Of a stretch of 64,000 nucleotides of DNA, positions 1 through 64,000 are shown one piece after another. The DNA lies in NCBI GenBank assembly GCA_002633115.1, contig NWBJ01000017.1, forward strand, positions 1 through 64,000, given 5' to 3'. This DNA comes from Muribaculaceae bacterium Zag1. Its GTDB lineage: Bacteria > Bacteroidota > Bacteroidia > Bacteroidales > Muribaculaceae. The position numbers were made by a program, and so were the translations under genes. Position 1 is the first letter of the stretch. Every line of letters starts with the position of its first letter. The notes under the pieces are model-generated. The model was not told where the DNA came from. It worked only from the letters and a program-made list of their open reading frames with translations, and did not search any database.

Positions 1-174
1 GTGCTGCTTTTTGCTTCCTGGGCCTCATTTGGAGCCGCTGCCGCGCTTTTGGCGAAGCATTTTTCCAAAATCGGCCTCAGAAAAATTTTTATGCCACAGC
101 GAGGATTTTGGCCTATGGTCACACCTCGCCATCCTTAAATCTTAAAAATTACACTTTTTAAAGTGGACTCAATC

Positions 175-206
175 TTTCGTCATATAATAATTTCTCACTA
201 AATTTG
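175..206 (+). promoter_or_regulatory. Putative Bacteroidetes promoter for pdxJ
   Basis: TTTC at 175-178, 20 bases, then TAAATTTG at 199-206, which fits the Bacteroidetes -33/-7 pattern (TTTG, N19-21, TAnnTTTG). It points to pdxJ, leaving a leader of about 125 nt. The -33 box has one mismatch. Confidence 0.5.
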
Positions 207-304
207 CAGTAAAATTGACTACAAAGTTACGGCTTTAAATCCATATATACTAACTTTCAAACGTTATAAACACTTAAAAAGTTTCAAATTCCGACCCTAT
301 GGGT

Positions 305-337
305 CCAAACACTAAAAACTAAAGACCAAAAACCAAA
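305..337 (+). repeat. CCAAAAA-family repeat, single arm
   Basis: Words of the type CCAAACACTAAAAACTAAAG and ACCAAAAACC run up to the pdxJ ATG. The same words recur at 2299-2351 before exbD and at 48228-48445 around the aldolase gene. No complementary arm is seen here. Confidence 0.6.
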
Positions 338-338
338 T

Positions 339-1055
339 ATGACCCATCTTAGCGTAAATATTAATAAGGTAGCCACCTTGCGCAATGCGCGTGGCGAGAA
401 TGTGCCAGATGTGCAGCGCGTAGCTGTCGACTGTGAGAAGTTTGGGGCCGAGGGCATCACCGTGCACCCGCGTCCCGACGAGCGCCATATACGCCGCGAC
501 GATGTGTACAAGCTGCGCCCGATTGTCAAGACCGAGTTCAATATCGAGGGTTACCCCTCAGAGGATTTCATGCGCTTGGTGCTGCAAGTGCGCCCCGAGC
601 AGGTAACTCTGGTGCCGGATGCGCCCTCGGCGGTCACCAGCTCGAGCGGCTGGGATGTTGAGTCCAATCTTGACTTCCTGAGTGGCATAGTCGATCGTCT
701 CAAGGAGGCAGGCATACGCTCATCGATTTTCGTAGCCCCCGACGAGAAGCAGATTAAGCTTGCCGCTAAGGCTGGAGCCGACCGCGTGGAGCTGTACACC
801 AAGCCTTATGCCGATCAGTATCCTACCGACCCAGAGGCAGCCGTGGCCCCCTACGTGGCAGCCAGTGAGGCGGCTCATCGTTGCGGCTTAGGCGTCAATG
901 CCGGCCATGACCTCAATCTTGAGAATCTGGCATTTTTTCGTCAGCACCTGCCATACCTCAACGAGGTATCAATCGGCCACGCCCTCATTTCAGATGCCCT
1001 CTATCTCGGCCTCGAGGAGACCATCAAGCGCTACAAACAATGCCTAATTAAATGA
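339..1055 (+). CDS. pdxJ: Pyridoxine 5'-phosphate synthase PdxJ
   Basis: PdxJ condenses 3-amino-2-oxopropyl phosphate with 1-deoxyxylulose 5-phosphate to give pyridoxine 5'-phosphate, the last ring-closing step of de novo vitamin B6 synthesis in the cytoplasm. The 238-residue protein is full length and shows the family landmarks: an N-terminal [27 protein letters not shown] near residue 50, [11 protein letters not shown], and [15 protein letters not shown] near residue 190, which carries a conserved histidine. The usual LVPE segment reads LVPD. The stop codon TGA is the first TGA of an AAATGAAAAATGA repeat array that follows. An exbB gene lies downstream on the same strand. Confidence 0.96.
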
Positions 1056-1164
1056 AAAATGAATAATGAAAAATGAAAAATCCCAAAGAGTCTGGAATTT
1101 TTCACTTTTCACTATTCGCTTTTCATTCCCTAATTTTTCATTCCTCATTTTTCATTTTTCATTT
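1051..1164. repeat. AAATGAA / TTTCATT fold-back repeat
   Basis: The left side consists of AATGAAAAATGAATAATG-type words, and the right side (from about 1099) of TTTTTCATTTTTCATT words, so the two sides are complementary. The left side begins inside the last codon of pdxJ and supplies its TGA stop. Several more copies of this family occur in the window. Confidence 0.8.
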
Positions 1165-1169
1165 GAATT

Positions 1170-1793
1170 GTGGAGATATCAATTTGGCAATTATGCCTCG
1201 AGGGAGGCTGGATAATGATCCCTCTGGCTCTGCTGGCCATCATCAGCATCTACATCCTCATCGAGAGGGCGATTGTGATACACCGCGCCTCGCAGGTCGA
1301 TGAGACGTTTATGACCCGCATTCGCGATTATATTCACGAGGGCGAGCTGGAGAGCGCTATGCGCCTGTGCAAGAGTTCCAACTCGCCGTATTCGCGCCTC
1401 ATCCTCAAGGGCATCAACCGCATTGGTCGCCCCATGAATGATGTGCTGGTGGCAATCGAGAACACTGGCAATCTCGAGATTGCTGCTCTCAGCCACGGAC
1501 TGCCTTGGTTGGCCACCACGGCTGCCGGCGCGCCGATGCTGGGATTTCTCGGTACGGTGATCGGCATGGTGCAAGCTTTCTACTCGATTGCCTCGGCTGG
1601 AAATTCAGCCTCGATTGGCGACTTTGCCGGCGGCATCTATACCGCCCTGGTCACCACGGTGGCTGGCTTGATTGTGGGCATCGCAGCCCTATTTGCCTAC
1701 AACTACCTGGTGGCCCGCATCAACACCGTCATGAATCTGATGGAGGCCAAGACCATGGAATTTATGGACCTCCTCAACGAGCCCGCCCGATAA
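1170..1793 (+). CDS. exbB: ExbB/TolQ/MotA-type proton channel subunit
   Basis: This is the inner-membrane proton-channel subunit that, with ExbD, energises TonB-dependent outer-membrane transport. The 207 residues show a first membrane segment at about 14-34 (IMIPLALLAIISIYILIERA) and two later ones around 110-140 and 160-190, with the conserved segment PMLGFLGTVIGMVQAF and a GIYTALVTTVAGLIVG helix. exbD and tonB follow, but exbB is separated from exbD by a long hairpin and a small inserted gene. The hairpin's left arm is formed by the last codons of exbB itself (from 1766), which is unusual. Confidence 0.93.
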   Translation: MEISIWQLCLEGGWIMIPLALLAIISIYILIERAIVIHRASQVDETFMTRIRDYIHEGELESAMRLCKSSNSPYSRLILKGINRIGRPMNDVLVAIENTGNLEIAALSHGLPWLATTAAGAPMLGFLGTVIGMVQAFYSIASAGNSASIGDFAGGIYTALVTTVAGLIVGIAALFAYNYLVARINTVMNLMEAKTMEFMDLLNEPAR

Positions 1794-1841
1794 CGGGCCC
1801 CGGCCCGCTATCGGGCGGGCTCGTTGAGGAGGTCCGTTTTT
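1766..1841 (+). terminator. 34-bp hairpin and T-run at the exbB stop
   Basis: The segment 1766-1799 (the end of exbB, including its stop) and 1802-1835 are reverse complements with one mismatch in 34 positions and a 2-nt loop, followed by TTTTT at 1837-1841. This forms a strong intrinsic terminator. Its left arm is coding sequence, so the right arm appears to be an inverted copy of the gene's own 3' end. Confidence 0.85.
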
Positions 1842-1849
1842 GGATTATA

Positions 1850-2316
1850 GTTTTTGGTTTTTGGAAATATTACATTAGTTTATCTGTAATCTGCTACAAA
1901 AACTTATTTTAGACTAAATTACAACCCTAAATGTATGGCTTATAGAGATCATAGAGACCTGATAGTGTGGAAAGATTCGATGGAATTGGCTAAATTTACC
2001 TATGCTCAAACAGCGATGTTTCCCCCTTCTGAGAAATATGGATTAGTTTCTCAGATGCAGAGATGTGCCGTATCTATTCCATCCCTTATTGCTGAAGGAA
2101 ATGGTAGAGGGAGCAATAAGGAATTAGATCATTACTTAAGAATGGCTAATGGATCGGCTTGTGAATTACAAACACAAGCAGAGTTATCCTTTGCATTTGG
2201 GTATATTACTCGAGAAATTTTAGATTCCTTCAATAATCAAATAGAATCTATAATGCGTAGGATGTTTGCCCTGAGAAAAAACATCCAATAAGCATTTGTT
2301 TCCAAAAACCAAAAAC
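1850..2316. repeat. Inverted CCAAAAA arms enclosing a small gene
   Basis: Bases 1850-1867 and 2299-2316 are perfect 18-bp reverse complements built from TTTTTGG / CCAAAAA words; on the right the words continue to 2351. They enclose the four-helix-bundle gene at 1935-2291, whose stop is 7 nt before the right arm. The arrangement resembles intervening sequences of bacterial 23S rRNA genes, where a gene of the same family sits between complementary arms. Confidence 0.75.
1935..2291 (+). CDS. Four-helix-bundle protein (23S rRNA IVS/S23 family)
   Basis: The 118-residue protein has the hallmark of the TIGR02436-type family encoded in 23S rRNA intervening sequences: DLIVWKDSMELAK near the start, SIPSLIAEGNGRGSNKEL at about 50-67, and a GSACELQTQAELSFAFGYI helix. 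Family members form small four-helix bundles, and a related fold is the Avd accessory protein of diversity-generating retroelements; the molecular role is unknown. Here it interrupts exbB and exbD and is flanked by complementary repeat arms. No promoter of its own is clear, and the preceding terminator makes read-through from exbB doubtful. Family assignment is firm; function is open. Confidence 0.9.
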   Translation: MAYRDHRDLIVWKDSMELAKFTYAQTAMFPPSEKYGLVSQMQRCAVSIPSLIAEGNGRGSNKELDHYLRMANGSACELQTQAELSFAFGYITREILDSFNNQIESIMRRMFALRKNIQ

Positions 2317-2351
2317 CAAAAACCAAAGACCAAAGACTAAAGACCAATAAC

Positions 2352-2762
2352 ATGCCACTCAAGCGACAACAAGATATTATGGCTGCATTCTCGATGGCGT
2401 CGATGACTGATGTCATCTTCTTGCTGCTGGTGTTTTTTATGGCCACGAGCACATTTGTGTTCCCGACCGCCATGGAGATAAATCTGCCGCAAGCCTCAGA
2501 GCAGACAGCCCAAAAGCCTACTACTCGCGTCTACATCGATTCGATAGGCAATATAGCTGCCTCGTATGCCGAGGCCGAGCCAATCCCCATGGAGGAAGAA
2601 GAATTGGCCGAGTTCCTAAAAACCGCTCTCTCGCAAGACACTACCCAGACAGCCGTGGCCATATATGCCGACCAAGCCGTGCGCTACGGCCGCATCGTGG
2701 ACGTGTTGAATGTCGGCGCATCAAATGGCATAAAGATGGTATTGGCCACCCGACCCAAATAA
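2352..2762 (+). CDS. exbD: ExbD/TolR-family biopolymer transport protein
   Basis: ExbD pairs with ExbB in the inner membrane to convert proton flow into movement of TonB. The 136-residue protein has a short cytoplasmic start, one membrane segment at about 17-36 (MTDVIFLLLVFFMATSTF) with the Asp expected to carry protons, and a periplasmic domain. The start codon directly follows a CCAAAGACC repeat run. tonB begins 7 nt after the stop, so the two are probably co-transcribed. Transcription from exbB must cross a terminator and an inserted gene. Confidence 0.92.
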   Translation: MPLKRQQDIMAAFSMASMTDVIFLLLVFFMATSTFVFPTAMEINLPQASEQTAQKPTTRVYIDSIGNIAASYAEAEPIPMEEEELAEFLKTALSQDTTQTAVAIYADQAVRYGRIVDVLNVGASNGIKMVLATRPK

Positions 2763-2769
2763 TCTGCCG

Positions 2770-3576
2770 ATGAGCCTGTCACCCAGAATACAAGCCTCGA
2801 TTGGCACCACTGTAATAGTGGGGCTGGCCTTGCTATTGATGTTTTGCTGCCATCTGGGCCTCGCCTCGACCAAGATTGTGCCCGAGGAACAGCCCACAAT
2901 CTTTATGGACGAGGAATACATCGATATCCTGCAGATGCCCTCTGCCCCCGACATGAAGGGCGATGAGCCATCGCGCGCCCAGGCTGACGAGCAGCTGTCG
3001 GCCCAGCCCACGCCCATCTCAGGCACAGATGTCGAGGATGCTGGCTCGGGCGTGGATGCGCCTAAGGTCGTGGCTCAAAAAGAAGAGTCGCCCATGAAGG
3101 TAAAAGAGAAAGAACCCGAACAGCCGGCTCCAGCCGTCGATAAGAAGAAAAAAGAAGAAGAAGAAATCCAGCGCCAGGCCAACAACGAGATTGCCAATGC
3201 CTTCAACAAATCGCAAGGCAAGCACAACAATGCCTCGGGAGCCTCAGATGATGGCAACAACGGCACGCCATCGGGCAACTCGCCCCAAGGCACTCTCACC
3301 GGCAGCGGCACTGGCACCGCCGGCGGCGGCTGGTCAATCCCCTCGTATGCGCCAGTGCTAAGCACTGTCACGGGCAGCGTAAAGATGGTGGTGACCATCG
3401 ACCGGTACGGCAATGTCACCAATCTGCGCTTTGACGGCGGCGATGCCCCGGCTGCAACCAACAGCCAGGTGCGCCAGGCTTGCGCCGCCGAGGTGAAAAG
3501 CCGCAAATTTACTCGCGCCAATTATGAAAATGCCCCCGAAACCTCAACAGCTTACATAACATATACATTCAAATGA
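2770..3576 (+). CDS. tonB: Energy transducer TonB
   Basis: TonB spans the periplasm and passes energy to TonB-dependent outer-membrane receptors such as SusC. The 268 residues give an N-terminal membrane anchor (about 9-33), a long proline/lysine/glutamate-rich linker with KKKKEEEEIQ near 120-130, a Gly/Ser-rich stretch at about 155-195, and a C-terminal TonB-type domain beginning near SVKMVVTIDRYGNVTNLRF. It follows exbD closely, and its stop overlaps the ATG of the GH2 gene (ATGA at 3573-3576), suggesting translational coupling to a carbohydrate-degrading enzyme. Confidence 0.88.
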   Translation: MSLSPRIQASIGTTVIVGLALLLMFCCHLGLASTKIVPEEQPTIFMDEEYIDILQMPSAPDMKGDEPSRAQADEQLSAQPTPISGTDVEDAGSGVDAPKVVAQKEESPMKVKEKEPEQPAPAVDKKKKEEEEIQRQANNEIANAFNKSQGKHNNASGASDDGNNGTPSGNSPQGTLTGSGTGTAGGGWSIPSYAPVLSTVTGSVKMVVTIDRYGNVTNLRFDGGDAPAATNSQVRQACAAEVKSRKFTRANYENAPETSTAYITYTFK

Positions 3577-5915
3577 AAAAAATCCTTATTTGCCTGATTG
3601 CCATTGCTGCCCTTGCGGCCATAAGCTGCAGCCGCAGCCCTGAGCGTATGACCCTGATCGATGACGATTGGGAATTCTGTCTCGATGGCGACAAACACTG
3701 GACCCCGGTCGACCTGCCTCACGACTGGAGCGCGCTATGCGATTTCGACAGCCTCGCCCCAGCTGGCAATGATGGCGGATACTTACCCACTGGCAAAGGC
3801 ATCTATCGCAAGACCCTCGCGATTGACAAGCCTAAGGCCGACCGCCGCTATGGGCTGCTGTTCGAGGGTTGCTACATGGATGCCAAGGTGTATCTCAATG
3901 GCCAACTCGCTGGCGAGTGGCCCTACGGCTATTCGTCATTTCATGTTGACCCGACCCCGTACCTGCGCTCGGGCAACAATGCTCTGGAGGTGCATATCGA
4001 CAATTCGCGACAAAAGAATTGCCGCTGGTACACCGGCTCAGGCATCTATCGCCATGTATGGCTAACCAACACGGCCGACACTTATGTTTCGCCTTGGAGT
4101 TTGGCCATCACCACCCCGTCGCCTACCAAGGATGAGGCTACCGTGGATGTGAAATTCAATATCATCAATACCAATCCTGCGCCCCGGTATGTCAAGGCCA
4201 AGGTGAGCATTGCCAAGGACAACCGCACCCTCGGCCACGAGACCCTCGAGGTAGCCGTGTCGGATACCACCGAGGTCAATGTGTCGCTCAAAGTAGACAA
4301 TCCCGAGCTATGGAGCCCCGAGAATCCGGCCTTGTATCAAGCCCAATTGATATTGACCGACTCAAAAGGCGTGGTCGATGAGTATTCCACCGAGTTTGGA
4401 ATCCGCCAATTTGACTATTCCGCCACCGAGGGCCTCAAGCTTAATGGCGAGTCCATACTGCTCAACGGCGGATGCGTGCACCATGACAACGGAGTGCTGG
4501 GCGCAGCAAGCTATGATGCCGCTGAGCGCCGCAAGGTTGCTCTGCTTAAGGAGGCTGGATTCAACGCAGTGCGCACAAGCCACAATCCTCCGGCTCCGGC
4601 TTTCCTGCGCGAGTGCGACCGTCAGGGTCTGATTGTGATTGATGAGGCATTTGATGGCTGGAAAGAGGCCAAGAATCCTAATGACTACGCAGTGCTGTTT
4701 GACCAATGGGCTCTGATGGATGCCGAGGCAATGGTACGCCGTGACCGCAACCACCCGTCAATCCTGGCTTGGAGCATTGGCAATGAAATACTCGAGCGCA
4801 AGGCTCCCGAGGCTGTAGAGATAGCCCACGAGCTGGCTGAGTGCTGTCGCACTGCCGACCCCTCGCGCCCCGTGACCCAAGCTCTGGCCTCGTGGGATGC
4901 CGATTGGGAAATCTATGACCCATTGGCTGCCGAGCATGATATCATCGGCTATAACTATATGATTCATAAGGCCGAGAGCGATCATGAGCGTGTGCCCGAC
5001 CGTGTGATGTGGCAGACTGAATCGTATCCGCGCGATGCTTTCCAGAATTGGGAGATGGTCAATGACCATCCCTACGTGATTGGCGATTTCGTATGGACAG
5101 CCATCGACTATCTGGGCGAGTCAGGCATCGGGCGCCATTACTATGAGGGTGAGAGTGAAGGTGAGCATTGGGAGCGCAACCAATGGCCGTGGCACGGAGC
5201 TCTGTGCGGCGACATCGACCTTACCGGCAACCGCCGACCAATATCTTATTACCGCGAGATGCTATACAGCACCCAGCCCAAGCTTGTGCTGGCTGTGCGC
5301 GAACCCAACGGCTACAAGGGTCAAATCAAGGAGACCCTGTGGGGCACCTATCCCGCCTCGCGCTCTTGGAATTGGCGCGGCCACGAGGGCGAACCCATCC
5401 AGGTGGTGGCTGCCACCAAGGCCGACAGCGTGACTCTGTACCTCAACGATGCCGTAGTGGGCAAAGCCGCTGTGGGTCGTGGCACAGCATACAAGGCAGT
5501 TTTCACTGTGCCATACACTCCCGGTACTCTCCGCGCCGTGGCAAGCGATGGACAAGAGCAAGTGATATCCACTGCTGGCGAGCCTGTCGCTATACGTCTT
5601 GCCTCAGACTGCTCCTCACTCAAGGCCGACAATCAAGATTTGGCCTATGTGATAGCCGAACTGATTGACGAGGATGGCCGCATAGTTCCCGACTCTGACA
5701 TGGTGATAGACTTTGACATCGAGGGCAATGGCAAACTGCTCGCTACTGGCAGCGCTGATATGAAGGATCCGATGGGATACCATCGCTCATCGCGCCTCAC
5801 CCACGAGGGCCGCGCCCTGGCTGTGGTGAAGGCTGGCAAGCACAAAGGCCAAGTGCTGCTTAAAGCCAAGACCGACTCAGGCCTTGAGGCCCAACACATT
5901 ATTACCATTAAATAA
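3573..5915 (+). CDS. Glycoside hydrolase family 2 lipoprotein (beta-galactosidase type)
   Basis: A 780-residue GH2 enzyme, probably acting on beta-galactosides or related glycans in the periplasm or on the surface. The signal peptide ends in a lipobox with Cys19 (AISCS). The order is a sugar-binding jelly roll (GRYTGSGIYRHVWL-like segment), an immunoglobulin-like domain, a TIM barrel with RTSHNPPAPAF and the acid/base WSIGNE near residue 405, and a nucleophile candidate in WQTES near 482. C-terminal beta domains follow, of the DUF4982 type common in Bacteroidetes GH2 enzymes. The exact substrate cannot be read from sequence. It overlaps tonB by 4 nt. Confidence 0.9.
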   Translation: MKKILICLIAIAALAAISCSRSPERMTLIDDDWEFCLDGDKHWTPVDLPHDWSALCDFDSLAPAGNDGGYLPTGKGIYRKTLAIDKPKADRRYGLLFEGCYMDAKVYLNGQLAGEWPYGYSSFHVDPTPYLRSGNNALEVHIDNSRQKNCRWYTGSGIYRHVWLTNTADTYVSPWSLAITTPSPTKDEATVDVKFNIINTNPAPRYVKAKVSIAKDNRTLGHETLEVAVSDTTEVNVSLKVDNPELWSPENPALYQAQLILTDSKGVVDEYSTEFGIRQFDYSATEGLKLNGESILLNGGCVHHDNGVLGAASYDAAERRKVALLKEAGFNAVRTSHNPPAPAFLRECDRQGLIVIDEAFDGWKEAKNPNDYAVLFDQWALMDAEAMVRRDRNHPSILAWSIGNEILERKAPEAVEIAHELAECCRTADPSRPVTQALASWDADWEIYDPLAAEHDIIGYNYMIHKAESDHERVPDRVMWQTESYPRDAFQNWEMVNDHPYVIGDFVWTAIDYLGESGIGRHYYEGESEGEHWERNQWPWHGALCGDIDLTGNRRPISYYREMLYSTQPKLVLAVREPNGYKGQIKETLWGTYPASRSWNWRGHEGEPIQVVAATKADSVTLYLNDAVVGKAAVGRGTAYKAVFTVPYTPGTLRAVASDGQEQVISTAGEPVAIRLASDCSSLKADNQDLAYVIAELIDEDGRIVPDSDMVIDFDIEGNGKLLATGSADMKDPMGYHRSSRLTHEGRALAVVKAGKHKGQVLLKAKTDSGLEAQHIITIK

Positions 5916-5985
5916 TATAGACAGGGTAGTCGTGTGCCACGAGGCTTCGCCTCGGCGGTCCCATTGCTCCCTTAAATCTTAAGAT

Positions 5986-6600
5986 ATGATACAAAATCTG
6001 CTATTTGACCTGGGCGGCGTGATTATCGACCTCGATCGCAACCGCTGCGTTGAGGCTTTCACGCGCTTGGGTTTGAAGGATGCCAACAGCTTTTTTGGCG
6101 AGTATAGTCAGCAAGGAGCTTTTGCCAAGCTCGAGGCTGGGCAAATCACTGTAGACCAATTCCACAACGAATTGCGCAAACTGTTGCCCGATGGAGCCAC
6201 TGATGCCGAGATTGACTATGCATTCGAGCAATTCCTGCTCGACATACCCGAGCATAGGCTGATTGCGCTGCAAGAGCTGAGGCAGAAATACGGCGTGTAT
6301 CTGCTATCTAACACCAATCCCATACACTGGAACTCTATCATCTCGCGCCAATTCACCAAGATGGGCCTCGAGCTCGATGGCTATTTTGATGGCGTGGTCA
6401 CATCGTTCGAGGCCAAGTGCTGCAAGCCAAGCGCTGAGATTTTCCAATACACCATCGACCAATTCAAGATCAAGCCTGAGGAGACGCTGTTTCTTGACGA
6501 TTCGCTCAAGAATCTGCATGCGTCAGAACCATTCGGTTTCCACACTCTGCATGTCACCGAGGATTTCACCAAGCTATTGCCCAAGCAATTCATAAAATAG
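5986..6600 (+). CDS. HAD-superfamily phosphatase, subfamily IA
   Basis: A 204-residue soluble HAD hydrolase. It carries motif I FDLGGVIIDLD at residues 7-17 with two aspartates, a helical cap, motif II in LLSNTNP near 105, the lysine segment CCKPSAEIF near 145 and motif III LFLDDS near 170. Such enzymes dephosphorylate small sugar or nucleotide phosphates; the substrate is not predictable. ribF starts immediately after the stop codon (0 nt between), so the two are likely one operon, and a role near flavin-nucleotide metabolism is possible but unproven. Confidence 0.88.
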   Translation: MIQNLLFDLGGVIIDLDRNRCVEAFTRLGLKDANSFFGEYSQQGAFAKLEAGQITVDQFHNELRKLLPDGATDAEIDYAFEQFLLDIPEHRLIALQELRQKYGVYLLSNTNPIHWNSIISRQFTKMGLELDGYFDGVVTSFEAKCCKPSAEIFQYTIDQFKIKPEETLFLDDSLKNLHASEPFGFHTLHVTEDFTKLLPKQFIK

Positions 6601-7515
6601 GTGATGGTAGCTGCGGTTGGTACATTTGATGGCGTGCATCTGGGTCATCGGGCTTTGATTGGCCAAGTATTGGCTGAGGCAAAAGCCCGAGGGCAGGAGT
6701 GCGCCATATTCACGTTTGCGGGCCACCCCTTGGACGTGGTAGCTCCCGAGCGTGCGCCGCGCCTAATCACCCCCATCGAGGAGAAAATGAGGCTGTTGCG
6801 CCAGGCTGGCATCGACAGGGTGATTAGTCTGGGATTCGATCAGCGGATGCGCTCGCTCACCGCTCGCCAGTTTATGGAGATGCTCAGGGATGAGCACGGA
6901 GTGCAAGCGTTGGTAGTAGGATTCAACAACCATTTCGGTCGCGACCGCGAGGGCAATTTCTCGACTTACCAGGCCATAGGGCAAGAAATCGGCATTGATG
7001 TGATTCAGGGCAAGGAGCAAGCACTCAAGGTAGAGCGCGGCCAGATAGTGCCAGTCAGTTCTTCATCGATTCGCGTAGCCCTGTCGCGCAACCAAATAGA
7101 GCGGGCTAATCTGATGCTCGGTCGTCCCTACCGCCTGTGCGGCACTGTGGCTCAGGGCCAGGGCATAGGGCGTACCATAGGCTGGCCCACGGCCAATGTG
7201 CAACCGTCAGAGCCGCGCCAACTGATACCTGCGCGAGGTGTGTACGCCGCGGATGCATATACCGCCGATGGACAGCGATGGCCCGCTATGGTCAATATTG
7301 GCAAGCGGCCAACCATAGCCGACAATCTCGATCCAACCATCGAGGCCCATCTGATTGGGTATGATGGCGACCTATACGGGCAGCCCATCACCCTTGATTT
7401 CCTCCGCTTCATCCGTCCCGAGCAGCGCTTCCCCTCCCTGGCTGCTCTCCAGTCCCAACTCTTACAAGACCGTAAGACCATAGAGACCGTAAGGACAAGG
7501 ACCATAAGGACATAA
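6601..7515 (+). CDS. ribF: Bifunctional riboflavin kinase / FAD synthetase RibF
   Basis: RibF phosphorylates riboflavin to FMN and adenylates FMN to FAD. The 304 residues show the nucleotidyltransferase signature TFDGVHLGHRALI near the N-terminus, SSSSIR near 155, and the kinase domain with GRTIGWPTANV near 190 and RGVYA near 214. A GTG codon directly after the preceding stop, followed by ATG, are the possible starts; the N-terminus is slightly short for the family. The last residues (ETVRTRTIRT) are encoded by a CCATAAGGACATAAGG-type repeat that continues downstream, so the tail is repeat-derived. Confidence 0.94.
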   Translation: MMVAAVGTFDGVHLGHRALIGQVLAEAKARGQECAIFTFAGHPLDVVAPERAPRLITPIEEKMRLLRQAGIDRVISLGFDQRMRSLTARQFMEMLRDEHGVQALVVGFNNHFGRDREGNFSTYQAIGQEIGIDVIQGKEQALKVERGQIVPVSSSSIRVALSRNQIERANLMLGRPYRLCGTVAQGQGIGRTIGWPTANVQPSEPRQLIPARGVYAADAYTADGQRWPAMVNIGKRPTIADNLDPTIEAHLIGYDGDLYGQPITLDFLRFIRPEQRFPSLAALQSQLLQDRKTIETVRTRTIRT

Positions 7516-7616
7516 GAAACATAAGGACATAAGGAACATAAGGACATAAGGATTTTGTACTCCTTATGTCCTTATGTTCCTTATGTCCTTATGTTCTTTG
7601 TTGTCCTTATGGTCTT
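7480..7616. repeat. CATAAGGA fold-back between convergent genes
   Basis: Bases 7518-7552 and 7561-7595 are perfect 35-bp reverse complements, made of the words AACATAAGGACATAAGGA, with an 8-nt loop. Looser complementarity extends outward into the end of ribF and the end of the GH3 gene. It probably works as a two-way terminator. A single-arm copy occurs at about 19878-19917. Confidence 0.85.
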
Positions 7617-9826
7617 TTAAGAGCGAAGCCCAGGGTTAGGGTGGTGGATGAGTTGGGGCCGTAGTAGAGGGTGTATTGGCCGGGGATGATTTCCATTACC
7701 TCGGTTTCGGGATTGAAGGTCGACAGGTCATCGCCCGATAGGGTGAATCTGACTGTTGCGGTTTCTCCGGGATTGAGATGCAGGCGCTGGAAAGCGCGCA
7801 ATGACCGGTTAGGGCCAGCTGTGTCGGCATCGCGGCGCAGATACACTTGGGCCACCTCGTCGCCAGCGAGGGGTCCGGTGTTGGTCAGGGGAAATTCTAT
7901 TTCTACTATTGGTTCATCACCATCAGTCACCTTGGCCGTAGCCTGTCCGTATTGAAAATCAGTATAACTCAACCCATAACCAAACGGATATTGGGGCTCT
8001 TGGCGCAGATAGCGATATGTGCGCCCCTCCATAGCATAATCCTCAAAGGCTGGGACTTGCTCTGTGCTTTTGTAGAATGTGACCGGTAGGCGCCCCGATG
8101 GATTGTATTCGCCCATCAGTACTTGCGCGATGGCTTCGCCTCCGGCTTGGCCGGGGTACCAAGCTTGCAGCAGAGCGTCATATAAGTAGGGGTCGATTGC
8201 CATAGCCGAACCCGAGAAATTTACGATCACCACTTTTTTCCCGGCCTCGCGCAGAGCGCGCAACATACGGGTTTGTACATCGGGGAGTTCGATTTTGGTG
8301 CGGTCACCTCCTTTGAATCCATCGATGCTGATGGGCATTTCTTCGCCCTCGATATGGGGAGTGATGCCTCCGGCCCAAATCACAATGTCGGCATCGGCTA
8401 TCCGGGCCAGCGAGGCTGGTATGTCTAATTCTTGGGTGACGAGTTGCTCATTTGGCCGCGGATCGTCAGAAGCGTGGTCTTCAGGGGCTACCAATTCGCT
8501 GAGGCCATCGGCAATGTCGCATGCGCGATCATAAATCAGATCGCTGCCCAATCTATCGGTCAAGGCTTCGAGCAGGGTGATGGTATGCGATGGGGTACCA
8601 TTGTAATTCCCCCATAGCATCACCGAGTCAACCGCATTGGGGCCCATCAGAGCCACCTTTTGGCGCCTATTTAGCGGTAGAATGTTGTTATTGTTAGCCA
8701 AAAGCACTATTGACTCCAATGCCATCTGCAGAGCCAATGCCTTATGCTCAGGGCTGTCGACTACGCTAAGGGGGATGTTCGTCCAATCTGTGAGAGAGTC
8801 GGGGTCGAGTTCGCCTAAGGCGAATCGTTGATACAACACTCGGCTTAGCGCTTGGTCAATGTCAGTCTCAGAGACTAATCCTTGCTCCACGGCCTCGCCC
8901 AGACGCTTGAGGGTTACGCCGCACTCCAGATCAGTACCGGCTCTTACCGCCATGGCTCCCGCCTCAGCGGCAGTTTTTGTCACGCCGTGATATTGCGGCT
9001 GATGGAAGTCAGAGAGAGCCCAACAGTCTGTAACCACAAGATATTTGTAGCCCCACTCTTTGCGCAGAATCTCTTGAAGCAGTTGGTCGTTGCCGCAGCA
9101 TGGCTTGCCGTCAAATCGCTGGTAGGCGCACATCACCTGGCGCACATCTGCCTTGGTGACCAAATCTTTGAATGCTGGGAGGTAGGTTTCCCACAGGTCG
9201 CGTTCGCTAACATCATCGATATTGACGCTATGTCGTGTTGATTCGGGGCCGCTATGCACTGCGTAATGCTTGGCGCAAGCCAGCGTCTTGACATGCTCGG
9301 GGTCTGGTCCCTGTAGACCTCTTACCACCGCTTGGCCCATGACCGAGGTCAAATAAGGGTCTTCGCCGTAGGTCTCTTGGCCGCGTCCCCAGCGGGGGTC
9401 GCGAAATATGTTGATGTTGGGTGTCCAAAAGCTGAGGCCTTGGTAGCGTTTGAGGGGCTGCCCATTGTGGCGATAAGCGCTGTTTTTGGCGCGAGCTTCG
9501 TCGCTGACTGCCGAGAATACTTGCTCAAGCAATTCTGGATCCCACGAAGCGGCCATGCCTATTGATTGCGGAAAGACTGTAGCCAAGCCGCTGCGCCCCA
9601 CGCCATGCAGAGCCTCGTTCCACCACTCATAGTGGGGGATGCCCAGGTGTTCGATGGCGGGCGATTCAAAACTAAGCAGGCTTATCTTTTCATCCAATGT
9701 CAATCGAGGCACCAAGTCGGCCACGCGCTCATCGATGGGCGCACTGGCATCTTTCCATACCTCCTGGCCGCAGAGAAATGAAAAACTAAAAATGAAAAAT
9801 GAAAAATACAGTGCTCTTGTTTTCAT
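7607..9826 (-). CDS. Glycoside hydrolase family 3 beta-glucosidase
   Basis: A secreted GH3 enzyme of 739 residues that removes terminal beta-linked sugars from glycans. From N to C it has a signal peptide (MKTRALYFSFFIFSFSFLCG), the GH3 barrel with FWTPNINIFRDPRWGRGQE and the segment YLVVTDCWAL carrying the Asp nucleophile, the alpha/beta sandwich with ALMGPNA and IVIWAGG, and a C-terminal fibronectin III-like domain with PFGYGLSYTDF. I chose the ATG at 9824-9826; an upstream in-frame ATG at 9907 only adds repeat-encoded residues. The hydrophobic core of the signal peptide is itself encoded by TTTTTCATTTTTCATT repeat words. Confidence 0.92.
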   Translation of the reverse strand: MKTRALYFSFFIFSFSFLCGQEVWKDASAPIDERVADLVPRLTLDEKISLLSFESPAIEHLGIPHYEWWNEALHGVGRSGLATVFPQSIGMAASWDPELLEQVFSAVSDEARAKNSAYRHNGQPLKRYQGLSFWTPNINIFRDPRWGRGQETYGEDPYLTSVMGQAVVRGLQGPDPEHVKTLACAKHYAVHSGPESTRHSVNIDDVSERDLWETYLPAFKDLVTKADVRQVMCAYQRFDGKPCCGNDQLLQEILRKEWGYKYLVVTDCWALSDFHQPQYHGVTKTAAEAGAMAVRAGTDLECGVTLKRLGEAVEQGLVSETDIDQALSRVLYQRFALGELDPDSLTDWTNIPLSVVDSPEHKALALQMALESIVLLANNNNILPLNRRQKVALMGPNAVDSVMLWGNYNGTPSHTITLLEALTDRLGSDLIYDRACDIADGLSELVAPEDHASDDPRPNEQLVTQELDIPASLARIADADIVIWAGGITPHIEGEEMPISIDGFKGGDRTKIELPDVQTRMLRALREAGKKVVIVNFSGSAMAIDPYLYDALLQAWYPGQAGGEAIAQVLMGEYNPSGRLPVTFYKSTEQVPAFEDYAMEGRTYRYLRQEPQYPFGYGLSYTDFQYGQATAKVTDGDEPIVEIEFPLTNTGPLAGDEVAQVYLRRDADTAGPNRSLRAFQRLHLNPGETATVRFTLSGDDLSTFNPETEVMEIIPGQYTLYYGPNSSTTLTLGFALKRP

Positions 9827-9975
9827 GGTGATTAGAGGAATGAAAAATGAAGAATGAAAAATGAAAAATGAAAAATGAAGAATGCCCATCCGGATGGTAT
9901 TATTCATTCTTCATTTTTCATTTTTCATTAAGTGGCCATCCGAATGGTTATTTTTCATTTTTCATTCTTCATTTT
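9785..9975. repeat. AAATGAA fold-back cluster upstream of GH3
   Basis: Arrays of AATGAAAAATGAAGAATG words are followed by CCATCCGGATGG and then by complementary CATTCTTCATTTTTCATT words; a second half-unit with GGCCATCCGAATGG and TTTTTCATT words continues to about 9975. The cluster lies between the GH3 start and the end of the nucleoside kinase gene, and it also overlaps the GH3 signal-peptide codons. Confidence 0.85.
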
Positions 9976-9980
9976 TCGTT

Positions 9981-11678
9981 TTAGTAACGGAAGGAGGAGC
10001 CGCCGAGGAACTCGCGGAGCAGTGAGGTCGAGGGGATGTTCTTCTCCTCGATGGGGAGGAAATAGCTCAGGAATTTGCGCAAGCGGTAAGCCTCGCCAAA
10101 CTCTGGCACATCGCGCGGTACCTGGCTTAGGATCTCCTCAGCGTAATTCTTCATCACGCCCAGCTCGAAGATGAGCGAGGAGTTGAAGGTAGCGTCCGCA
10201 TTCTCTTGATATGGGAATATCCATTTCTCTTCACCTCGGCGCACTGATGGCCAACGCTTTAGCGTCTCTTCGGCCGATGAGCCGCGATATTTGTAGTCGC
10301 GGATGATGCGTCGCAGCAGGCGGTTGTCGGTTGTCGGCACCCAGTTGTGGTCGTCAATCGAGAGGGTGGTGAGAGCGGATACGTACACGCGGAATTTCAT
10401 CTTCTCATCGATATGTGCCGTTAGCTCTGGGTTGAGGCCGTGGATGCCCTCGATCAGCAGCACCGAGCGGTCTTCGAGCCTGATGCTGTCGCCCTTGTAT
10501 TCGCGGCTGCCAGTCTTGAAATTGTAGGTGGGTAGGAATACCTCCTTGCCATCGAGCAAGTCGCACAGGTCTTTGTTGAATTTCTCCAGGTCGAGGGCAT
10601 AGAGCGATTCATAATCGTAGTCGCCAGTCTCATCGTGGGGAGTATGGTCCCGATCCACAAAGTAGTTGTCGAGCGACACCATCTGCGGCTTGAGCAGATT
10701 GGTCATTAGCTGGATGGCCAGGCGCTTGGTAGTGGTGGTCTTACCCGAGCTGGAAGGACCGGCGAGCAGCACAATTCTTGCTCCGCCCTCGTGGTAGCGG
10801 CGAGTAATCTCATCGCTGATGCGGCTCAGATATTTGTCATGCAGAGCCTCAGCCACATTGATCAGCAGGGGAGTGCGCCCAGCAAGCACGGTCTTGTTTA
10901 GTTCGCCCACATTGCGTACGCCTACGATGTTGTTGAATTCGATGTAATCGGTAAATGCCTTGTACATCTTCTCCTGGGTTACATGCTGCGGCGGCACGTT
11001 GGGATTTTCCTTGTCAAAGCCGGTGAGCAGGAAGCCGTCCTTGTATGGGCGCAGGTCAAACACATTGAGCATGCCGGTGCGCGGCGCCAAGGTGCCGTAG
11101 TAGCTGTCGCATAGGCCGTCGAGCTTGTAGTAGACGGTGTATAGTTCGCGGATTGTCTCCAACAGGGTTACCTTGTCATCGAGGCCCTGGTTCTTGAATA
11201 TGGTGATGGCATCGCGGGTGAGGCGCTCTTTGCGCTGGAATTCGATGTCGGCATCGACGATGCGCTGCATCTCTTCCTTGAGGGCTGCCACCAGCTCCTT
11301 GGTGATGAAGATGTTGCCATTTTCATCAGCTGGGTATTTGGGTGAGCGTCCGATGAGTTTGCCGAAATAACCCTTTGATATCGAGTGGGCTATCTTCAGG
11401 CGAGTGCCGGGGTAGAGATTCTGCGAAGCCTTGTACAGCACCATGCACAGCGAGCGTATGTAGCAACGGTTGCCGCTGCTGCTCTCCTTCGACAGAAACT
11501 CTACCTGCTTGGGCGTGAATACCGGGAAGTACAGGTTTTCGGTCTTGTTGTTGACGCGGGCGCAGATAGGCTCAAAGTCAAGATTCACCATCTTGGCAAT
11601 CTCCAGCAGGGTTTCTCCGCCGTTTATGTCGACGTATTGCTCGATGTTCTTGCAATACACTTTCAGTCGGTTGCTCAT
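9981..11678 (-). CDS. Uridine-kinase-like nucleoside kinase with TGS-type N-terminus
   Basis: A 565-residue cytoplasmic protein. The N-terminal 60 residues (LKVYCKNIEQYVDINGGETL) look like a TGS domain, followed by a region resembling the threonyl-tRNA synthetase second domain. The C-terminal half is a uridine-kinase-type P-loop domain with LLAGPSSSGKTTTTKRLA, the VSLDNYFVDRDHTP segment and LLIEGIHGLN. This architecture is a common Bacteroidales nucleoside kinase or phosphoribulokinase-like family; the substrate is not proven. The start at 11678 was preferred to an ATG 11 codons upstream, because homologous sequence begins at MSNRLKVYCK. Confidence 0.88.
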   Translation of the reverse strand: MSNRLKVYCKNIEQYVDINGGETLLEIAKMVNLDFEPICARVNNKTENLYFPVFTPKQVEFLSKESSSGNRCYIRSLCMVLYKASQNLYPGTRLKIAHSISKGYFGKLIGRSPKYPADENGNIFITKELVAALKEEMQRIVDADIEFQRKERLTRDAITIFKNQGLDDKVTLLETIRELYTVYYKLDGLCDSYYGTLAPRTGMLNVFDLRPYKDGFLLTGFDKENPNVPPQHVTQEKMYKAFTDYIEFNNIVGVRNVGELNKTVLAGRTPLLINVAEALHDKYLSRISDEITRRYHEGGARIVLLAGPSSSGKTTTTKRLAIQLMTNLLKPQMVSLDNYFVDRDHTPHDETGDYDYESLYALDLEKFNKDLCDLLDGKEVFLPTYNFKTGSREYKGDSIRLEDRSVLLIEGIHGLNPELTAHIDEKMKFRVYVSALTTLSIDDHNWVPTTDNRLLRRIIRDYKYRGSSAEETLKRWPSVRRGEEKWIFPYQENADATFNSSLIFELGVMKNYAEEILSQVPRDVPEFGEAYRLRKFLSYFLPIEEKNIPSTSLLREFLGGSSFRY

Positions 11679-11708
11679 AAATACGATAGTTGTGTGTAAG
11701 TTGCAGTG

Positions 11709-11716
11709 CAAAAGTA
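11709..11716 (-). promoter_or_regulatory. -7 box TACTTTTG for the nucleoside kinase
   Basis: The minus strand reads TACTTTTG at 11716-11709, matching TAnnTTTG, about 31 nt before the chosen start. No good -33 box is visible at the normal spacing. Confidence 0.45.
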
Positions 11717-11768
11717 CAAAAAATCAACCACATTAAAAAATTATTCCCCATTCTTGACATATTTTTAA

Positions 11769-11776
11769 TAACTTTG
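11769..11776 (+). promoter_or_regulatory. -7 box TAACTTTG for ybaK
   Basis: TAACTTTG at 11769-11776 lies 20 nt before the ybaK ATG. A -33 TTTG at normal spacing is not evident. It is divergent from the kinase promoter. Confidence 0.5.
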
Positions 11777-11795
11777 CACCAAAATAGGAAAAGAT

Positions 11796-12278
11796 ATGAA
11801 GAATGACAAATCAATAAAGACTAATGCGGCGCGGCTTTTGGATAAGGCCAAGATTGAGTATGAGCTGATACCCTATGAATTTGACCCAGAGGATTTGGCT
11901 GCGCAGCATGTGGCGGATGCCCTTGGCGAGGACATTAGGCAGGTGTTTAAGACCCTGGTGCTGCATGGCGACAAATGCGGCTACTTTGTGTGCGTGGTGC
12001 CGGGAAATATGGAGGTTGACCTGAAGAAAGCAGCCAAGGCTGCCGGTGCCAAAAAGGCCGAGATGATACCCATGAAGGAGCTCCTCCCTCTCACTGGCTA
12101 TATCCGAGGCGGATGCTCACCGGTGGGCATGAAAAAGCCTTTCCCAACCTATTTCCACACTACAGCCCTCGATTTTAACCACATCTACGTCAGCGCTGGC
12201 CAGCGCGGCCTCCAATTCAAGGTCGCCCCACAGGCCCTCATCAACTATGTGCGCGGCACCGTTGCCGATTTGTGTTAG
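11796..12278 (+). CDS. ybaK: Cys-tRNA(Pro)/Cys-tRNA(Cys) deacylase YbaK/EbsC
   Basis: YbaK hydrolyses cysteine mischarged onto tRNA(Pro), a translation quality-control step. The 160-residue protein is full length, with YEFDPEDLAAQHVADALG near residue 26, VFKTLVLHGD near 50, a KKAAKAAGAKKAEMIP helix near 80, and GYIRGGCSPVGMKKPFPTY near 105, the substrate-pocket region. It lies upstream of aroC on the same strand, but the AAATGAA-type repeat between them and the ybaK promoter make a shared function unlikely. Confidence 0.93.
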   Translation: MKNDKSIKTNAARLLDKAKIEYELIPYEFDPEDLAAQHVADALGEDIRQVFKTLVLHGDKCGYFVCVVPGNMEVDLKKAAKAAGAKKAEMIPMKELLPLTGYIRGGCSPVGMKKPFPTYFHTTALDFNHIYVSAGQRGLQFKVAPQALINYVRGTVADLC

Positions 12279-12308
12279 GTCTCGATAATATCGATATTAT
12301 CAAGAAAT

Positions 12309-12358
12309 TTTTCATTATTCATTATTCATTTTTCATTTTTCATTTTTCATTTTTCATT
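12309..12358. repeat. TTTCATT repeat, single arm
   Basis: A run of TTTTTCATTATTCATT words between ybaK and aroC ends 4 nt before the aroC ATG. The complementary arm is absent here. Confidence 0.75.
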
Positions 12359-12362
12359 GATT

Positions 12363-13436
12363 ATGAATACTTTTGGCCGAGCCTTTAGGCTCACATCTTT
12401 TGGCGAAAGCCATGGCCCCGCCATCGGCGGCGTAATCGACGGCATGGAGCCCGGCATAGAAATAGACCTCGACAAGGTGCAAGCGCAGCTTGACCGGCGG
12501 CGCCCGGGCCAGTCATCAATCACGACCCAGAGGCGCGAGGCGGATAGGGTGGAGATTCTCTCTGGCATGTTTGAGGGCAAGACCACTGGCACCCCCATCG
12601 GATTCCTTGTGCGCAACGCCGACCATCACAGCCAAGATTACGACAATCTGCGCTCGGTGCTGCGCCCATCCCATGCCGATTATACCTATTTTGCCAAGTA
12701 TGGCATCCGTGACCATCGCGGCGGTGGTCGCACCTCGGCTCGCGAGACAATCGCCCGCGTGGTGGGAGGTGCCTTTGCTATGCAAGCCTTAGAGAGGCTG
12801 GGCGTCACTATCTATGCCTATACCTCACAGGTTGGCGATATCGTGGTTGACAAGCCTTACACCGAGCTTGACTTGTCGCTGATTGAGAGCAATCCGGTGC
12901 GCTGCCCCGACCCGGAGGTTGCCGCAACCATGGAGGCATTGATCAAGGAGGTACAGCGCGATGGCGATACCATCGGTGGTGTCATCACCTGCGTAGCCAA
13001 GGGGGTGCCTGCCGGCTGGGGCGAACCGGTATTCAACAAGCTCCATGCCATGTTGGCCTCGGCCATGATGAGCATCAATGCCGCCAAGGGATTTGACTAT
13101 GGCTTGGGATTTGCCGGTGTGGGTCGCCGAGGCAGCGAGATGGCCGATGCCTTTATTCCTGGCTCCAAGCCGGGGCAGGAGCGTGTGCGTACTGCCACCA
13201 ACCACAGCGGCGGCATCCAAGGGGGCATCAGCAATGGCGAAGACATCTATTTCCGCGTGGCTTTCAAGCCTGTCGCCACCCTGCTCCGCGACATCTCCAC
13301 CATCGACCTCGACGGTAATCCCGCCACCGTCCACGCCCGCGGCCGCCACGACCCCTGCGTCCTCCCCCGCGCAGTCCCCATCGTCGAATCCATGACCGCC
13401 CTCACCCTCTACGATGCCTACCTCCTCAATGAATAA
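12363..13436 (+). CDS. aroC: Chorismate synthase
   Basis: AroC converts 5-enolpyruvylshikimate 3-phosphate to chorismate with reduced FMN, the last common step of aromatic amino acid and folate precursor synthesis. The 357 residues contain all three family signatures: [19 protein letters not shown] at the N-terminus, the [22 protein letters not shown]-type segment (here starting [17 protein letters not shown]) near residue 115, and [15 protein letters not shown] near the C-terminus. ATG at 12363 was chosen over a TTG two codons earlier. A 30-bp hairpin follows the stop. Confidence 0.97.
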
Positions 13437-13440
13437 GTAA

Positions 13441-13509
13441 CAGTGAATAGTGAATAACGGGCCATCCGGATGGCTTATTTCCGGATGGCCCGTTATTCAC
13501 TATTCACTG
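13441..13509. terminator. 30-bp perfect fold-back after aroC
   Basis: Bases 13441-13470 and 13480-13509 are perfect reverse complements, with a 9-nt loop. Each arm combines CAGTGAATAGTGAATAACGG words with the GGGCCATCCGGA core shared with the AAATGAA family. It starts 4 nt after the aroC stop and could terminate transcription, although the T-run is weak. Confidence 0.75.
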
Positions 13510-13571
13510 TTCGTTATTCACTTATTTTTGTGGTCGGAAGTGCCAAAAGATTTGCCTAATTGTTATAATTG

Positions 13572-13602
13572 TTGTTAATTACCACAAATTTAGCTAATTT
13601 TG
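13572..13602 (+). promoter_or_regulatory. Promoter for pldA, possibly leaderless
   Basis: TTG at 13572-13574, 20 bases, TAATTTTG at 13595-13602. The predicted transcription start falls about at the ATG at 13607, so the mRNA would have almost no leader. Confidence 0.6.
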
Positions 13603-13606
13603 CGGC

Positions 13607-14446
13607 ATGAAACGTCAATGGTGCGTGTTTATAATGGCTCTGATAGTTGCGGCCCTTGGTTGCAACGGCCAAATCGTATCTACTCCCGATGAGGTGATCG
13701 ACGCCGACAGCGTGCGTCATGCCTTTGACAGTCAGCCTTATTTCGGCATATACAAGGACAACTACTTCATCTTCGGACCCTCGGTAGGCAAAAAAGCTAC
13801 CAAGGAGAACACCAATGTGAAATTCCAAGTCTCAGTGGCGCAGAAGCTCACCAAGAGCACGCTGCCCTGGGGCACATACCTATACCTATTCTATACTCAA
13901 AAGGTATTCTGGAATGTGCTGGAGAACTCTATGCCGATGACCGACCTCAACTTCAACCCAGGTCTTGGCCTCAGCAAACCCCTGTTCTCGGGCAACCGCT
14001 ATATTGGCAAGCTCACATTCATCATCGAGCATGAGAGCAATGGGCGCGATGGCGATGAGTCGCGCTCATGGAACAAGGTGTCGCTTGCCGCCAACATCAT
14101 GATTGATCCCAACTTGATGGTGCATGGCAAGGCATGGATACCCATTGTCGATGGTATGAACAACAAGGATATCCTCAAATACAGTGGTATCTACCAGATG
14201 GGCGTGCAAGTGATGAGCAATGACCGCAAGTTCATGGGCAACATCACTCTGGTGAAACGCAAAGGATGGAATCTGAATTACAACACCATATTCGAGTTGG
14301 GCATGCGCATGTGGAAGAATGCCAACGAGTATTTCTTCCTGCAATATTACAACGGCTATGGCGAGGGACTCCTCGACTATAAGCAATTCCACACCCAGCT
14401 TCGCTTTGGCATCCTCATCAAACCGGACCTCTTCTCCGATTTCTAA
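13607..14446 (+). CDS. pldA: Outer-membrane phospholipase A (PldA/OMPLA family)
   Basis: A 279-residue predicted outer-membrane beta-barrel phospholipase that would remove phospholipids misplaced into the outer leaflet. A signal peptide occupies about residues 1-22. The catalytic block is visible as FIIEHESNGRDGDESRSWN near residues 145-163, with the His and Ser of the OMPLA signature and the conserved SRSWN. The rest is alternating barrel strands, and the protein ends in Phe, as outer-membrane proteins often do. The ATG at 13607 gives a positively charged signal-peptide start; the next ATG (13634) would remove it. Confidence 0.85.
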   Translation: MKRQWCVFIMALIVAALGCNGQIVSTPDEVIDADSVRHAFDSQPYFGIYKDNYFIFGPSVGKKATKENTNVKFQVSVAQKLTKSTLPWGTYLYLFYTQKVFWNVLENSMPMTDLNFNPGLGLSKPLFSGNRYIGKLTFIIEHESNGRDGDESRSWNKVSLAANIMIDPNLMVHGKAWIPIVDGMNNKDILKYSGIYQMGVQVMSNDRKFMGNITLVKRKGWNLNYNTIFELGMRMWKNANEYFFLQYYNGYGEGLLDYKQFHTQLRFGILIKPDLFSDF

Positions 14447-14449
14447 AGA

Positions 14450-14836
14450 TTATTCCCTTGAGGCAGGGAGGGCCATAAGATATTCTGGGGCAAAGTCTGC
14501 TCCGTTCTCCCATTCTATAGTATTAAACTTAATAGAGAATCTCTTGAAAACCTCCAAATCCAGAAGAGGCTCGAAGACTAAGCCCTTAAGGGAAGCCTTA
14601 AGGTCAACTACCTTTTCAACCTGGTTATTAAACCATAGTTTAATCCTATAACCGCCCATGTATTGGGCCTTTACTACTTCTAAGAACATATTTCCTGGCA
14701 TTTCTCCTTTGACTACTCCATCCTTTATATTAACAATGATCTTGTATTCATTGTACCATGCATGGAAATGAGCAGGGGCATGGTCTGAGAAATTCATTAG
14801 TATAATGATACCGTAGAAATGACTTATTTGTGGCAT
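14450..14836 (-). CDS. DUF4160-DUF2442 fusion protein
   Basis: A 128-residue protein. Residues 1 to about 50 match DUF4160 (MPQISHFYGIIILMNFSDHAPAHFHAWY), and about 55-122 match DUF2442 (VDLKASLKG, LDLEVFKRFSIKFNTIEWENG, DFAPEYL). The two domains are normally adjacent separate genes suggested to act as a toxin-antitoxin-like pair; here they form one frame. It is convergent with pldA (3 nt between the stops). A fold-back element begins 3 nt upstream of its start codon. Function unproven. Confidence 0.82.
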   Translation of the reverse strand: MPQISHFYGIIILMNFSDHAPAHFHAWYNEYKIIVNIKDGVVKGEMPGNMFLEVVKAQYMGGYRIKLWFNNQVEKVVDLKASLKGLVFEPLLDLEVFKRFSIKFNTIEWENGADFAPEYLMALPASRE

Positions 14837-14838
14837 AC

Positions 14839-15208
14839 TAAGTAAGTGGTCACTTTGAAGTTAAACAAAAACACGGAGAGCTCGGAGATTCACGGAGGCC
14901 ACGGAGACTTTTCTTTCTCTGCTTTATTTGCGATCTGGAATCGGTCACGGAGATCGCTGAAGCGGTGCCAGAGGTCGCGGAGTGTGGGCGGTGTCCTTTT
15001 GATTCCGGGGCCGGCGAGGGCGCCAGGCCCTCCTCCGCCGCTTTTCCTCGCGCTCCGTGACCTCTGCTGCGGCTTCGCCGCCTCAGTGACCGAATTGAGA
15101 ACGCAAGAGACAGAGAGGGAGAAATCTCCGTGGCCTCCGTGGTCCTCCGTGCTCTCCGTGTTTTATTTATTCCCATCATAGTTTAATTTCAAATTGACCA
15201 CTTACTTA
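14839..15208. repeat. MITE-like fold-back element with 28-bp terminal inverted repeats
   Basis: The ends 14839-14866 and 15181-15208 are inverted repeats identical at 26 of 28 positions, starting TAAGTAAGTGGTCA. Inside, CACGGAG words on the left (14871-14905) pair with CTCCGTG words on the right (about 15123-15161), and weaker complementarity continues toward the centre, so the whole 370 bp is one long imperfect palindrome. It has no convincing ORF. It looks like a non-autonomous mobile element; no target duplication longer than TA can be seen. Confidence 0.8.
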
Positions 15209-15302
15209 TTCTGTTTTTAGGTCACAAAGGTAAGGATTTTTAGTGAGATAAACTACTGGGGGAGAAAAAATATCAGTGTGAAGAGAATTTTTGGGAGAAT
15301 TT

Positions 15303-15335
15303 TTTGGATAAATTGGAAGAAAAGCATTAACTTTG
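15303..15335 (+). promoter_or_regulatory. Promoter for pyrH-frr
   Basis: TTTG at 15303-15306, 21 bases, TAACTTTG at 15328-15335: a good match to the Bacteroidetes promoter, about 39 nt before the pyrH ATG. Confidence 0.7.
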
Positions 15336-15373
15336 TGGTTACTGAAAACCGAAACACTAAAACTAGTCGAATC

Positions 15374-16084
15374 ATGAGGACCAAATACCAACGAGTGCTG
15401 CTTAAGCTAAGCGGCGAATCATTAATGGGACACCAGCATTACGGCATTGATACCCAACGCCTCAACGAATACGCGGCCCAAATCGCGGCCGTGGCCAACG
15501 AGGGAGTGCAAGTGGCAATCGTCATCGGCGGCGGCAACATATTCCGCGGCCTGTCGGGAGCCTCAAAGGGCTTTGATCGTGTCAAGGGTGACCAGATGGG
15601 GATGCTCGCCACAGTGATCAACTCCTTGGCCCTCAGTTCGGCTCTGCAGGTTGCCGCTTGTTCGGCCAAGGTGTTTACGGCAACCAACATGTATCCCATC
15701 GGGGAATACTACAGCAAGTGGAAAGCCACCGAGGCCCTGAGCAACGGCCAAGTCGCCATCATCGCCGGCGGCACCGGCAATCCATTCTTCACCACCGATA
15801 CCGGAGCAGCCCTCCGCGCTATCGAGGTCGAGGCTGATGTGATGCTCAAAGGCACACGCGTCGACGGCATCTACACCGCCGACCCCGAAAAAGACCCCAA
15901 CGCCAAGAAATTCACCGAGATCACCTACGATGAGATTTACAATCGCGGTCTCAAGGTGATGGACCTCACTGCCACCACCCTGTGCAAGGAAAATTCCATG
16001 CCCATCATCGTATTCGACATGGATACTCCCGGCAATCTCCAAAAGGTGATTGATGGCCAACCCATCGGTACACTCGTATATTAA
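15374..16084 (+). CDS. pyrH: UMP kinase
   Basis: PyrH phosphorylates UMP to UDP in pyrimidine nucleotide synthesis. The 236-residue product starts MRTKYQRVLLKLSGESLMG and contains the amino-acid-kinase fold landmarks: IVIGGGNIFRG near 50, GDQMGMLATVINSLAL near 72, AGGTGNPFFTTDTGAALRA near 130-150, and the GTRVDGIYTADPEKDP nucleotide-binding segment near 160. I chose the ATG at 15374; a longer frame starting at 15278 runs through the promoter. frr follows 19 nt downstream, the usual bacterial pairing. Confidence 0.96.
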   Translation: MRTKYQRVLLKLSGESLMGHQHYGIDTQRLNEYAAQIAAVANEGVQVAIVIGGGNIFRGLSGASKGFDRVKGDQMGMLATVINSLALSSALQVAACSAKVFTATNMYPIGEYYSKWKATEALSNGQVAIIAGGTGNPFFTTDTGAALRAIEVEADVMLKGTRVDGIYTADPEKDPNAKKFTEITYDEIYNRGLKVMDLTATTLCKENSMPIIVFDMDTPGNLQKVIDGQPIGTLVY

Positions 16085-16103
16085 TACTTAAACCTACATA
16101 TCC

Positions 16104-16670
16104 ATGGCAGAAGAAAACGTAAGCACCTATCTCGACCCCGCTGAAGAGAGCATGGAGATGGCTGTAGCCTATCTCGAAGACGCTCTGACCCACATCCGCG
16201 CCGGCAAGGCCAATCCTCGCCTGCTTGATGCTATCCGCGTCAACTACTATGGCAGCCAAGCCCCTATCTCAAACGTTGCCAATATCGCAGTGCCTGATGC
16301 CCGCACCATCACTATCACCCCCTGGGAGAAGTCGATGTTCAAGGAAATTGAAAAGGCCATCATCAACTCGGCCCTCGGCATCACTCCCGAGAACAATGGC
16401 GAGGTAATACGCCTCACAATTCCTCCACTCACCGAGGAGCGCCGCAAACAGCTGGTGAAGCAGAGCAAGTCAGAGGCCGAAAACGCCAAAGTGAGCGTGC
16501 GCAACGCACGCCGCGAGGCTATTGAGGGTCTGAAAAAAGCCATCAAGAAAGGCATGCCCGAAGACGTAGAGAAAGATGCCGAAGCCAAGGCTCAGAAGCT
16601 CCACGACAAATATCTCAAGAAGATCGACGAGCTATTCGCCCTCAAAGAAAAAGAAATCCTCACCGTATAA
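16104..16670 (+). CDS. frr: Ribosome recycling factor
   Basis: RRF splits post-termination ribosomes together with EF-G. The 188-residue length is typical, and the sequence shows the family core: [13 protein letters not shown] near residue 31, [13 protein letters not shown] near 65, [23 protein letters not shown] near 98, [10 protein letters not shown] near 130 and a C-terminal helix ending [15 protein letters not shown]. It lies 19 nt after pyrH in an apparent operon. An AAATGAA-family repeat begins within 10 nt of the stop. Confidence 0.97.
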
Positions 16671-16674
16671 ACAG

Positions 16675-16830
16675 TGAAGAATGAAAAATGAAAAATAGCC
16701 ATCCGGATGGTTATTTTTCATTTTTCATTATTCATTCTTCATTCTTCATTTTTCATTCTTCATTCTTCATTCTTCATTTTTCATTCTTCATTCTTCATTT
16801 TTCATTTTTCATTTTTCATTTTTCATTAGG
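16675..16830. repeat. AAATGAA / TTTCATT fold-back with long right arm
   Basis: A short left arm (GAAGAATGAAAAATGAAAAAT), the core AGCCATCCGGATGG, then more than 100 nt of TTTTTCATT and TTCTTCATT words. The arms are very unequal in unit number. A predicted reading frame inside (16688-16879) is only the translated repeat. Confidence 0.85.
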
Positions 16831-16831
16831 T

Positions 16832-16866
16832 AAAGAGAATTGCGACGGTAGTCGCAATTCTCTTTT
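16832..16866. terminator. 15-bp perfect hairpin, two-way terminator
   Basis: AAAGAGAATTGCGAC (16832-16846), loop GGTA, GTCGCAATTCTCTTT (16851-16865). A-runs and T-runs at the ends allow it to act for frr (+), and possibly for the convergent GH16 gene (-). Confidence 0.65.
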
Positions 16867-16932
16867 ACTTGCTACCTAAAATAAACCTATGAATGATCAT
16901 CCAAAACTAATCCTAACGAAGAAGCTGTCTGT

Positions 16933-18759
16933 TCAAAATATTACTTTGCGAGTGGTGGTGCCTTGGTTGACGAGGTAGAGGCCGCGCAGTGTGTCTGAGG
17001 GAGCTACCTCGCGACCGCTGAGGTCGAAGATGCGCACCGGCTTGCCAGAATCATCGATATCATCGACTGCTACCGACTTAATGCCATTGGGGCGCTGCCA
17101 GGTAGGCTCGCTCACCTCCTCATCGACATGGTAAGTAGCCAGGCCGTCGGTGCCAATCTTCTGATATATGCGCACATAATCAATCAAGTAATAACTCGGG
17201 AATGTGGTATTGGCTAAGCTGCCGCCGTTGTTGCCGCCGAGGGCGAGGTTGAGCCAGCACATCTGGCGCACATCGCGGAACGGGTTCAAATTGTCGATAT
17301 TATACCAGTCGGTCCCGGGATTGACGTTGACAGTGGTGTTGAGGTCGATATCGTTGATCAGGATATCATCAACCCACAGCTCCATGTGGTCATAATCCCA
17401 TACCATCTTCCAGGTGTGGAAATCTTGGTCCCAATCGGCTGGAAGATTGCTCATCGAGTAGGTCTTGCTGTTCCAGCTGCCTCCCCAACGCACACCGTTG
17501 CCCCAGCATACATTGGCATGCAGCTTGTTGCCGTAATATTCCATGATGTCGATTTCGCCCCCCTGAGGCCATTCATATTGTTCGCCAGTGCTCCAGATAG
17601 CCGGCCAGAGGCCAGTCTCGGCAGTAATCTTGGCGCGTACCTCATAGATGCCGAATAGCCAGCTGTAACCGCCATTCCAGCTGCCCTTGGTCTGCAGCGA
17701 GGCCGAAGTGTAGGGGAAGGTCTCAGCCTTGCCCGAGTGAGGATAGTAATCGGGATTTGGCAGATCGTCCTTGCGAGCCTCAATCACGAGGACGCCATCC
17801 TGGATGTAAGCGTTTTTGAGGCCCCACAATTGGCCATTGGTCGAGTTGGGATTGAGATAGTATTGGTCCTCGTTGTTGCGCAGGCGGTAACCGTCCTCAA
17901 GATTCCAAATGTCATAGTCAGGGTCGCCATCGGTGCTGAACTCCTCGGCGAATACCAGCTTGTAACCCTGATGGGCATCTTTGCGCACATCGTCATCGGG
18001 CAAGTCATATTCGCTGTAATAGTCAGTCACGGCTACAGTCACTTGGCAAGTGGCCGACTTGTCGCCAGCGGTGACAGTGATATCAGTCGAGCCGCCAATT
18101 AGGCCGCGCACCAAACCCTTGGTGTTGACTGAGGCCACGGTCGGGTCGGACGAGGTCCATTTAAGACGTACATTTTCGCTGTCAGCGACAACCTCAGCGG
18201 TAAGCTGTACTGTATCGTAGATTCCAATCGTAGCCTCGGCTGGGTCAATGGTCACAGATTCGACATTCACCTCCTCGTTGCTCAAGGGTATGAGTTGCCA
18301 TATCGAGAGTGCACCGTCAGATTTGTCGGTATATACTGCGGTGTTGCCGCTGTCTTGGCCAAGCATACCGCTGCCTCGATTCATGCCCTTGCATTTGATA
18401 TTGACATAATCCGAGTCGTAGCTTGATGTTATCAAGGTATATTTTGCCAGGTCAGATTCAGGTGAGGAGGATATCACCGGGGTCCAGCCATTGGACTTGT
18501 CGCCAGCCAGCACCCCATCGATGCCTTCAAAAATAATATTGTAATATTCGCCATCGACATCGGCAATCTCAAACCTGATGTCTTGGTATTCGCAGTCGCC
18601 CACCGGGAGGGCTCTAAGAGTGCCATTGTCCCAAGAGAGCACATCGCCCTGGGGATTGGCAATCTGATAATAATTTCCCTCAAAAGGCTGGGTGATGGGC
18701 TCAGCGCTTGCCGCCAAAGCTCCAACCGCTGCTAAAACAAATAGATTCACACGTGTCAT
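16933..18759 (-). CDS. Secreted GH16 beta-glucanase (laminarinase type)
   Basis: A 608-residue secreted enzyme expected to cut internal beta-1,3 or mixed-linkage glucan bonds. It has a signal peptide (about 1-19), an N-terminal beta domain (about 25-160), a bacterial Ig-like (Big_2) domain at about 170-245 (VTIDPAEATIGIYDTVQLTAE), and a GH16 catalytic domain at about 265-545. The active-site motif is GGEIDIMEYYG, the EXDXXE form with the beta-bulge typical of laminarinases. A C-terminal sorting-like tail follows (IFDLSGREVAP ... KVIF). It is the last gene of the susC-susD-CBM-GH16 locus, and its -7 box lies in the loop of a fold-back repeat. Confidence 0.92.
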   Translation of the reverse strand: MTRVNLFVLAAVGALAASAEPITQPFEGNYYQIANPQGDVLSWDNGTLRALPVGDCEYQDIRFEIADVDGEYYNIIFEGIDGVLAGDKSNGWTPVISSSPESDLAKYTLITSSYDSDYVNIKCKGMNRGSGMLGQDSGNTAVYTDKSDGALSIWQLIPLSNEEVNVESVTIDPAEATIGIYDTVQLTAEVVADSENVRLKWTSSDPTVASVNTKGLVRGLIGGSTDITVTAGDKSATCQVTVAVTDYYSEYDLPDDDVRKDAHQGYKLVFAEEFSTDGDPDYDIWNLEDGYRLRNNEDQYYLNPNSTNGQLWGLKNAYIQDGVLVIEARKDDLPNPDYYPHSGKAETFPYTSASLQTKGSWNGGYSWLFGIYEVRAKITAETGLWPAIWSTGEQYEWPQGGEIDIMEYYGNKLHANVCWGNGVRWGGSWNSKTYSMSNLPADWDQDFHTWKMVWDYDHMELWVDDILINDIDLNTTVNVNPGTDWYNIDNLNPFRDVRQMCWLNLALGGNNGGSLANTTFPSYYLIDYVRIYQKIGTDGLATYHVDEEVSEPTWQRPNGIKSVAVDDIDDSGKPVRIFDLSGREVAPSDTLRGLYLVNQGTTTRKVIF

Positions 18760-18787
18760 AACAATTTAGATATTAAAGAACGTAAGC

Positions 18788-18948
18788 AAAACGTAAGCAC
18801 GTAAGCTTTACGTAAGCACACTGCAAAGGTAAGAATAATTACTTACTGAGATATAAAATTATACTTCTTTGTACTTCACTAAAACAGTACATAGAGTGTT
18901 TGATACAAGCATTAGTGTGCTTACGTAAAGCTTACGTGCTTACGTTTT
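18788..18948. repeat. CGTAAGCAC fold-back, copy 1
   Basis: Bases 18788-18822 and 18914-18948 are perfect 35-bp reverse complements made of CGTAAGCACGTAAGCTTTAC-type words; a further partial word precedes the left arm from 18778. The 91-nt loop holds the -7 box of the GH16 gene. Copies 2 and 3 are at 38528-38687 and 44583-44690. Confidence 0.85.
18824..18831 (-). promoter_or_regulatory. -7 box TACCTTTG for GH16 inside the fold-back loop
   Basis: The minus strand reads TACCTTTG at 18831-18824. Predicted transcription would start about 18816-18819, inside the left arm of the fold-back, so only one arm would be in the RNA. No clear -33 box. Confidence 0.5.
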
Positions 18949-18953
18949 GGGTT

Positions 18954-19847
18954 TTAGAAGATTACTTTCTTTGAGGTGTTACCCTGTTTGCGGATGTAGA
19001 CTTGGCCCTGGGTCGGGTTGGCCACGCTCATGCCCTGCAGATTGTAGTAGGTGACAGGAGCATTGTTGTCAGACACAACGCTTGAGATGCCGTTGACAAC
19101 GATGCCATTATCCTTGTTGTACTGAGCCTCTTCCTTATCATAGAGACGTGCGCGGTCGACCATCACATACATGTTGTCATGATCATTGCCCTCGCCCCAA
19201 GGCAAGCTCAGGTAGAACTCTACATAGATGTCGGCAGCGGTAGCTACAAAGTCAACGCCGTATTCGCCCCAGTCATAGTCAGAATCGCTGGTGAAGGTGT
19301 CCTTGATGAGCTTGCCGGCGGTGGGCTCAGATTTGGTAGTGTCGAGTTCGTACACGGCATAGCCAAAGCCCGGGGTACCCCAAGGATCCCATGCGCCAGT
19401 GGTGCTAATAGCCATCATGGCTACGAAGTCGAAGGTATAGGTCTTGCCAATGGTTACATTGTTGACAGCCTGGCCTACCATGGTGAAGTGGTCGGTCCAG
19501 CCATTGTCTTTGTAGCTCTGCAGGCGCAGATAGTTCAGGTCGTCCTCGGGACGCAGATAGTCGTCGCCTTCTTCCTGGCCGATGTAGCACCAGCCCATCC
19601 AGGTGCTGTTGCCGATGTTGCACCATCCGGGCAGCTCAGAGAGGGCCATCCAGGGGTCTGCTCCGTCGGCAGCGGTGTGATCATAGAATTCCCAGGTGAA
19701 GTCACTGATGATGTCTTGTACGTAGGCGGCATCCTCGAAGTCGCCGTTTACGAGCAGGTTGGGGACATATTCGTCCTCCATGGTGCGCTGAGCGCTTGCA
19801 GCCATGGCCACTGCGCCAGCGGCTGCGAGAAGTAGAAATTGTTTCAT
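18954..19847 (-). CDS. Secreted CBM-like PUL protein with sorting-type tail
   Basis: A 297-residue exported protein with a signal peptide (MKQFLLLAAAGAVAMAASAQ) and a jelly-roll domain starting NLLVNGDFEDAAY, the pattern of CBM4/9-like carbohydrate-binding modules (about 28-245). A C-terminal segment follows, YYNLQGMSVANPTQGQVYIR ... KKVIF, like the type IX secretion or surface-sorting tails of Bacteroidetes. Between susD and GH16 it occupies the place of a SusE/F-type surface glycan-binding protein, so binding of the same beta-glucan is a reasonable inference. Its own ligand is not proven. Confidence 0.78.
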   Translation of the reverse strand: MKQFLLLAAAGAVAMAASAQRTMEDEYVPNLLVNGDFEDAAYVQDIISDFTWEFYDHTAADGADPWMALSELPGWCNIGNSTWMGWCYIGQEEGDDYLRPEDDLNYLRLQSYKDNGWTDHFTMVGQAVNNVTIGKTYTFDFVAMMAISTTGAWDPWGTPGFGYAVYELDTTKSEPTAGKLIKDTFTSDSDYDWGEYGVDFVATAADIYVEFYLSLPWGEGNDHDNMYVMVDRARLYDKEEAQYNKDNGIVVNGISSVVSDNNAPVTYYNLQGMSVANPTQGQVYIRKQGNTSKKVIF

Positions 19848-19877
19848 AATAAATTGGTTTTGGAATCTTTTTATTTT

Positions 19878-19917
19878 TGTGTCCTTATGTTTCTTATGTC
19901 CTTATGGTTTTATGGTT
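19878..19917. repeat. CATAAGGA-family repeat, single arm
   Basis: TGTCCTTATGTTTCTTATGT-type words lie between the CBM-like gene and susD; they are the same family as the 35-bp fold-back at 7518-7595. Confidence 0.7.
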
Positions 19918-19941
19918 CCCTGGCCCGAACCCGGGCCAGGG
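19918..19941 (-). terminator. GC-rich hairpin after susD
   Basis: CCCTGGCCCG (19918-19927), loop AACC, CGGGCCAGGG (19932-19941): a perfect 10-bp stem just after the susD stop. No strong T-run follows on the minus strand, so it may only attenuate transcription between susD and the downstream genes. Confidence 0.55.
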
Positions 19942-19947
19942 CTTGGA

Positions 19948-22023
19948 TTATTTTTCGGCACCGGTTTGCTGAGTGGTGCTGAAATAGGGGTTCTGATAGA
20001 GGGGCGAGGTGTCTTTTGACACGCCGTCGGTCGAACTCTCAAGGAAATGGTTCTCAGCGATGGGGTTGAGATAGTGGCCCAGATGCCAGGTCATGCCGCA
20101 ATCATACCATTTGCTGGTGTTGGCCACGCGCATCAGCGACCAGTATGAGGGATCGCCGTTGAGACCGCCTTCGGTGTCAGAGGGAGAGGAGACATTGTTG
20201 TTGGAAACTACAGCTTGGTCGTATTTCAGCTTATTGTTGGGGAAGTAGTTAAGCATCGGTCCGAATATCTTGCAGCCATGCAGATAATAGGGCTTCTCGA
20301 TCAGCTGGTCGAGGGCGCGCCAGCGTACCAGGTCGTCATATCTCATGCCTTCGCCCATCAGCTCGCAGCGGCGCTCGCGGCGGATGTTGTACAACACCTT
20401 TGAGGTAATGCGCTGTCCGGCTGAGTACAGGCCGAAGTCATGGCTGTAATATTCCTCTTGGTCCAGGTCGGTTGCATTGATGGTGACATAGGGGTCGGAG
20501 GGCAGACCGGCGCGTTCGCGCAATTGTCCCCAGTAGGTCCAAGCGTCGGCGTCAAGTCCGTCGCCGTATTTCTCCCAAGCAGCCTCGATGTAGATAAGGT
20601 AAGCCTCGGCCGAGCGGAAAATGGGAGCTGCGGTCTCGTCCCAGCCGCCTTTGGTGTAGGTCTGTTCTTTGGTCCAGCCTTTGCCCTTGGTGTAGCCAGT
20701 ATTGGTGGTGATAGTGCCGGTATAGATGATAGGCACGAGATAGTCGGGATTCGACTTATTCTTGTTGATGCCGATGCGCTGAGCGTCGTCGCCCTCATAG
20801 AGGTATTCGCCCGGAGCTTTCATGAAGAGCTGCCAACGATAGTCGCGTCCGGTCTTGGTATCGGCCACATAGTCGTCGCCGCCATAGCCCGAGTTGGGAT
20901 CATAGATGGGCAGACCATTCTCCATCAGGAAGGCGTTGCAGAACTCTTGCGTCCAGCCACGGCCACCGCGTATGTATTGGTTGAGGCAAGAGCCCCCAGC
21001 CACATCCTTGTCATAACTGCGATACATCAGTACCTCGTCATATCCCGACACATCCTTTGAGGCAAACATGTCATAGTAGGGATTTGCGGGCATTGATGAG
21101 TAGGTTGAGCCAAGCACTTTCTTGTTGTTGCTGACCAGAGTGGGGTGGTTTTGAATTACCTGCTTGGCGGCTGACATAGCCTCGCCCAGGAAGTAGCTCA
21201 CCTCGGCAGCATTGTCATAGCTGTAGTTGGCATTGTATTCCTTCTGAGCACCAGGCCAACCGGCAGCTTTGTCGGGCACAAAGGGTGTCCCAGCAAAGTA
21301 TTTCTCAAAGGTAGCCTCATACAGGGCCACGCGGGCCTTGAGGGTATAGGCCACATCGCGAGTGATACGATTGCGTGACAGGCTATTGCTCAGCAGTGTA
21401 GTGGCTGTGTCGAGGTTGGCGATGATGAAACGAGCCACTTCGTTGCGCGGTTGGCGCTTGCTGATAGAGATCAGTTTCTCGCGATCCAGGTCCTGACATT
21501 CCGTGACGATTGGGAAATCGCCAAGGGCGCATAGGCGCTTGAAATAATCGATGGCGCGCAGCACATATCCCTCACCGATGTAGTGGTTGATTTCCTCCTC
21601 GTCGCCAGTGATGGTGCCTGCCTCAAGATTGGCTTTGGCTTGCTGCAAGAAATAGTTGATTTCGTTGATGGTATAGAAATCATAGTAGCCGCCGGTGGCT
21701 CCGACTTGCACGCCCTTGTCAGAATAGAAGCGGTCGTTGGTGGCAAATTCATTGTCGGTGCCCATGTCATCGTCGAAATATGTCTCATACGATGAGCCGC
21801 CGATGCCGTGGTGCGGGAAAGCGTTGTTGCCGCGCTTGCCGCTCACAGCGCTGCTGGTATAGTAGTTGATGGTATAGGCTGCCAGCTGCTCGGGAGTCTT
21901 GAAATACACCTCGGGGGTAACGTCAGACGGAGGCGTCACATCAAGATAATCGTTGCATCCGGTCATCAGCGCGCCAGCCGCAAGCAGCGCACCCATGCCT
22001 AATAACTTATATTGATTTTTCAT
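19948..22023 (-). CDS. susD: SusD/RagB-family surface glycan-binding lipoprotein
   Basis: SusD-like lipoproteins form the lid of the SusC transporter and capture glycans at the surface. The 691-residue protein has a lipobox at Cys23 (ALMTGCNDYLD), the LDVTPPSDVTPEVYF segment that opens the mature domain, TPR-like helices (YVLRAIDYFKRLCALGDFPIV), and a C-terminal RERRCELMGEGMRYDDLVRW motif, all typical of the family. It lies 32 nt downstream of susC. Length is at the upper end for SusD proteins. Predicted substrate, from the neighbouring GH16, is a beta-glucan. Confidence 0.95.
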   Translation of the reverse strand: MKNQYKLLGMGALLAAGALMTGCNDYLDVTPPSDVTPEVYFKTPEQLAAYTINYYTSSAVSGKRGNNAFPHHGIGGSSYETYFDDDMGTDNEFATNDRFYSDKGVQVGATGGYYDFYTINEINYFLQQAKANLEAGTITGDEEEINHYIGEGYVLRAIDYFKRLCALGDFPIVTECQDLDREKLISISKRQPRNEVARFIIANLDTATTLLSNSLSRNRITRDVAYTLKARVALYEATFEKYFAGTPFVPDKAAGWPGAQKEYNANYSYDNAAEVSYFLGEAMSAAKQVIQNHPTLVSNNKKVLGSTYSSMPANPYYDMFASKDVSGYDEVLMYRSYDKDVAGGSCLNQYIRGGRGWTQEFCNAFLMENGLPIYDPNSGYGGDDYVADTKTGRDYRWQLFMKAPGEYLYEGDDAQRIGINKNKSNPDYLVPIIYTGTITTNTGYTKGKGWTKEQTYTKGGWDETAAPIFRSAEAYLIYIEAAWEKYGDGLDADAWTYWGQLRERAGLPSDPYVTINATDLDQEEYYSHDFGLYSAGQRITSKVLYNIRRERRCELMGEGMRYDDLVRWRALDQLIEKPYYLHGCKIFGPMLNYFPNNKLKYDQAVVSNNNVSSPSDTEGGLNGDPSYWSLMRVANTSKWYDCGMTWHLGHYLNPIAENHFLESSTDGVSKDTSPLYQNPYFSTTQQTGAEK

Positions 22024-22055
22024 CCTTGTATAATTTTAATGGTCTTTTTGTTGGT

Positions 22056-25000
22056 TTAGAAATCTACAGAGAGACCAAACGAGATAGTCTTTGACAGAGG
22101 ATATGACGAGCCGGATTTCAAGGCCGAAGTCTCGAGCGACTCGGGGTCGATAACCTTTGACAGGTTGGTCCAGGTGTGCAGGTTCTCAGCTGCGAAATAC
22201 ACTCTCAGTTTGGTGATTGAGAGCTTCTCCATCCATTTCTGCGGGAAGGTATAGCCCACTTGCAGATTCTTGAGACGCACATAGCTGGCATCCTGCATGT
22301 ATTTGGTCTGGATTTCGCGGTTCTTGTTGGTGTAGTAGAGTGGGCGAGCATAGTAAGCGTCATAGTTTGCTCCGAGCAGGCTGCTGTCGTCACGCCAGTA
22401 GTCAAGGTGCTCTTGCAGGAACAGTGACTCATAGCGTCCGCCCGAGGTTGCTCCCCAGAACACTGCGCTCTTGCCCCAGGTGCCTTGTCCGCCATTGGGA
22501 TCAAAGTAGTAGTCGCGCTTGAGCACGCCCTGGAAGAAGATGTTGAAGTCGATGCCTTTCCACTCGGCAAACAGGTTGAGGCCGAAGCGGTAGCGAGGCG
22601 AGGTGTTGCCAAGCAGCTTGAGGTCGCCCAGGTCGTTGAGAGTGGTGCCTTTAGTAATCTTGCCATCGCCATTGATATCAGCGTACATCATATCGCCAGC
22701 CATCCACACGCCTGAGTCGAGATATGATTGGTCAACAGTGGCCAGGTGAGCGTCCATTTCTGCCTGGGTCTGGGCGATGCCCACGGTTGTGAGGCCATAG
22801 ATATTGCCAACCAATTCGCCAGCGATGTATTTGCTCAGATATTGCTCAGCATTTGGATATTCAAGGATACGGGTCTGGTCGTCGCTCAGGTTGAGGCGAG
22901 CCTGGTAGTTGAAATCGCCGATGCGGTCTTGCCAAGTGAGTTGGAGTTCCCAACCGTAGGTGCGCATTGCCAAGAGGTTCTCCTTAGGCACATCGCAACC
23001 CAGAATCTTGGGGTATTCTACGCCAGCGCCCACCATGTCAAAGTTTTTGCGCCAGAAATAGTCAAACGATCCGAGGAAACGGTAATTGAAAGCGGCCCAG
23101 TCAAGACCGAGGTTGGTGGTGCGGATCTTCTCCCAAGTGAGGGATTGGGTGATCAGAGCGGGGAATGAAGCAGTGTTCTGCTTTAGGCCATCGACCAGCC
23201 AGCTGCTGCCCTGATTTGTGACACTCATGATTCGGTAGGTAGGATACCAGTTGGTGGTATTTTGGTTTGCCAATTGGCCATACGATGCGCGGAACTTGAA
23301 GCTGGGGATGTATTTTTGCAACCCTTCCCAGAAAGATTCGCGAGCGATGTTCCAGCCAAGTGATGCAGAGGGCGACCATACCCAGCGGCGATTGGAGCGG
23401 AAGCGCGAGCTGCCGTCGTAGCGCAGGTTCACCTCGATCAGGTATTTTGAATCGTAGTCGTAATTGATACGGCCGAAGAAACCAGCGGTGCGCCATTTCT
23501 GGTATTGGCCTCCGAGAGAGTAGGAATCAGACGATGTGGTGAGGTTGAGCACTGGCAGATCCTCGGTGAGCATATCCTCGCGCGAAGCGTTGAGGTTTCG
23601 GTATTTGAAATCCTCAAACTGGCTACCGACCATGAGCTTCACATTGTTCTTCTCGGCAAAATTAGCCATGTACTCGGTATAGAAGTTGTAATTGAGGAAT
23701 GTCGAGCGATATGAGTATTCATATACGCTGTCATGGCTCGATGAGTCGAATGCTATGTGCATAGTCTCGGATGAGAGGCCCTCGAGGGCGTCGCAGTCGT
23801 GAGCGTAGACGATATTGGTGGCCTCGTGGGTCCAATCGCTATTGACGCGAGCGTTGAGTTCGGCTATGATGTTCCAGTTCTTGACCGGGGTGATCACGAA
23901 TTTGAGCTGGTTGGTGAACACATCGTTCTGCTCATTGTGCTTGCCGCCATTCTCAAGATGCTCGATATAGTTGTAGTCGGCAGCGATGTAGCCGTTGGGG
24001 TCATATTTGGGGTTGGTAGGCACGAGGCGGCGCAAAACCTTCTCGTAGAAGCCGCCAGTCATGATTGTCGGGCGTTGATAGTCGGTGCGGATCCAGCGGC
24101 CGGTGTACTGCACATTGAGCCAGGGGAACATCTGGGTGTTGATTTTGCCCATCACCGAGTAGCGCTGGTAGTTGTCATTACCGTATTTCATGAAGCCGCC
24201 TTGCTCCAGATAGTTGCCGCTTATATAATAGGTGGTCTTGTCAGAGCCGCCGGTGAGCGTCACGTTGTGCTCTTGCGAGAAGGCTGTGTCTTTGTAGAGC
24301 TCATCAATCCAGTCAACATTGGCAAATGTGCCGGCGCACTCGCCAGTACCCCAGCGATAGTGGGTGCCATCCCATTTGTTCTCATAGATATAGTTGTCGC
24401 TCTGGCCGGTGTAGTAAGCGTAGGCTTGCTCCACAAAATCCTCGGGGAAGCAGGTCGAGCCGGGGCTGGTATTGGCCGAAACATCATTGAGGTAGTTGAT
24501 GTATTGCCAAGAGTCCATCATCTTGAGGGTAGTCAGAGGCTTGTTGAAGCGGAACGAGTTGTCATAACGCACGTGCGACTTGCCAGCTGTACCGCTCTTG
24601 GTGGTAATCATAATTACGCCGAAGGGGGCGCGAGAACCATAGATTGAAGATGCGGCGGCATCCTTGAGCACCGAGATTGATTCGATATCATTGGGGTTGA
24701 TGGTTGAGATATCGCCCTCCATGCCGTCGATGAGTATTAGAGGCTCGCCGCTCGAGCCATCGCCGATGGTGGTCATACCGCGCACATTGACCTGCTTGCT
24801 GGCGTTAAGCTCGCCGCCGCTGGTCGAGTTGCTGATGTTAAGACCCGGGATTACGCCTTGCAGAGCGGCTGCGGCCGACTGCACTGGGCGACCCTCGAGG
24901 TCCTTGCTCGAAGCCACGCCCACCGACCCGGTGAGATTAATCTTTTTCTGGGTACCGAAACCTACGACAACCACCTCGTCGAGCACGTTTGAATTGTTTT

Positions 25001-25340
25001 TGAGCTCGATTCTAAGTTCGTCGCCGGGAGCGGCCTTTACAGTCATCGGGTCATAGCCCACGTAGGAAACCACCAGATTGCAAGGCTCTGAGATTTTCAG
25101 GAAGAATTCGCCATCGATGTTGGTTACCACGCCGGTCTTTTGTCCCTCGGGTACCACCGAGGCGCCGATCATAGGTTCGCCCTCTTCGTCGAGCACTACG
25201 CCGCTGACGGTAGAGCCGGCTTGCGCTCGCGCTTGGGGGCCCCACGCCACTGTGGTGACAAACATTCCTATAATAAGGAAGGCAGCCATCAGCCATTGGC
25301 GCATGCCATGCTTGCACTGTGAATGTAGATGCTGATTCAT
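22056..25340 (-). CDS. susC: SusC/RagA-family TonB-dependent transporter
   Basis: A 1094-residue outer-membrane barrel that imports oligosaccharides with energy from TonB. From N to C it has a signal peptide (about 1-40), a carboxypeptidase-like regulatory domain (VSGVVLDEEGEPMIGASV), a TonB-box/plug region (DEVVVVGFGTQKKINLTGSV; NPNDIESISVLKDAAASSIYG), and a barrel ending in Phe (KTISFGLSVDF). It is the first gene of the PUL and is divergent from the hybrid two-component regulator. Its likely promoter has TACCTTTG at 25462-25455. Confidence 0.96.
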   Translation of the reverse strand: MNQHLHSQCKHGMRQWLMAAFLIIGMFVTTVAWGPQARAQAGSTVSGVVLDEEGEPMIGASVVPEGQKTGVVTNIDGEFFLKISEPCNLVVSYVGYDPMTVKAAPGDELRIELKNNSNVLDEVVVVGFGTQKKINLTGSVGVASSKDLEGRPVQSAAAALQGVIPGLNISNSTSGGELNASKQVNVRGMTTIGDGSSGEPLILIDGMEGDISTINPNDIESISVLKDAAASSIYGSRAPFGVIMITTKSGTAGKSHVRYDNSFRFNKPLTTLKMMDSWQYINYLNDVSANTSPGSTCFPEDFVEQAYAYYTGQSDNYIYENKWDGTHYRWGTGECAGTFANVDWIDELYKDTAFSQEHNVTLTGGSDKTTYYISGNYLEQGGFMKYGNDNYQRYSVMGKINTQMFPWLNVQYTGRWIRTDYQRPTIMTGGFYEKVLRRLVPTNPKYDPNGYIAADYNYIEHLENGGKHNEQNDVFTNQLKFVITPVKNWNIIAELNARVNSDWTHEATNIVYAHDCDALEGLSSETMHIAFDSSSHDSVYEYSYRSTFLNYNFYTEYMANFAEKNNVKLMVGSQFEDFKYRNLNASREDMLTEDLPVLNLTTSSDSYSLGGQYQKWRTAGFFGRINYDYDSKYLIEVNLRYDGSSRFRSNRRWVWSPSASLGWNIARESFWEGLQKYIPSFKFRASYGQLANQNTTNWYPTYRIMSVTNQGSSWLVDGLKQNTASFPALITQSLTWEKIRTTNLGLDWAAFNYRFLGSFDYFWRKNFDMVGAGVEYPKILGCDVPKENLLAMRTYGWELQLTWQDRIGDFNYQARLNLSDDQTRILEYPNAEQYLSKYIAGELVGNIYGLTTVGIAQTQAEMDAHLATVDQSYLDSGVWMAGDMMYADINGDGKITKGTTLNDLGDLKLLGNTSPRYRFGLNLFAEWKGIDFNIFFQGVLKRDYYFDPNGGQGTWGKSAVFWGATSGGRYESLFLQEHLDYWRDDSSLLGANYDAYYARPLYYTNKNREIQTKYMQDASYVRLKNLQVGYTFPQKWMEKLSITKLRVYFAAENLHTWTNLSKVIDPESLETSALKSGSSYPLSKTISFGLSVDF

Positions 25341-25627
25341 GTTAAAAAGGTATAAGGTATAAGTGAAAAATTGTAAGCAATGTTGATACTGGGTTGCTAC
25401 GGGAGTTGTGGATAAATGATTAGGTATAAGGTAAGACCTTGCGGTTTACATCGACAAAGGTACGGCCGTTTCAAAATTTTAATAGTTATGTTTTTCTGAT
25501 ACTTTCGGTGATTTTTCTGAATTTCAGACCCTATCAGAAAATTACGCCATATTTTCCGAAAAATCGGCGTAAAATATGGTGGCTTTTCATTTACTTTGCA
25601 GTACTAAAAAATAATTCTATCTCAGCA
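25341..25627. other. Divergent control region of the PUL
   Basis: This intergenic space between susC (-) and the regulator (+) holds the -7 box of susC and a GTATAAGGTATAAG duplication near 25350 and 25422. A near-consensus TTACTTTG stands about 35 nt before the regulator start. Binding sites for the AraC-type domain of the regulator are expected here but cannot be located by eye. Confidence 0.5.
25455..25462 (-). promoter_or_regulatory. -7 box TACCTTTG for susC
   Basis: The minus strand reads TACCTTTG at 25462-25455, giving a leader of roughly 110 nt before the susC ATG. No -33 TTTG at the normal spacing, as expected for a promoter that needs an activator. Confidence 0.55.
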
Positions 25628-28600
25628 ATGCGCCTCAGATCTGATATCTTCTGCATATTTCGGCTTTGCGTCATCCTTAGCTTGGGGATAGCGCTAAAGG
25701 CTTACCCCTCAGATCCGCCACAGACTCAATCCTTGCACTTTCGCCATATCGATACAAAGGGCGGCCTCCCCGACAACTCGATCAACGCCATGGCCCAAGA
25801 CGAAAAGGGTTTTATGTGGTTTGGCACCTGGTGCGGCCTGTCGCATTTTGACGGCACCACCCATCGCATCTTCAAGCACTCTGATGCCGATACCACCACC
25901 TTGGTTAATAATATGGTGCGCAGCTTGTGCTCAGCACCCGATGGCATGTGGATTGGCACCGACAATGGCTTAGACTTCTATTCATTTGCCGACTGCTCGT
26001 TTCATCACTGCTCGGCCATAGGGGCCGACCCGCAGGAGGAGGCCTCGCGTATCACTGCGCGCATTAATCAAATCACCATAGTCGGAGGGCGGGTGTATGT
26101 GCTTACTATCCATGGACACCTATTCGTACAGTCAGACAATTGCGTGTTTTCACCCATTCCAATCGAGGAAACCAGTTGTTGGGCCATGACGCCCTATATC
26201 CACGACAATCTGATTCTGGTCACAAATCATGGATTGCTGGTGCTCGACACCTCAACCAACGAGCCCGTGGCTCGCTATGATGCACATATCAATCTTACGC
26301 GCCAGAACTGCAATGTGCATTACAGCGGCAACACCGGCTGCATCTATGTGGGCAATGGCATAGGCTATCCCAGCTACGCCTTCACCATCGATGGCGAAAA
26401 TCAGATCACACCCTCTGCCTCGTTTGTCCCAGCCGACTTGATGCAAGCCATCGATGCCCGGGGATGCACATATTTCGCCACCGATGGCGATGCCCTTTGG
26501 CGCATCGACCCCACGGGCGAGGTAGTGCATATAGCAGATGACAATTCCAATCTGCAGGCCCCAGCCCTGTATTCACTCCATACCGATGCTGACCAGAATC
26601 TGTGGGTGGGCAGCTATCGGCGCGGCGTATGGATTTATGCCGATGCCTACAATGTATTTCACTTGGCCAATAAGCAAAATGGATTGCTATCCCACGACAT
26701 CGTATCCAGCATCCTGCCCTATCCCGATGGGGTATATGTCGGCCTTGACGGAGGCGGACTGAACATCACCTCAGCCTTAGGTGCCAAGCGCAAGGAATAT
26801 ACATCAGAAAACAGCCGCCTTTCTGGCAACAATGTGGTGACCATGCTGCGCGATGGCCGCAAGCTGTGGATGGGCATCTATACCCGAGGGTTGGCATGCC
26901 TCGACCTCGAGACTGGGGCGGTTGAGACCTTTACGGTGCCCAATACCCAGTATGACAGCAACAATATATGGATGCTCTGCGATGACCCGCGCGACGACCA
27001 GCTATGGATATGCTCGCGCACACTGTACACATTTGACAAAAAGACCCATCAATTTCAGGAGGTCGATGGCATGCAAGACAAAATATGCATGGGCTGTCAA
27101 ATCCAAGGCCATTACTTGTGGGTGGCCACTCTTACCAACGGCCTCTACAAGATTGACCGCAATCTGCGCAAAATCGTGGCCCATTATAATAATGGGAGCC
27201 CAGGTCTGAGCCTCCCCTCCAACCAAGTGAATGTGCTGCTGGTAGACCACCAGGGCAAGGTGTGGATAAGCATAAATTCCTACGGCCTGTGCTGCATCGA
27301 CGAGGACGCACAGACCTACAAGCTGCTGAACTCAGAGCAGGGGCTGACTGAGAATCGCATCACCTCGCTTACCGAGGACCAAAACCATGTAATCTGGATA
27401 GGCACCGAGCGTGGCCTGTTTCGCCTCAATCCTAATGAGGAATATGTGTTGAGGATCGACCATCCGGTGATTCCCGACAATTTTGTGTACAACGCCACCG
27501 CTCTGCGCGGCGATACCATGTATCTCGGCACTACCGAGGGGCTTGTGTATTTCAACACTCGCGAGGTATTGCTAAAAAATCTGCCCGATGGCCCTATGAT
27601 GCTCGGCCTAAGGGTAATATCAGACCATCCGCGCTTGATTAAGCGATACGATGAGCGCCCCGAGGCGATTGTGCTTGACCCAGACGAGAATTTCTTCACG
27701 GCCTTCTTCGCTGTGCCGCAACTGCTGCAAGGCGACCTGGTGAGATACAGTTATCGTCTTGACGGGTTTGACAACGATTGGCACGAAGCCGGCCACTCGC
27801 CCGAGGCCACCTATAGTAACCTGCCGGCAGGCAAATACTCATTGCTGGTGCGTTGCGCCCAGCCCTCGGGAGAGTGGAGCCAAGCGTCGATGCTGCCCAT
27901 CACGATTCTGCCCCATTGGTACAATACCTGGTACATGCGGCTGATATGGGTGTTGCTGGGATTCGGGTTTATATTCCTGGTATTCTATATCTACAACCGC
28001 ACAATGCACATACGCCAACGCATGCGCATTGCCGAAATCGAACGCGAGGCTCAGAAAGAAATCAACGATGCCAAGCTTGATTTCTACGCCCAGGTCACCC
28101 ACGAGCTGCGCACCAAGGCATTCCTAATCTCGGCTCAAATCGAGCATCTGCTCGAGAGTCCAGGTAATGTAATTCAGACACGGCGTCCTTACCTGGCTGG
28201 CATGCTCCAAAACTCGATGAAGCTCAACAAGATGATCAATCGCATCATCGACTTGCGCAAGATGGATTCGGGCAAACTCAAGCTGGTGTGCGCCAAGATG
28301 GATGTGGTCGATTTCATCTCTCAGCTCAATCCCGACTATGAGATGCTGTGCGAGCAGAAAGACATCGAGTACACCTTTGTGCATGACCCGCGCCCAATAT
28401 TGATGGATATCGACCCTGACAAGCTCGAAATGATCATAAGCAATCTGGTGTCAAATGCGTTTAAGTACACCCTGGAGCAGGGAGCCATCACCCTCACCGT
28501 GCGAGACTTGGGTGAGAGGGTTTCAATTTCTGTAAAGGACAACGGCATAGGCATCGTCAAGGAGCAGCAGCAAGCTATCTTTGAGAAATATGTGCGCACC

Positions 28601-29611
28601 GAGCGCGGCCAACAGCACACCAGCGGCGACGGCCTCGGCCTCGCCGTAGTCAAGGAATTGGTGAATCTGTACGGAGGCGAAATCACTCTGGCCAGCCAAC
28701 CCAATGTGGGCTCGGAATTTACCATAATCCTGCCCAAGCGCCAAAACGAAGAGGAAGAGGGTGAGGATGAGGCAAAACCAGTGGTCACCAAAGACCCTAC
28801 CGAAGAAGAGGAACTTGAGGATTTCGCTTTCAATCCCACAGCGCCATATACTGCGCTGATTGTCGATGATGACAAGAGCGTGGCCAATGTCCTGGCACAT
28901 GCGCTCAACGATGATTTCAAAGTCTACTGGGCCCGCAATGGGGCCGATGGCCTGGAGATGGGTGCCAAGCTTAAGCCCGATTGCATAGTCACCGACATAA
29001 TGATGCCAAAGATGGATGGCATCGAGATGCTCGAGCATCTCAAAAACGACAAGGCTACCGCTAATATCCGCACCGTGGTGTTTACGGCTAAGGATTGCGA
29101 CGAGGCGATGAGCAAGGGATATGACTTGGGCGTCGATGCTTGGTTCACCAAGCCGATGTCGCTCGCCTTGCTCAAAAAGCACTTGCTCACTATGTTGTCG
29201 TCGACCGAGATCACACCCCCAATGGTAAAAATCAGCAGCAGCGACGAAGGGGAGCCACAAGCTACCTATACTCGCCAAGAGCAGGAATTCTTGATGCAAT
29301 GCCGCCAAGCCATCGATGAGGCTGTCAGCGATCCGAATTTCAGCCTCGAGATGGTGGCTGACAAGCTTAACATGAGCCATTCGACCCTGTACAAGCGCAT
29401 AAAAAAACTCACTGGCATGACTCTGCTCGAGTTTGTCAATGAGTATAGGGTATGGAAAGCAATCGATATCATCAAGCGCGGCGAGGAGAATGTGACCCAA
29501 GTGGCCATAATCTGCGGTTTCCGGGATGCCAAATCATTTCGGGAGCTATTCAAGCGCCGCATGGGCATCTCGCCCCGGGCGTATATACAATCATTACACA
29601 ATGAAAAATGA
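25628..29611 (+). CDS. Hybrid two-component system regulator (HTCS) of the PUL
   Basis: A 1327-residue one-polypeptide sensor-regulator. A signal peptide is followed by a periplasmic sensor of two seven-bladed propellers (Reg_prop repeats such as GFMWFGTWCGLSHFDG, QNLWVGSYRRGVW) and a Y_Y_Y domain (YSYRLDGFDNDWHEAG). A membrane segment (LIWVLLGFGFIFLVFYIY) and a histidine kinase follow, with phospho-His in VTHELRT, HATPase boxes (SNLVSNAFKYT, VKDNGIGI, GDGLGLAVVKELV), a receiver (IVDDDKSV, acceptor Asp in IVTDIMMPKMDG) and a C-terminal AraC-type HTH. It should sense beta-glucan oligosaccharides and activate susC. ATG 25628 gives the signal peptide; an earlier frame start at 25439 does not. 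The stop TGA lies in repeat words. Confidence 0.95.
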   Translation: MRLRSDIFCIFRLCVILSLGIALKAYPSDPPQTQSLHFRHIDTKGGLPDNSINAMAQDEKGFMWFGTWCGLSHFDGTTHRIFKHSDADTTTLVNNMVRSLCSAPDGMWIGTDNGLDFYSFADCSFHHCSAIGADPQEEASRITARINQITIVGGRVYVLTIHGHLFVQSDNCVFSPIPIEETSCWAMTPYIHDNLILVTNHGLLVLDTSTNEPVARYDAHINLTRQNCNVHYSGNTGCIYVGNGIGYPSYAFTIDGENQITPSASFVPADLMQAIDARGCTYFATDGDALWRIDPTGEVVHIADDNSNLQAPALYSLHTDADQNLWVGSYRRGVWIYADAYNVFHLANKQNGLLSHDIVSSILPYPDGVYVGLDGGGLNITSALGAKRKEYTSENSRLSGNNVVTMLRDGRKLWMGIYTRGLACLDLETGAVETFTVPNTQYDSNNIWMLCDDPRDDQLWICSRTLYTFDKKTHQFQEVDGMQDKICMGCQIQGHYLWVATLTNGLYKIDRNLRKIVAHYNNGSPGLSLPSNQVNVLLVDHQGKVWISINSYGLCCIDEDAQTYKLLNSEQGLTENRITSLTEDQNHVIWIGTERGLFRLNPNEEYVLRIDHPVIPDNFVYNATALRGDTMYLGTTEGLVYFNTREVLLKNLPDGPMMLGLRVISDHPRLIKRYDERPEAIVLDPDENFFTAFFAVPQLLQGDLVRYSYRLDGFDNDWHEAGHSPEATYSNLPAGKYSLLVRCAQPSGEWSQASMLPITILPHWYNTWYMRLIWVLLGFGFIFLVFYIYNRTMHIRQRMRIAEIEREAQKEINDAKLDFYAQVTHELRTKAFLISAQIEHLLESPGNVIQTRRPYLAGMLQNSMKLNKMINRIIDLRKMDSGKLKLVCAKMDVVDFISQLNPDYEMLCEQKDIEYTFVHDPRPILMDIDPDKLEMIISNLVSNAFKYTLEQGAITLTVRDLGERVSISVKDNGIGIVKEQQQAIFEKYVRTERGQQHTSGDGLGLAVVKELVNLYGGEITLASQPNVGSEFTIILPKRQNEEEEGEDEAKPVVTKDPTEEEELEDFAFNPTAPYTALIVDDDKSVANVLAHALNDDFKVYWARNGADGLEMGAKLKPDCIVTDIMMPKMDGIEMLEHLKNDKATANIRTVVFTAKDCDEAMSKGYDLGVDAWFTKPMSLALLKKHLLTMLSSTEITPPMVKISSSDEGEPQATYTRQEQEFLMQCRQAIDEAVSDPNFSLEMVADKLNMSHSTLYKRIKKLTGMTLLEFVNEYRVWKAIDIIKRGEENVTQVAIICGFRDAKSFRELFKRRMGISPRAYIQSLHNEK

Positions 29612-29720
29612 AAAATGAAAAATGAAAAATGGCCATCTGGGTGACTCGGCCACACAGTGGCCGAGCACAGTAGCCGCCATCCGGATGGTATTTTTCATTT
29701 TTCATTTTTCATTTTTCATT
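29601..29720. repeat. AAATGAA fold-back with GGCC hairpin insert
   Basis: Arms of AAAATG / CATTTT words surround a central part with a 9-bp hairpin CTCGGCCAC-ACA-GTGGCCGAG (29645-29665), the segment AGCACAGTAGCCGCCATCC, and CCGGATGG. The same central module occurs at 47430-47469. Both convergent neighbours, the hybrid regulator (+) and the AraC gene (-), take their TGA stops from these words. Confidence 0.85.
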
Positions 29721-30636
29721 TTTTTTGGAATTCGGTGGGACTCATGCCGGTGATGTGCTTGAAATATTTGCCAAATGAGGATTGGGTCGAGAAGTTGAGC
29801 TCGTAGGCGATCTGCTGGATATTCTTGTTTGAATAGCGCAGCATATTCTTGGCCTCCTGGATTACGATGTCGCCAATCAGGTCAGAGGCAGACTTGCCCG
29901 TGGCCTCCTTGATTAGGTGCGACAGGTATTTGGGCGATATAAACAGCTTGTCGGCGTAGAACGATATCGAGCGATGGCGACGATGATGCTGTTGCAGCAG
30001 CTGCATAAACTCTTGCACATACACGCTCTGCCTCGATTGGGGCGATGAGGCGGCAATCGATGAGCGCTCCTGGGCGCGATTGCGCTGGTCATGAAACTCA
30101 AGCATCTGATAGAATAACATCTGGGCGATGCAGCGAGCCGAGTTTTTGGATATTGGCGAATCGGGGTCGCTCTTGGCGATTAGGCGGAATAGCCCCATCA
30201 CGTAATTCAGCTTCTCGAGTTCCAAGTCGGATAGGTCGGCCATCACCGGTTCGGGTTTGCTCTCAACCAATGAGTGCAAATCTATGGCACTCATGTCAAA
30301 ATTGAGGTCATGGAGAAATTGGGTCGAGAGAAACAACACCTCGGCCTCAATTTTGGCATGGCCGTCGCTGTTGATGTGCACCACATTGCGGCCGCCAAAG
30401 AGCAGCACCGATTTAGGCTTGAGTTCGATAGGCTTGGAATCGACCTCCCCTACCAGTTCTCCCTTGTGCATTAGGCACACGGCGAGAGCATTGATGCGAG
30501 CCGGGAACCCAAACACGGTGGGTTCGTTGACCGGCGGCTCGAATCGGCAATAGATGTACTCGTTGCCAAATTGTATGTATTCGCTTGATAGGCGCTTTAT
30601 GCCCGACAGTTGCTCAATAGTGATATTTTGCTCCAT
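29716..30636 (-). CDS. AraC-family transcriptional regulator
   Basis: A 306-residue cytoplasmic DNA-binding protein. The N-terminal 160 residues form a cupin-like sensor domain (SVLLFGGRNVVHINSDGHAKIEAEVLFLS region), and the C-terminal 100 residues form two helix-turn-helix units: ISFYADKLFISPKYLSHLIKE and IQQIAYELNFSTQSSFGKYFK, ending GMSPTEFQKK. Targets are unknown. It overlaps xseB by one base and may be transcribed with it. The stop TGA is formed by the repeat array downstream. Confidence 0.92.
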   Translation of the reverse strand: MEQNITIEQLSGIKRLSSEYIQFGNEYIYCRFEPPVNEPTVFGFPARINALAVCLMHKGELVGEVDSKPIELKPKSVLLFGGRNVVHINSDGHAKIEAEVLFLSTQFLHDLNFDMSAIDLHSLVESKPEPVMADLSDLELEKLNYVMGLFRLIAKSDPDSPISKNSARCIAQMLFYQMLEFHDQRNRAQERSSIAASSPQSRQSVYVQEFMQLLQQHHRRHRSISFYADKLFISPKYLSHLIKEATGKSASDLIGDIVIQEAKNMLRYSNKNIQQIAYELNFSTQSSFGKYFKHITGMSPTEFQKK

Positions 30637-30854
30637 TATGATTGGTCAAGTGATGACAGAATTTGACGAAGTTCGGCCTCGGTAGCGGTGAGGCGATTGC
30701 GGCACAAGGCGAGCAGCTCGGTAGCGCGGCGCGTCATAGCCGCCAGTTGGTCGATGTCGCATTGGTCGCCTTGCATGGCTTTGAGTATTTGCTCAAGTTC
30801 GGCCAGGGCCTTTTCGTATTTTATCTCTTTTGGTTTACTCTCTTTCTCTTCCAT
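30636..30854 (-). CDS. xseB: Exodeoxyribonuclease VII small subunit
   Basis: XseB is the small helical subunit that assembles with XseA into exonuclease VII, which degrades single-stranded DNA in both directions. The 72 residues show the family core YEKALAELEQILKAMQGD near residue 13 and a second helix ending in LRQIL. It overlaps the 3' end of xseA by 20 nt, so translation is probably coupled. Confidence 0.93.
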   Translation of the reverse strand: MEEKESKPKEIKYEKALAELEQILKAMQGDQCDIDQLAAMTRRATELLALCRNRLTATEAELRQILSSLDQS

Positions 30855-32160
30855 TGCTGATACTTTTTACTTGTGATAAGATTGTGCCTTGGGCAAAGAC
30901 TGTCTCCACGATTTCTCCCTCGCGCAGGTCGGCCAGTCGGGCCGAGTGCCCGGCAATGCGGGTGATTGTATAACCTCGGCGCAGTGTTGCCTCAGGCGAT
31001 AGGGCTTTGAGCAGCGTCTCTGAGGCATCGAGTTTTTGTCGCGCTCGGTCGATGGCGTAGGTTGTGGCTTGCCGCAGAGTTGAGGCGTAGCTGTCTAATC
31101 GCGCCAACTGGGGCAGGATGCGGCGGTCGGCTATCGAGCCTACGCCCATCTGTGCGGCCTCGAGGCGCTTTTGCGCTCGCATCAAGGCGTTGGTCGCAGC
31201 AGCCGGGAGTGCACCCTCGATAAAAGCGAGTTGCCGATGGCATCCGCTCAGCCGATCGGTCACCGCTTGCAGCATGGCCGAGGCTATGGCTTGCAAGTTG
31301 CCAAGTGCTTGTTCGCCTCTCTGTATCAGCCATTCGGCGGCAGCCGTTGGCGTCTTCACTCTCATATTGGCCACATAGTCGAGCAGGGTGATGTCGCGCT
31401 CGTGGCCTATGCCTATGATCACTGGCAGTGGGAATTGGGCTATGTTGGCTGCCAAGTCGTAGTGGTCAAACGATGCCAAATCGCTCGTGGCCCCGCCCCC
31501 TCGGATTATCACCACGCAATCCCATTGGTCTTGCTCGGCCGCTATTTCCTCAAGAGCCGCTATGATCGATGGGCCGGTGCGCTCACCCTGCAGCACTGCC
31601 GTGAATAGGCGAGTGGTGAATCTCAGACGCGAGGCGTTGCTGTAGAGTTGGTGCATAAAGTCGCCATAACCGTCGGCTCCCTGGGCCGAGATGATGGCTA
31701 TCCTCTGCGGCACGGCTGGCCAGACCAGGGTGCGGTTCATGTCGATGATGCCCTCGTGACGCAGCTGCTCGATCATCTTGGCTCGGCGCTGCATGGCATC
31801 GCCAAGGGTGAACGCCGGATTGATAGCCACAATATTGAGAGCCAAGCCGTAGACCGCGTGGTAATTTACGGCTACGCACACCATCACCTTGAGGTCGCTG
31901 CGGAATTGCTGACCCGTCTCGGCATAGAATTTCGCAGCCAGCATCCTGAATGTGGTGGCCCAGATTGTGGCGCGGGCGCGGGCCAATTGTCGCCCCTGCT
32001 CGTCCTTCTCGACCAATTCCAGGTAGCAATGTCCGCCGCTGACGCGCACATCCATGGTCTCGGCGGTGATCCATACGTTTTGCAGATACGCGTCAGCTGC
32101 CACGAGCGTGGTGATGCGTCGTGACAGCTGGCTTAGGGTGTAGGCTTGGGTCTGGCTCAT
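30835..32160 (-). CDS. xseA: Exodeoxyribonuclease VII large subunit
   Basis: XseA carries the catalytic site of exonuclease VII. The 441-residue protein has an N-terminal OB-fold (YTLSQLSRRI, VWITAETMDVRVSGGHCYLEL), the nuclease segment with QGADGYGDFMHQL, VVIIRGGGATSDLASFDHYDLAANIA and IGHERDITLLDYVANMRVKTPTAAAE, and a C-terminal coiled-coil. The start at 32160 overlaps the stop of the upstream DUF3256 gene (ATGA); an in-frame ATG 11 codons upstream lies inside that gene and is less likely. Confidence 0.95.
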   Translation of the reverse strand: MSQTQAYTLSQLSRRITTLVAADAYLQNVWITAETMDVRVSGGHCYLELVEKDEQGRQLARARATIWATTFRMLAAKFYAETGQQFRSDLKVMVCVAVNYHAVYGLALNIVAINPAFTLGDAMQRRAKMIEQLRHEGIIDMNRTLVWPAVPQRIAIISAQGADGYGDFMHQLYSNASRLRFTTRLFTAVLQGERTGPSIIAALEEIAAEQDQWDCVVIIRGGGATSDLASFDHYDLAANIAQFPLPVIIGIGHERDITLLDYVANMRVKTPTAAAEWLIQRGEQALGNLQAIASAMLQAVTDRLSGCHRQLAFIEGALPAAATNALMRAQKRLEAAQMGVGSIADRRILPQLARLDSYASTLRQATTYAIDRARQKLDASETLLKALSPEATLRRGYTITRIAGHSARLADLREGEIVETVFAQGTILSQVKSISNGRERE

Positions 32161-32813
32161 TTCTTCATGGCTCTGAAGAGTTTGCCATTCCATTGATACG
32201 ATATCTCAGGATACAGGAGCGCCAGGGGGCCGTCGCCCTCGCCGAGGGCGAAATATTGGTCCATGTGATGGGCAGCGGTCAGCACCCCGGTGGCGGGGTC
32301 GTAGCTGTACGATGCCATGATGAAGGGCATGGCGTCGGTCACTGTCGCTGGCGATTTCTTGCCGTCGGCATTGAGCCAGTCGGCCAATTTAGGCTCGATG
32401 GCAAGGGCCGATTGCGGTTGCCAACGCGAGTCATAGATGGTGAGGCGGCTATCTGGGATAGGTGTAGGAATGGTCTCGATGATGCCAATCAGAGGAGAAG
32501 CCGATGTGGGGTTTAGCACAAAAATCTGGTAGGAGATATTGTCGGTGGCGAGCAGCGACAGCGACTGAGGGGTCTCAGCGGTGACGCGGCAGGAACCACC
32601 GTAATCGTTGGTCGATTCCTTGTCGCTGCCAGCCCGGAAATAGTCGAGCATGTCGAGGCGCGTATTTTTCGAGGCGAAAGGCAGCACATCGGTTGGGGCC
32701 TCGACAAAGCATTTAGCTGCTGTGAGGGTCACCGAATCGGTGGGCTGCTGAGCCCGGCATGAGAGCAGAGCGCAGATTACGCACGCCAGCAGTATGTATG
32801 GTCTTGTGATCAT
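32157..32813 (-). CDS. DUF3256-family exported protein
   Basis: A 218-residue exported protein of a family known only in Bacteroidales (DUF3256). A signal peptide ends near ALLSCRAQQ, with Cys19 in a plausible lipobox (LLSC). The body has the family phrases LPFASKNTRLDMLDYF near 42 and a C-terminal QYFALGEGDGPLALLYPEISYQW-like segment. Function unknown. It heads a run DUF3256-xseA-xseB-araC and overlaps xseA by 4 nt. Confidence 0.85.
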   Translation of the reverse strand: MITRPYILLACVICALLSCRAQQPTDSVTLTAAKCFVEAPTDVLPFASKNTRLDMLDYFRAGSDKESTNDYGGSCRVTAETPQSLSLLATDNISYQIFVLNPTSASPLIGIIETIPTPIPDSRLTIYDSRWQPQSALAIEPKLADWLNADGKKSPATVTDAMPFIMASYSYDPATGVLTAAHHMDQYFALGEGDGPLALLYPEISYQWNGKLFRAMKK

Positions 32814-32848
32814 TGCAATTCGATTTATAATTCGATTAATGCGGTGTG

Positions 32849-32879
32849 CAAAATTAGTGATTTATTTCCAAATATCCAA
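32849..32879 (-). promoter_or_regulatory. Promoter for DUF3256-xseA-xseB
   Basis: On the minus strand, TTG (32879-32877), 20 bases, TAATTTTG (32856-32849). It gives a leader of about 30 nt before the DUF3256 start. Confidence 0.6.
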
Positions 32880-32920
32880 CTTTTTGCCAAAAAAGTCGGA
32901 TATTTGGAGAGGGTAGGGTG

Positions 32921-34660
32921 TCAACGGCGGAACTTGCGCGGCGACTTGCGGGCCTCGCGAGTGCGGCGAGCGGGCGAGCCATCGCCCTTGTAGTCCTTGT
33001 CGGGGTCGGCGATTTCGCTGAATAGGTGCTTGTCAAAGAAGTTGCTGCCCTTGAGTGCTTGCACTACGCGGCGAGCATCGGCATCTGGCACGTCAAATAG
33101 GGTGTAACCTGGGAGCAAGTCGATACGGCCAACGTCGACGCGCTTGCCCGGCACGTTCTTGTTGAGCAGCTCGATCAGGTTGCCGGCAAAGAAACCATCG
33201 TTCTTGCCCACATTGACATAGATGCGCGACATGCCCGGCTCGGCGGTACGGCGATCTTTGTCGGTGTCTTCAAAGCGTTTGCCTTTCTTGCCGCCTTTGT
33301 CGCCCTTGTCTTTCGACTTCGACGGCTTTTCGTCGATAAAGTCGATCTTGGGAGCATCGGCGTAGTAGGCGAGCAAGCGGTTGAACTCGAGCGAAAGCAC
33401 ACGCTTGAGCAGGTCGTCGGCCGACAGCCACGACAGCTTGCGGCTCACGCCATGGAAGTACTTATCGATTTCATCATCGTGTACCTCGACCTTCTCCAAG
33501 CGGTCGGCCAGGCTGTACAGCTGCTTTTCGATGATATGTTCGGGAGTAGGCACATCCTTGCGTTCAAACTTCTTGCCGATGATGCGTTCGATTTCGCGCA
33601 GACGGCCCTGCTCACGGCTGTGGATGATGGCGATTGACACGCCAGTCTTGCCGGCTCGGCCGGTACGGCCCGAGCGGTGAGTGTAGATTGAGGTATCCTC
33701 GGGCAGACCGAAGTTGATCACATGGGTCAGGTCATCGACATCGAGGCCACGGGCAGCCACATCGGTAGCAACGAGGATGGGTAGCACGCGGTCGCGGAAT
33801 TTCTTCATCACCAGGTCGCGCTGGGCTTGCGACAGGTCGCCATGCAGGGCCTCGGCGTTGTAGCCATCGGCAATCAGATGGTCGGCAATCTCTTGGGTGT
33901 CGCGGCGGGTGCGGCAGAATATGATGGCGTAGATATTGGGCGTATTGTCCACGATGCGCTTCAGGGCCAGGTATTTGTCCTTGGCGTGGACCATATAGTA
34001 GATATGCTTTACGTTGTCCGATCCCTGGTTGCGGTTGCCAACCACATATTCCTCGGGATTGTGCATGTAGTTTTTAGCAATTTTGGCAACCTCGGCCGGC
34101 ATAGTGGCTGAGAACATCAGGGTCTTGCGGTCCTCAGGTACATGGCGCAGGATTTCGTTGATGGAATCGACAAATCCCATGTTGAGCATCTCGTCGGCCT
34201 CGTCGAGCACCACGGTGTGCACGTCGCCGAGTTTAACCACTCCACGGTTGATCAAGTCGATCAGTCGGCCCGGGGTGGCTACGATGATCTGTACGCCCTT
34301 TTTGAGCTGGCGTATCTGGCTCTCGATCGAGCTGCCGCCATACACGGGCAGCACCTCCAGGTCGGGCACATACTTAGAGAAGTCGGCCAAGTCGCCGGCT
34401 ATTTGCAAGCATAGCTCGCGGGTAGGGGCGAGAATCAGGGCTTGAGGCACGCGGCGCGAGGTGTCGATGCGTTGGATTACAGGCAGGCCGAATGCGGCGG
34501 TCTTGCCGGTACCGGTCTGAGCCAGTCCCACTACATCGTTGTCACCAGTGAGCAGGGCTGGAATTACTTTTTCTTGCACGGGCATGGGATTTTCAAATCC
34601 CATCTCTTCTATAGCTTTGCGCAAATTCTCATTTACGCCCAATTCTTCAAATGATGCCAT
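32921..34660 (-). CDS. DEAD-box ATP-dependent RNA helicase with DbpA-type RNA-binding domain
   Basis: A 579-residue helicase likely to act in ribosome assembly or mRNA decay. All core motifs are visible: Q motif GFENPMPVQ, AQTGTGKTAAFG near 46, PTRELCLQ, TPGRLIDL, VLDEADEMLNMGF near 150, SATMP near 184, ATDVAARGLDV and HRSGRTGRAGKTG near 330. A Lys/Asp-rich linker (about 445-475) leads to a DbpA-type domain (MSRIYVNVGKNDGFFAGNLI) and a basic tail. It resembles DeaD/CsdA proteins; assignment to a single ortholog is not certain. Confidence 0.94.
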   Translation of the reverse strand: MASFEELGVNENLRKAIEEMGFENPMPVQEKVIPALLTGDNDVVGLAQTGTGKTAAFGLPVIQRIDTSRRVPQALILAPTRELCLQIAGDLADFSKYVPDLEVLPVYGGSSIESQIRQLKKGVQIIVATPGRLIDLINRGVVKLGDVHTVVLDEADEMLNMGFVDSINEILRHVPEDRKTLMFSATMPAEVAKIAKNYMHNPEEYVVGNRNQGSDNVKHIYYMVHAKDKYLALKRIVDNTPNIYAIIFCRTRRDTQEIADHLIADGYNAEALHGDLSQAQRDLVMKKFRDRVLPILVATDVAARGLDVDDLTHVINFGLPEDTSIYTHRSGRTGRAGKTGVSIAIIHSREQGRLREIERIIGKKFERKDVPTPEHIIEKQLYSLADRLEKVEVHDDEIDKYFHGVSRKLSWLSADDLLKRVLSLEFNRLLAYYADAPKIDFIDEKPSKSKDKGDKGGKKGKRFEDTDKDRRTAEPGMSRIYVNVGKNDGFFAGNLIELLNKNVPGKRVDVGRIDLLPGYTLFDVPDADARRVVQALKGSNFFDKHLFSEIADPDKDYKGDGSPARRTREARKSPRKFRR

Positions 34661-34778
34661 GACATTTTATTTATGTTTGTAAGATATTTTCGGTTTAGGT
34701 ATATAAGTTATAAACGTACAGAGAGGGTATAAGTTTGGGAAAATAATGAGCAGATAGTGGAGATATCGGGCTGTAGAT

Positions 34779-34809
34779 TTTGTGGATTGAGAAAAAATTG
34801 GTAATTTTG
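34779..34809 (+). promoter_or_regulatory. Promoter for gldE-gldD operon
   Basis: TTTG at 34779-34782, 19 bases, TAATTTTG at 34802-34809, about 55 nt before the gldE start. Confidence 0.7.
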
Positions 34810-34863
34810 CAGTGTAATGGCTCGCACAGAGAGCCATCGATGTCAAACTAACAATTCAAGATT

Positions 34864-36201
34864 TTGGATTTCGACCCTTTACCGGCCCAACCTCTCAGTA
34901 TGGTTTTGGCCTCACTTATGACCCCTGAGTTCGGAGCCGCCCAAATCACCGCATTGGCGATTGCTCTCGTTGCTCTCCTCATCTCTGGCTTTGTCTCGGG
35001 CAGCGAGATAGCCTTTTTTTCACTCTCCGACAACGACCTTGGCGAAGATGGCCAAGGCGACGCTAAGATTGCGTCAATACGCAGCCTCCTCTCTACCCCG
35101 GAGCGCCTGCTCGCCACAATCCTTATTGTCAACAATCTGGTGAATGTGACGATTGTCGTGCTCACCAACTTCGCTCTCGGCCCAGTGTTTGAAAATATGC
35201 ACCCGGCGTTGAGCTTTATCCTGCAGTCGGTAATTCTTACATTCCTGATTTTGCTGTTCGGCGAAATCATCCCCAAACTGTATTCCACCAACTATCCCCT
35301 GAAATGGGCTCGCTTCGCTGTCGACGGGCTCCGGTTTTTCTATACCCTGTTTGCTCCGGTGTCGAGCATGCTGGTCAAGTCTACCTCGATTGTGGGCAAG
35401 GTTGTGACCAAGAAAGCCAGCGTCACCGCCGATGAGCTATCAGATGCTCTCGACATCACCAATGTCGAGGCTAAGGATGACAAGCAGATGCTTGAGGAAA
35501 TCCTTAAATTCGGTGATACCACTGCCTCGGAAATCATGACACCGCGCGTGTCGATTGTCGGCATTGACATCGACAACACATTCGACGAGGTGATGGAGAT
35601 AGTGCTCGACAAGGGATATTCGCGCATGCCAGTCTACGAAGAGACGATGGACAACATCAAGGGTGTGCTCTACTCTCGCGACTTGCTCCCCTATATCCGC
35701 AGCCGCTCGGCCGGGTTTGACTGGCGCACCCTGCTGCGCGAGGCTTACTATGTGCCGGAATCGCGCCAGATTGATGACCTGCTCGAGGATTTCCGCACTC
35801 TCAAGCGCCACCTCGCCATCGTGGTCGATGAGTTTGGAGGCACCCAGGGCATCGTCACCCTCGAGGATGTGCTTGAGGAGATTGTTGGGGATATCAACGA
35901 CGAGTATGACGAGGACAAGAAATACTATACTCGCCTTGCCCCCGATACCTACAATTTTGAGGGCTTGACCCCGCTTACCGACTTTTTCCGCATCACTGGT
36001 CTCGACGAGGAGGACTTTTCCCCCGTCACCGAAGATGCCGAGACTGTCGCCGGCATGCTCCTCGCCATAAAGGGAGACTTCCCCAAGGACAAGGAGCCGC
36101 TCAGCTATGGGCGTTGCCGATTCTTGGTGCTGAAGGTGGCTGACCACCGCATCACCAGCGTGAGGGTTAACATACGTCCCGCCGATGAAAATAACCAATA
36201 A
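34864..36201 (+). CDS. gldE: GldE / CBS-domain transporter-like membrane protein
   Basis: A 445-residue protein of the CNNM/CorC-hemolysin family, named GldE in Bacteroidetes, where it sits beside gldD and supports gliding or type IX secretion. An N-terminal membrane domain has several helices (about 20-165, with [11 protein letters not shown] and [14 protein letters not shown]). Paired CBS domains follow (about 220-340, [40 protein letters not shown]), then a CorC-HlyC domain. The start is a TTG; an in-frame ATG upstream (34840) is blocked by a stop, and the next ATG is 34900, so the exact start is uncertain. Confidence 0.9.
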
Positions 36202-36293
36202 TGTGTAGGATGGGACAAATGAGACAGATTAAAACCATGGGCATAAGACGAATTAGACCAATGAGGCGCATCGGAGCTGTAGGACAGATGGGA
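36201..36293 (+). repeat. GGACAAATGAGAC repeat at the gldD 5' end
   Basis: Related words follow one another: GATGGGACAAATGAGACAGA, CATAAGACGAATTAGACC, CCAATGAGGCGCATCGG, GTAGGACAGATGGGAATGAC. They keep an open frame rich in Met, Arg and Ile, probably a repeat array that became part of, or leads into, gldD. Confidence 0.55.
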
Positions 36294-36875
36294 ATGACCA
36301 TGGGCTTGATGGTATTGTGCATGATCATATCGCTATTGACGGTGTCGTGCCAGAAGACGGCCGACGACCGCCCTGTGCCGCGTCGCGAGGGTTATCCTCG
36401 CATCGAGCAAGAGCCGGTAGAATATGTGGCGGCTGAGGAATTTCCCTTGGCGATGGAGATTAACAAGCGAGCCTTTGTCACCACCAAGGCTCTGGAGGAT
36501 GGCGGACTGTGGGCTGATGCCTCTCTGCCGCAATACGGAGCTATGGCTTATTATACCTTTACGCCGGTCAACGGCTCGACCATCCACTCGGTGATTTCTA
36601 ACCGCTTAGACCGCATGCTGCTCAATCTGGGCGAGGCAGAACCGGAAATTGACGACTTCACCTCGGCTGGGGGTGCTCGTGTCACTGTGATCACAGCCAT
36701 GAGTGCAAATTCTACGCCGGTGCAATTCGTGGCCGCTCTGCCGCAATGGGTGGTGTCGGGCAGTGTGTTTATGCCGGGCGTCACTCAGGCCTCGCCGGTC
36801 GATTCGCTGGCTCCCATCATCGACGCGCTGCGCTCTGACATAGTGCACAGCCTATCAACCATCGCTCCCAAATGA
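36294..36875 (+). CDS. gldD: GldD-family gliding motility lipoprotein
   Basis: GldD is an envelope lipoprotein required with GldE in gliding/type IX secretion. From this start the 193 residues have a lipoprotein signal ending LLTVSC, and the family core EGYPRIEQEPVEYV, FPLAMEINKRAFVTTK and YYTFTPVNGSTIHSVISNRL. The frame is open from an ATG at 36201 that overlaps the gldE stop (TAATG), which would suit coupling. However, the extra 31 residues are encoded by a low-complexity GGACAAATGAGAC repeat and would bury the signal peptide, so I prefer 36294. Confidence 0.85.
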   Translation: MTMGLMVLCMIISLLTVSCQKTADDRPVPRREGYPRIEQEPVEYVAAEEFPLAMEINKRAFVTTKALEDGGLWADASLPQYGAMAYYTFTPVNGSTIHSVISNRLDRMLLNLGEAEPEIDDFTSAGGARVTVITAMSANSTPVQFVAALPQWVVSGSVFMPGVTQASPVDSLAPIIDALRSDIVHSLSTIAPK

Positions 36876-36879
36876 CCAA

Positions 36880-37452
36880 ATGCAAGTAAAAATCAGAGAG
36901 ATAGCCAGGGCTGACAATAATCCTTTGAGCCGACGCCAGCGCGAACGCGAGGCGGTCGGGCGCATCTTGGAGGAAATTGCAGCCCCGGGAGCCACGGTTG
37001 AGCATAACGCCGATGGTGCCCCCATTGTAAAGGGCATCCCTTACATCTCCATCACCCATAGCCAGAGGTTGGCAGCTGTGGCCACCAGCGACACAGGACC
37101 TGTCGGCATTGATGCCGAGGAGTGGCGCTCGGCTTTGGAGCGAGTCAAGACGCGATTTCTCAGCGCCGAAGAGCTTGAATGGTGCGATGACTTGCTGCTG
37201 GCTTGGACTATCAAGGAGGCTGTCTACAAAGCCTCCGGCATCAAGGGCCTCACTGGCCCAGAAATCAGTATCTCCCCGGATTACGCCAGTGCTTTTGCTG
37301 CTGGCATAACCTATAAAATTACCACTTACATGGAGGGCCCAACTCGCATCTCCATAGCTGAACCACAGAAAATTATCATAGAAGAAACCCCAGATAACCA
37401 TAATAAGAAACCACAGATTTACACAGATTTACACAGATTTCATAAAGGGTAA
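36880..37452 (+). CDS. 4'-phosphopantetheinyl transferase superfamily protein
   Basis: A 190-residue enzyme that would transfer the phosphopantetheine arm of CoA to acyl or peptidyl carrier proteins. The signature residues are present: SITHSQRLAAVA near 50, the GIDAE Mg-binding motif near 75, and AWTIKEAVYKASG near 108-120 with Glu and Lys of the active site. It starts 4 nt after gldD and completes the conserved gldE-gldD-PPTase order. The last 15 residues (KKPQIYTDLHRFHKG) are encoded by the ACACAGATTT repeat that follows, so the natural C-terminus has been extended by repeat DNA. Confidence 0.9.
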   Translation: MQVKIREIARADNNPLSRRQREREAVGRILEEIAAPGATVEHNADGAPIVKGIPYISITHSQRLAAVATSDTGPVGIDAEEWRSALERVKTRFLSAEELEWCDDLLLAWTIKEAVYKASGIKGLTGPEISISPDYASAFAAGITYKITTYMEGPTRISIAEPQKIIIEETPDNHNKKPQIYTDLHRFHKG

Positions 37453-37493
37453 TCCATAGCAGAATCTGTGAAAATCTGTGTGCATCTGTGGTT
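37409..37493. repeat. ACACAGATTT fold-back overlapping the PPTase end
   Basis: Left words CCACAGATTTACACAGATTT (37409-37440) pair imperfectly with AATCTGTGAAAATCTGTGTG words (37463-37493) across a 22-nt loop. The left arm and loop contain the last codons and the stop of the transferase gene. It could serve as a weak terminator. Confidence 0.75.
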
Positions 37494-37541
37494 GGAAAAA
37501 TAACTCACTCTATGGTCTATTACAAATTATAAATAATAGTT

Positions 37542-38528
37542 ATGAAAAGTATATTTCTTTGTTTAGGGATATTAGTGGTTTTGGCTGGATGCCATCAAGA
37601 GCAATACCGCACCGCATCGGGGGCGACATGGGGTACCACCTACCATATAACTTATAAGAGCGATTCTGACTTGAGTGATTCTATAATCCATGAGATGCGT
37701 AAGATTGACATGTCGCTGTCGGCATTTGAGGACAATTCGCTTGTCTCGCGCATCAACGGGGGCGACTCGACGGTGCGAGCCAACGACCAAGTGCGCGATG
37801 TGATGGCCCTGTCGCAACAGGTATGTTCAATCAGTGGCGGTGCCTTTGACCCCACTGTCGCCCCCTTGATTAATCTTTGGGGATTTGGGTATCGAGATAA
37901 CCAGCTTGACCGACCCACTCAGGAGATGATAGACTCGGCTCTCGCTACAGTTGGCATCATGCAATGCGCAGTGCTTGATGATGGCACGGTGGTCAAGAAG
38001 ACCCCTGAGACGGAATTTAATTTCTCGGCCGTAGCCAAAGGTTACGGAGTGGACCAAGTGGCGGCTATGCTGCGGCGCAATGGCTGCGATAATTATATGG
38101 TCGAAATTGGTGGCGAGATAGCCTTGGGGGGCAAAAGTCCGCGAGGCGGAGCCTGGCATATCCAGATTGACGCACCGATTCCGGATTCAGGCGTAGGTGT
38201 TGACCATTCACGCCTGAGCGTGATTGAGCTGACTGACCGCTGCATCGCCACCTCGGGCAATTATCGCAATTACCGTATGACGGCCGACGGCACCGTGGGC
38301 CACACCATCAGTCCGGTGACTGGCATGCCGGTAGCTACGCGCACCCTCAGCGCCACTATCATAGCCCCAACCACGGCTTTGGCTGATGCTCTTGCCACAG
38401 CGGCGATGGCCATGCCAGCCCCCGATGCCATGGAGATGCTGCAGGGCCTCTCGGCAGTCGATGCCATGCTTGTCCTCTCCACCCCCGACAGCACCTACCA
38501 AATCGTAGTCACTCCCCTCTGGCCATAG
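37542..38528 (+). CDS. apbE: FAD:protein FMN transferase ApbE
   Basis: ApbE attaches FMN covalently to threonine of target proteins such as NqrB/NqrC and Rnf subunits. The 328-residue protein is an exported lipoprotein: signal peptide with lipobox LAGC at Cys17. Family segments are GATWGTTYHITY near 27, a DMSLSAFEDNSLVSRIN-like segment near 63, GGAFDPTVAPLINLWGFG near 100, NFSAVAKGYGVD near 160, MVEIGGEIALGG near 188, and HTISPVTGMPV near 250, which binds metal and flavin. The TAG stop touches the first arm of a CGTAAGCAC fold-back. Confidence 0.94.
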   Translation: MKSIFLCLGILVVLAGCHQEQYRTASGATWGTTYHITYKSDSDLSDSIIHEMRKIDMSLSAFEDNSLVSRINGGDSTVRANDQVRDVMALSQQVCSISGGAFDPTVAPLINLWGFGYRDNQLDRPTQEMIDSALATVGIMQCAVLDDGTVVKKTPETEFNFSAVAKGYGVDQVAAMLRRNGCDNYMVEIGGEIALGGKSPRGGAWHIQIDAPIPDSGVGVDHSRLSVIELTDRCIATSGNYRNYRMTADGTVGHTISPVTGMPVATRTLSATIIAPTTALADALATAAMAMPAPDAMEMLQGLSAVDAMLVLSTPDSTYQIVVTPLWP

Positions 38529-38687
38529 AACGTAAGCACGTAAGCTTAACGTAAGCACACAGATGATGTAAGCTATTAACTTAAATGAATAAAAATTCCT
38601 AAACAAATAAAAAAACGTAAGTATCCGTTAAGATACTTACGTTTTTTATTATCTGTGTGCTTACGTTAAGCTTATGTGCTTACGTTC
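38528..38687. repeat. CGTAAGCAC fold-back, copy 2, abutting two stop codons
   Basis: Bases 38528-38564 and 38651-38687 are reverse complements (36 of 37 positions), beginning GAACGTAAGCACGTAAGCTT. Each arm includes the last G of a TAG stop: apbE on the left, the Omp28-like gene on the right. A separate perfect terminator hairpin sits in the loop. Confidence 0.88.
38610..38647. terminator. 16-bp two-way intrinsic terminator
   Basis: AAAAAACGTAAGTATC (38610-38625), loop CGTTAA, GATACTTACGTTTTTT (38632-38647): perfect stem with A and T runs, fit to end transcripts of apbE (+) and the Omp28-like gene (-). Confidence 0.88.
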
Positions 38688-40549
38688 TACTTGGCGATCT
38701 TGGTGGTAGCGGTGGTGCCGTCGGTGTAGCGGGTGAGGCGCACATAGATGCCGGCAGCGGGATTAGCCACTTGGCGACCCTGCAGGTCATAGTATGTCAC
38801 GCTTTCAACCTGACGACCATTGGCGCTGATTGTGTTGAGAGCCGATGCGTCAACCTTGACATCGCACTTGCAGGCGTTGACCACTGTGCCGTAGCCAGAG
38901 CCTTGGAGCACAAAGGCCACTACCTTGAGTTTGGTCTTGTCGTAGGGGATTGTACCACCCTCATCGCAAGGAACATACTTACCGTCGAAGGTATAGGTAT
39001 GCTCTGTAGCTTCGTCGGCTGAAATTGATGGGATAGATCCAGTTACACCCTTCAGACCTGAGGTGAGGAGAGCCACATCATTGAATATCAGGCCGCGCAC
39101 TGAGCTTGAACCATAGTCGCCGCCGCTGCCAAAGTCGCACAGCGGGTAGTCGAGTTCATCGTAGCTATAGTTGCTGGGATAGTAGTTTGTCTGCTTCCAG
39201 CTGGCATCATAGAGGCCATCGCCAGTGAGCACATACTCGATGCGGTAGTTGGCTGTAGCAACATCGCCCGGCACGGCTGCCCAGTTGACAGTTGACTTAG
39301 CGGTAACAATGCTGTCGGCATCCATTTCAGCCTCAACTGAGATTTCTACCGGAGTAAAGCCTTCGCATGCTTCAGCCCATGCCTCGGGCAGGCTAAAACC
39401 ATTCATTGTATCGATGGGGTAGTAAACATCAACCTCATCGCCACGGTTGATACGGCCACTGGGATAACCCGAGCATGACTGATGGCCCTCAGCAAGGGCA
39501 ATCTCATCGCTGTTGTGATAAGCGATGCCTACAAATTCAGGATAATTCTCGTGCATGTATTCCATAGCAGCATAGCCGCGTGTGCACCATCCGCACCACA
39601 TGCCAGTGTATTCCTCAACGAGGCCAAGACGCTTGGGTATGAAGGCTGCGACAGCAATTGTGCCAACAGTTTTTACGGGTGTTGCGAGTTCTTCGCCGTT
39701 AACCTTGGTCACTGCCAATTCCAGGTCGTAGCTTCCGGGTTCTGCAATAGCGGGGAATGTGAAGGTGGCATTCTTAGCGTAACCCATGATAGCAGGAACG
39801 GGATCGGCAAGAGTCAACTCTTCGGTGAATGAGTTGCCAGCCACTGTAGCAGTGTACTCGAGCGAGTTGACAACAGCGGTGCCCTTGTTGATTACGCTTA
39901 CATCAACGGTGCCGTTTTCGCCTTTAGCGTAATAGTTGAAGGGCACATCGCCCAGACTGATGTTGTTTTCAGCGATTTCACCTTCCAGCTCTACTTGCAC
40001 CATCAGGGCAGCGCCCACCTCAGATGAGCGGTCTTGCCAGTTGCGATACGAACGCGAGGTGTGGATGCAGAAAGATCCGTCAGATGCTCCGGCAGCGGCT
40101 ACGATAGGATATTTGGTGACATTATCGAGCACGCTAATAGTGAAGCTGTAGCCCACATAGAGGCCCTCAGCGGGGATAGGATAAGCCTCGTCAAGGGTAT
40201 ATGTGACATATTGCACATCGCCCTCGGTGGGGTAATCCATGCTCCAGCTCTCGAGTGTCACATTGGTGTTTTTGCCATTGACGAGCTCAAGCTGTAGTTC
40301 GTTGGTAATCCAGATTGAGAAGTCAGAAATGTTTTCGGTGGGGACCACTGGCACTTGGATTGATTTTATCGACAATCCTACGAGTGCGGGATTTGTCAGG
40401 GCAATAGCCAAATCATAAGTTTCTGACTTGCCTGTGCCGAGCAGTGTAGGGTCAGTGTCAGCAGGAGCATAAGAGAAAGTGATTACCTGCTGGGCCATCA
40501 CCACGCTTGCAGCGCCAAGAAGCAGGGCAGAAAATAAAAATTTCTTCAT
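38687..40549 (-). CDS. Omp28-like secreted protein with thioredoxin-type CxxC
   Basis: A 620-residue exported protein. The signal peptide (MKKFLFSALLLGAASVVMAQ) starts at the second ATG; the first is two codons upstream. Residues about 25-300 are beta-rich repeats. A thioredoxin-like segment, GLVEEYTGMWCGWCTRGYAA, follows near 320-340 with a WCGWC redox motif, typical of Omp28-related outer-membrane proteins. The end (YYDLQGRQVANPAAGIYVR) resembles a type IX secretion sorting tail. It may act as a surface thiol-disulfide protein; the partner is unknown. Confidence 0.82.
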   Translation of the reverse strand: MKKFLFSALLLGAASVVMAQQVITFSYAPADTDPTLLGTGKSETYDLAIALTNPALVGLSIKSIQVPVVPTENISDFSIWITNELQLELVNGKNTNVTLESWSMDYPTEGDVQYVTYTLDEAYPIPAEGLYVGYSFTISVLDNVTKYPIVAAAGASDGSFCIHTSRSYRNWQDRSSEVGAALMVQVELEGEIAENNISLGDVPFNYYAKGENGTVDVSVINKGTAVVNSLEYTATVAGNSFTEELTLADPVPAIMGYAKNATFTFPAIAEPGSYDLELAVTKVNGEELATPVKTVGTIAVAAFIPKRLGLVEEYTGMWCGWCTRGYAAMEYMHENYPEFVGIAYHNSDEIALAEGHQSCSGYPSGRINRGDEVDVYYPIDTMNGFSLPEAWAEACEGFTPVEISVEAEMDADSIVTAKSTVNWAAVPGDVATANYRIEYVLTGDGLYDASWKQTNYYPSNYSYDELDYPLCDFGSGGDYGSSSVRGLIFNDVALLTSGLKGVTGSIPSISADEATEHTYTFDGKYVPCDEGGTIPYDKTKLKVVAFVLQGSGYGTVVNACKCDVKVDASALNTISANGRQVESVTYYDLQGRQVANPAAGIYVRLTRYTDGTTATTKIAK

Positions 40550-40574
40550 AAACAAGGGGTTAATTTATTGATAA

Positions 40575-40611
40575 GCAAGTAGCCTATGCATATTGAGCAT
40601 AGCCTACTTGC
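40575..40611 (-). terminator. Hairpin between two secreted-protein genes
   Basis: GCAAGTAGCCTATGC (40575-40589) and GCATAGCCTACTTGC (40597-40611) are complementary with one mismatch, with a 7-nt loop, after the stop of the 588-residue secreted protein gene on the minus strand. A short AT-rich tract follows. Confidence 0.55.
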
Positions 40612-40652
40612 CATATTCAAGTTTTATGTTTGTGTTATTTCAAGACTAATAC

Positions 40653-42419
40653 TTATTTGATAGCAACTTTCTCTACGCGGCGGGTACCGTCGGTGTAGGT
40701 AGTAGCCTTGATAAAGAGACCGGTCTTAGGATTAGCGACGCGTTGGCCAGCGATGTTGAAGTACTCTACGCTCTTCACTTCGGTATTGGCCTTTGCAACA
40801 TTGATGCCCAAGAACTCCTCGATGTTGACATGCACAGCATTTGAAGCGTAGGTGATGCCGTCAGTGCCCACATAGAATGATTGGCAACCAATCACGTCTA
40901 TGCCAGAATCGTGGAGGTAGAGGTCGAGTTCGGGTGCGGGATAGTAGATGTCCCAGCCATCGGTGAAGTCGTAAGGAATGTCAATCATGTCATACGGGAA
41001 GTCTGTATAAGTGTCGGTGTAGAACTCATAAAGCTCATAGTTGGCATAGATGTTGTAGTACATGCGCGATGTGTCGAGCAGAGCGCCATTGACATTGATG
41101 TTGGGGATGTACCAACCATACTGGTCGCCGTAGCCGTAATCCTCATTGAAATACAGGAATTCGGGATCCAGAGGATTAGCGTTGACCATTTCTTCGGTCT
41201 GGTAGAAAATTCTGGGATTTACATATTGAGAGATGTAATAGATGCGCTCAAGCGAAGCATTAACCCATAGTACTTGGTCGTTGGCTGAGGTAAATGTCAG
41301 AGACTCAGGGTCATAGTTGAATTTGAGGTCTTGGAATGTGTATGATACGTCACCATATTCATCTTCTTCGCCGCCATTGGTGCCCAGGATGCAAATGATG
41401 TAGCCATAAGCTTCGTAGAATCCGAGAGGCTGGTGGGTAGGCACGGTGAGCACATTGTTTTCATCAAGTGTACCCTTGAATACGCCGTCGGGAACATACG
41501 AGGTGAAATTCCTGAAGTAAACGTCGTTGCCATCGATAGCGACTTCTACATTGCGTGAGTTGTCATTCTCATCTGTGATAACATAGCTGTCAGAGAACTC
41601 TACGCCCTCAGGCACTTGCACCAGATTAGCCTCCAGGTCATAGGGGGTGTAAGTTTGGCTCCAGTCGCCAGCGCTCCAGTAGATGCTTTCTGGCTCATCA
41701 GAATAGATATGGTATTCGCCAAACATATACTCGGGATAAACGAGATAGCCGTCTTCATCGTAGGTGTAGTCATATTCCCAGCCAGTGGTATCCATCACGA
41801 TGGTGCCGTCTTCTTGGATATTCCAAACGATTACATTGTCTTCGTCAGCTACGGGCACGTAATCTTCGACATACTCCTGATAATAGGAGCTCCAGACTGT
41901 CTCATAGTGCATCTTAGATACGTAGAAATCAATGTCGTAATAGTCGGGCCTGCTATAGAAATCAATCTGTTGGGGGAGCTGAGCGGTAATCTTGTCACCG
42001 TCTTTTGTGCCCTTGATGTATGCTCCGGTAGCGTAGCTGATGATGGGGTTGAGGATGTACACCTCGTTGTCTTCGGTCTCTACGAATTTGGTTGCCCCAG
42101 TACTGTTGCCGTAAGTCAGCCAGTACCAGTACACATAGAAGCCTTCGTTAGATACGTTGTAGTAGGTGGTGGTGCCTGCGGGAGCCTCCCAGATGACATC
42201 ATCCTCACCGCGCGATTGCTTTTTCACGCGCTCGCCATACTTGAGAGCGTCTTGGAGACGTTGCTGGTCGTGAGAGAGCTGAGCATCGTTCATTTTGATG
42301 GGAGCAGTGCGTTCAACCGAGGTTGGACCCTGGATTTGTTGCTGAACCAGACGGGGTGCAGCGGCGCTGGCTGACAGGGCAGCGGCAGCAGCAAGGCATA
42401 GAGTAAAGATTTTTCTCAT
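40653..42419 (-). CDS. Secreted Bacteroidales protein, paralog A
   Basis: A 588-residue exported protein of unknown function with a signal peptide (MRKIFTLCLAAAAALSASA) and a long beta-rich body full of Tyr and Asp. The end VEYFNIAGQRVANPKTGLFI ... VEKVAIK is like a type IX sorting tail. It is a clear paralog of the next gene upstream: both contain LDTSRMYYNIY, a PYDFTDGWDIYYPAPELDL-type segment, GIDVIGCQSFY and VNLEEFLG/VNIEEFLG. I chose the ATG at 42419; an ATG eight codons upstream is less suited. No catalytic motif is recognised. A -7 box lies about 47 nt upstream. Confidence 0.8.
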   Translation of the reverse strand: MRKIFTLCLAAAAALSASAAAPRLVQQQIQGPTSVERTAPIKMNDAQLSHDQQRLQDALKYGERVKKQSRGEDDVIWEAPAGTTTYYNVSNEGFYVYWYWLTYGNSTGATKFVETEDNEVYILNPIISYATGAYIKGTKDGDKITAQLPQQIDFYSRPDYYDIDFYVSKMHYETVWSSYYQEYVEDYVPVADEDNVIVWNIQEDGTIVMDTTGWEYDYTYDEDGYLVYPEYMFGEYHIYSDEPESIYWSAGDWSQTYTPYDLEANLVQVPEGVEFSDSYVITDENDNSRNVEVAIDGNDVYFRNFTSYVPDGVFKGTLDENNVLTVPTHQPLGFYEAYGYIICILGTNGGEEDEYGDVSYTFQDLKFNYDPESLTFTSANDQVLWVNASLERIYYISQYVNPRIFYQTEEMVNANPLDPEFLYFNEDYGYGDQYGWYIPNINVNGALLDTSRMYYNIYANYELYEFYTDTYTDFPYDMIDIPYDFTDGWDIYYPAPELDLYLHDSGIDVIGCQSFYVGTDGITYASNAVHVNIEEFLGINVAKANTEVKSVEYFNIAGQRVANPKTGLFIKATTYTDGTRRVEKVAIK

Positions 42420-42465
42420 ACGTCTAAATTTTGTGTTAAACAATAGTGTTTTATAATTTATTAGG

Positions 42466-42473
42466 CAAAGTTA
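42466..42473 (-). promoter_or_regulatory. -7 box TAACTTTG for paralog A
   Basis: The minus strand reads TAACTTTG at 42473-42466; the -33 position has no TTTG. Confidence 0.5.
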
Positions 42474-42576
42474 TAATAAATTTTCAATAAAAACTATAGT
42501 TTCATTACAAAATTTTTACAAAAACCTAAAAAATAATATCATTTGAGGGGTTTTAGACAAGTTTTCACTCCAAAAA

Positions 42577-42604
42577 GCCGGGCGCCCTCTCTTGAGCGCC
42601 CGGC
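42577..42604 (-). terminator. GC-rich intrinsic terminator of paralog B
   Basis: GCCGGGCGC (42577-42585), 10-nt loop, GCGCCCGGC (42596-42604); on the minus strand TTTTTGG follows. It lies about 32 nt after the stop of the 591-residue gene. Confidence 0.85.
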
Positions 42605-42636
42605 TCCCTTTCCAACTCGGAATCAATGGAAGAGGG

Positions 42637-44412
42637 TCAAGGGATGGCAACTTTCTCTGTGAGCCGTGAGCCATCAGCCATGGTTGACACGCGCAAATAC
42701 AGGCCTGGGCCGGGACGGTCGACGCGCTGTCCCCTCAGGTTGTAATAGTCAACGCGCCTCACCTCCATGTCGGGCTTGGCCACATTCATCCCCAGGAATT
42801 CCTCAAGATTCACGTGTACGGGATTGGAACGGTAGGTCACCCCGTCGCTACCCCGATAGAAAGATTGGCATCCTATCACATCGATACCCTGGCAGTGCAA
42901 AAACAAGTCGAGGTCGGGGGCTGGGAAATAGATGTCCCAGCCGTCGGTGAAATCATAAGGTATATCCACCATATCCTCGGGAAACTCCATATACTCATCT
43001 GTATAGAAGGTGTACAGCTCGTAGTTGACATATATATTATAGTACATGCGCGAGGTGTCGAGCTGGAAACCGTCGACATTGACATGGGGTATCAGCCAAC
43101 CAAATTCCTCGCCATAGCCCCAGTCGGGCAGATAATAGACAAGCGATGGGTCAACTGGATTGGCCAAGTCGTCGCCGGGGGTCTGGTAACTGATGTGCGG
43201 GTCGTCATAGTAAGCGTAGTAGATAATGGTCTGCAAGTTGCCGCTAATCACCCATGAGTATTCCTCGATGGGAGTAAAGGTCTTGGCATCGGCATCGTAG
43301 ACAAACTCAATCTCATCAAGCAGTTCGCGCCAGTCATAGTCGGCCACAATCAGGTAGAGGAAATATCCGTAGTATTCGGTGTAGCCGAGGAATTGATCTG
43401 ATGGGAATCGAGCCATGCCGTCAGTATCGATTTGGCCCTTGATGGCTGCATCGGGGAATAGGTCGCAGATGCCCTGCAGGTAAACGTCCTCGCCGTCAAA
43501 GCCAACCTTGACAAATCGAGTGCCACTGTCGCTCGCCAGCACCCAGTTGGGATCCATATCTACGGTGTCAGGGATTTTCACCTCCAATTGATCGGGGTCG
43601 ACCAGAGTGTAGGTCTGCTGCCAGTCGGCTACGCCGTACCAGTAGCGCTCGGTGCCGAGGATTTCGCCTGTGTCTTCGTCCTCAATGGGCATGTCATAGT
43701 AACTGCCAAGGATGTACTCGGGCAGCTCGACTAACTGATTATTGGCGTTGATGTTGGCTCGTGGCCAGTCGAGAGTGATAGTGCCGTCGGCTTGTATGGT
43801 ATAGGTGGCGTAGTTGTCCTCATCGGCCACTGGCACATAGTCGAACACCATTTCGGTCTCACCAGTGTCGGGATTTTCGCGTTCCCACTGGGTGAGCTGC
43901 ATCTTGCTTAGGTAGAAAGGCACAGGATTGTCGGGGTAAAAGCCGTCATCGTACAGGTCGATTAGTTGTGGCATCTGCAGGGTGATCTTGTCGCCATCGA
44001 CATGGCCCACCGAGTAGGATTCGGTGCCGAGGTTGGTGAGGGGGTTGTAGAAGTACACATCGTCGTTGGTGCCCCATACGATGTTGGTGGCAGTGGAGGT
44101 GCGGCCGTAGGTGATGCTGCCCCAATAGATGTAGAATCCCTCGGAGGTGAAGTCGTAGAGGCGTTTTTCGCCCTCGGGGGCGAGTATCAGTTGGTCCTCG
44201 GCGCGGGATTGTCCGAGGCGTGGGGCGCGATGCAGGTCAGAGCGGGGAGGTGTCTTTTGGATGAGGGAGGGCGTTGCTGGGTGCTGGGTTTGGGCGTCGG
44301 CTCCGATGGCTGTGCCGGGGCGCTGCGGAGCAGGGACTTTGGCTGTGCCTGGGTGTTGGCCCCAGGCGGTCATCAGCGAGCCGGCGAGAATCAGTGTTAG
44401 GATTTTTCTCAT
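42637..44412 (-). CDS. Secreted Bacteroidales protein, paralog B
   Basis: A 591-residue exported protein with signal peptide MRKILTLILAGSLMTAWGQ, then a proline/threonine-rich stretch (about 20-70) missing from paralog A. The body is homologous to paralog A throughout (YDFTSEGFYIYWGSITYG, VPVADEDNYATY, DLDLFLHCQGIDVIGCQSFY). The sorting-type tail reads YYNLRGQRVDRPGPGLYLR ... EKVAIP. It arose with paralog A by tandem duplication but has its own terminator and promoter. Function unknown; a surface adhesin or scaffold is a guess only. Confidence 0.8.
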   Translation of the reverse strand: MRKILTLILAGSLMTAWGQHPGTAKVPAPQRPGTAIGADAQTQHPATPSLIQKTPPRSDLHRAPRLGQSRAEDQLILAPEGEKRLYDFTSEGFYIYWGSITYGRTSTATNIVWGTNDDVYFYNPLTNLGTESYSVGHVDGDKITLQMPQLIDLYDDGFYPDNPVPFYLSKMQLTQWERENPDTGETEMVFDYVPVADEDNYATYTIQADGTITLDWPRANINANNQLVELPEYILGSYYDMPIEDEDTGEILGTERYWYGVADWQQTYTLVDPDQLEVKIPDTVDMDPNWVLASDSGTRFVKVGFDGEDVYLQGICDLFPDAAIKGQIDTDGMARFPSDQFLGYTEYYGYFLYLIVADYDWRELLDEIEFVYDADAKTFTPIEEYSWVISGNLQTIIYYAYYDDPHISYQTPGDDLANPVDPSLVYYLPDWGYGEEFGWLIPHVNVDGFQLDTSRMYYNIYVNYELYTFYTDEYMEFPEDMVDIPYDFTDGWDIYFPAPDLDLFLHCQGIDVIGCQSFYRGSDGVTYRSNPVHVNLEEFLGMNVAKPDMEVRRVDYYNLRGQRVDRPGPGLYLRVSTMADGSRLTEKVAIP

Positions 44413-44492
44413 GGTCGGTTGTGGTGTTTTGGGTTAGAAAAAATAGATTAACAGATAAGGCGGCAAAAATTCACGTGCATATTTGTCGACAG

Positions 44493-44500
44493 CAAATATA
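44493..44500 (-). promoter_or_regulatory. -7 box TATATTTG for paralog B
   Basis: The minus strand reads TATATTTG at 44500-44493, giving a leader of about 75 nt. The -33 box is not clear. Confidence 0.45.
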
Positions 44501-44582
44501 GCCATACTTTTCCACAAAAAGCCTCCCTGTAGAGGATAATTTTGCCTCCTCCCCCCATTTCTTCATTTACCTGAAAAATCAG

Positions 44583-44690
44583 AACGTAAGCACGTAAGCT
44601 CAACGTAAGCACACCCATAGAGGATTTTTTATTGTTAGGTGTGATAAAATGAATTTGGGTGTGCTTACGTTGAGCTTACGTGCTTACGTT
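44583..44690. repeat. CGTAAGCAC fold-back, copy 3
   Basis: Bases 44583-44617 and 44656-44690 are perfect 35-bp reverse complements, beginning AACGTAAGCACGTAAGCTCA. It separates the divergent paralog B (-) and mutS (+) genes, upstream of both promoters' start sites. Confidence 0.88.
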
Positions 44691-44739
44691 TTTTACATAA
44701 AATTATCCATGAGTGGATGAGGTTTCAGAAAAAATCACT

Positions 44740-44747
44740 AAATTTGT
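44740..44747 (+). promoter_or_regulatory. -7 box TAAATTTG for mutS
   Basis: TAAATTTG at 44740-44747, 38 nt before the mutS start. A -33 TTTG is not seen at normal spacing. Confidence 0.45.
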
Positions 44748-44785
44748 TGGTTGAAAAATAATACCAATCAGAAATACCGAATACA

Positions 44786-47389
44786 GTGGCAAACAAGATA
44801 GTGGAAACCCCGCTGATGAAGCAATACGTCGAGATGAAAAAGAAGCATCCCGACGCAGTGCTCCTATTCCGCGTGGGCGATTTCTATGAGACTTTTTCTG
44901 ACGACGCCATCACCGCCTCAGAGATATTGGGAATTACCCTTACGCGCCGCGCCAACGGCGCCGCGCAATATGTCGAACTGGCCGGCTTCCCCCACCACGC
45001 CCTCGACAGTTACCTGCCAAAGCTGGTCAGAGCCGGCAAGCGCGTGGCTATCTGCGAACAGCTCGAAGACCCCAAGCTCACCAAAAAGCTGGTGAAGCGC
45101 GGCATCACCGAGCTGGTCACACCCGGCGTGGCCATGAACGACAATGTGCTCAACCACCGCGAGAACAATTTCCTCGCCGCCCTGCATCATGGCAAGGACA
45201 AGGTGGGGCTGGCGCTGCTCGACATCAGCACTGGCGAATTTCTCGTAGCCGATGGCTCGATCGACTATATCGACAAGATAATGACCAATTTCTCGCCCAA
45301 GGAATTGCACATCGAGCACGGCACGCGCCAGAGGGTCGAAGCCGAACTCTCGGCTCGATACATTACGTTTGACCTCGACGACTGGATCTTCACTACCGAT
45401 GCGGCTATGGAGCGACTGCTCAAACAGTTCGCCACCTCAAGCCTCAAGGGGTTTGGCATCCAGGGGATGCCTGCCGCCATCATTGCCGCCGGGGCAATCC
45501 TCCACTATTTGGATATCACCCAACACACCCAGATAAGCCACATCATCAAGATATCGCGCATCGAGGCTGACCGCTATGTCAGGCTCGACAAATTCACGGT
45601 GCGCAATCTCGAAATCTCGCAACCGTTGGCCGAAGACGGCAAGAGTCTGCTCTCGGTAATCGACCGCACGGTCAGCCCCATGGGTGCGCGCATGCTCAGC
45701 CGCTGGCTGCATTTCCCACTCAAGGATGTAGACAAGATCAACGAGCGTCTCGATGTGGTGGAATATTTCTTCCGCCACCCCGATGAGCGCGAAGCCATGA
45801 TCGAATCACTGCGCCAAATCGGCGACCTTGAGCGCCTGGTTGGAAAGGTAGCCTCGCAACGGATTACGCCTCGCGAGGTGGTGCAGATGCGCACTGCTCT
45901 CGAGGCTTTGGTGCCAATAATGCAAATCTGCCGCGCCTCGGGCCAAAAAGCCCTGATGGCGATAGGCGATAGGCTCAACCCGTGCGAGGCCCTGTGTGAG
46001 AGGATAGCGCGAGAAATTCGCCCCGATGCTCCCAACCAGATCAATAAGGGTGATGTCATCAACGATGGCGTCAACAAAGAACTTGACGAAAATCGCCAAC
46101 TGCGTGACCATGGCACTCAATATCTCCAGAACTTGCAAAAACGCGAAAGTGATGCTACCGGCATCTCATCGCTCAAGGTTGGATATAATAATGTGTTTGG
46201 GTATTACCTGGAGGTCACCAATACCCACCGCGAAAAAGTACCTAAAGAGTGGATACGCAAGCAGACCCTGGTCAATGCCGAGCGCTATATCACTGAGGAA
46301 CTCAAAGAGTACGAGACCAAAATCCTCAGTGCTGGCGACCAGATAGCCATACTTGAGACTGCAATCTTTAATGCCTTGGTGGCCGAAATCGGCAAGCACA
46401 TACCGGCATTGCAGATCAATGCCTCGCAGGTGGCGCAGCTCGATTGCCTTTGCTCGTTCACTACCGCCTCGCTTGAGAATAAATATAATCGCCCGGTGGT
46501 CGACGATTCGCTCGACCTCAAACTGGTCGAGGCGCGTCACCCGGTGATTGAAAAGCAATTGCCGATAGGAGAGCCCTATATCGCCAACACCGTAGAACTC
46601 AACAACGAGGCCACGCAGGTGATGATGATCACTGGCCCGAATATGTCGGGCAAGTCGGCGCTGCTGCGCCAGACAGCCCTGAATGTCTTGCTGGCTCAGA
46701 TTGGTTGCTTTGTGGCAGCCGAGAGCGCTAAAATCGGTATCGTTGACAAGATATTCACACGCGTGGGCGCCAGCGACAATATTTCGCTCGGCGAGAGCAC
46801 GTTTATGGTTGAGATGAACGAAGCCGCGGCTATCATCAACAATATGAGCCAGCGCTCGCTAATCCTATTTGACGAACTGGGCCGAGGCACAAGCACCTAC
46901 GATGGCATATCGATTGCCTGGGCTATCGTGGAGCATATCCACGAGTGGAGCGGCATACACCCCAAGACGCTATTCGCTACCCACTATCACGAACTCAATG
47001 AGATGTCCAAGTCGCTCGCCAGGGTTAAGAATTTCAATGTGTCGGTACAGGAGATTGACGGCAAAGTGGTGTTTTTGCGCAAACTCGCCCCGGGTGGCAG
47101 CGAACACAGCTTTGGCATACATGTAGCAAAACTGGCTGGCATGCCGCCGAGCATAGTGGAGCGTGCCAACCAGGTGTTGCGTCAGCTCGAAAAGGCCAAC
47201 GAGCACAGCGAGATTACCATCGAGGCCGCGCCAGGCGATGACGGCGCACAATTGCGCCTATTCCAACTCGACGACCCGGTGCTGGGCCAGGTGCGCGACC
47301 AGATCCTGGGCCTCGACATCAACAACCTCACCCCAGTCGATGCCCTCAACAAGCTATCCCAAATCCGCCAAATCCTGACAGGGAAATGA
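44786..47389 (+). CDS. mutS: DNA mismatch repair protein MutS
   Basis: MutS binds mismatches and starts methyl-independent or -directed repair with MutL. The 867 residues show the mismatch-binding domain ([14 protein letters not shown] near 30, with the Phe-x-Glu type GDFYE), connector and lever domains, and the ATPase: [15 protein letters not shown] near 615, [11 protein letters not shown] near 670, [15 protein letters not shown] near 690 and [12 protein letters not shown] near 730. The start is GTG; the next in-frame Met is [12 protein letters not shown] at residue 11. The TGA stop is made by AAATGAAAAATGA repeat words. Confidence 0.96.
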
Positions 47390-47575
47390 AAAATGAAAAA
47401 TGAAAAATGAAAAATGGCCATCCGGATGGCTCGGCCACGAACTGGCCGAGCACAGTAGCCGCCATCCGGAGGGCCATGCAATGAAAAATTAAGAATGAAA
47501 AATGAAAAATGGCCATCCGGATGGCCATTTTTCATTTTTCATTTTTCATTCTTAATTTTTCATTTTTCATTGCAT
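47384..47575. repeat. AAATGAA composite fold-back between mutS and aldolase
   Basis: From mutS, AAATGAA words lead to GGCCATCCGGATGG, the hairpin CTCGGCCA-CGAAC-TGGCCGAG (47430-47450), and the segment AGCACAGTAGCCGCCATCC. An inverted copy follows, starting ATGCAATGAAAAATTAAG (from 47476), which pairs across GGCCATCCGGATGGCC with the aldolase-side arm ending at 47575. The start of that inner arm repeats the last codons of the aldolase gene (ATG CAA TGA). Both neighbours take their TGA stops from the words. Confidence 0.88.
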
Positions 47576-48223
47576 ATAGCTGAGGCTGCGGCGGCATTGG
47601 TCTGAGATGTAATCCCAGTCTGAGGCAGCGATGCGGTCGGCGGGGAATAGCTTGCTGCCCATACCTACGCACATCACACCGGCTTTGCGCCATCCTTGCA
47701 GATTCTCCTCGGTGGGCTCGACCCCGCCGGTCACCATCAGGCGCGACCAGGGCATCGGGGCCATCAGGCCCTTGACAAACTTTGGTCCCAGCACATCACC
47801 GGGGAATACTTTGCACACCTCGCAACCCGCCTCTTGGGCGTTGCTGACCTCAGTGACTGTGCCGCAGCCAGGCACATAAGGCACCTGGCGCCGGTTGCAC
47901 ACGCGTGCTACCTCGGCATTGAACATCGGACCCACCACAAAGCATGCCCCAAGCTGCATATATATTGCGGCTGTGCCGGGCTCTACTACCGACCCGACGC
48001 CGATAGCCATGTCAGGGCACTCGGTGGCAGCCCACTTCACGATTTCGCGGAAAGGCTCTTGGGCAAAGTCGCCGCGATTGGTAAATTCAAAGCAGCGCAC
48101 ACCGCCTTCGTAGCAGGCTCTAACCACCTGCTGGGCCACGGCTGCATCCTTGTGGTAAAACACTGGCACCACCGGTGCCTGTGCCAGCTTGGCCATCACG
48201 GCCATTTTGTCAAATCTTGCCAT
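47567..48223 (-). CDS. eda: KDPG/KHG aldolase family protein
   Basis: A 218-residue class I aldolase of the Eda family, which cleaves 2-keto-3-deoxy-6-phosphogluconate or 4-hydroxy-2-oxoglutarate. Visible segments are VVPVFYHKDA near 18, CYEGGVRCFEFTNRG near 37 with the catalytic-Glu region, GVGSVVEPGTAA near 75, PYVPGCGTVTEV near 118, VCKVFPGDVLGPKFVKG near 137 (Schiff-base Lys), and VTGGVEPTEENL near 168. ATG 48223 is chosen; the frame upstream to 48379 is only translated CCAAAAA repeat. A link with the nearby polysaccharide-lyase-like gene (uronate use) is possible but unproven. Confidence 0.9.
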   Translation of the reverse strand: MARFDKMAVMAKLAQAPVVPVFYHKDAAVAQQVVRACYEGGVRCFEFTNRGDFAQEPFREIVKWAATECPDMAIGVGSVVEPGTAAIYMQLGACFVVGPMFNAEVARVCNRRQVPYVPGCGTVTEVSNAQEAGCEVCKVFPGDVLGPKFVKGLMAPMPWSRLMVTGGVEPTEENLQGWRKAGVMCVGMGSKLFPADRIAASDWDYISDQCRRSLSYMQ

Positions 48224-48227
48224 ATGT

Positions 48228-48445
48228 TGGTCTTTGGTTTTTGGTTTTTGGATCAGAGAGGACGCTGTTGGTTTTTGGTTTTTGGTTTTTGGATCAGAGA
48301 GGACGCTTTTGGTTTTTGGTCTTTGGATCAGAGAGGACGCTGTTGGTTGTTGGTAATATTTCCAAAAACCAAAAGCCAAAGACCAAAAACTATCTATAGT
48401 TTTCTGCTATTATTTCCAAAAACCAAAAACCAAAGACCAAAAACT
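48228..48445. repeat. CCAAAAA fold-back with tandem subunits
   Basis: The left half has TTGGTTTTTGG words with three copies of GGATCAGAGAGGACGCT. The right half has complementary CCAAAAACC words inside a 54-bp direct duplication (48357-48410 and 48411-48464) that includes the last codons of the GlmU-like gene. It is the same family as at 305-337 and 1850-2351. Confidence 0.85.
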
Positions 48446-49487
48446 ATCTATAGTTTTCTGCTATTTCGCGCACGGCGTAGAATATGCGCTTGTCCTCCTC
48501 GGTGAGCTCGACGTGGCGGCGCGCCATCATGCGCGAGGCAATCTCAAAGAATTTTGTCATTGATACATCGCTGTAGCCCACGCCGGCTCCGCCGCGTTCG
48601 CTGAACGATGGCACGAAATTTCGCGGGAACCCCGAACCGTGGATGTTGCAACCCACGCCGAGCACTGTGGCGGTGTTGAGCATGGTGTTGATGCCACACT
48701 TGGTGTGGTCGCCCATGATTACGCCGCAAAATTGCAGCCCGGTCGACAGGAAGCGCTGTGCCGGATAGTTCCACAGTTTGATGGGGGTATAGTCGTTTTT
48801 GAGATTCGAGGCCACGCATCCGGCGCCGAGGTTGCACCACTCGCCGATCACGGCGTTGCCAAGAAATCCATCGTGGGCCTTGTTGCTGTAGGCTTGCATC
48901 ACCACATTGTTTAGCTCGCCGCCTACCTTGCACCACGGGCCGATGGTGGTCTCGCCATAGACCTTGGTGCCCATATTGATCACGGCGTGGTCGCAGACTG
49001 CGAGGGGCCCTCTGAGGCAGGCGCCCTCCATCACGATGGCTTCCTTGCCGATATAGATTGAGCCGTGCATGGTGTTGAAATAAGCACCCTCGACCCAGGC
49101 TCCGGGTTCGATAAATATCTTGTCGCTATCGCCGACTACGGTACAGGTCTTGCTGATTTTCTGACCCTTGCGCTTAGCGGTGATGGCCTTGAAGTCAGCC
49201 TCGATGGCTGCGCCATTGAGCTGGAAGATATCCCATAGATGGTTGAGCTCGCCTACCTCGGGGATATGGTGGGCTGGTATAACTTGGGGCGTGCCCTCGA
49301 CTATGCAGGGAAATTTCTCTGACAGGTAGTCGACTGTTTGCCAAGTGCAAGGAGCGCCGAGTTTGCGTTCCCATTTTTCGCGTATGGTTGTTATTCCGAC
49401 CCTTATTTCAGAGATAGGGCGAGTGTAGGTGATTGGGAGCAAGTTGGCTCTCACATCAGGATCATCGGCTAAGATATAAGTAACCAT
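48444..49487 (-). CDS. GlmU-like left-handed beta-helix protein
   Basis: A 347-residue protein resembling the nucleotidyltransferase/acyltransferase GlmU family. The N-terminal part (about 1-120, LLPITYTRPISEIRVG and PCIVEGTPQVIPAHHIPE) is a degenerate or shortened sugar-nucleotidyltransferase-like domain. The hexapeptide repeats (about 120-300, FIEPGAWVEG, IGKEAIVMEGACLRGP, NLGAGCVASNLKND, MGDHTKCGINTML) form the left-handed beta-helix. Such proteins are widespread single genes in Bacteroidales; the substrate is unknown. It lies 36-77 nt from repeat arrays on both sides. Confidence 0.85.
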   Translation of the reverse strand: MVTYILADDPDVRANLLPITYTRPISEIRVGITTIREKWERKLGAPCTWQTVDYLSEKFPCIVEGTPQVIPAHHIPEVGELNHLWDIFQLNGAAIEADFKAITAKRKGQKISKTCTVVGDSDKIFIEPGAWVEGAYFNTMHGSIYIGKEAIVMEGACLRGPLAVCDHAVINMGTKVYGETTIGPWCKVGGELNNVVMQAYSNKAHDGFLGNAVIGEWCNLGAGCVASNLKNDYTPIKLWNYPAQRFLSTGLQFCGVIMGDHTKCGINTMLNTATVLGVGCNIHGSGFPRNFVPSFSERGGAGVGYSDVSMTKFFEIASRMMARRHVELTEEDKRIFYAVREIAENYR

Positions 49488-49493
49488 AGAAAT

Positions 49494-49565
49494 TAAAAAT
49501 TAAAAATGAATAATGAAAAATGAAGAATGAGGGAGTATTTTTCATTTTTCACTTTTCATTTTTCA
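49494..49565. repeat. AAATGAA fold-back between GlmU-like and heparinase genes
   Basis: AATGAATAATGAAAAATG words (from 49494) and TTTTTCATTTTTCACTTTTC words (to 49565). The last four or five codons of the heparinase-type gene (MKNEK, then TGA) are made of these words. Confidence 0.8.
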
Positions 49566-51456
49566 TTATACTGTATTTGATTTTGTTTCGGGTTTTGGGG
49601 GATTTGAGGGCGAGGAGGATGCGGTGGAGCGAGCGCCAGTTGCGGCTTAGGCGCTGGTCGTCGGCGATGGGTAACTCTTCGGCCTCGGCCGTGAGCTGGG
49701 TGGGATCATAACTGAGGGCATAGGTTGATTCTCCTGCGGGGATTAGGATTTTGCCTTCAGACAGGGTGGGGGCTATCTCGGTGAGCAGCACTATCTGGGT
49801 GGGGCCGGTGGCCTCGGCGAGTTGGTAATCTTCGGTGACGGTGACGGATTTGCCTCGATTCAGGCTGATTGTGCGCAGCCATTTGTCCACCTTGGCCTCG
49901 GCGGGATAGGCTGAGGCTATGTCGACCGAGAATTGGGCGCGCGACTTGGTGAATTTTGCGGTGGCATTAGAGGCAGAGTATTCTTTTCCGGCTTGCTGCT
50001 CCACGCCGTTGATGATTGGCAGGTTGTGAAATGCCGAACGGGTGTTCCACTGGCTATAGCGTTCTGAGGTGAATGTCTTGCTGTTGTATGTTGCGGCTCC
50101 GGCATCGACAAGCAGGGGGTGGCCGTCGGCGTAGATGATGAATGTGCCCACATCGTTGTGGTTGTGGCTCTCATCGTTGTGGCCGCCCTTGGCGGCGAAA
50201 TATAGTCCGCGTTGGCTATCGGGGTAGGAACGTGCGGTGGCAACCTGTATGCGCTCTAAGTATGAATCAAAGGGAAGGGCAGAAGCTGAATGTGATGCGG
50301 CTTGTTGATAGGCGTTGATGTGGGATAGGAGCATTAGTTCGCGTCCTAATGGAGCATAATTGTCGTTGGTGAATGCTGGCACCGGATTTGAGATGTAAGC
50401 CTCGGCTCTTGATTCGAGCAGTGCTGATAGGGCTTGGTTGCCTACCGCTCTGGCTCCGGGCCACCATTGTGGCTTGACATTGATCGAGGGAGAGGCATCG
50501 GCGAAGTTGACAAAGTGCTGGTTGTCGATGTTGACCTTGCAGAGGTGTTCGGCTATGGCTTGCACCTTGGGGTGGTCTGCGAGGGTGACTTGGCCGTTGG
50601 TGGCTTGGCTCAGCAGGGAGGCGCAGTCTAAGAGCGAACCAGCAGCGCGGTCCCAGTAGGAGGCTCCTTCATCGCAACCGCCATCGTCGGGATAACCGGT
50701 GACGAAGCCGTCGAGGGATGCGCATATCTCTTGCAGGGCTTGCTGTTGGCGCTCGGGGTCGGTCTCGGCAATGAGGACGCAGGCGAGCCAGTTGGAGCAG
50801 ATCCAGGTGTTCCAGTTCATCGACGCTCCGCGCCACCACTCGCGGTGGTTGAGGCCCTCGTCGAGGATGCGGCGCTTTATCTCGGTGCGCAGGCGCTTGG
50901 GCAGGTTGGGAGAGAATTGTTGCAATGGCTCTTCTAATTCGTAGAGTATCCAGGCGGCGAGACTGCCGGTCTCGGCTGAGAATAGGTCCATCGGTTGCTC
51001 ATCGGGGTCGGGCACTGCCGGGCCGTAATGGGCCGGAATGCCCCACCAGGTTTCCTCGCAGAGCGATAATACGCCGTTGGCGATGTCGGGGAGGAAGCGA
51101 CCCTCGCCCTCAATTATTTCTGCCATTGCTATAGCGGCGAGGCGGTTGCGCTTGGAGAAGGTCCAATCCTCATAGTTGGTGCGGTTACCGGTAGTGCGGA
51201 ATTGCGAGAACAGCGAAGCCGGGGTGGATTCCCAAGCTTTGCCCAGGTATTTCTCTCCATGGGTGATGTAAGCCTCGCGCATACTTTGTGGCACGCTGTC
51301 GCGCCAATAGGCGTCGCCCCAGCGGGGCAGTGTCAAAGTTTGGGGTATGCTTATGCTCTCGGCCGCGCATTGCTCAGCGAGCGACTGCTGCCCGAGGATA
51401 GCAGTTGGGCATGATATTAGCAATAGGGATAATATAGTAAGCAGATGCTTAGTCAT
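49549..51456 (-). CDS. Heparinase II/III-family protein
   Basis: A 635-residue exported protein with signal peptide MTKHLLTILSLLLISCPTAILG, an alpha/alpha-toroid (about 60-350, WGIPAHYGPAVPDPDEQ and NWNTWICSNWLACVLIAETD) and a C-terminal beta-sandwich with the heparinase II/III-type segment KGGHNDESHNHNDVGTFIIYADGHPLLVD near 440. It probably cleaves acidic polysaccharides in the periplasm. The start at 51456 fits the signal peptide; a longer frame begins at 51561. The final residues come from repeat DNA. Confidence 0.88.
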   Translation of the reverse strand: MTKHLLTILSLLLISCPTAILGQQSLAEQCAAESISIPQTLTLPRWGDAYWRDSVPQSMREAYITHGEKYLGKAWESTPASLFSQFRTTGNRTNYEDWTFSKRNRLAAIAMAEIIEGEGRFLPDIANGVLSLCEETWWGIPAHYGPAVPDPDEQPMDLFSAETGSLAAWILYELEEPLQQFSPNLPKRLRTEIKRRILDEGLNHREWWRGASMNWNTWICSNWLACVLIAETDPERQQQALQEICASLDGFVTGYPDDGGCDEGASYWDRAAGSLLDCASLLSQATNGQVTLADHPKVQAIAEHLCKVNIDNQHFVNFADASPSINVKPQWWPGARAVGNQALSALLESRAEAYISNPVPAFTNDNYAPLGRELMLLSHINAYQQAASHSASALPFDSYLERIQVATARSYPDSQRGLYFAAKGGHNDESHNHNDVGTFIIYADGHPLLVDAGAATYNSKTFTSERYSQWNTRSAFHNLPIINGVEQQAGKEYSASNATAKFTKSRAQFSVDIASAYPAEAKVDKWLRTISLNRGKSVTVTEDYQLAEATGPTQIVLLTEIAPTLSEGKILIPAGESTYALSYDPTQLTAEAEELPIADDQRLSRNWRSLHRILLALKSPKTRNKIKYSIMKNEK

Positions 51457-51501
51457 TGTCGAAACGTGCACTTGATTGGAAATCAATTGTAATCTGTCGT
51501 G

Positions 51502-51509
51502 CAAAGTTA
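51502..51509 (-). promoter_or_regulatory. -7 box TAACTTTG for the heparinase-type gene
   Basis: The minus strand reads TAACTTTG at 51509-51502, about 45 nt before the start. Confidence 0.5.
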
Positions 51510-51685
51510 GCAATAATTTTTCCAACAACACCCTATTTCTATTCAAAAATATTAGCCTCATAATCCATGAATTCCTAATTTCTTGCTTTTTATTGGGTTT
51601 TGAAGAATTAGGACGATATTAGGAGTAGGTTTTGCCGAATCTTTGTCCCAAATAGATTTATATCCGAGGATAGGAAATAAATTCG

Positions 51686-51693
51686 TAACTTTG
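51686..51693 (+). promoter_or_regulatory. -7 box TAACTTTG for the EamA transporter
   Basis: TAACTTTG at 51686-51693, 27 nt before the ATG; -33 box not clear. Confidence 0.5.
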
Positions 51694-51720
51694 CGGCGGT
51701 TTTTGAATTTAAGGAAAGAA

Positions 51721-52689
51721 ATGACTTCGCTGCAAATAAAGGGGCACACGGCTATGCTGGGTGCCAATGTTATGTGGGGGCTGATGTCGCCCCTGTCAAA
51801 GATGGTTATCGTCGGTGGCATAGTCACCCCGCTGGTCATCACTAACCTGCGCATGGCGGGAGCCATGGTGCTGTTTTGGATTACATCGCTGTTTGTGCCA
51901 AGAGAGCATGTTCCACTGCCAGACTTGGCGCGCCTCTTCTGTGCCGGTATGCTCGGCGTGCTAATCAATCAGAGTTGCTTTATGATGGGCGTGGGCCTCA
52001 CTTCGCCTGGCGATGCCAGCATAATTACTACCAGCATGCCGCTATGGGTGATGATATTGGCTGCACTTATCCTCAAAGAACCTATTACCGCCAAAAAGGT
52101 CGGGGGCATCGTATGCGGAGCCACTGGCGCACTGCTCCTAATCCTGAGCAGCGGCCACGTGGGCGCAGATCGTGCCTCTGGCATCTGGGGTGACCTGCTG
52201 GTGCTCACTGCCCAATTCAGCTATGCTCTCTACCTCACCCTCTATAAGAATTTTGTGGCTCGGTATTCATTGGTGACATTGATGAAGTGGATGTTCACTT
52301 TTGCATTCCTGGTCAATTTCTGCTATGCAGCCCCGTCGCTTTATTCTACGGTGTGGAGCGCGCTGAGTTGGGCCGAAATCGGTTCGCTCGCCTTCACCGT
52401 GGTCTGCGGCACATATATCGCTTATGTGTTGATAATGATAGGCCAGAAGACCCTCAGGCCCACCGTCGTTGGCATGTACAATTATTTCCAACCAATTGTG
52501 GCTTGCATGGTTGGCATCTATATGGGCCTCGATACTTTCAATCTTGAGAAGCTTGCAGCCATCCTGCTCATCTTCTGCGGCGTATGGCTCGTGACCCGCT
52601 CTAAATCCCGCGCCCAAATGCTCGCTGAGCAATCCCAACAACAGAAAACGATAAATAAATATGGAACAAAAGCTGCATTTCGAAACTGA
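51721..52689 (+). CDS. EamA-family (DMT) transporter
   Basis: A 322-residue inner-membrane transporter with about ten hydrophobic helices arranged as two EamA repeats (GANVMWGLMSPLSKMVIVGG near 15; FSYALYLTLYKNFVARYSLV near 165). Members export amino acids or other small metabolites; the substrate is not predictable. ATG 51721 was chosen over 51643 because the -7 box lies between them. It overlaps the next gene, a threonine aldolase, by 29 nt, which hints at a link to amino-acid metabolism. Confidence 0.9.
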   Translation: MTSLQIKGHTAMLGANVMWGLMSPLSKMVIVGGIVTPLVITNLRMAGAMVLFWITSLFVPREHVPLPDLARLFCAGMLGVLINQSCFMMGVGLTSPGDASIITTSMPLWVMILAALILKEPITAKKVGGIVCGATGALLLILSSGHVGADRASGIWGDLLVLTAQFSYALYLTLYKNFVARYSLVTLMKWMFTFAFLVNFCYAAPSLYSTVWSALSWAEIGSLAFTVVCGTYIAYVLIMIGQKTLRPTVVGMYNYFQPIVACMVGIYMGLDTFNLEKLAAILLIFCGVWLVTRSKSRAQMLAEQSQQQKTINKYGTKAAFRN

Positions 52690-53710
52690 TTATATGGCTG
52701 GGTGCCACCCGTTGGTGCTGGAGGCGCTGGTAAAGACTAATATGGCAGAGACCGTCGGTTATGGCGACGACCATTATACCGCCGGGGCGCGGCAGATCAT
52801 CCTTGATGTCTGCGGATTGACTGCCGAAGAGGCTGAGGTACAATTCTTCGTCGGCGGCACTCAGACCAATGCCACCCTCATCGATGGCCTGCTCGGCAAT
52901 TGCGAGGGAGTAATCGCTGCCGACAGCGCTCATATCAATGTGCATGAGTCGGGAGCCATCGAGCTGTCAGGCCATAAGGTATTGTCGTTGCCTCAAAAGG
53001 CTGGCAAAATCCAAGCTAAGGACTTGGAAGAATATCTCACCCACTTCTACGCTGATGACACCTGGCCCCACATGGTGATTCCTGGGATGGTCTATATCAC
53101 CCACCCCACGGAATACGGTGGGCTTTATTCGGTGGATGAACTAAAAGCAATCCGCGACATTTGTCAGCGTTATGGCATTCCCTTGTATTTAGACGGAGCT
53201 CGGCTTGGTTATGCCTTGGGGGCCTCGACTACGGCTCCAACCCTTAAGGATATTGCCGCGCTGTGCGATGTCTTCTACATCGGTGGCACCAAATGCGGAG
53301 CCATGTTCGGCGAAGCTGCTGTGGTGAGGCGCGGGCTGATTCGCCATCTCTTCTCTCTGATGAAACAGCATGGGGCAGTGCTCGCCAAGGGGCGCCTCCT
53401 GGGGCTGCAATTCCGTACCCTCTTCACCGACAATCTCTACGAGCGCATCTGTGGCCAAGCTGTTGCTTTGGCGCAAGAGCTACGGCGCATTATGGTCGAT
53501 GCCGGCTTCCCGGCTGTCATCGACTCACCCACCAACCAGCAATTCTTCGAAATGCCCAACGAGGCCATTGACGCCCTTGCCCAGCATGTCGGCTTTGAAT
53601 ACTGGGGGCCGCGCGGCGCCACCCACTCCACCGTCCGCTTCGTCACCAGTTGGGCCACCCCTCCCCAATCTATCACCCAACTCGCAAACATTATTTCTAC
53701 ACCCTCGTAA
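52661..53710 (+). CDS. Threonine aldolase / beta-eliminating lyase family PLP enzyme
   Basis: A 349-residue PLP-dependent enzyme, probably a low-specificity L-threonine aldolase that splits threonine to glycine and acetaldehyde. Sequence marks: DYMAGCHPLVLEAL, YGDDHYTAGARQII, FFVGGTQTNATLIDGLL near 65, YITHPTEYGGLYS near 148, LYLDGARLGYALG near 178 with the cofactor Asp, and FYIGGTKCGAMFGEA near 205 with the PLP lysine. The start lies inside the end of the transporter gene, so the two are probably translated together. Confidence 0.93.
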   Translation: MEQKLHFETDYMAGCHPLVLEALVKTNMAETVGYGDDHYTAGARQIILDVCGLTAEEAEVQFFVGGTQTNATLIDGLLGNCEGVIAADSAHINVHESGAIELSGHKVLSLPQKAGKIQAKDLEEYLTHFYADDTWPHMVIPGMVYITHPTEYGGLYSVDELKAIRDICQRYGIPLYLDGARLGYALGASTTAPTLKDIAALCDVFYIGGTKCGAMFGEAAVVRRGLIRHLFSLMKQHGAVLAKGRLLGLQFRTLFTDNLYERICGQAVALAQELRRIMVDAGFPAVIDSPTNQQFFEMPNEAIDALAQHVGFEYWGPRGATHSTVRFVTSWATPPQSITQLANIISTPS

Positions 53711-53712
53711 TC

Positions 53713-53799
53713 ATGACTGCAGCGATAATTATTGCTCGCTTTATCATTGACCGTATGCTGCGCAAGGGCAGTGTAGAAAAAGAAAAACTCAGCGAGTAA
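53713..53799 (+). CDS. Possible 28-residue membrane peptide
   Basis: ATG 2 nt after the aldolase stop; translates to MTAAIIIARFIIDRMLRK and an acidic/basic tail. One short hydrophobic stretch is followed by charged residues. It fits a small membrane protein of the same operon, but chance cannot be excluded. Confidence 0.3.
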   Translation: MTAAIIIARFIIDRMLRKGSVEKEKLSE

Positions 53800-53823
53800 T
53801 CCGAGCCTAAGCAATCTTTCAGA

Positions 53824-53902
53824 TAACCATGCGGTAAGTTACCGCATGGTAACTTACCGCATGGTTAGTAATAAGTTTATTACTAACAAAGTTATTACTA
53901 AC
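53824..53902. repeat. Two adjacent perfect hairpins
   Basis: Hairpin 1: 53824-53843 with 53848-53867, perfect 20-bp stem around GCAT, built on ACCATGCGGTAAGTTACC. Hairpin 2: GTTAGTAATAA (53864-53874) with TTATTACTAAC (53877-53887), followed by another GTTATTACTAAC. They lie between the convergent aldolase operon (+) and the lipoprotein gene (-), likely with a terminating role. Confidence 0.75.
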
Positions 53903-53928
53903 TCAACATCTCATTATGGAGAGAACTG

Positions 53929-54552
53929 TTACCAGACATCGTTGAAATTGACGGTGTATGTTTCTTGGATGCGCTGTAGCTCGGCATCGGTGGCTCTGCG
54001 GTATGTACTGTAGGAAATGACATTTTCGTTATTACCGCGCACACCCATCCACTCGTAGGCTGTGAAAGTGTCTTCATCGACCGACAGCATTATGAACTCC
54101 CAATGATTGTCGAGCTTCCAATTCGGCCATTTGGATAGCCATAGCTCGCCTGTCTCAGGCTCATAAGTCATCGGGGACTCTCGATACATGTCGGCAGGGT
54201 ACCAATCGGCCCAGAAATATTGTACAAGTGTGCTGTCGTTTTTGAAGTAATATGTCGATGGGCCAGCACCACACAACTCGGCATAGTATTCTTGTTCTTC
54301 GAGGCTGCCATCAGCTTTTACCTCATAGCTCGACACATGCATCCAGCCGCTCCCTACTACCTTGGTGGAGAAGTCGGCCGCAGTCACATAGTCGCTGTCA
54401 GAAGAGTCTGTAGTGTCCTCGCCCGACTCAGTCTCTGCCTTCGAGCCTTGCTCAGTATTTTCATCATTTGAGCCCAGATTCAGGGCTTCTTCATCACTTG
54501 AGCACCCGGCCATTGCTAAGGCTGCCGCAAGTGCAATCATTACTTTTTTCAT
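53929..54552 (-). CDS. Hypothetical lipoprotein
   Basis: A 207-residue predicted lipoprotein not recognised as a known family. The signal peptide MKKVMIALAAALAMAGC ends in a lipobox (Cys17). Acidic linker residues follow (SSDEEALNLGSNDENTEQG), then a beta-rich domain from about residue 55 with many aromatic residues (GSGWMHVSSYEVKADGS, YYFKNDSTLVQYFWADWYP). The fold may be a lipocalin-like or META-like beta-barrel, which is speculation. ATG 54552 fits the signal; one nine codons upstream does not. Confidence 0.72.
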   Translation of the reverse strand: MKKVMIALAAALAMAGCSSDEEALNLGSNDENTEQGSKAETESGEDTTDSSDSDYVTAADFSTKVVGSGWMHVSSYEVKADGSLEEQEYYAELCGAGPSTYYFKNDSTLVQYFWADWYPADMYRESPMTYEPETGELWLSKWPNWKLDNHWEFIMLSVDEDTFTAYEWMGVRGNNENVISYSTYRRATDAELQRIQETYTVNFNDVW

Positions 54553-54767
54553 GACGAATGAAATTAAGTTGGTTAGCATTCCAGAGAGCCTCTTGCTCCC
54601 TCACCGCAAAATTAATGAATTATTTCCATTCCCCAAACCTTTTTCATCAAAAATCAGGGCTTGAAGAGCTTCCCCCATCTTAGTACCCTTAAAGTATAGG
54701 TCACTAGTTTTTGAGTATTGGGGGAGCCCCGCGTGCTTGCCCTTTGTGTATGATTGACCGTTTGCCA

Positions 54768-55175
54768 TCAGATATCATCAAAGTTATGTTCGTACTCTAC
54801 TCCCTGATAATCACGTTCGCGGAGCCAGTCCAATAAGGTTAGGTTCCTGTTCAGGAGCCCAGCTGCTTTTAAATTGGTCATTAAGGCATCATTGAGGTTC
54901 ATGGTATGAATCTCATGTTCGGGAAACTGATCGTTGCCAATTATATATTCATCAGCATTAACACGAAGAATATATATATGGTCAGGATTGTTATCTTCTG
55001 ACATGACCAGATCATTAGCTGTTGCATAATTGTTAAGCTGCTTATAGTGCTGGACGTCAAAAAACTCTCGTTCACGCTCGCTGATAGCTTCTTTTGCCAT
55101 CTTTGCGAATAGTTCTTTGTCAACGTCCCAAAGGTCATTGTCTTCGGTGACGTTACGTTTGATATAGTATTTCAT
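54768..55175 (-). CDS. Hypothetical protein next to DUF4417 gene
   Basis: A 135-residue soluble acidic protein of no recognised family. It begins MKYYIKRNVTEDNDLWDVD, has a helical part with KEAISEREREFFDVQHY near 33, a strand IYILRVNADEYIIGND near 66, and a C-terminal LLDWLRERDYQGVEYEHN. Its ATG overlaps the stop of the DUF4417 gene (ATGA), so the pair is one operon. Codon use is more AT-rich than in the core genes, suggesting acquired DNA. Confidence 0.68.
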   Translation of the reverse strand: MKYYIKRNVTEDNDLWDVDKELFAKMAKEAISEREREFFDVQHYKQLNNYATANDLVMSEDNNPDHIYILRVNADEYIIGNDQFPEHEIHTMNLNDALMTNLKAAGLLNRNLTLLDWLRERDYQGVEYEHNFDDI

Positions 55176-55927
55176 AGTTCTCTTAACTTGTCATGAATAT
55201 AATCACCTATAATGGTAACCGGAAGATCCACTGGGATTTCAAGGTGAGGGTCACCATAAATTATTAGATGAGTAGGATGCAATGTGTTCACTACAGTTAT
55301 GACTGCATACTTCCATAAGTTCCAAGCACCTTTACAGTGATGGCAACTAGTAGCAGAAAAGGCAAGGACGCTATCCATCGGAAGGCCTTCCAAGCAATAT
55401 TCAAATGAATCCACATTTCCCCAACTAACTAAGGGTACTGCAGGAAGTCCACAAGCTTGCCATAGTGCGCATACCACTCTAGACTTGAACACTTGGAATC
55501 GGTTGAAGGTATTAAGCCACGGATCAACAAAGAGTGAGAAGTCTGGTGCAATGAGCAATTGGCAATCCTTGATTCTTGCAGTGGTTTGTTCAAGTCTTTG
55601 CCAATAATAGCTCTCCAAGTCTTTGTCTTCTCCAAATCCATGAATTCCATAGTTGTTTCCCAGTCTTTTATTCCAAGCTTTGATAGGGTGGAAAACAAAA
55701 TCTGTTGGACCATTGTAAGCGGTCAAAACTGGGAAGCCATTAGTTGAAGAAAACGTTAATCCGTTGAGTAAGTGAAGATTGTTATACGTTGACAATCTTC
55801 TAAAGTAGCCATGACCTCTACGTAGACAAGCGATTAAGCCGCCCGGGGTCAAGGACATTTCATACATATCTTTACGTGAGAATATTCCCACATCTTTCCA
55901 TGGGGGTATTGGGAGTTTACCTCTCAT
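55172..55927 (-). CDS. DUF4417-family protein
   Basis: A 251-residue protein that matches DUF4417, found often in phages and other mobile DNA, with unknown function. Visible marks are FHPIKAWNKRLGNNYGIHGFGED near 75, LLIAPDFSLFVDPW near 125, and VPLVSWGNVDSFEYCLEGLPMDSVLAFS near 163, then a CHHC pair (SCHHCKGAW) and IIYGDPHLEI. It is transcribed with the 135-residue orphan. The region upstream holds an imperfect palindrome GGTTTAACATTATGTTAACC at 55944-55963, a possible operator. Confidence 0.78.
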   Translation of the reverse strand: MRGKLPIPPWKDVGIFSRKDMYEMSLTPGGLIACLRRGHGYFRRLSTYNNLHLLNGLTFSSTNGFPVLTAYNGPTDFVFHPIKAWNKRLGNNYGIHGFGEDKDLESYYWQRLEQTTARIKDCQLLIAPDFSLFVDPWLNTFNRFQVFKSRVVCALWQACGLPAVPLVSWGNVDSFEYCLEGLPMDSVLAFSATSCHHCKGAWNLWKYAVITVVNTLHPTHLIIYGDPHLEIPVDLPVTIIGDYIHDKLREL

Positions 55928-55986
55928 ATTTTTATTATTAGAGGGTTTAACATTATGTTAACCATCTGAAAAAATGCGTAGAGGTA

Positions 55987-56017
55987 TTGTACAAATAACT
56001 AAAAATTAGTAAATTTG
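55987..56017 (+). promoter_or_regulatory. Promoter of a candidate small RNA
   Basis: TTG at 55987-55989, 20 bases, TAAATTTG at 56010-56017. A perfect 9-bp inverted repeat, ATGCGTAGA (55974-55982) and TCTACGCAT (56036-56044), brackets the promoter and could be an operator. Confidence 0.6.
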
Positions 56018-56023
56018 CACTGA

Positions 56024-56118
56024 AATTCTTATACGTCTACGCATCTTGTGGTGAAGAGCCACAGATGGGAAGGCTTCTTCGAGATCCCTTGCCATTGCCG
56101 TGGCGGGGATCTTTTGGT
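56024..56118 (+). ncRNA. Candidate small RNA, about 95 nt
   Basis: The predicted start follows the promoter at 55987-56017. The interval holds a small hairpin TGTGG-(7 nt)-CCACA and ends in a terminator: AGATCCC (56082-56088) with GGGATCT (56106-56112), an inner GCCA/TGGC stem, then TTTTGGTTTGTT. It has no reading frame of note and is divergent from the DUF4417 gene. It does not match an RNA family I can name. Confidence 0.5.
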
Positions 56119-56140
56119 TTGTTGCTGTTTCTTTATGTTT

Positions 56141-56509
56141 TCATTTCTCTTTTCTTTTTAATTGATACACTCTCCCCATAAGAGTTGCGTCGTATTCTGC
56201 TCTTCTTACGAGGTCAAAAATAATCACGCCTTCTTTGTAATTATATCCGAAGGCATCAAACATTAGTTTGGTCGGCAGGTAATAATATTGCCCCGACTTT
56301 GTTACTCTGAAGGAGTTCGAATCTTCGGTTTCTGAAAGAACCAAAAACAACGAATTCTCTTGTTCGTCGTCCATAGCAAAGCGTGCACACAAATCGGTAG
56401 ATAGATTCAGCACTCTTGCTGTTTCTTCCGTGAAACCAAGGCGCCCGGTCTTTTGTATGGTGGCCTTAAGCCTCACGTTGAATTGAGATGTGTCTATGAT
56501 TCTTATCAT
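56141..56509 (-). CDS. Hypothetical protein
   Basis: A 122-residue soluble protein, MIRIIDTSQFNVRLKATIQ at the start, mixed alpha/beta, with TGRLGFTEETARVLNLS near 22 and GQYYYLPTKLMFDAFGY near 70. The family is not recognised. It begins and ends in AT-rich accessory DNA between the candidate small RNA and the restriction-modification genes. The clear start and stop and the varied codon use suggest a real gene. Confidence 0.65.
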   Translation of the reverse strand: MIRIIDTSQFNVRLKATIQKTGRLGFTEETARVLNLSTDLCARFAMDDEQENSLFLVLSETEDSNSFRVTKSGQYYYLPTKLMFDAFGYNYKEGVIIFDLVRRAEYDATLMGRVYQLKRKEK

Positions 56510-56908
56510 TTCCCTTCCTTTTTTTTGTTTGACGTAAAATTACGAAATAGTATTTAAACTACAAAACTTTTTACCAAAAATTTGTTGATTTTTCTGAAAT
56601 CATTCTGGTTTCTTGCGATTCCCTTGTCGATGTGGTGTGGGTTTCTCACCATTTAAAAAACTTATTTATGATTCCCTTACTCTTCCTTGTTACGTTTCTT
56701 TATTGTGGTTTGTACATATTCATAAGAGATAAAACTAATTCCCTGAGGATAGTCTCTCAAGGTTCTCCCAATTTCGTTGATGGGCAGTACCCTTGGATTG
56801 ATAGTATGGTGTATATCAGAGAATGATTCAAATAATTAGATGGTAGCGTACCATTTTGTCCATTGAAATCGGCAGTAAGTCGCTGCCGATTTCAATGGAC
56901 ACTAAGAT
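56510..56908. other. Intergenic stretch before the restriction-modification genes
   Basis: No convincing gene. A + frame at 56632-56826 (or from 56668) could encode a small protein with one hydrophobic helix (MIPLLFLVTFLYCGLYIFI), but no promoter or homology supports it. A perfect hairpin ends the stretch. Confidence 0.45.
56858..56900 (-). terminator. 18-bp perfect hairpin after the methyltransferase gene
   Basis: GTCCATTGAAATCGGCAG (56858-56875), loop TAAGTCG, complement at 56883-56900, just after the methyltransferase stop. No T-run follows, so its terminating role is likely but not certain. Confidence 0.6.
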
Positions 56909-58387
56909 TCACTTCACACCTTTGCCAAGAATTGGTTGTGGACAGGTAAGAAGCGCAGATGAGGGAAGAGAGTCTAAAGGGACTAGGTGGAATAGCAGAT
57001 ATTTTTGAGGAGATATATGTCGACTACTTGAAGTTGGATAGTCGAGTTTCTTTAAATCCTCTTTCTCCACGATTTCATACCCCTCGAGCTTGAAGAAGCC
57101 TATTGGCTTAGAACGGTGCATAAGTATTAAACGTTTTGCTCCAATTAGAGCCGGGAAATCCTCACCATCTGTACTACTGATGGGGTAATTGTAAAGATTT
57201 TTCTCCTTTATCCACGAAATTGCGCTTTTCCGACATGTGCCAATTAGCATCGAGGTGTCAGATGCTGATTGATATAGACATTCTGGATCAAAAGCAAAAA
57301 GCAATTGAACTGGTTCTTGTTTATAACCCTTTAATTGGGTTTTCACTTTTGGCTTTTGAGACAAGAATGACTCAAGATTAGGTACTTGTTCTAATCTTAG
57401 CTTTATTTGAAGAGCAATATGGTAGGCAAGATTGACTGGCACTGCATTGCCTATCATCTTGTAGCCCATATTGACATCTGTATACAGGAATTTGAAGCTA
57501 TCTGGAAAGGTCTGGATTCGAGCCACTTCTCTTACTGTCATGCGCCTATAGAGATGTTCTGATCCTTCTACAAATTTTTGGACGTTGTTATCCACTTTCT
57601 TCATCTTTGGTGCTTGAGGATGCAGTTGGCATTGTCTACCGCTCGCCTGAACCGTAAAACCTGGTTCATCCCAACAGCGAACTCTATTGCGTGACATGAA
57701 TATTGAGGAGAAACTGCCGGTAAAATACTCATGGTTCGCGACTATACATTGCTCACCGTTAGTCTTATTCTTATCCAGGGCTGGAATAGCAGTATCTTTC
57801 AAATCCCAAATGGCTTCTCTAAGGGTTGGACGATGTATTTGAGGAGAAGGATATTTAAAATCCTTAATCTTCAAATCCTTACGAAATCCTATGTAGAAAA
57901 TCCGATCTCTGTCTTCTGGCACATCAAAATCTTGTGCATTGAGCATTTTTAGATTGACATCATAGCCTACCTCATCAAATAAGGATAAAAAGTCCTTTAC
58001 TGCCACAGCATTCCTTTGAGCCAGCATTCCAGAAACGTTCTCCGCTACGAAGAACAACGGTTGTTTATCTCGTAGTATACGTATATATTCATAGAAAAGC
58101 TGTCCGCGAGGGTCGTCTATGCCTCTAAGCGAACCACCTTCACTCCATGATTGGCAAGGTGGACCACCTATAATTCCGCAAATATCTGATGGGAAATCAG
58201 AGGAGGCTATTTGTCTTATATCACCCTCGATGAGTCTTACATCGGGGAAGTTAGCCTTATAGGTAGGACATATTTTAGGATCGTATTCATTTGCAGTAAT
58301 CGTACGGAATCCAGCTCTATGAAACCCCAAGTCCATACCGCCAGCCCCACTAAAAAGGCTAATTAGAGTCCAATTTTGATTTGCCAT
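56909..58387 (-). CDS. DNA cytosine-5 methyltransferase with C-terminal extra domain
   Basis: The modification half of a type II system. The 492 residues hold the C5-methyltransferase motifs: [18 protein letters not shown] (motif I), GGPPCQSWS near 75 with the catalytic Cys (motif IV), FVAENVSG (VI), [11 protein letters not shown] (VIII), a recognition region with [20 protein letters not shown], and [13 protein letters not shown] (X). About 150 extra C-terminal residues ([29 protein letters not shown]) are not usual; they may be a PUA/EVE-like reader, which is a guess. It follows the HaeIII-type nuclease by 3 nt, so the site is probably GGCC. Confidence 0.93.
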
Positions 58388-58390
58388 AGA

Positions 58391-59356
58391 TTACTGGAAA
58401 AGATGTTGAGTGAATAACACTGGGGGATTTCCAATCAATTGGATGTCAAATTTGAGAGAAGGCTCAACTATTGTGCTAGCACTATGAATCCGGAATGAGA
58501 TTTCCCATCCGTTGTCCAGAACCATATTCAGAGTCGTGCGGGAAGACGCCTTCAACTCAAATTCTATAATACGAGTGGGATAATTGATTTTAGGCACTTT
58601 AAATTCTGGCCGCAAATTACCTACACTTTTGCCTAATAGGTTGTCGAGATTAAAGGCCTTAACCACCACCAGATTATGATTGTCGTCCTTTATGATTTTG
58701 TAGAAGGGATAGCGTCCAATAAGATACTTAATGAGCCGCTCAGGCACATAAGGTTGGGTCTGATTAAGGTGTAGCAATTCCTTTCGGAAAGCTTCAAGGA
58801 TAGGCAGATAGACCACTTGGCCTTTGTCTTGAAGTTGAGACCATTTTACTTTCTTTTCTTTCAACTCTCTGAGCCAAGAGAAAATGGGGATGACTTCTCT
58901 CCAATATGTATCAGAACAAGGATACCCTATCCAAGAATCCCCAAAATCTATGTCGGACGATAGACGAGAATGCTTTACGGCTTCATGATTGTTTTTGGCA
59001 GAAAAACCAATTTCCCATGCAGGGTGTAGTCGACGAAACACCACATCCCTCACATCTCCATATTGGCCTTCAGCATCCTCAGCCATCGAGATAAGCAGTG
59101 GATGCTCCTCTTCGCCCTTAAATCTTAAACCGGGTTCTAATTTCAAAAGGCTCCCAATGGTGTTAATGGCTGCGCGATCAAATTTTTCTTGAGCTTCTTC
59201 GGTGCGTGATTGGTAACACTTTCGCGCAATTTCATAAGCACGGTTTTTAACCATTTGAGTCGAGATATGAAGAGAGCTCAAAGCCTCGGCGTATTGCGTG
59301 GCTAAAGCAAACTCAAACGCTTTACCATTTTTTACTTGTTCGGTATTTTCTGGCAT
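58391..59356 (-). CDS. HaeIII-family type II restriction endonuclease
   Basis: A 321-residue nuclease of the HaeIII family, expected to cut GGCC. Landmarks shared with R.HaeIII are GKAFEFALAT near 12, LEPGLRFKGEEEHP near 73, GDVRDVVFRRLHPAWEIGFSAKNNHEAVKHSRLS near 99-130 with D/E-x-K catalytic residues, DFGDSWIGYPCSDTYW near 135, and a C-terminal SFRIHSASTIVEPSLKFDIQ. The gene starts the operon with the methyltransferase 3 nt downstream. No controller gene is seen. Confidence 0.92.
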   Translation of the reverse strand: MPENTEQVKNGKAFEFALATQYAEALSSLHISTQMVKNRAYEIARKCYQSRTEEAQEKFDRAAINTIGSLLKLEPGLRFKGEEEHPLLISMAEDAEGQYGDVRDVVFRRLHPAWEIGFSAKNNHEAVKHSRLSSDIDFGDSWIGYPCSDTYWREVIPIFSWLRELKEKKVKWSQLQDKGQVVYLPILEAFRKELLHLNQTQPYVPERLIKYLIGRYPFYKIIKDDNHNLVVVKAFNLDNLLGKSVGNLRPEFKVPKINYPTRIIEFELKASSRTTLNMVLDNGWEISFRIHSASTIVEPSLKFDIQLIGNPPVLFTQHLFQ

Positions 59357-59803
59357 GGATGGCTCAAAGCAGGAAGCTATAATGTGTCGACAAGATCCCT
59401 GAGCCGACGGGATAAAAATGAATAGACCTTATAATAACGGAAAACGTGGGATCCGCTTTTTGCTCGTCCCACTTGTAGAGGCCTTCGCATTGCCCTGGAT
59501 AGAGAACGAGCAACGCAGAAGCCCACGTGTGGCAATATACAGAGCCGCGCGTGGGCCAAAATAGGCTACACGTGGGTCATACAAGCCATCCGTAAGCATC
59601 CTGTCGCTGCTAAGTCCTTGCTATCCAAGAAAGTTGCGAAGTTTCTACAAGTCAAGAACAAAGCGCAAAAAGACGCTTTCTGTTATGTAAAGAACACCAG
59701 AGAAATCTCTTTTTCTCAAAATGCTCCGCAAAAGTAACAAATTCCTCCCATTCCACAAAATTTATAGAGAAAAATAATTTACGTGTCAAAAGTTAAGAAT
59801 AAT
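59357..59803. other. Intergenic stretch with an open frame lacking a start
   Basis: A + frame stays open from 59438 to a TAA at 59735-59737 (99 codons, lysine-rich end, e.g. SLLSKKVAKFLQVKNKAQKD) but has no ATG; it may be a gene remnant. Several CACGTGG-type words occur at 59529-59575. No other feature seen. Confidence 0.35.
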
Positions 59804-59835
59804 TTTGGTGGATTGGAAAATAAGAGTTAACTTTG
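59804..59835 (+). promoter_or_regulatory. Promoter upstream of the AAA/DUF4143 gene
   Basis: TTTG at 59804-59807, 20 bases, TAACTTTG at 59828-59835, directly before a 32-nt tandem repeat. The leader to the ATG would be about 120 nt. Confidence 0.65.
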
Positions 59836-59841
59836 CTGCAC

Positions 59842-59948
59842 CAAAGTGGGCCAACTTTGGTGCGAAGTTGCACAAAAGTGGCTTATCTTTAGTGCAAGAC
59901 TGTACAAAAGTGGCTCATATTTGGTGCAAATTGACCTAAAAGTGGCTC
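59842..59948 (+). repeat. 32-nt tandem repeat, 3.3 copies
   Basis: Units at 59842-59873, 59874-59905, 59906-59937 and a partial at 59938-59948. The consensus begins AAAAGTGGCT and has TTTGGTGCAA in the second half. Units are diverged in the middle but keep the period exactly. They lie between the promoter and the ATPase start and may be binding sites or alternative promoters. Confidence 0.85.
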
Positions 59949-59961
59949 TAAAAATTTCCAA

Positions 59962-61311
59962 ATGTATCTTAAACGTAAGATTGACAAGTATTTAGAAGAT
60001 TGGGGGAACCAACCTCATAGGAAGCCCCTAATAATCAAGGGAGCGAGACAGATTGGCAAGACGGAAAGCGTACGCCATTTTGCCGCGGGCAGGTATGCCA
60101 ATTTCATTGAAATCAACTTCTCGGAACGCCCAGATTTCAAGAACATCACCGCCCAGGGTTATGATGTGGCCTCGGTCATAAGAAACATATCATACGTTGA
60201 CAATTCATTCAAACTGGAGCCTGGCAAGACTCTCATATTCTTTGATGAGCTTCAAGACTTCCCTGAGATTTCTACGGCATTGAAGTTCTTTAATCAAGAT
60301 GGGAGATACGATGTGATTTGCTCCAGGTCGATGCTCGGTTTGAACTACCATAAAATTGAAAGCAACAGCGTAGGCAATAAAATTGACTATGAAATGTTTT
60401 CTTTTGATTTTGAGGAATTTCTATGGGCTAAGGGATATGAAAACGACACTATAGAGGAACTGTATGGCTACCTGACCAAAATCCTCCCCATCCCCGAACT
60501 GCTTCATAATAAGATGATGACCCTCTATCGGGATTTCTGCATTTTGGGGGGTATGCCAGAGGTAGTAAGCAAGTATGTATCCACCGACTCATTTCAGGAT
60601 GTGCTTTCCATCCAAAAGCAGTTGATTCTTGACTATAAGGAGGATATCAGGAAATATGTGACGGGCCTTGACCAGACACGTATTCTCAATGTCTTTAGGC
60701 GCGTGCCAGTGCAATTAGCTCAGGAAAACAAGAAATTTCAAATAACCAAGATTGCCTCTGGTGCTAAGACCCGTGATTACTGGGGGTGCGTAGAGTGGTT
60801 GCTGGATGCTGGAGTAATTAATATCTGCTATTGCCTCAACTTCCCAGAACTCCCGCTAAAAGGCAACATCGACCCTTCTAAATATAAGCTCTACATGGCC
60901 GATACTGGACTGTTGGTAGGGATGCTGGACCCTCATGTCCAGGCCAACCTCAAATCAAACACAGCTTTGGGTACATACAAAGGAGCTTTGTACGAAAACG
61001 CCGCAGGTGAGGCTTTGCGCAAATCCGGTGCTCAGCTCTATTACTATAAGCGCCAAGATTCCACCCTCGAGGCCGATTTCTTCTTGCGTTCGCTGACCCA
61101 CTTGGTGCCAATAGAAGTAAAATCGGGCGACAATCAGTCAAAATCCCTCAGAACCCTGATCCAAAGCGATAAGTATTCCGACATCTCCTGGGGCATAAAG
61201 CTTATGGATGGCAATATAGGATGGATCAACCAAATCCTCTCCCTACCCATCTATTACGGATTCCTCCTCAACCGCTTCCTGACCGAATCTGACTCGATTC
61301 CCAAGAAGTAG
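59962..61311 (+). CDS. AAA ATPase with DUF4143 domain
   Basis: A 449-residue ATP-binding protein of the AAA_14/DUF4143 family, abundant in Bacteroidales accessory DNA, function not established. Walker A is IIKGARQIGKTESV near residue 26, Walker B is TLIFFDELQDFPEI near 92, and the DUF4143 nuclease-like C-terminus has EADFFLRS and VPIEVKSG near 375-385, the D-E-x-K pattern of PD-(D/E)xK folds. The gene is unbroken. A 32-nt tandem repeat stands before the start codon. Confidence 0.9.
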   Translation: MYLKRKIDKYLEDWGNQPHRKPLIIKGARQIGKTESVRHFAAGRYANFIEINFSERPDFKNITAQGYDVASVIRNISYVDNSFKLEPGKTLIFFDELQDFPEISTALKFFNQDGRYDVICSRSMLGLNYHKIESNSVGNKIDYEMFSFDFEEFLWAKGYENDTIEELYGYLTKILPIPELLHNKMMTLYRDFCILGGMPEVVSKYVSTDSFQDVLSIQKQLILDYKEDIRKYVTGLDQTRILNVFRRVPVQLAQENKKFQITKIASGAKTRDYWGCVEWLLDAGVINICYCLNFPELPLKGNIDPSKYKLYMADTGLLVGMLDPHVQANLKSNTALGTYKGALYENAAGEALRKSGAQLYYYKRQDSTLEADFFLRSLTHLVPIEVKSGDNQSKSLRTLIQSDKYSDISWGIKLMDGNIGWINQILSLPIYYGFLLNRFLTESDSIPKK

Positions 61312-61568
61312 GCGCAATAGACCCAGCCAACCACTACTCATCATCGGCCTTTGGCGATGAGGCGATGGTTACTCAACTGACACAGTCAAGTAAACAAGAA
61401 AAAATCATCAGAAACGGCTATTTCTAATTATGGCTATGGAGAACAACTTCAGAGGATGGGATGACGAGTTGGGTGGGCTGATTGACGAGTTCGGCGAAAA
61501 GTGATAGGTTTTTGTTGTGATTGAATTTAATTTTGCAGATATAATAACCCATAAAATTAAGGAATATT
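61312..61568. other. Intergenic stretch with a 24-codon frame
   Basis: An ATG at 61430 opens MAMENNFRGWDDELGGLIDE and ends at 61504; nothing supports it as a gene except its clean start and stop. TAATTTTG at 61528-61535 is a likely -7 box for the next gene. Confidence 0.4.
61528..61535 (+). promoter_or_regulatory. -7 box TAATTTTG for the large secreted protein
   Basis: TAATTTTG, 33 nt before the ATG at 61569. The -33 box is not clean. Confidence 0.5.
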
Positions 61569-64000
61569 ATGACAAAAATTTACAAGTTACTAACTATTGC
61601 TCTGGGATGCTTGACCATCTGTCACTCCCACCCAATGCAAGCCCAAGAATCATCTGGATCGGTGACTTGGGATTGGACTTCGGTAATCGATATTGCCGAG
61701 GGAGGCACATCGTGCGAAGATGGCCAGCTCATCCCCACAAGCGATGGCAACTGCGTAGGCATCTATACCACTGGTGGAGGAGGCAATATTTACGAAGGTC
61801 GTATTGTAAAGCTTGACATGGAGGGCCAAACTCTATGGCAGCGCCAAATCCAAGCCATTACTTCTACCACAGCGCAACGTGTGGCAGAAGGGCCCGACGG
61901 CACTCTATATGTAGCCGGAACTACAATGGATGGGGCTAACCTCAAGCCTTATGTTGTCTCTTTCGATAAAGATGGAAATGAAAACAATGCAATTGTGCTT
62001 GAAGATGCAGAGGACAAAATTTTGATTGGAGCTCTCACGGTGCTCTCGGATGGATTAGCCATTCAATACACTACTCGCAACAACACTACTTACAAAGGGA
62101 GCTATTACTATAAGTACTTTGATTTCGCTCTCGAAGAAAAGGCATCGAGCCACTATACTTCCTCTTCAACAATTAGCGTACCTGTCAACGTAGTGGCTAA
62201 TGACAAGGCTTTAGTGGTGGTTTTGGCAAGCGGATATTATGTGGATGGACAAATCCTTGTGTTCCCCACAGGGAGCAGCGACTCGCCAAAGACCTTCTCT
62301 GGCGATTACCAAGCAGGCTATGCCGATGCGGAAGACTTCTACTTTGTCAAATCCACATCCAACGCCTATGCCGTTGAGCGTTGCGCATTTGAAAATGGCT
62401 ACTTCAACACAAAGTGGAGCACTACATTAGAATTTGAGTACAATTATTATTCTCCCATGGTAAAAGCATGCGAGGATGGCAATGTGTATTTCTGGCACAA
62501 GACCAATTCGGTGCACCGCATAGCCAAGCTTTCTGCTGAAAATGGCTCTATAGAATGGACCAAACAATTGGTGATTGACGATACCGACATTTGTGAAGGA
62601 TATGCCTACACCCTTGGCGTAGCAGAAAATGGCGACTTTGTAGCTGGTGGTCACACTGGAGATTTCAAGGTGTTCTGGTATCGTTTAGCATCAAGCGATG
62701 GCGCCTACGTGTCGTCGATCAGTGAAGTAGTTAACGACGAGTTCGCTTACGCTTACACATACGATGAGATGTCGTCATTCTCTGAAGATACTTTCTTTTT
62801 CTGTGGTTTCTTACGTGAACTTGACTACACTGCTGGTCATACGCCATTCTTTGTGGCTTATGATATTGATTACCCGGACCAACACCTATGGGTTACAATG
62901 CCAGAATGCGGATATGTTCCAAGCGATTATCCGGGAGAAGGCTTAATTGCTACTGATGGTAGTGTCTATGTGGCATTAACAGTAAGCAATTCCCCTGCTT
63001 TGGCTAAATACAGTGAGGAAGGTGAGTTCTTATGGTATTCAAAATGTGGTGAGGGTATAACAGGCAAAGGGCTTTTCCTTAACCTTAACGAAGACGGCAG
63101 CATTACTCTGGTAGGTACAAGCGAGGGCGATAGCTACAGCACTACCTATACATTAGTAGCTAATTTCACACCTGAGGGTTCACTGATTTCTTCAGTTACT
63201 TTATCAAATGATGTGATGATGCCATCGATGCTTAACGCTCATTGGATGGAGGATGGGAGAATAGTGGTCACAACAAATGCTTACGACTCAATGTGGAATC
63301 GTTCCATACTAATAGAAATCATTTCTAAAGATGGTAATGTAGAGTCAATCACTATTCCGACAACAATAAATTTGAATCCTTATTCCGCCATGATTGACCA
63401 AAACGAAAACATTGTTGTTTTTGGTTATTCTTTCGATGCTGAGTATGTGTATCATCCGGCTGTAATGAAAATCGACTTAGAGGGCAACGTAGTATATGAA
63501 ACTGAGTTGTTGGCTAACGGTCAGTTATGGGATGCCTGGAGTGATTCAGAAGGTCGAACTTATGTGGTGGGAAGTTGTAATGACAACTATGCGTACTATG
63601 GCCTCCTTGACGCAAATGGTAATACTATAGAGGAAGTGGAAACTAAGGATCTTGGATATTACGAACAAGTAAAGGGTGAAAAAGATCAGCCTGTTATCGT
63701 AGGACCTCTTGCTCTCGAAGGCACTTATAAAATTATTGGTAGAATAGCAGCCCTTGTGCCAGGCACTACCACAATGCAGTGGATTAATGACATTGAATCT
63801 GCGGAAAATCCTACGTATGTTCTTGCCGTTAATGTGATGGAGAATGCTTATGCTGTGGCAGGATATGAAGACATGGGGTCTCAAGTGGCGGAGTTTCTTG
63901 TATTAGTTGATAAAGAAGGTAACCTTTTAAGCAAAGAAATTGCATCTGCCATACCAAATAATAATGATGATTATTATATTGCCTCCCTAGCCACCAACGC
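61569..64000 (+). CDS. Large secreted propeller-like protein, cut by the window edge
   Basis: An open frame of at least 810 codons from ATG 61569 with no stop before 64000. It has a signal peptide (MTKIYKLLTIALGCLTICHS, cut near QAQ) and then repeated units of the type LYVAGTTMDGANLKPYVVSF, GDFVAGGHTGDFKVFWYRL, ITLVGTSEGDSYSTTYTLVA and YVVGSCNDNYAYYGLLDANG, each about 90-110 residues apart. These resemble beta-propeller blades of the PQQ/SBBP or Kelch-like kind seen in Bacteroidetes surface proteins. The end is missing, so a sorting tail cannot be tested. Function unknown. Confidence 0.85.
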   Translation, partial: MTKIYKLLTIALGCLTICHSHPMQAQESSGSVTWDWTSVIDIAEGGTSCEDGQLIPTSDGNCVGIYTTGGGGNIYEGRIVKLDMEGQTLWQRQIQAITSTTAQRVAEGPDGTLYVAGTTMDGANLKPYVVSFDKDGNENNAIVLEDAEDKILIGALTVLSDGLAIQYTTRNNTTYKGSYYYKYFDFALEEKASSHYTSSSTISVPVNVVANDKALVVVLASGYYVDGQILVFPTGSSDSPKTFSGDYQAGYADAEDFYFVKSTSNAYAVERCAFENGYFNTKWSTTLEFEYNYYSPMVKACEDGNVYFWHKTNSVHRIAKLSAENGSIEWTKQLVIDDTDICEGYAYTLGVAENGDFVAGGHTGDFKVFWYRLASSDGAYVSSISEVVNDEFAYAYTYDEMSSFSEDTFFFCGFLRELDYTAGHTPFFVAYDIDYPDQHLWVTMPECGYVPSDYPGEGLIATDGSVYVALTVSNSPALAKYSEEGEFLWYSKCGEGITGKGLFLNLNEDGSITLVGTSEGDSYSTTYTLVANFTPEGSLISSVTLSNDVMMPSMLNAHWMEDGRIVVTTNAYDSMWNRSILIEIISKDGNVESITIPTTINLNPYSAMIDQNENIVVFGYSFDAEYVYHPAVMKIDLEGNVVYETELLANGQLWDAWSDSEGRTYVVGSCNDNYAYYGLLDANGNTIEEVETKDLGYYEQVKGEKDQPVIVGPLALEGTYKIIGRIAALVPGTTTMQWINDIESAENPTYVLAVNVMENAYAVAGYEDMGSQVAEFLVLVDKEGNLLSKEIASAIPNNNDDYYIASLATN

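Follow-up and report, generated by a model that had tools for sequence, protein, structure and literature searches.

The window, the 64-kb stretch of DNA analysed here, contains 16 fold-backs, as detected with our own inverted-repeat finder (score ≥18, loop ≤250). Five dinucleotide shuffles of the whole window yielded none, even at score ≥14, and the intergenic segments hold 13 at score ≥18 and 16 at score ≥14, against means of 0.0 and 0.05 in 20 shuffles. By reading, 13 of the 16 have arms composed of short words; the remainder comprises a GCGGTAAG palindrome and two unique hairpins (1766-1835 and 56857-56901). A strict tandem-period test recognises 7 of the 16 as array-armed. An earlier, sequence-only reading had described one fold-back layout built from several words at gene ends, and this description holds, as does the excess over shuffled intergenic DNA. 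The sites were also said to be always intergenic or at gene edges. Of the 16, 15 lie in a gap or within 60 bp of one; by a simple ORF caller, 12 are at least 86% intergenic, the others being 60% (the unique hairpin at 1766), 51% (9842), 29% (48227) and 0% (14868). Fold-backs 9842, 48227 and 14868 overlap doubtful or over-long ORF calls. Rfam gave 0 matches at gathering score in the window. The features are listed below, none with an assigned strand.

1050..1164: AATGAAA-word fold-back; same word in the sister genome, one repeat unit shifted within an arm; RNA fold z -5.2
2302..2351: single CCAAAAA array without a reverse arm
7497..7611: CATAAGGA-word fold-back, convergent genes on either side (finder; fold z -18.1)
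9776..9982: AATGAAA-word fold-back, core palindrome at 9886-9897 (finder); same word in the sister
12307..12358: single ATTTTTC (AATGAAA) heptamer array, not a fold-back
13430..13520: AGTGAAT-word fold-back, core at 13462-13473 (finder; fold z -16.8)
14838..15230: MITE-like element of ~370 bp with CACGGAG words; the sister has a weak TAGGATT fold-back here (score 15)
16667..16836: AATGAAA-word fold-back, core at 16699-16710 (finder, sister alignment)
18787..18949: CGTAAGC-word fold-back; the sister has a CACAGATT fold-back at the same place (score 16)
19870..19920: single TCCTTATG array (~19875-19914) without a second arm; the sister has a CGTAAGC fold-back
29600..29723: AATGAAA-word fold-back, core at 29677-29688 (fold z -13.8); in the sister the loop is conserved and both arms are spelled AGTGAAT
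37409..37493: CACAGATT-word fold-back (finder, sister alignment; fold z -8.8)
38526..38689: CGTAAGC-word fold-back around a two-way terminator-like hairpin (38610-38647); the sister has TAGGATT-type sequence with finder score 0 and a readable 10-bp palindrome
44583..44690: CGTAAGC-word fold-back, divergent genes on either side (finder; fold z -16.7)
47384..47575: at the stop codon of mutS, a double AATGAAA-word fold-back containing two cores (47418-47429, 47513-47524); the piece 47476-47578 folds with z -9.8, the left part by itself with z -1.8
48225..48465: CCAAAAA-word fold-back whose arms are in reversed order, with TTTTTGG preceding (finder, sister alignment)
49490..49567: short AATGAAA-word fold-back (score 15); in the sister, remnants of AATGAAA enclose a nested CACAGATT fold-back
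53824..53867: perfect GCGGTAAG palindrome without word arrays (finder; fold z -10.7)

Some of these assignments depart from the sequence-only reading. The CCAAAAA (2302), heptamer and TCCTTATG features had been taken for fold-backs and are single arrays. The CCAAAAA site at 48225-48440 does fold back, but with its arms in the opposite order to that described. The CACGGAG site carries the words ascribed to it, but is a dispersed element with inverted ends (by eye) and ~35 matching places in the sister among the 40 of 430 candidates scored. Other stretches of the same genome contain 32 further fold-backs in 341 kb, so that the window (25 per 100 kb) is denser than this sample (9.4 per 100 kb); 20 stretches from other genus members contain 8, or 2.2 per 100 kb. 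This survey left out L049, which read as N, and the 1-kb L173, and the CACAGATT-bearing phylum stretches in it had been picked for that word. In a MutS-based genus comparison, 1 of the 29 relatives fetched had fold-backs at finder score ≥16 (L008, two wordless hairpins), which leaves the sister as the sole useful genome for site comparison.

Fold-backs are rare in divergent gaps. In the sample they occupy 11/29 convergent, 19/99 codirectional and 1/25 divergent gaps (convergent versus divergent, Fisher p = 0.003). Eight of nine RNA pieces fold with z between -5.2 and -18.1, the ninth, a one-arm piece, reaching -1.8. Two-way terminator-like sites occur at 47495-47542 and within the CGTAAGC element at 38526, and terminator-like rows in 36000-55000 number 23, six of them from one element; shuffles average 16.3 (sd 4.2). 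Judged from sequence, the fold-backs at gene 3' ends are probably two-way hairpins with a putative function as terminators or mRNA ends.

The core palindrome, CCATCCGGATGG, is a 12-nt palindrome located at the hairpin tip in fold-backs of several different words, and is thus common to differently spelled elements. The words had been said to share no sequence; the core contradicts this, and CATAAGGA and CGTAAGCA are two spellings of the same word that occur together in a single element (L051 10093-10283). Fold-backs enclose 15/15 cores of this genome and 8/9 of the sister's in the fetched stretches. Taking both genomes together, ARTGAAW adjoins 21 of 24 cores, CAC(A/G)GATT two, CCCCGTAGGGG two and GATAAGT one. 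The vocabulary differs in other genera, where 19 of 26 cores lie inside a fold-back (20 chosen stretches, five genomes) and the adjoining words are CAC(A/G)GATT (18/26), GTCAAAA (4), AATTCAT (1) and others. At seven loci in other genus members, no fold-back encloses any of the 8 cores, 5 of which lack a recognised word. The core is absent from the CGTAAGC, CATAAGGA and CCAAAAA fold-backs seen. Viral contigs gave no match to the core combined with AATGAAA, nor to CACAGAT combined with the core, and plasmids none to one 51-base loop query.

Both words and core recur throughout the two sister genomes. The AATGAAA 19-mer ATGAAAAATGAAAAATGAA has 62+58 = 120 matches here and 40+48 in the sister, the CACAGATT pair CACAGATTNNCACAGATT has 45+48 = 93 here, and the core has 94 here and 75 in the sister, counts that include overlapping matches within arrays and are not site numbers. 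Among the 47 other genus members, ATGAAAAATGAAAAATGAA has 0 matches (reversed control 0), and 46 of them contain at most one core. In the wider family, the core was detected in 35 of 361 genomes. Pairs of CACAGATT occur in 33/394 phylum genomes, this one included, with 0 in controls. GTCAAAA arrays occur in 17 other genomes of the 394, against 17 with reversed-control matches; heptamer sharing across the phylum was therefore dropped as evidence. Seven of these 17 GTCAAAA genomes also carry CACAGATT, six of the seven belonging to one genus. Among the matches listed, heptamer arrays are sporadic in many phyla and mostly without fold-back: ATGAAAAATGAAAAATGAA lies inside one at 7 of the 80 loci examined (of at least 112 found), and in two of these seven the hairpin consists of other sequence. 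Words of 8 or 10 bp also occur.

Words are exchanged at orthologous sites. The comparison with the sister began from 65 sites: 18 window intervals set by hand, of which three were single arrays, another 32 taken from the sample, and 15 from sister stretches picked for repeat matches. Thirty lacked a flank pair within a single fetched stretch, owing to contig ends or unplaced tags, and 1 of the remaining 35 was N-masked. The flanks of compared sites are mostly 90-97% identical. The 34 readable sites, classified by reading the alignments and checked against loose pattern labels, comprise 17 with the same word (one of these a wordless hairpin), 4 with a related word and rewritten arms, 10 with a different word, 2 empty and 1 complex. 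Site 49480 is classed as different despite the AATGAAA remnants around its nested element, and counting CACGAAGG as related to CACAGATT would give 8 different and 6 related. The check proposed with the sequence-only reading, for the same word, another word or none in a relative, thus finds each of these, and the spread of one fixed-sequence transposon had rightly been discounted: several words share one layout. At the 12 unlike sites (10 different, 2 empty), the other genome has some word at 10, versus 62/152 sample gaps, and a fold-back (score ≥14) at 6, versus 33/152. This retained occupancy is weak evidence for kept sites because the sister's own base rates are high: in its stretches syntenic to the window they reach 13/21 for words and 11/21 for fold-backs, next to which 6/12 is nothing special.

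At 21/30 sites (5 ties, 4 worse) the match between a site's own arms is closer than that to the best arm of the sister; this is suggestive, though the test is biased because the sites had been picked for arms that match. Among AATGAAA arms, identity within the site exceeds that to the best other copy at just 2/19. Loop inversion, a mark of template switching, has no clear case in the two-genome comparison; at site 37400 the loop scored higher reversed (26 versus 8), but this candidate is unclear, as the sister loop holds further word copies.

We tentatively favour, at a probability of about 0.47, modular non-autonomous palindromes that reside at gene 3' ends, have spread round the genome, have their arms homogenised and are replaced by turnover. 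Each element would consist of an optional CCATCCGGATGG tip and two arms, a tandem word and its reverse complement. Elements may spread across the genome and, once at a gene 3' end, be tolerated or kept there; repeat slippage together with template switching between the arms would rewrite both at once, and new elements would replace old ones or nest inside them, as in the one nested case (49480 in the sister). Spelling would turn over fast because the fold alone matters.

Several ordinary MITE families, each mobilised by its own IS transposase, could produce the same picture if word exchange reflected independent insertion into permissive gene-end DNA. The 370-bp CACGGAG repeat is of this kind, the two clean empty sites and the nested insertion fit, sister occupancy is high enough for chance overlap, and the two genomes with AATGAAA words measure 4.1-4.5 Mb, against 1.8-2.9 Mb for the other 47 of the genus. 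At neither empty site, however, does inspection by eye show a target-site duplication, so that transposition stays putative; loops differ among six CGTAAGC copies, variable arm bases covary within each of the three window copies, and a single core joins different words. We regard these families as a doubtful explanation of the whole set.

Purely local mutation, by slippage and template switching on resident DNA at gene ends, was the process put forward by the sequence-only reading, and words would then recur since arrays form readily. The sporadic, mostly unfolded heptamer arrays of many phyla are consistent with this, as are GTCAAAA arrays no commoner elsewhere than their reversed control and the repeat unit shifted within one arm at 1040. 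Such a process is nevertheless difficult to reconcile with the roughly one hundred matches obtained for each of three sequences (the AATGAAA 19-mer, the CACAGATT pair and the 12-nt core), when 19-mer and core number 0-1 in nearly all other members; with the control-free recurrence of CACAGATT pairs in the phylum; and with two whole elements cleanly gained or lost. The recurrence of words and core therefore calls for dissemination beyond local copying alone, and the local process on its own is unlikely. An enzyme for which the CCATCCGGATGG tip hairpin is the recognition site and which writes both arms, or rewrites them, from a short word template, across the genera of the family, appears improbable; if real, it would amount to a palindrome system that writes words, not to a family of transposons, with one conserved core and interchangeable word arms. 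REP/REPIN elements mobilised by RAYT (Y1) tyrosine transposases, suggested by intergenic, often paired palindromes mostly at 3' ends, by 5 Y1 genes in this genome and by GTAG in core copies with an extended loop (the only ones that have it), are rejected as very improbable, since none of eight word or core strings occurs in the fetched flanks (≤1.5 kb) of the 5 Y1 genes, Y1 does not parallel the elements in the 49 genus genomes (present in 33, of which 31 lack AATGAAA words; the sister has just 2), and reading finds no constant GTAG or CGTC tag beside cores.

The usual view takes bacterial 3'-end hairpins for fixed terminators or for members of a single repeat family. In these genomes, sites persist while their spelling is swapped between two species, and a tip palindrome is common to differently spelled arms. 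Modular palindromes would thus separate the thing kept, a hairpin at the gene end, from the things copied, words and core. With its sister genomes, this dense natural system makes the origin of such hairpins directly testable.

Among the open-access papers listed in searches for the words and the core, none concerns such elements, judged by title or abstract. Among known systems, as far as the accessible parts of the sources go, template switching homogenises inverted-repeat arms and maintains hairpins (PMC8794818, PMC8604942), which accounts for arm matching but not for the spread of words and core. TAACTGA heptamer arrays occur sporadically across phyla, in Beggiatoaceae, Cyanobacteria and Bacteroidetes, by a mechanism described as unknown (PMC4679880); they too are heptamer arrays, but direct ones, located in most cases ahead of start codons, with one inverted set among 170, whereas those described here form fold-backs at 3' ends. 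REP/REPIN/BIME elements are short palindromes that mainly follow genes, where ORFs converge or run in the same direction (PMC3733652), a placement shared by the present fold-backs, whose arms are instead tandem words varying between copies and species, with no terminal tag and no RAYT link. The closest precedent is the STRR (short tandemly repeated repetitive) hairpins of filamentous cyanobacteria, intergenic and hairpin-forming, with words usually of 7 bp (PMC2670836). The density considered unusual by the sequence-only reading is so within the genus, but such heptamer-repeat hairpins had been reported in cyanobacteria. A shared tip palindrome and site-by-site word replacement are not described for STRR in the accessible text, and the phylum differs; like STRR, the fold-backs are made of tandem words, mostly intergenic and hairpin-forming, and they vary between close relatives, here with a different word at 10 of 34 sites.

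The fold-backs (mostly a tandem word array followed by its reverse complement) are real, as the sequence-only reading had held: a word-blind inverted-repeat finder (score of at least 18) detects 16 in the window versus 0 after dinucleotide shuffling, and 32 in 19 other stretches (341 kb) of the 4.46-Mb draft genome (G000), again versus 0 in shuffled sequence. Of this sample 4 kb overlap the window, with no site in the overlap, and fold-back density in the window is ~2.7x that of the sample. Other genus members contain 8 fold-backs in 20 stretches (367 kb), and other Bacteroidota 12 in 19 stretches (378 kb), 11 of which were chosen for CACAGATT. The G000 sample adds the words CACGGATT, CACGAAGG, CAAAGGAG and GATAAGT, and the sister genome (G014) adds GTCAAAA, TAGGATT and GGCCACGA; the arms in other species carry GTTAGGA (locus L197), CACAATG (L198) and CACGAATT (L163). 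The words had been described as unrelated, which stands in that several families exist but fails as complete unrelatedness. At L051 10093-10283 the left arm has GGACATAAG at two places versus GCACGTAAG in the right arm, so CATAAGGA and CGTAAGCA are mixed within one element, and at orthologous site L055 4801 the two genomes differ in word (CACGAAGG against CACAGATT) within common outer sequence (TTTAACCAC...GTGGTTAAA). By our count the window holds about five word families, not seven. Three further repeats were seen: a palindromic unit (GTAGGAATCCTAGGC..GCCTAGGATTCCTAC) in several tandem copies at L122 2359-2428 and its ortholog, which is a further fold-back family; a dispersed CACGGAG element of ~370 bp (14838-15230) with inverted ends and CACGGAG words inside, which has at least ~35 matching places in the sister (40 of 430 candidates scored); and, at 59872-59948 and upstream of an ORF, tandem direct repeats of 32 bp (ACAAAAGTGGCTCATATTTAGTGCAAGACTGA), which are unlike the fold-backs.

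The window is contig C17 of G000, and its proteins, among them a Reg_prop/Y_Y_Y hybrid sensor, several glycoside hydrolases, MutS and exonuclease VII, seem in keeping with Bacteroidales. The sister (4.1 Mb) is syntenic with the window; identity is 83-96% over the long matches and mostly 90-97% (range 77-98) in the 400-500 bases flanking each compared site. Both genomes are large (4.1-4.5 Mb versus 1.8-2.9 Mb in the 47 other genus members searched). Of 65 sites taken into the comparison, both flanks fell within a single fetched stretch for 35, and masking of one left 34, which were classed by reading the alignments.

Orthologous sites in G000 and G014 (bare numbers, window positions; L-numbers, fetched stretches)
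Same word (17), window: 1040, 9770, 16655, 37400, 48200
Same word, L038-L053: L038 3651, L041 4992, L048 2663 (wordless hairpin), L048 5585, L053 5611
Same word, L119-L123: L119 3694, L120 17857, L121 1719, L122 2359, L122 4530, L122 11699, L123 5379
Related word, arms rewritten (4): 29595, 19870, L120 9202, L121 14274
Different word (10), window: 14838, 18770, 38515, 49480 (nested)
Different word, stretches: L038 1164, L045 15979, L055 4801, L121 6746, L121 10827, L124 11764
Empty in the other genome (2): L041 7015, L119 3011
MITE complex (1): L045 4388

Orthologous sites exchange words, and all three outcomes envisaged for a relative (same word, another word, empty site) occur among the 34. 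At 29595, AATGAAA is replaced by AGTGAAT and the loop between the arms is conserved. Six of the different-word sites have a fold-back (score of at least 14) in the other genome; the finder reports none at the remaining four, where the other genome has only one array, a remnant or a short palindrome. Neither empty site shows a target duplication by eye. Taking different and empty sites together, the other genome has a word or fold-back at 10/12 and a fold-back at 6/12, above the rates in G000 sample gaps (62/152 and 33/152; binomial tails 0.003 for a rate of 0.4 and 0.02 for a rate of 0.2). The stretches of the sister that are syntenic to the window give 13/21 and 11/21, so the figure of 6/12 is unremarkable, and active maintenance of occupancy is only suggested.

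Arm identity within a site exceeds identity to the sister's arm at 21/30 sites, equals it at 5 and falls below it at 4. It exceeds that to the best other copy at 4/4 CATAAGG, 3/6 CGTAAGC, 3/7 CACAGATT and 2/19 AATGAAA sites, one CGTAAGC and one CACAGATT site counting only because an arm was too short to compare. Homogenisation of hairpin arms by template switching has been reported (PMC8794818, PMC8604942). Own-arm matching may be a sign of such homogenisation but is only suggestive, because matching arms were the basis on which sites were picked; the compared sites gave no clear case of loop inversion, which would also mark template switching.

Many fold-backs share a 12-nt tip palindrome, the core CCATCCGGATGG. 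Across 49 genus genomes it has 94 copies in G000, 75 in G014, 7 in G026 and a single copy in each of three more, and the other 43 have none; the reversed core is absent from all but G010. In fetched stretches 15/15 G000 and 8/9 G014 cores lie within fold-backs, beside ARTGAAW (13 and 8), CAC(A/G)GATT (1 and 1), GATAAGT (1) or CCCCGTAGGGG (2). At seven loci of other genus members 0/8 cores lie in a fold-back, five having no recognised word and two adjoining AATCGTA repeats. The core plus one base matches 35/361 family genomes in 11/30 genera (control, 5 genomes), with strand matches of 33 (G757), 17 (G751), 14 (G620), 9 (G747), 7 (G510) and 7 (G026). The first five of these genomes all lie outside the genus, and in 20 stretches selected from them 19/26 cores are inside fold-backs; the core forms the tip of CAC(A/G)GATT and once AATTCAT (L373) fold-backs, and also adjoins GTCAAAA arrays and GC-rich hairpins. 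At L349 and L380 (G510) the core is flanked by GC-rich, terminator-like CCCCCGC...GCGGGGG hairpins. Single copies in the family are probably chance, as visual inspection of 14 further loci (L347-L360) shows mostly what seems to be ordinary coding sequence or unrelated DNA.

From copy number we infer dissemination of the elements. Y1/RAYT transposase genes are not supported as the agent, their presence across the 49 genus genomes not following that of the elements, and no carrier came up among viral contigs (two patterns) or plasmids (one query). CACAGATTNNCACAGATT occurs in 33/394 phylum genomes including G000 (control, 0). The AATGAAA pattern appears in many phyla among the matches listed, in or beside a fold-back at 7 of 80 loci examined, 51 being non-coding by an ORF caller. 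GTCAAAA has 48+111 matches in G000 and elsewhere is no commoner than its reversed control. From these word and control counts, heptamer arrays are a general background, and dense word-plus-core fold-backs a lineage feature. The control itself (CTGAAAACTGAAAACTG) forms repeats in a number of genomes from a single genus (G222, G254, G293, G305 and others), and is thus another heptamer word there.

By a simple ORF caller, fold-backs occupy 11/29 convergent, 19/99 codirectional and 1/25 divergent gaps of the G000 sample (convergent versus divergent, Fisher p = 0.003), and 6/6, 7/21 and 2/7 in the window. Of nine pieces folded as RNA, eight have z between -5.2 and -18.1 and one, with a single arm, has -1.8; the AATGAAA element at 47495-47542 is terminator-like on both strands. 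Position, folds and this element make two-way termination by fold-backs plausible.

Known systems resemble these elements in different respects. Cyanobacterial STRR hairpins match in layout (PMC2670836); GTAG/CGTC REPs match in position but not in tag or transposase (PMC3733652); TAACTGA arrays match as heptamer arrays but not in the fold-back (PMC4679880).
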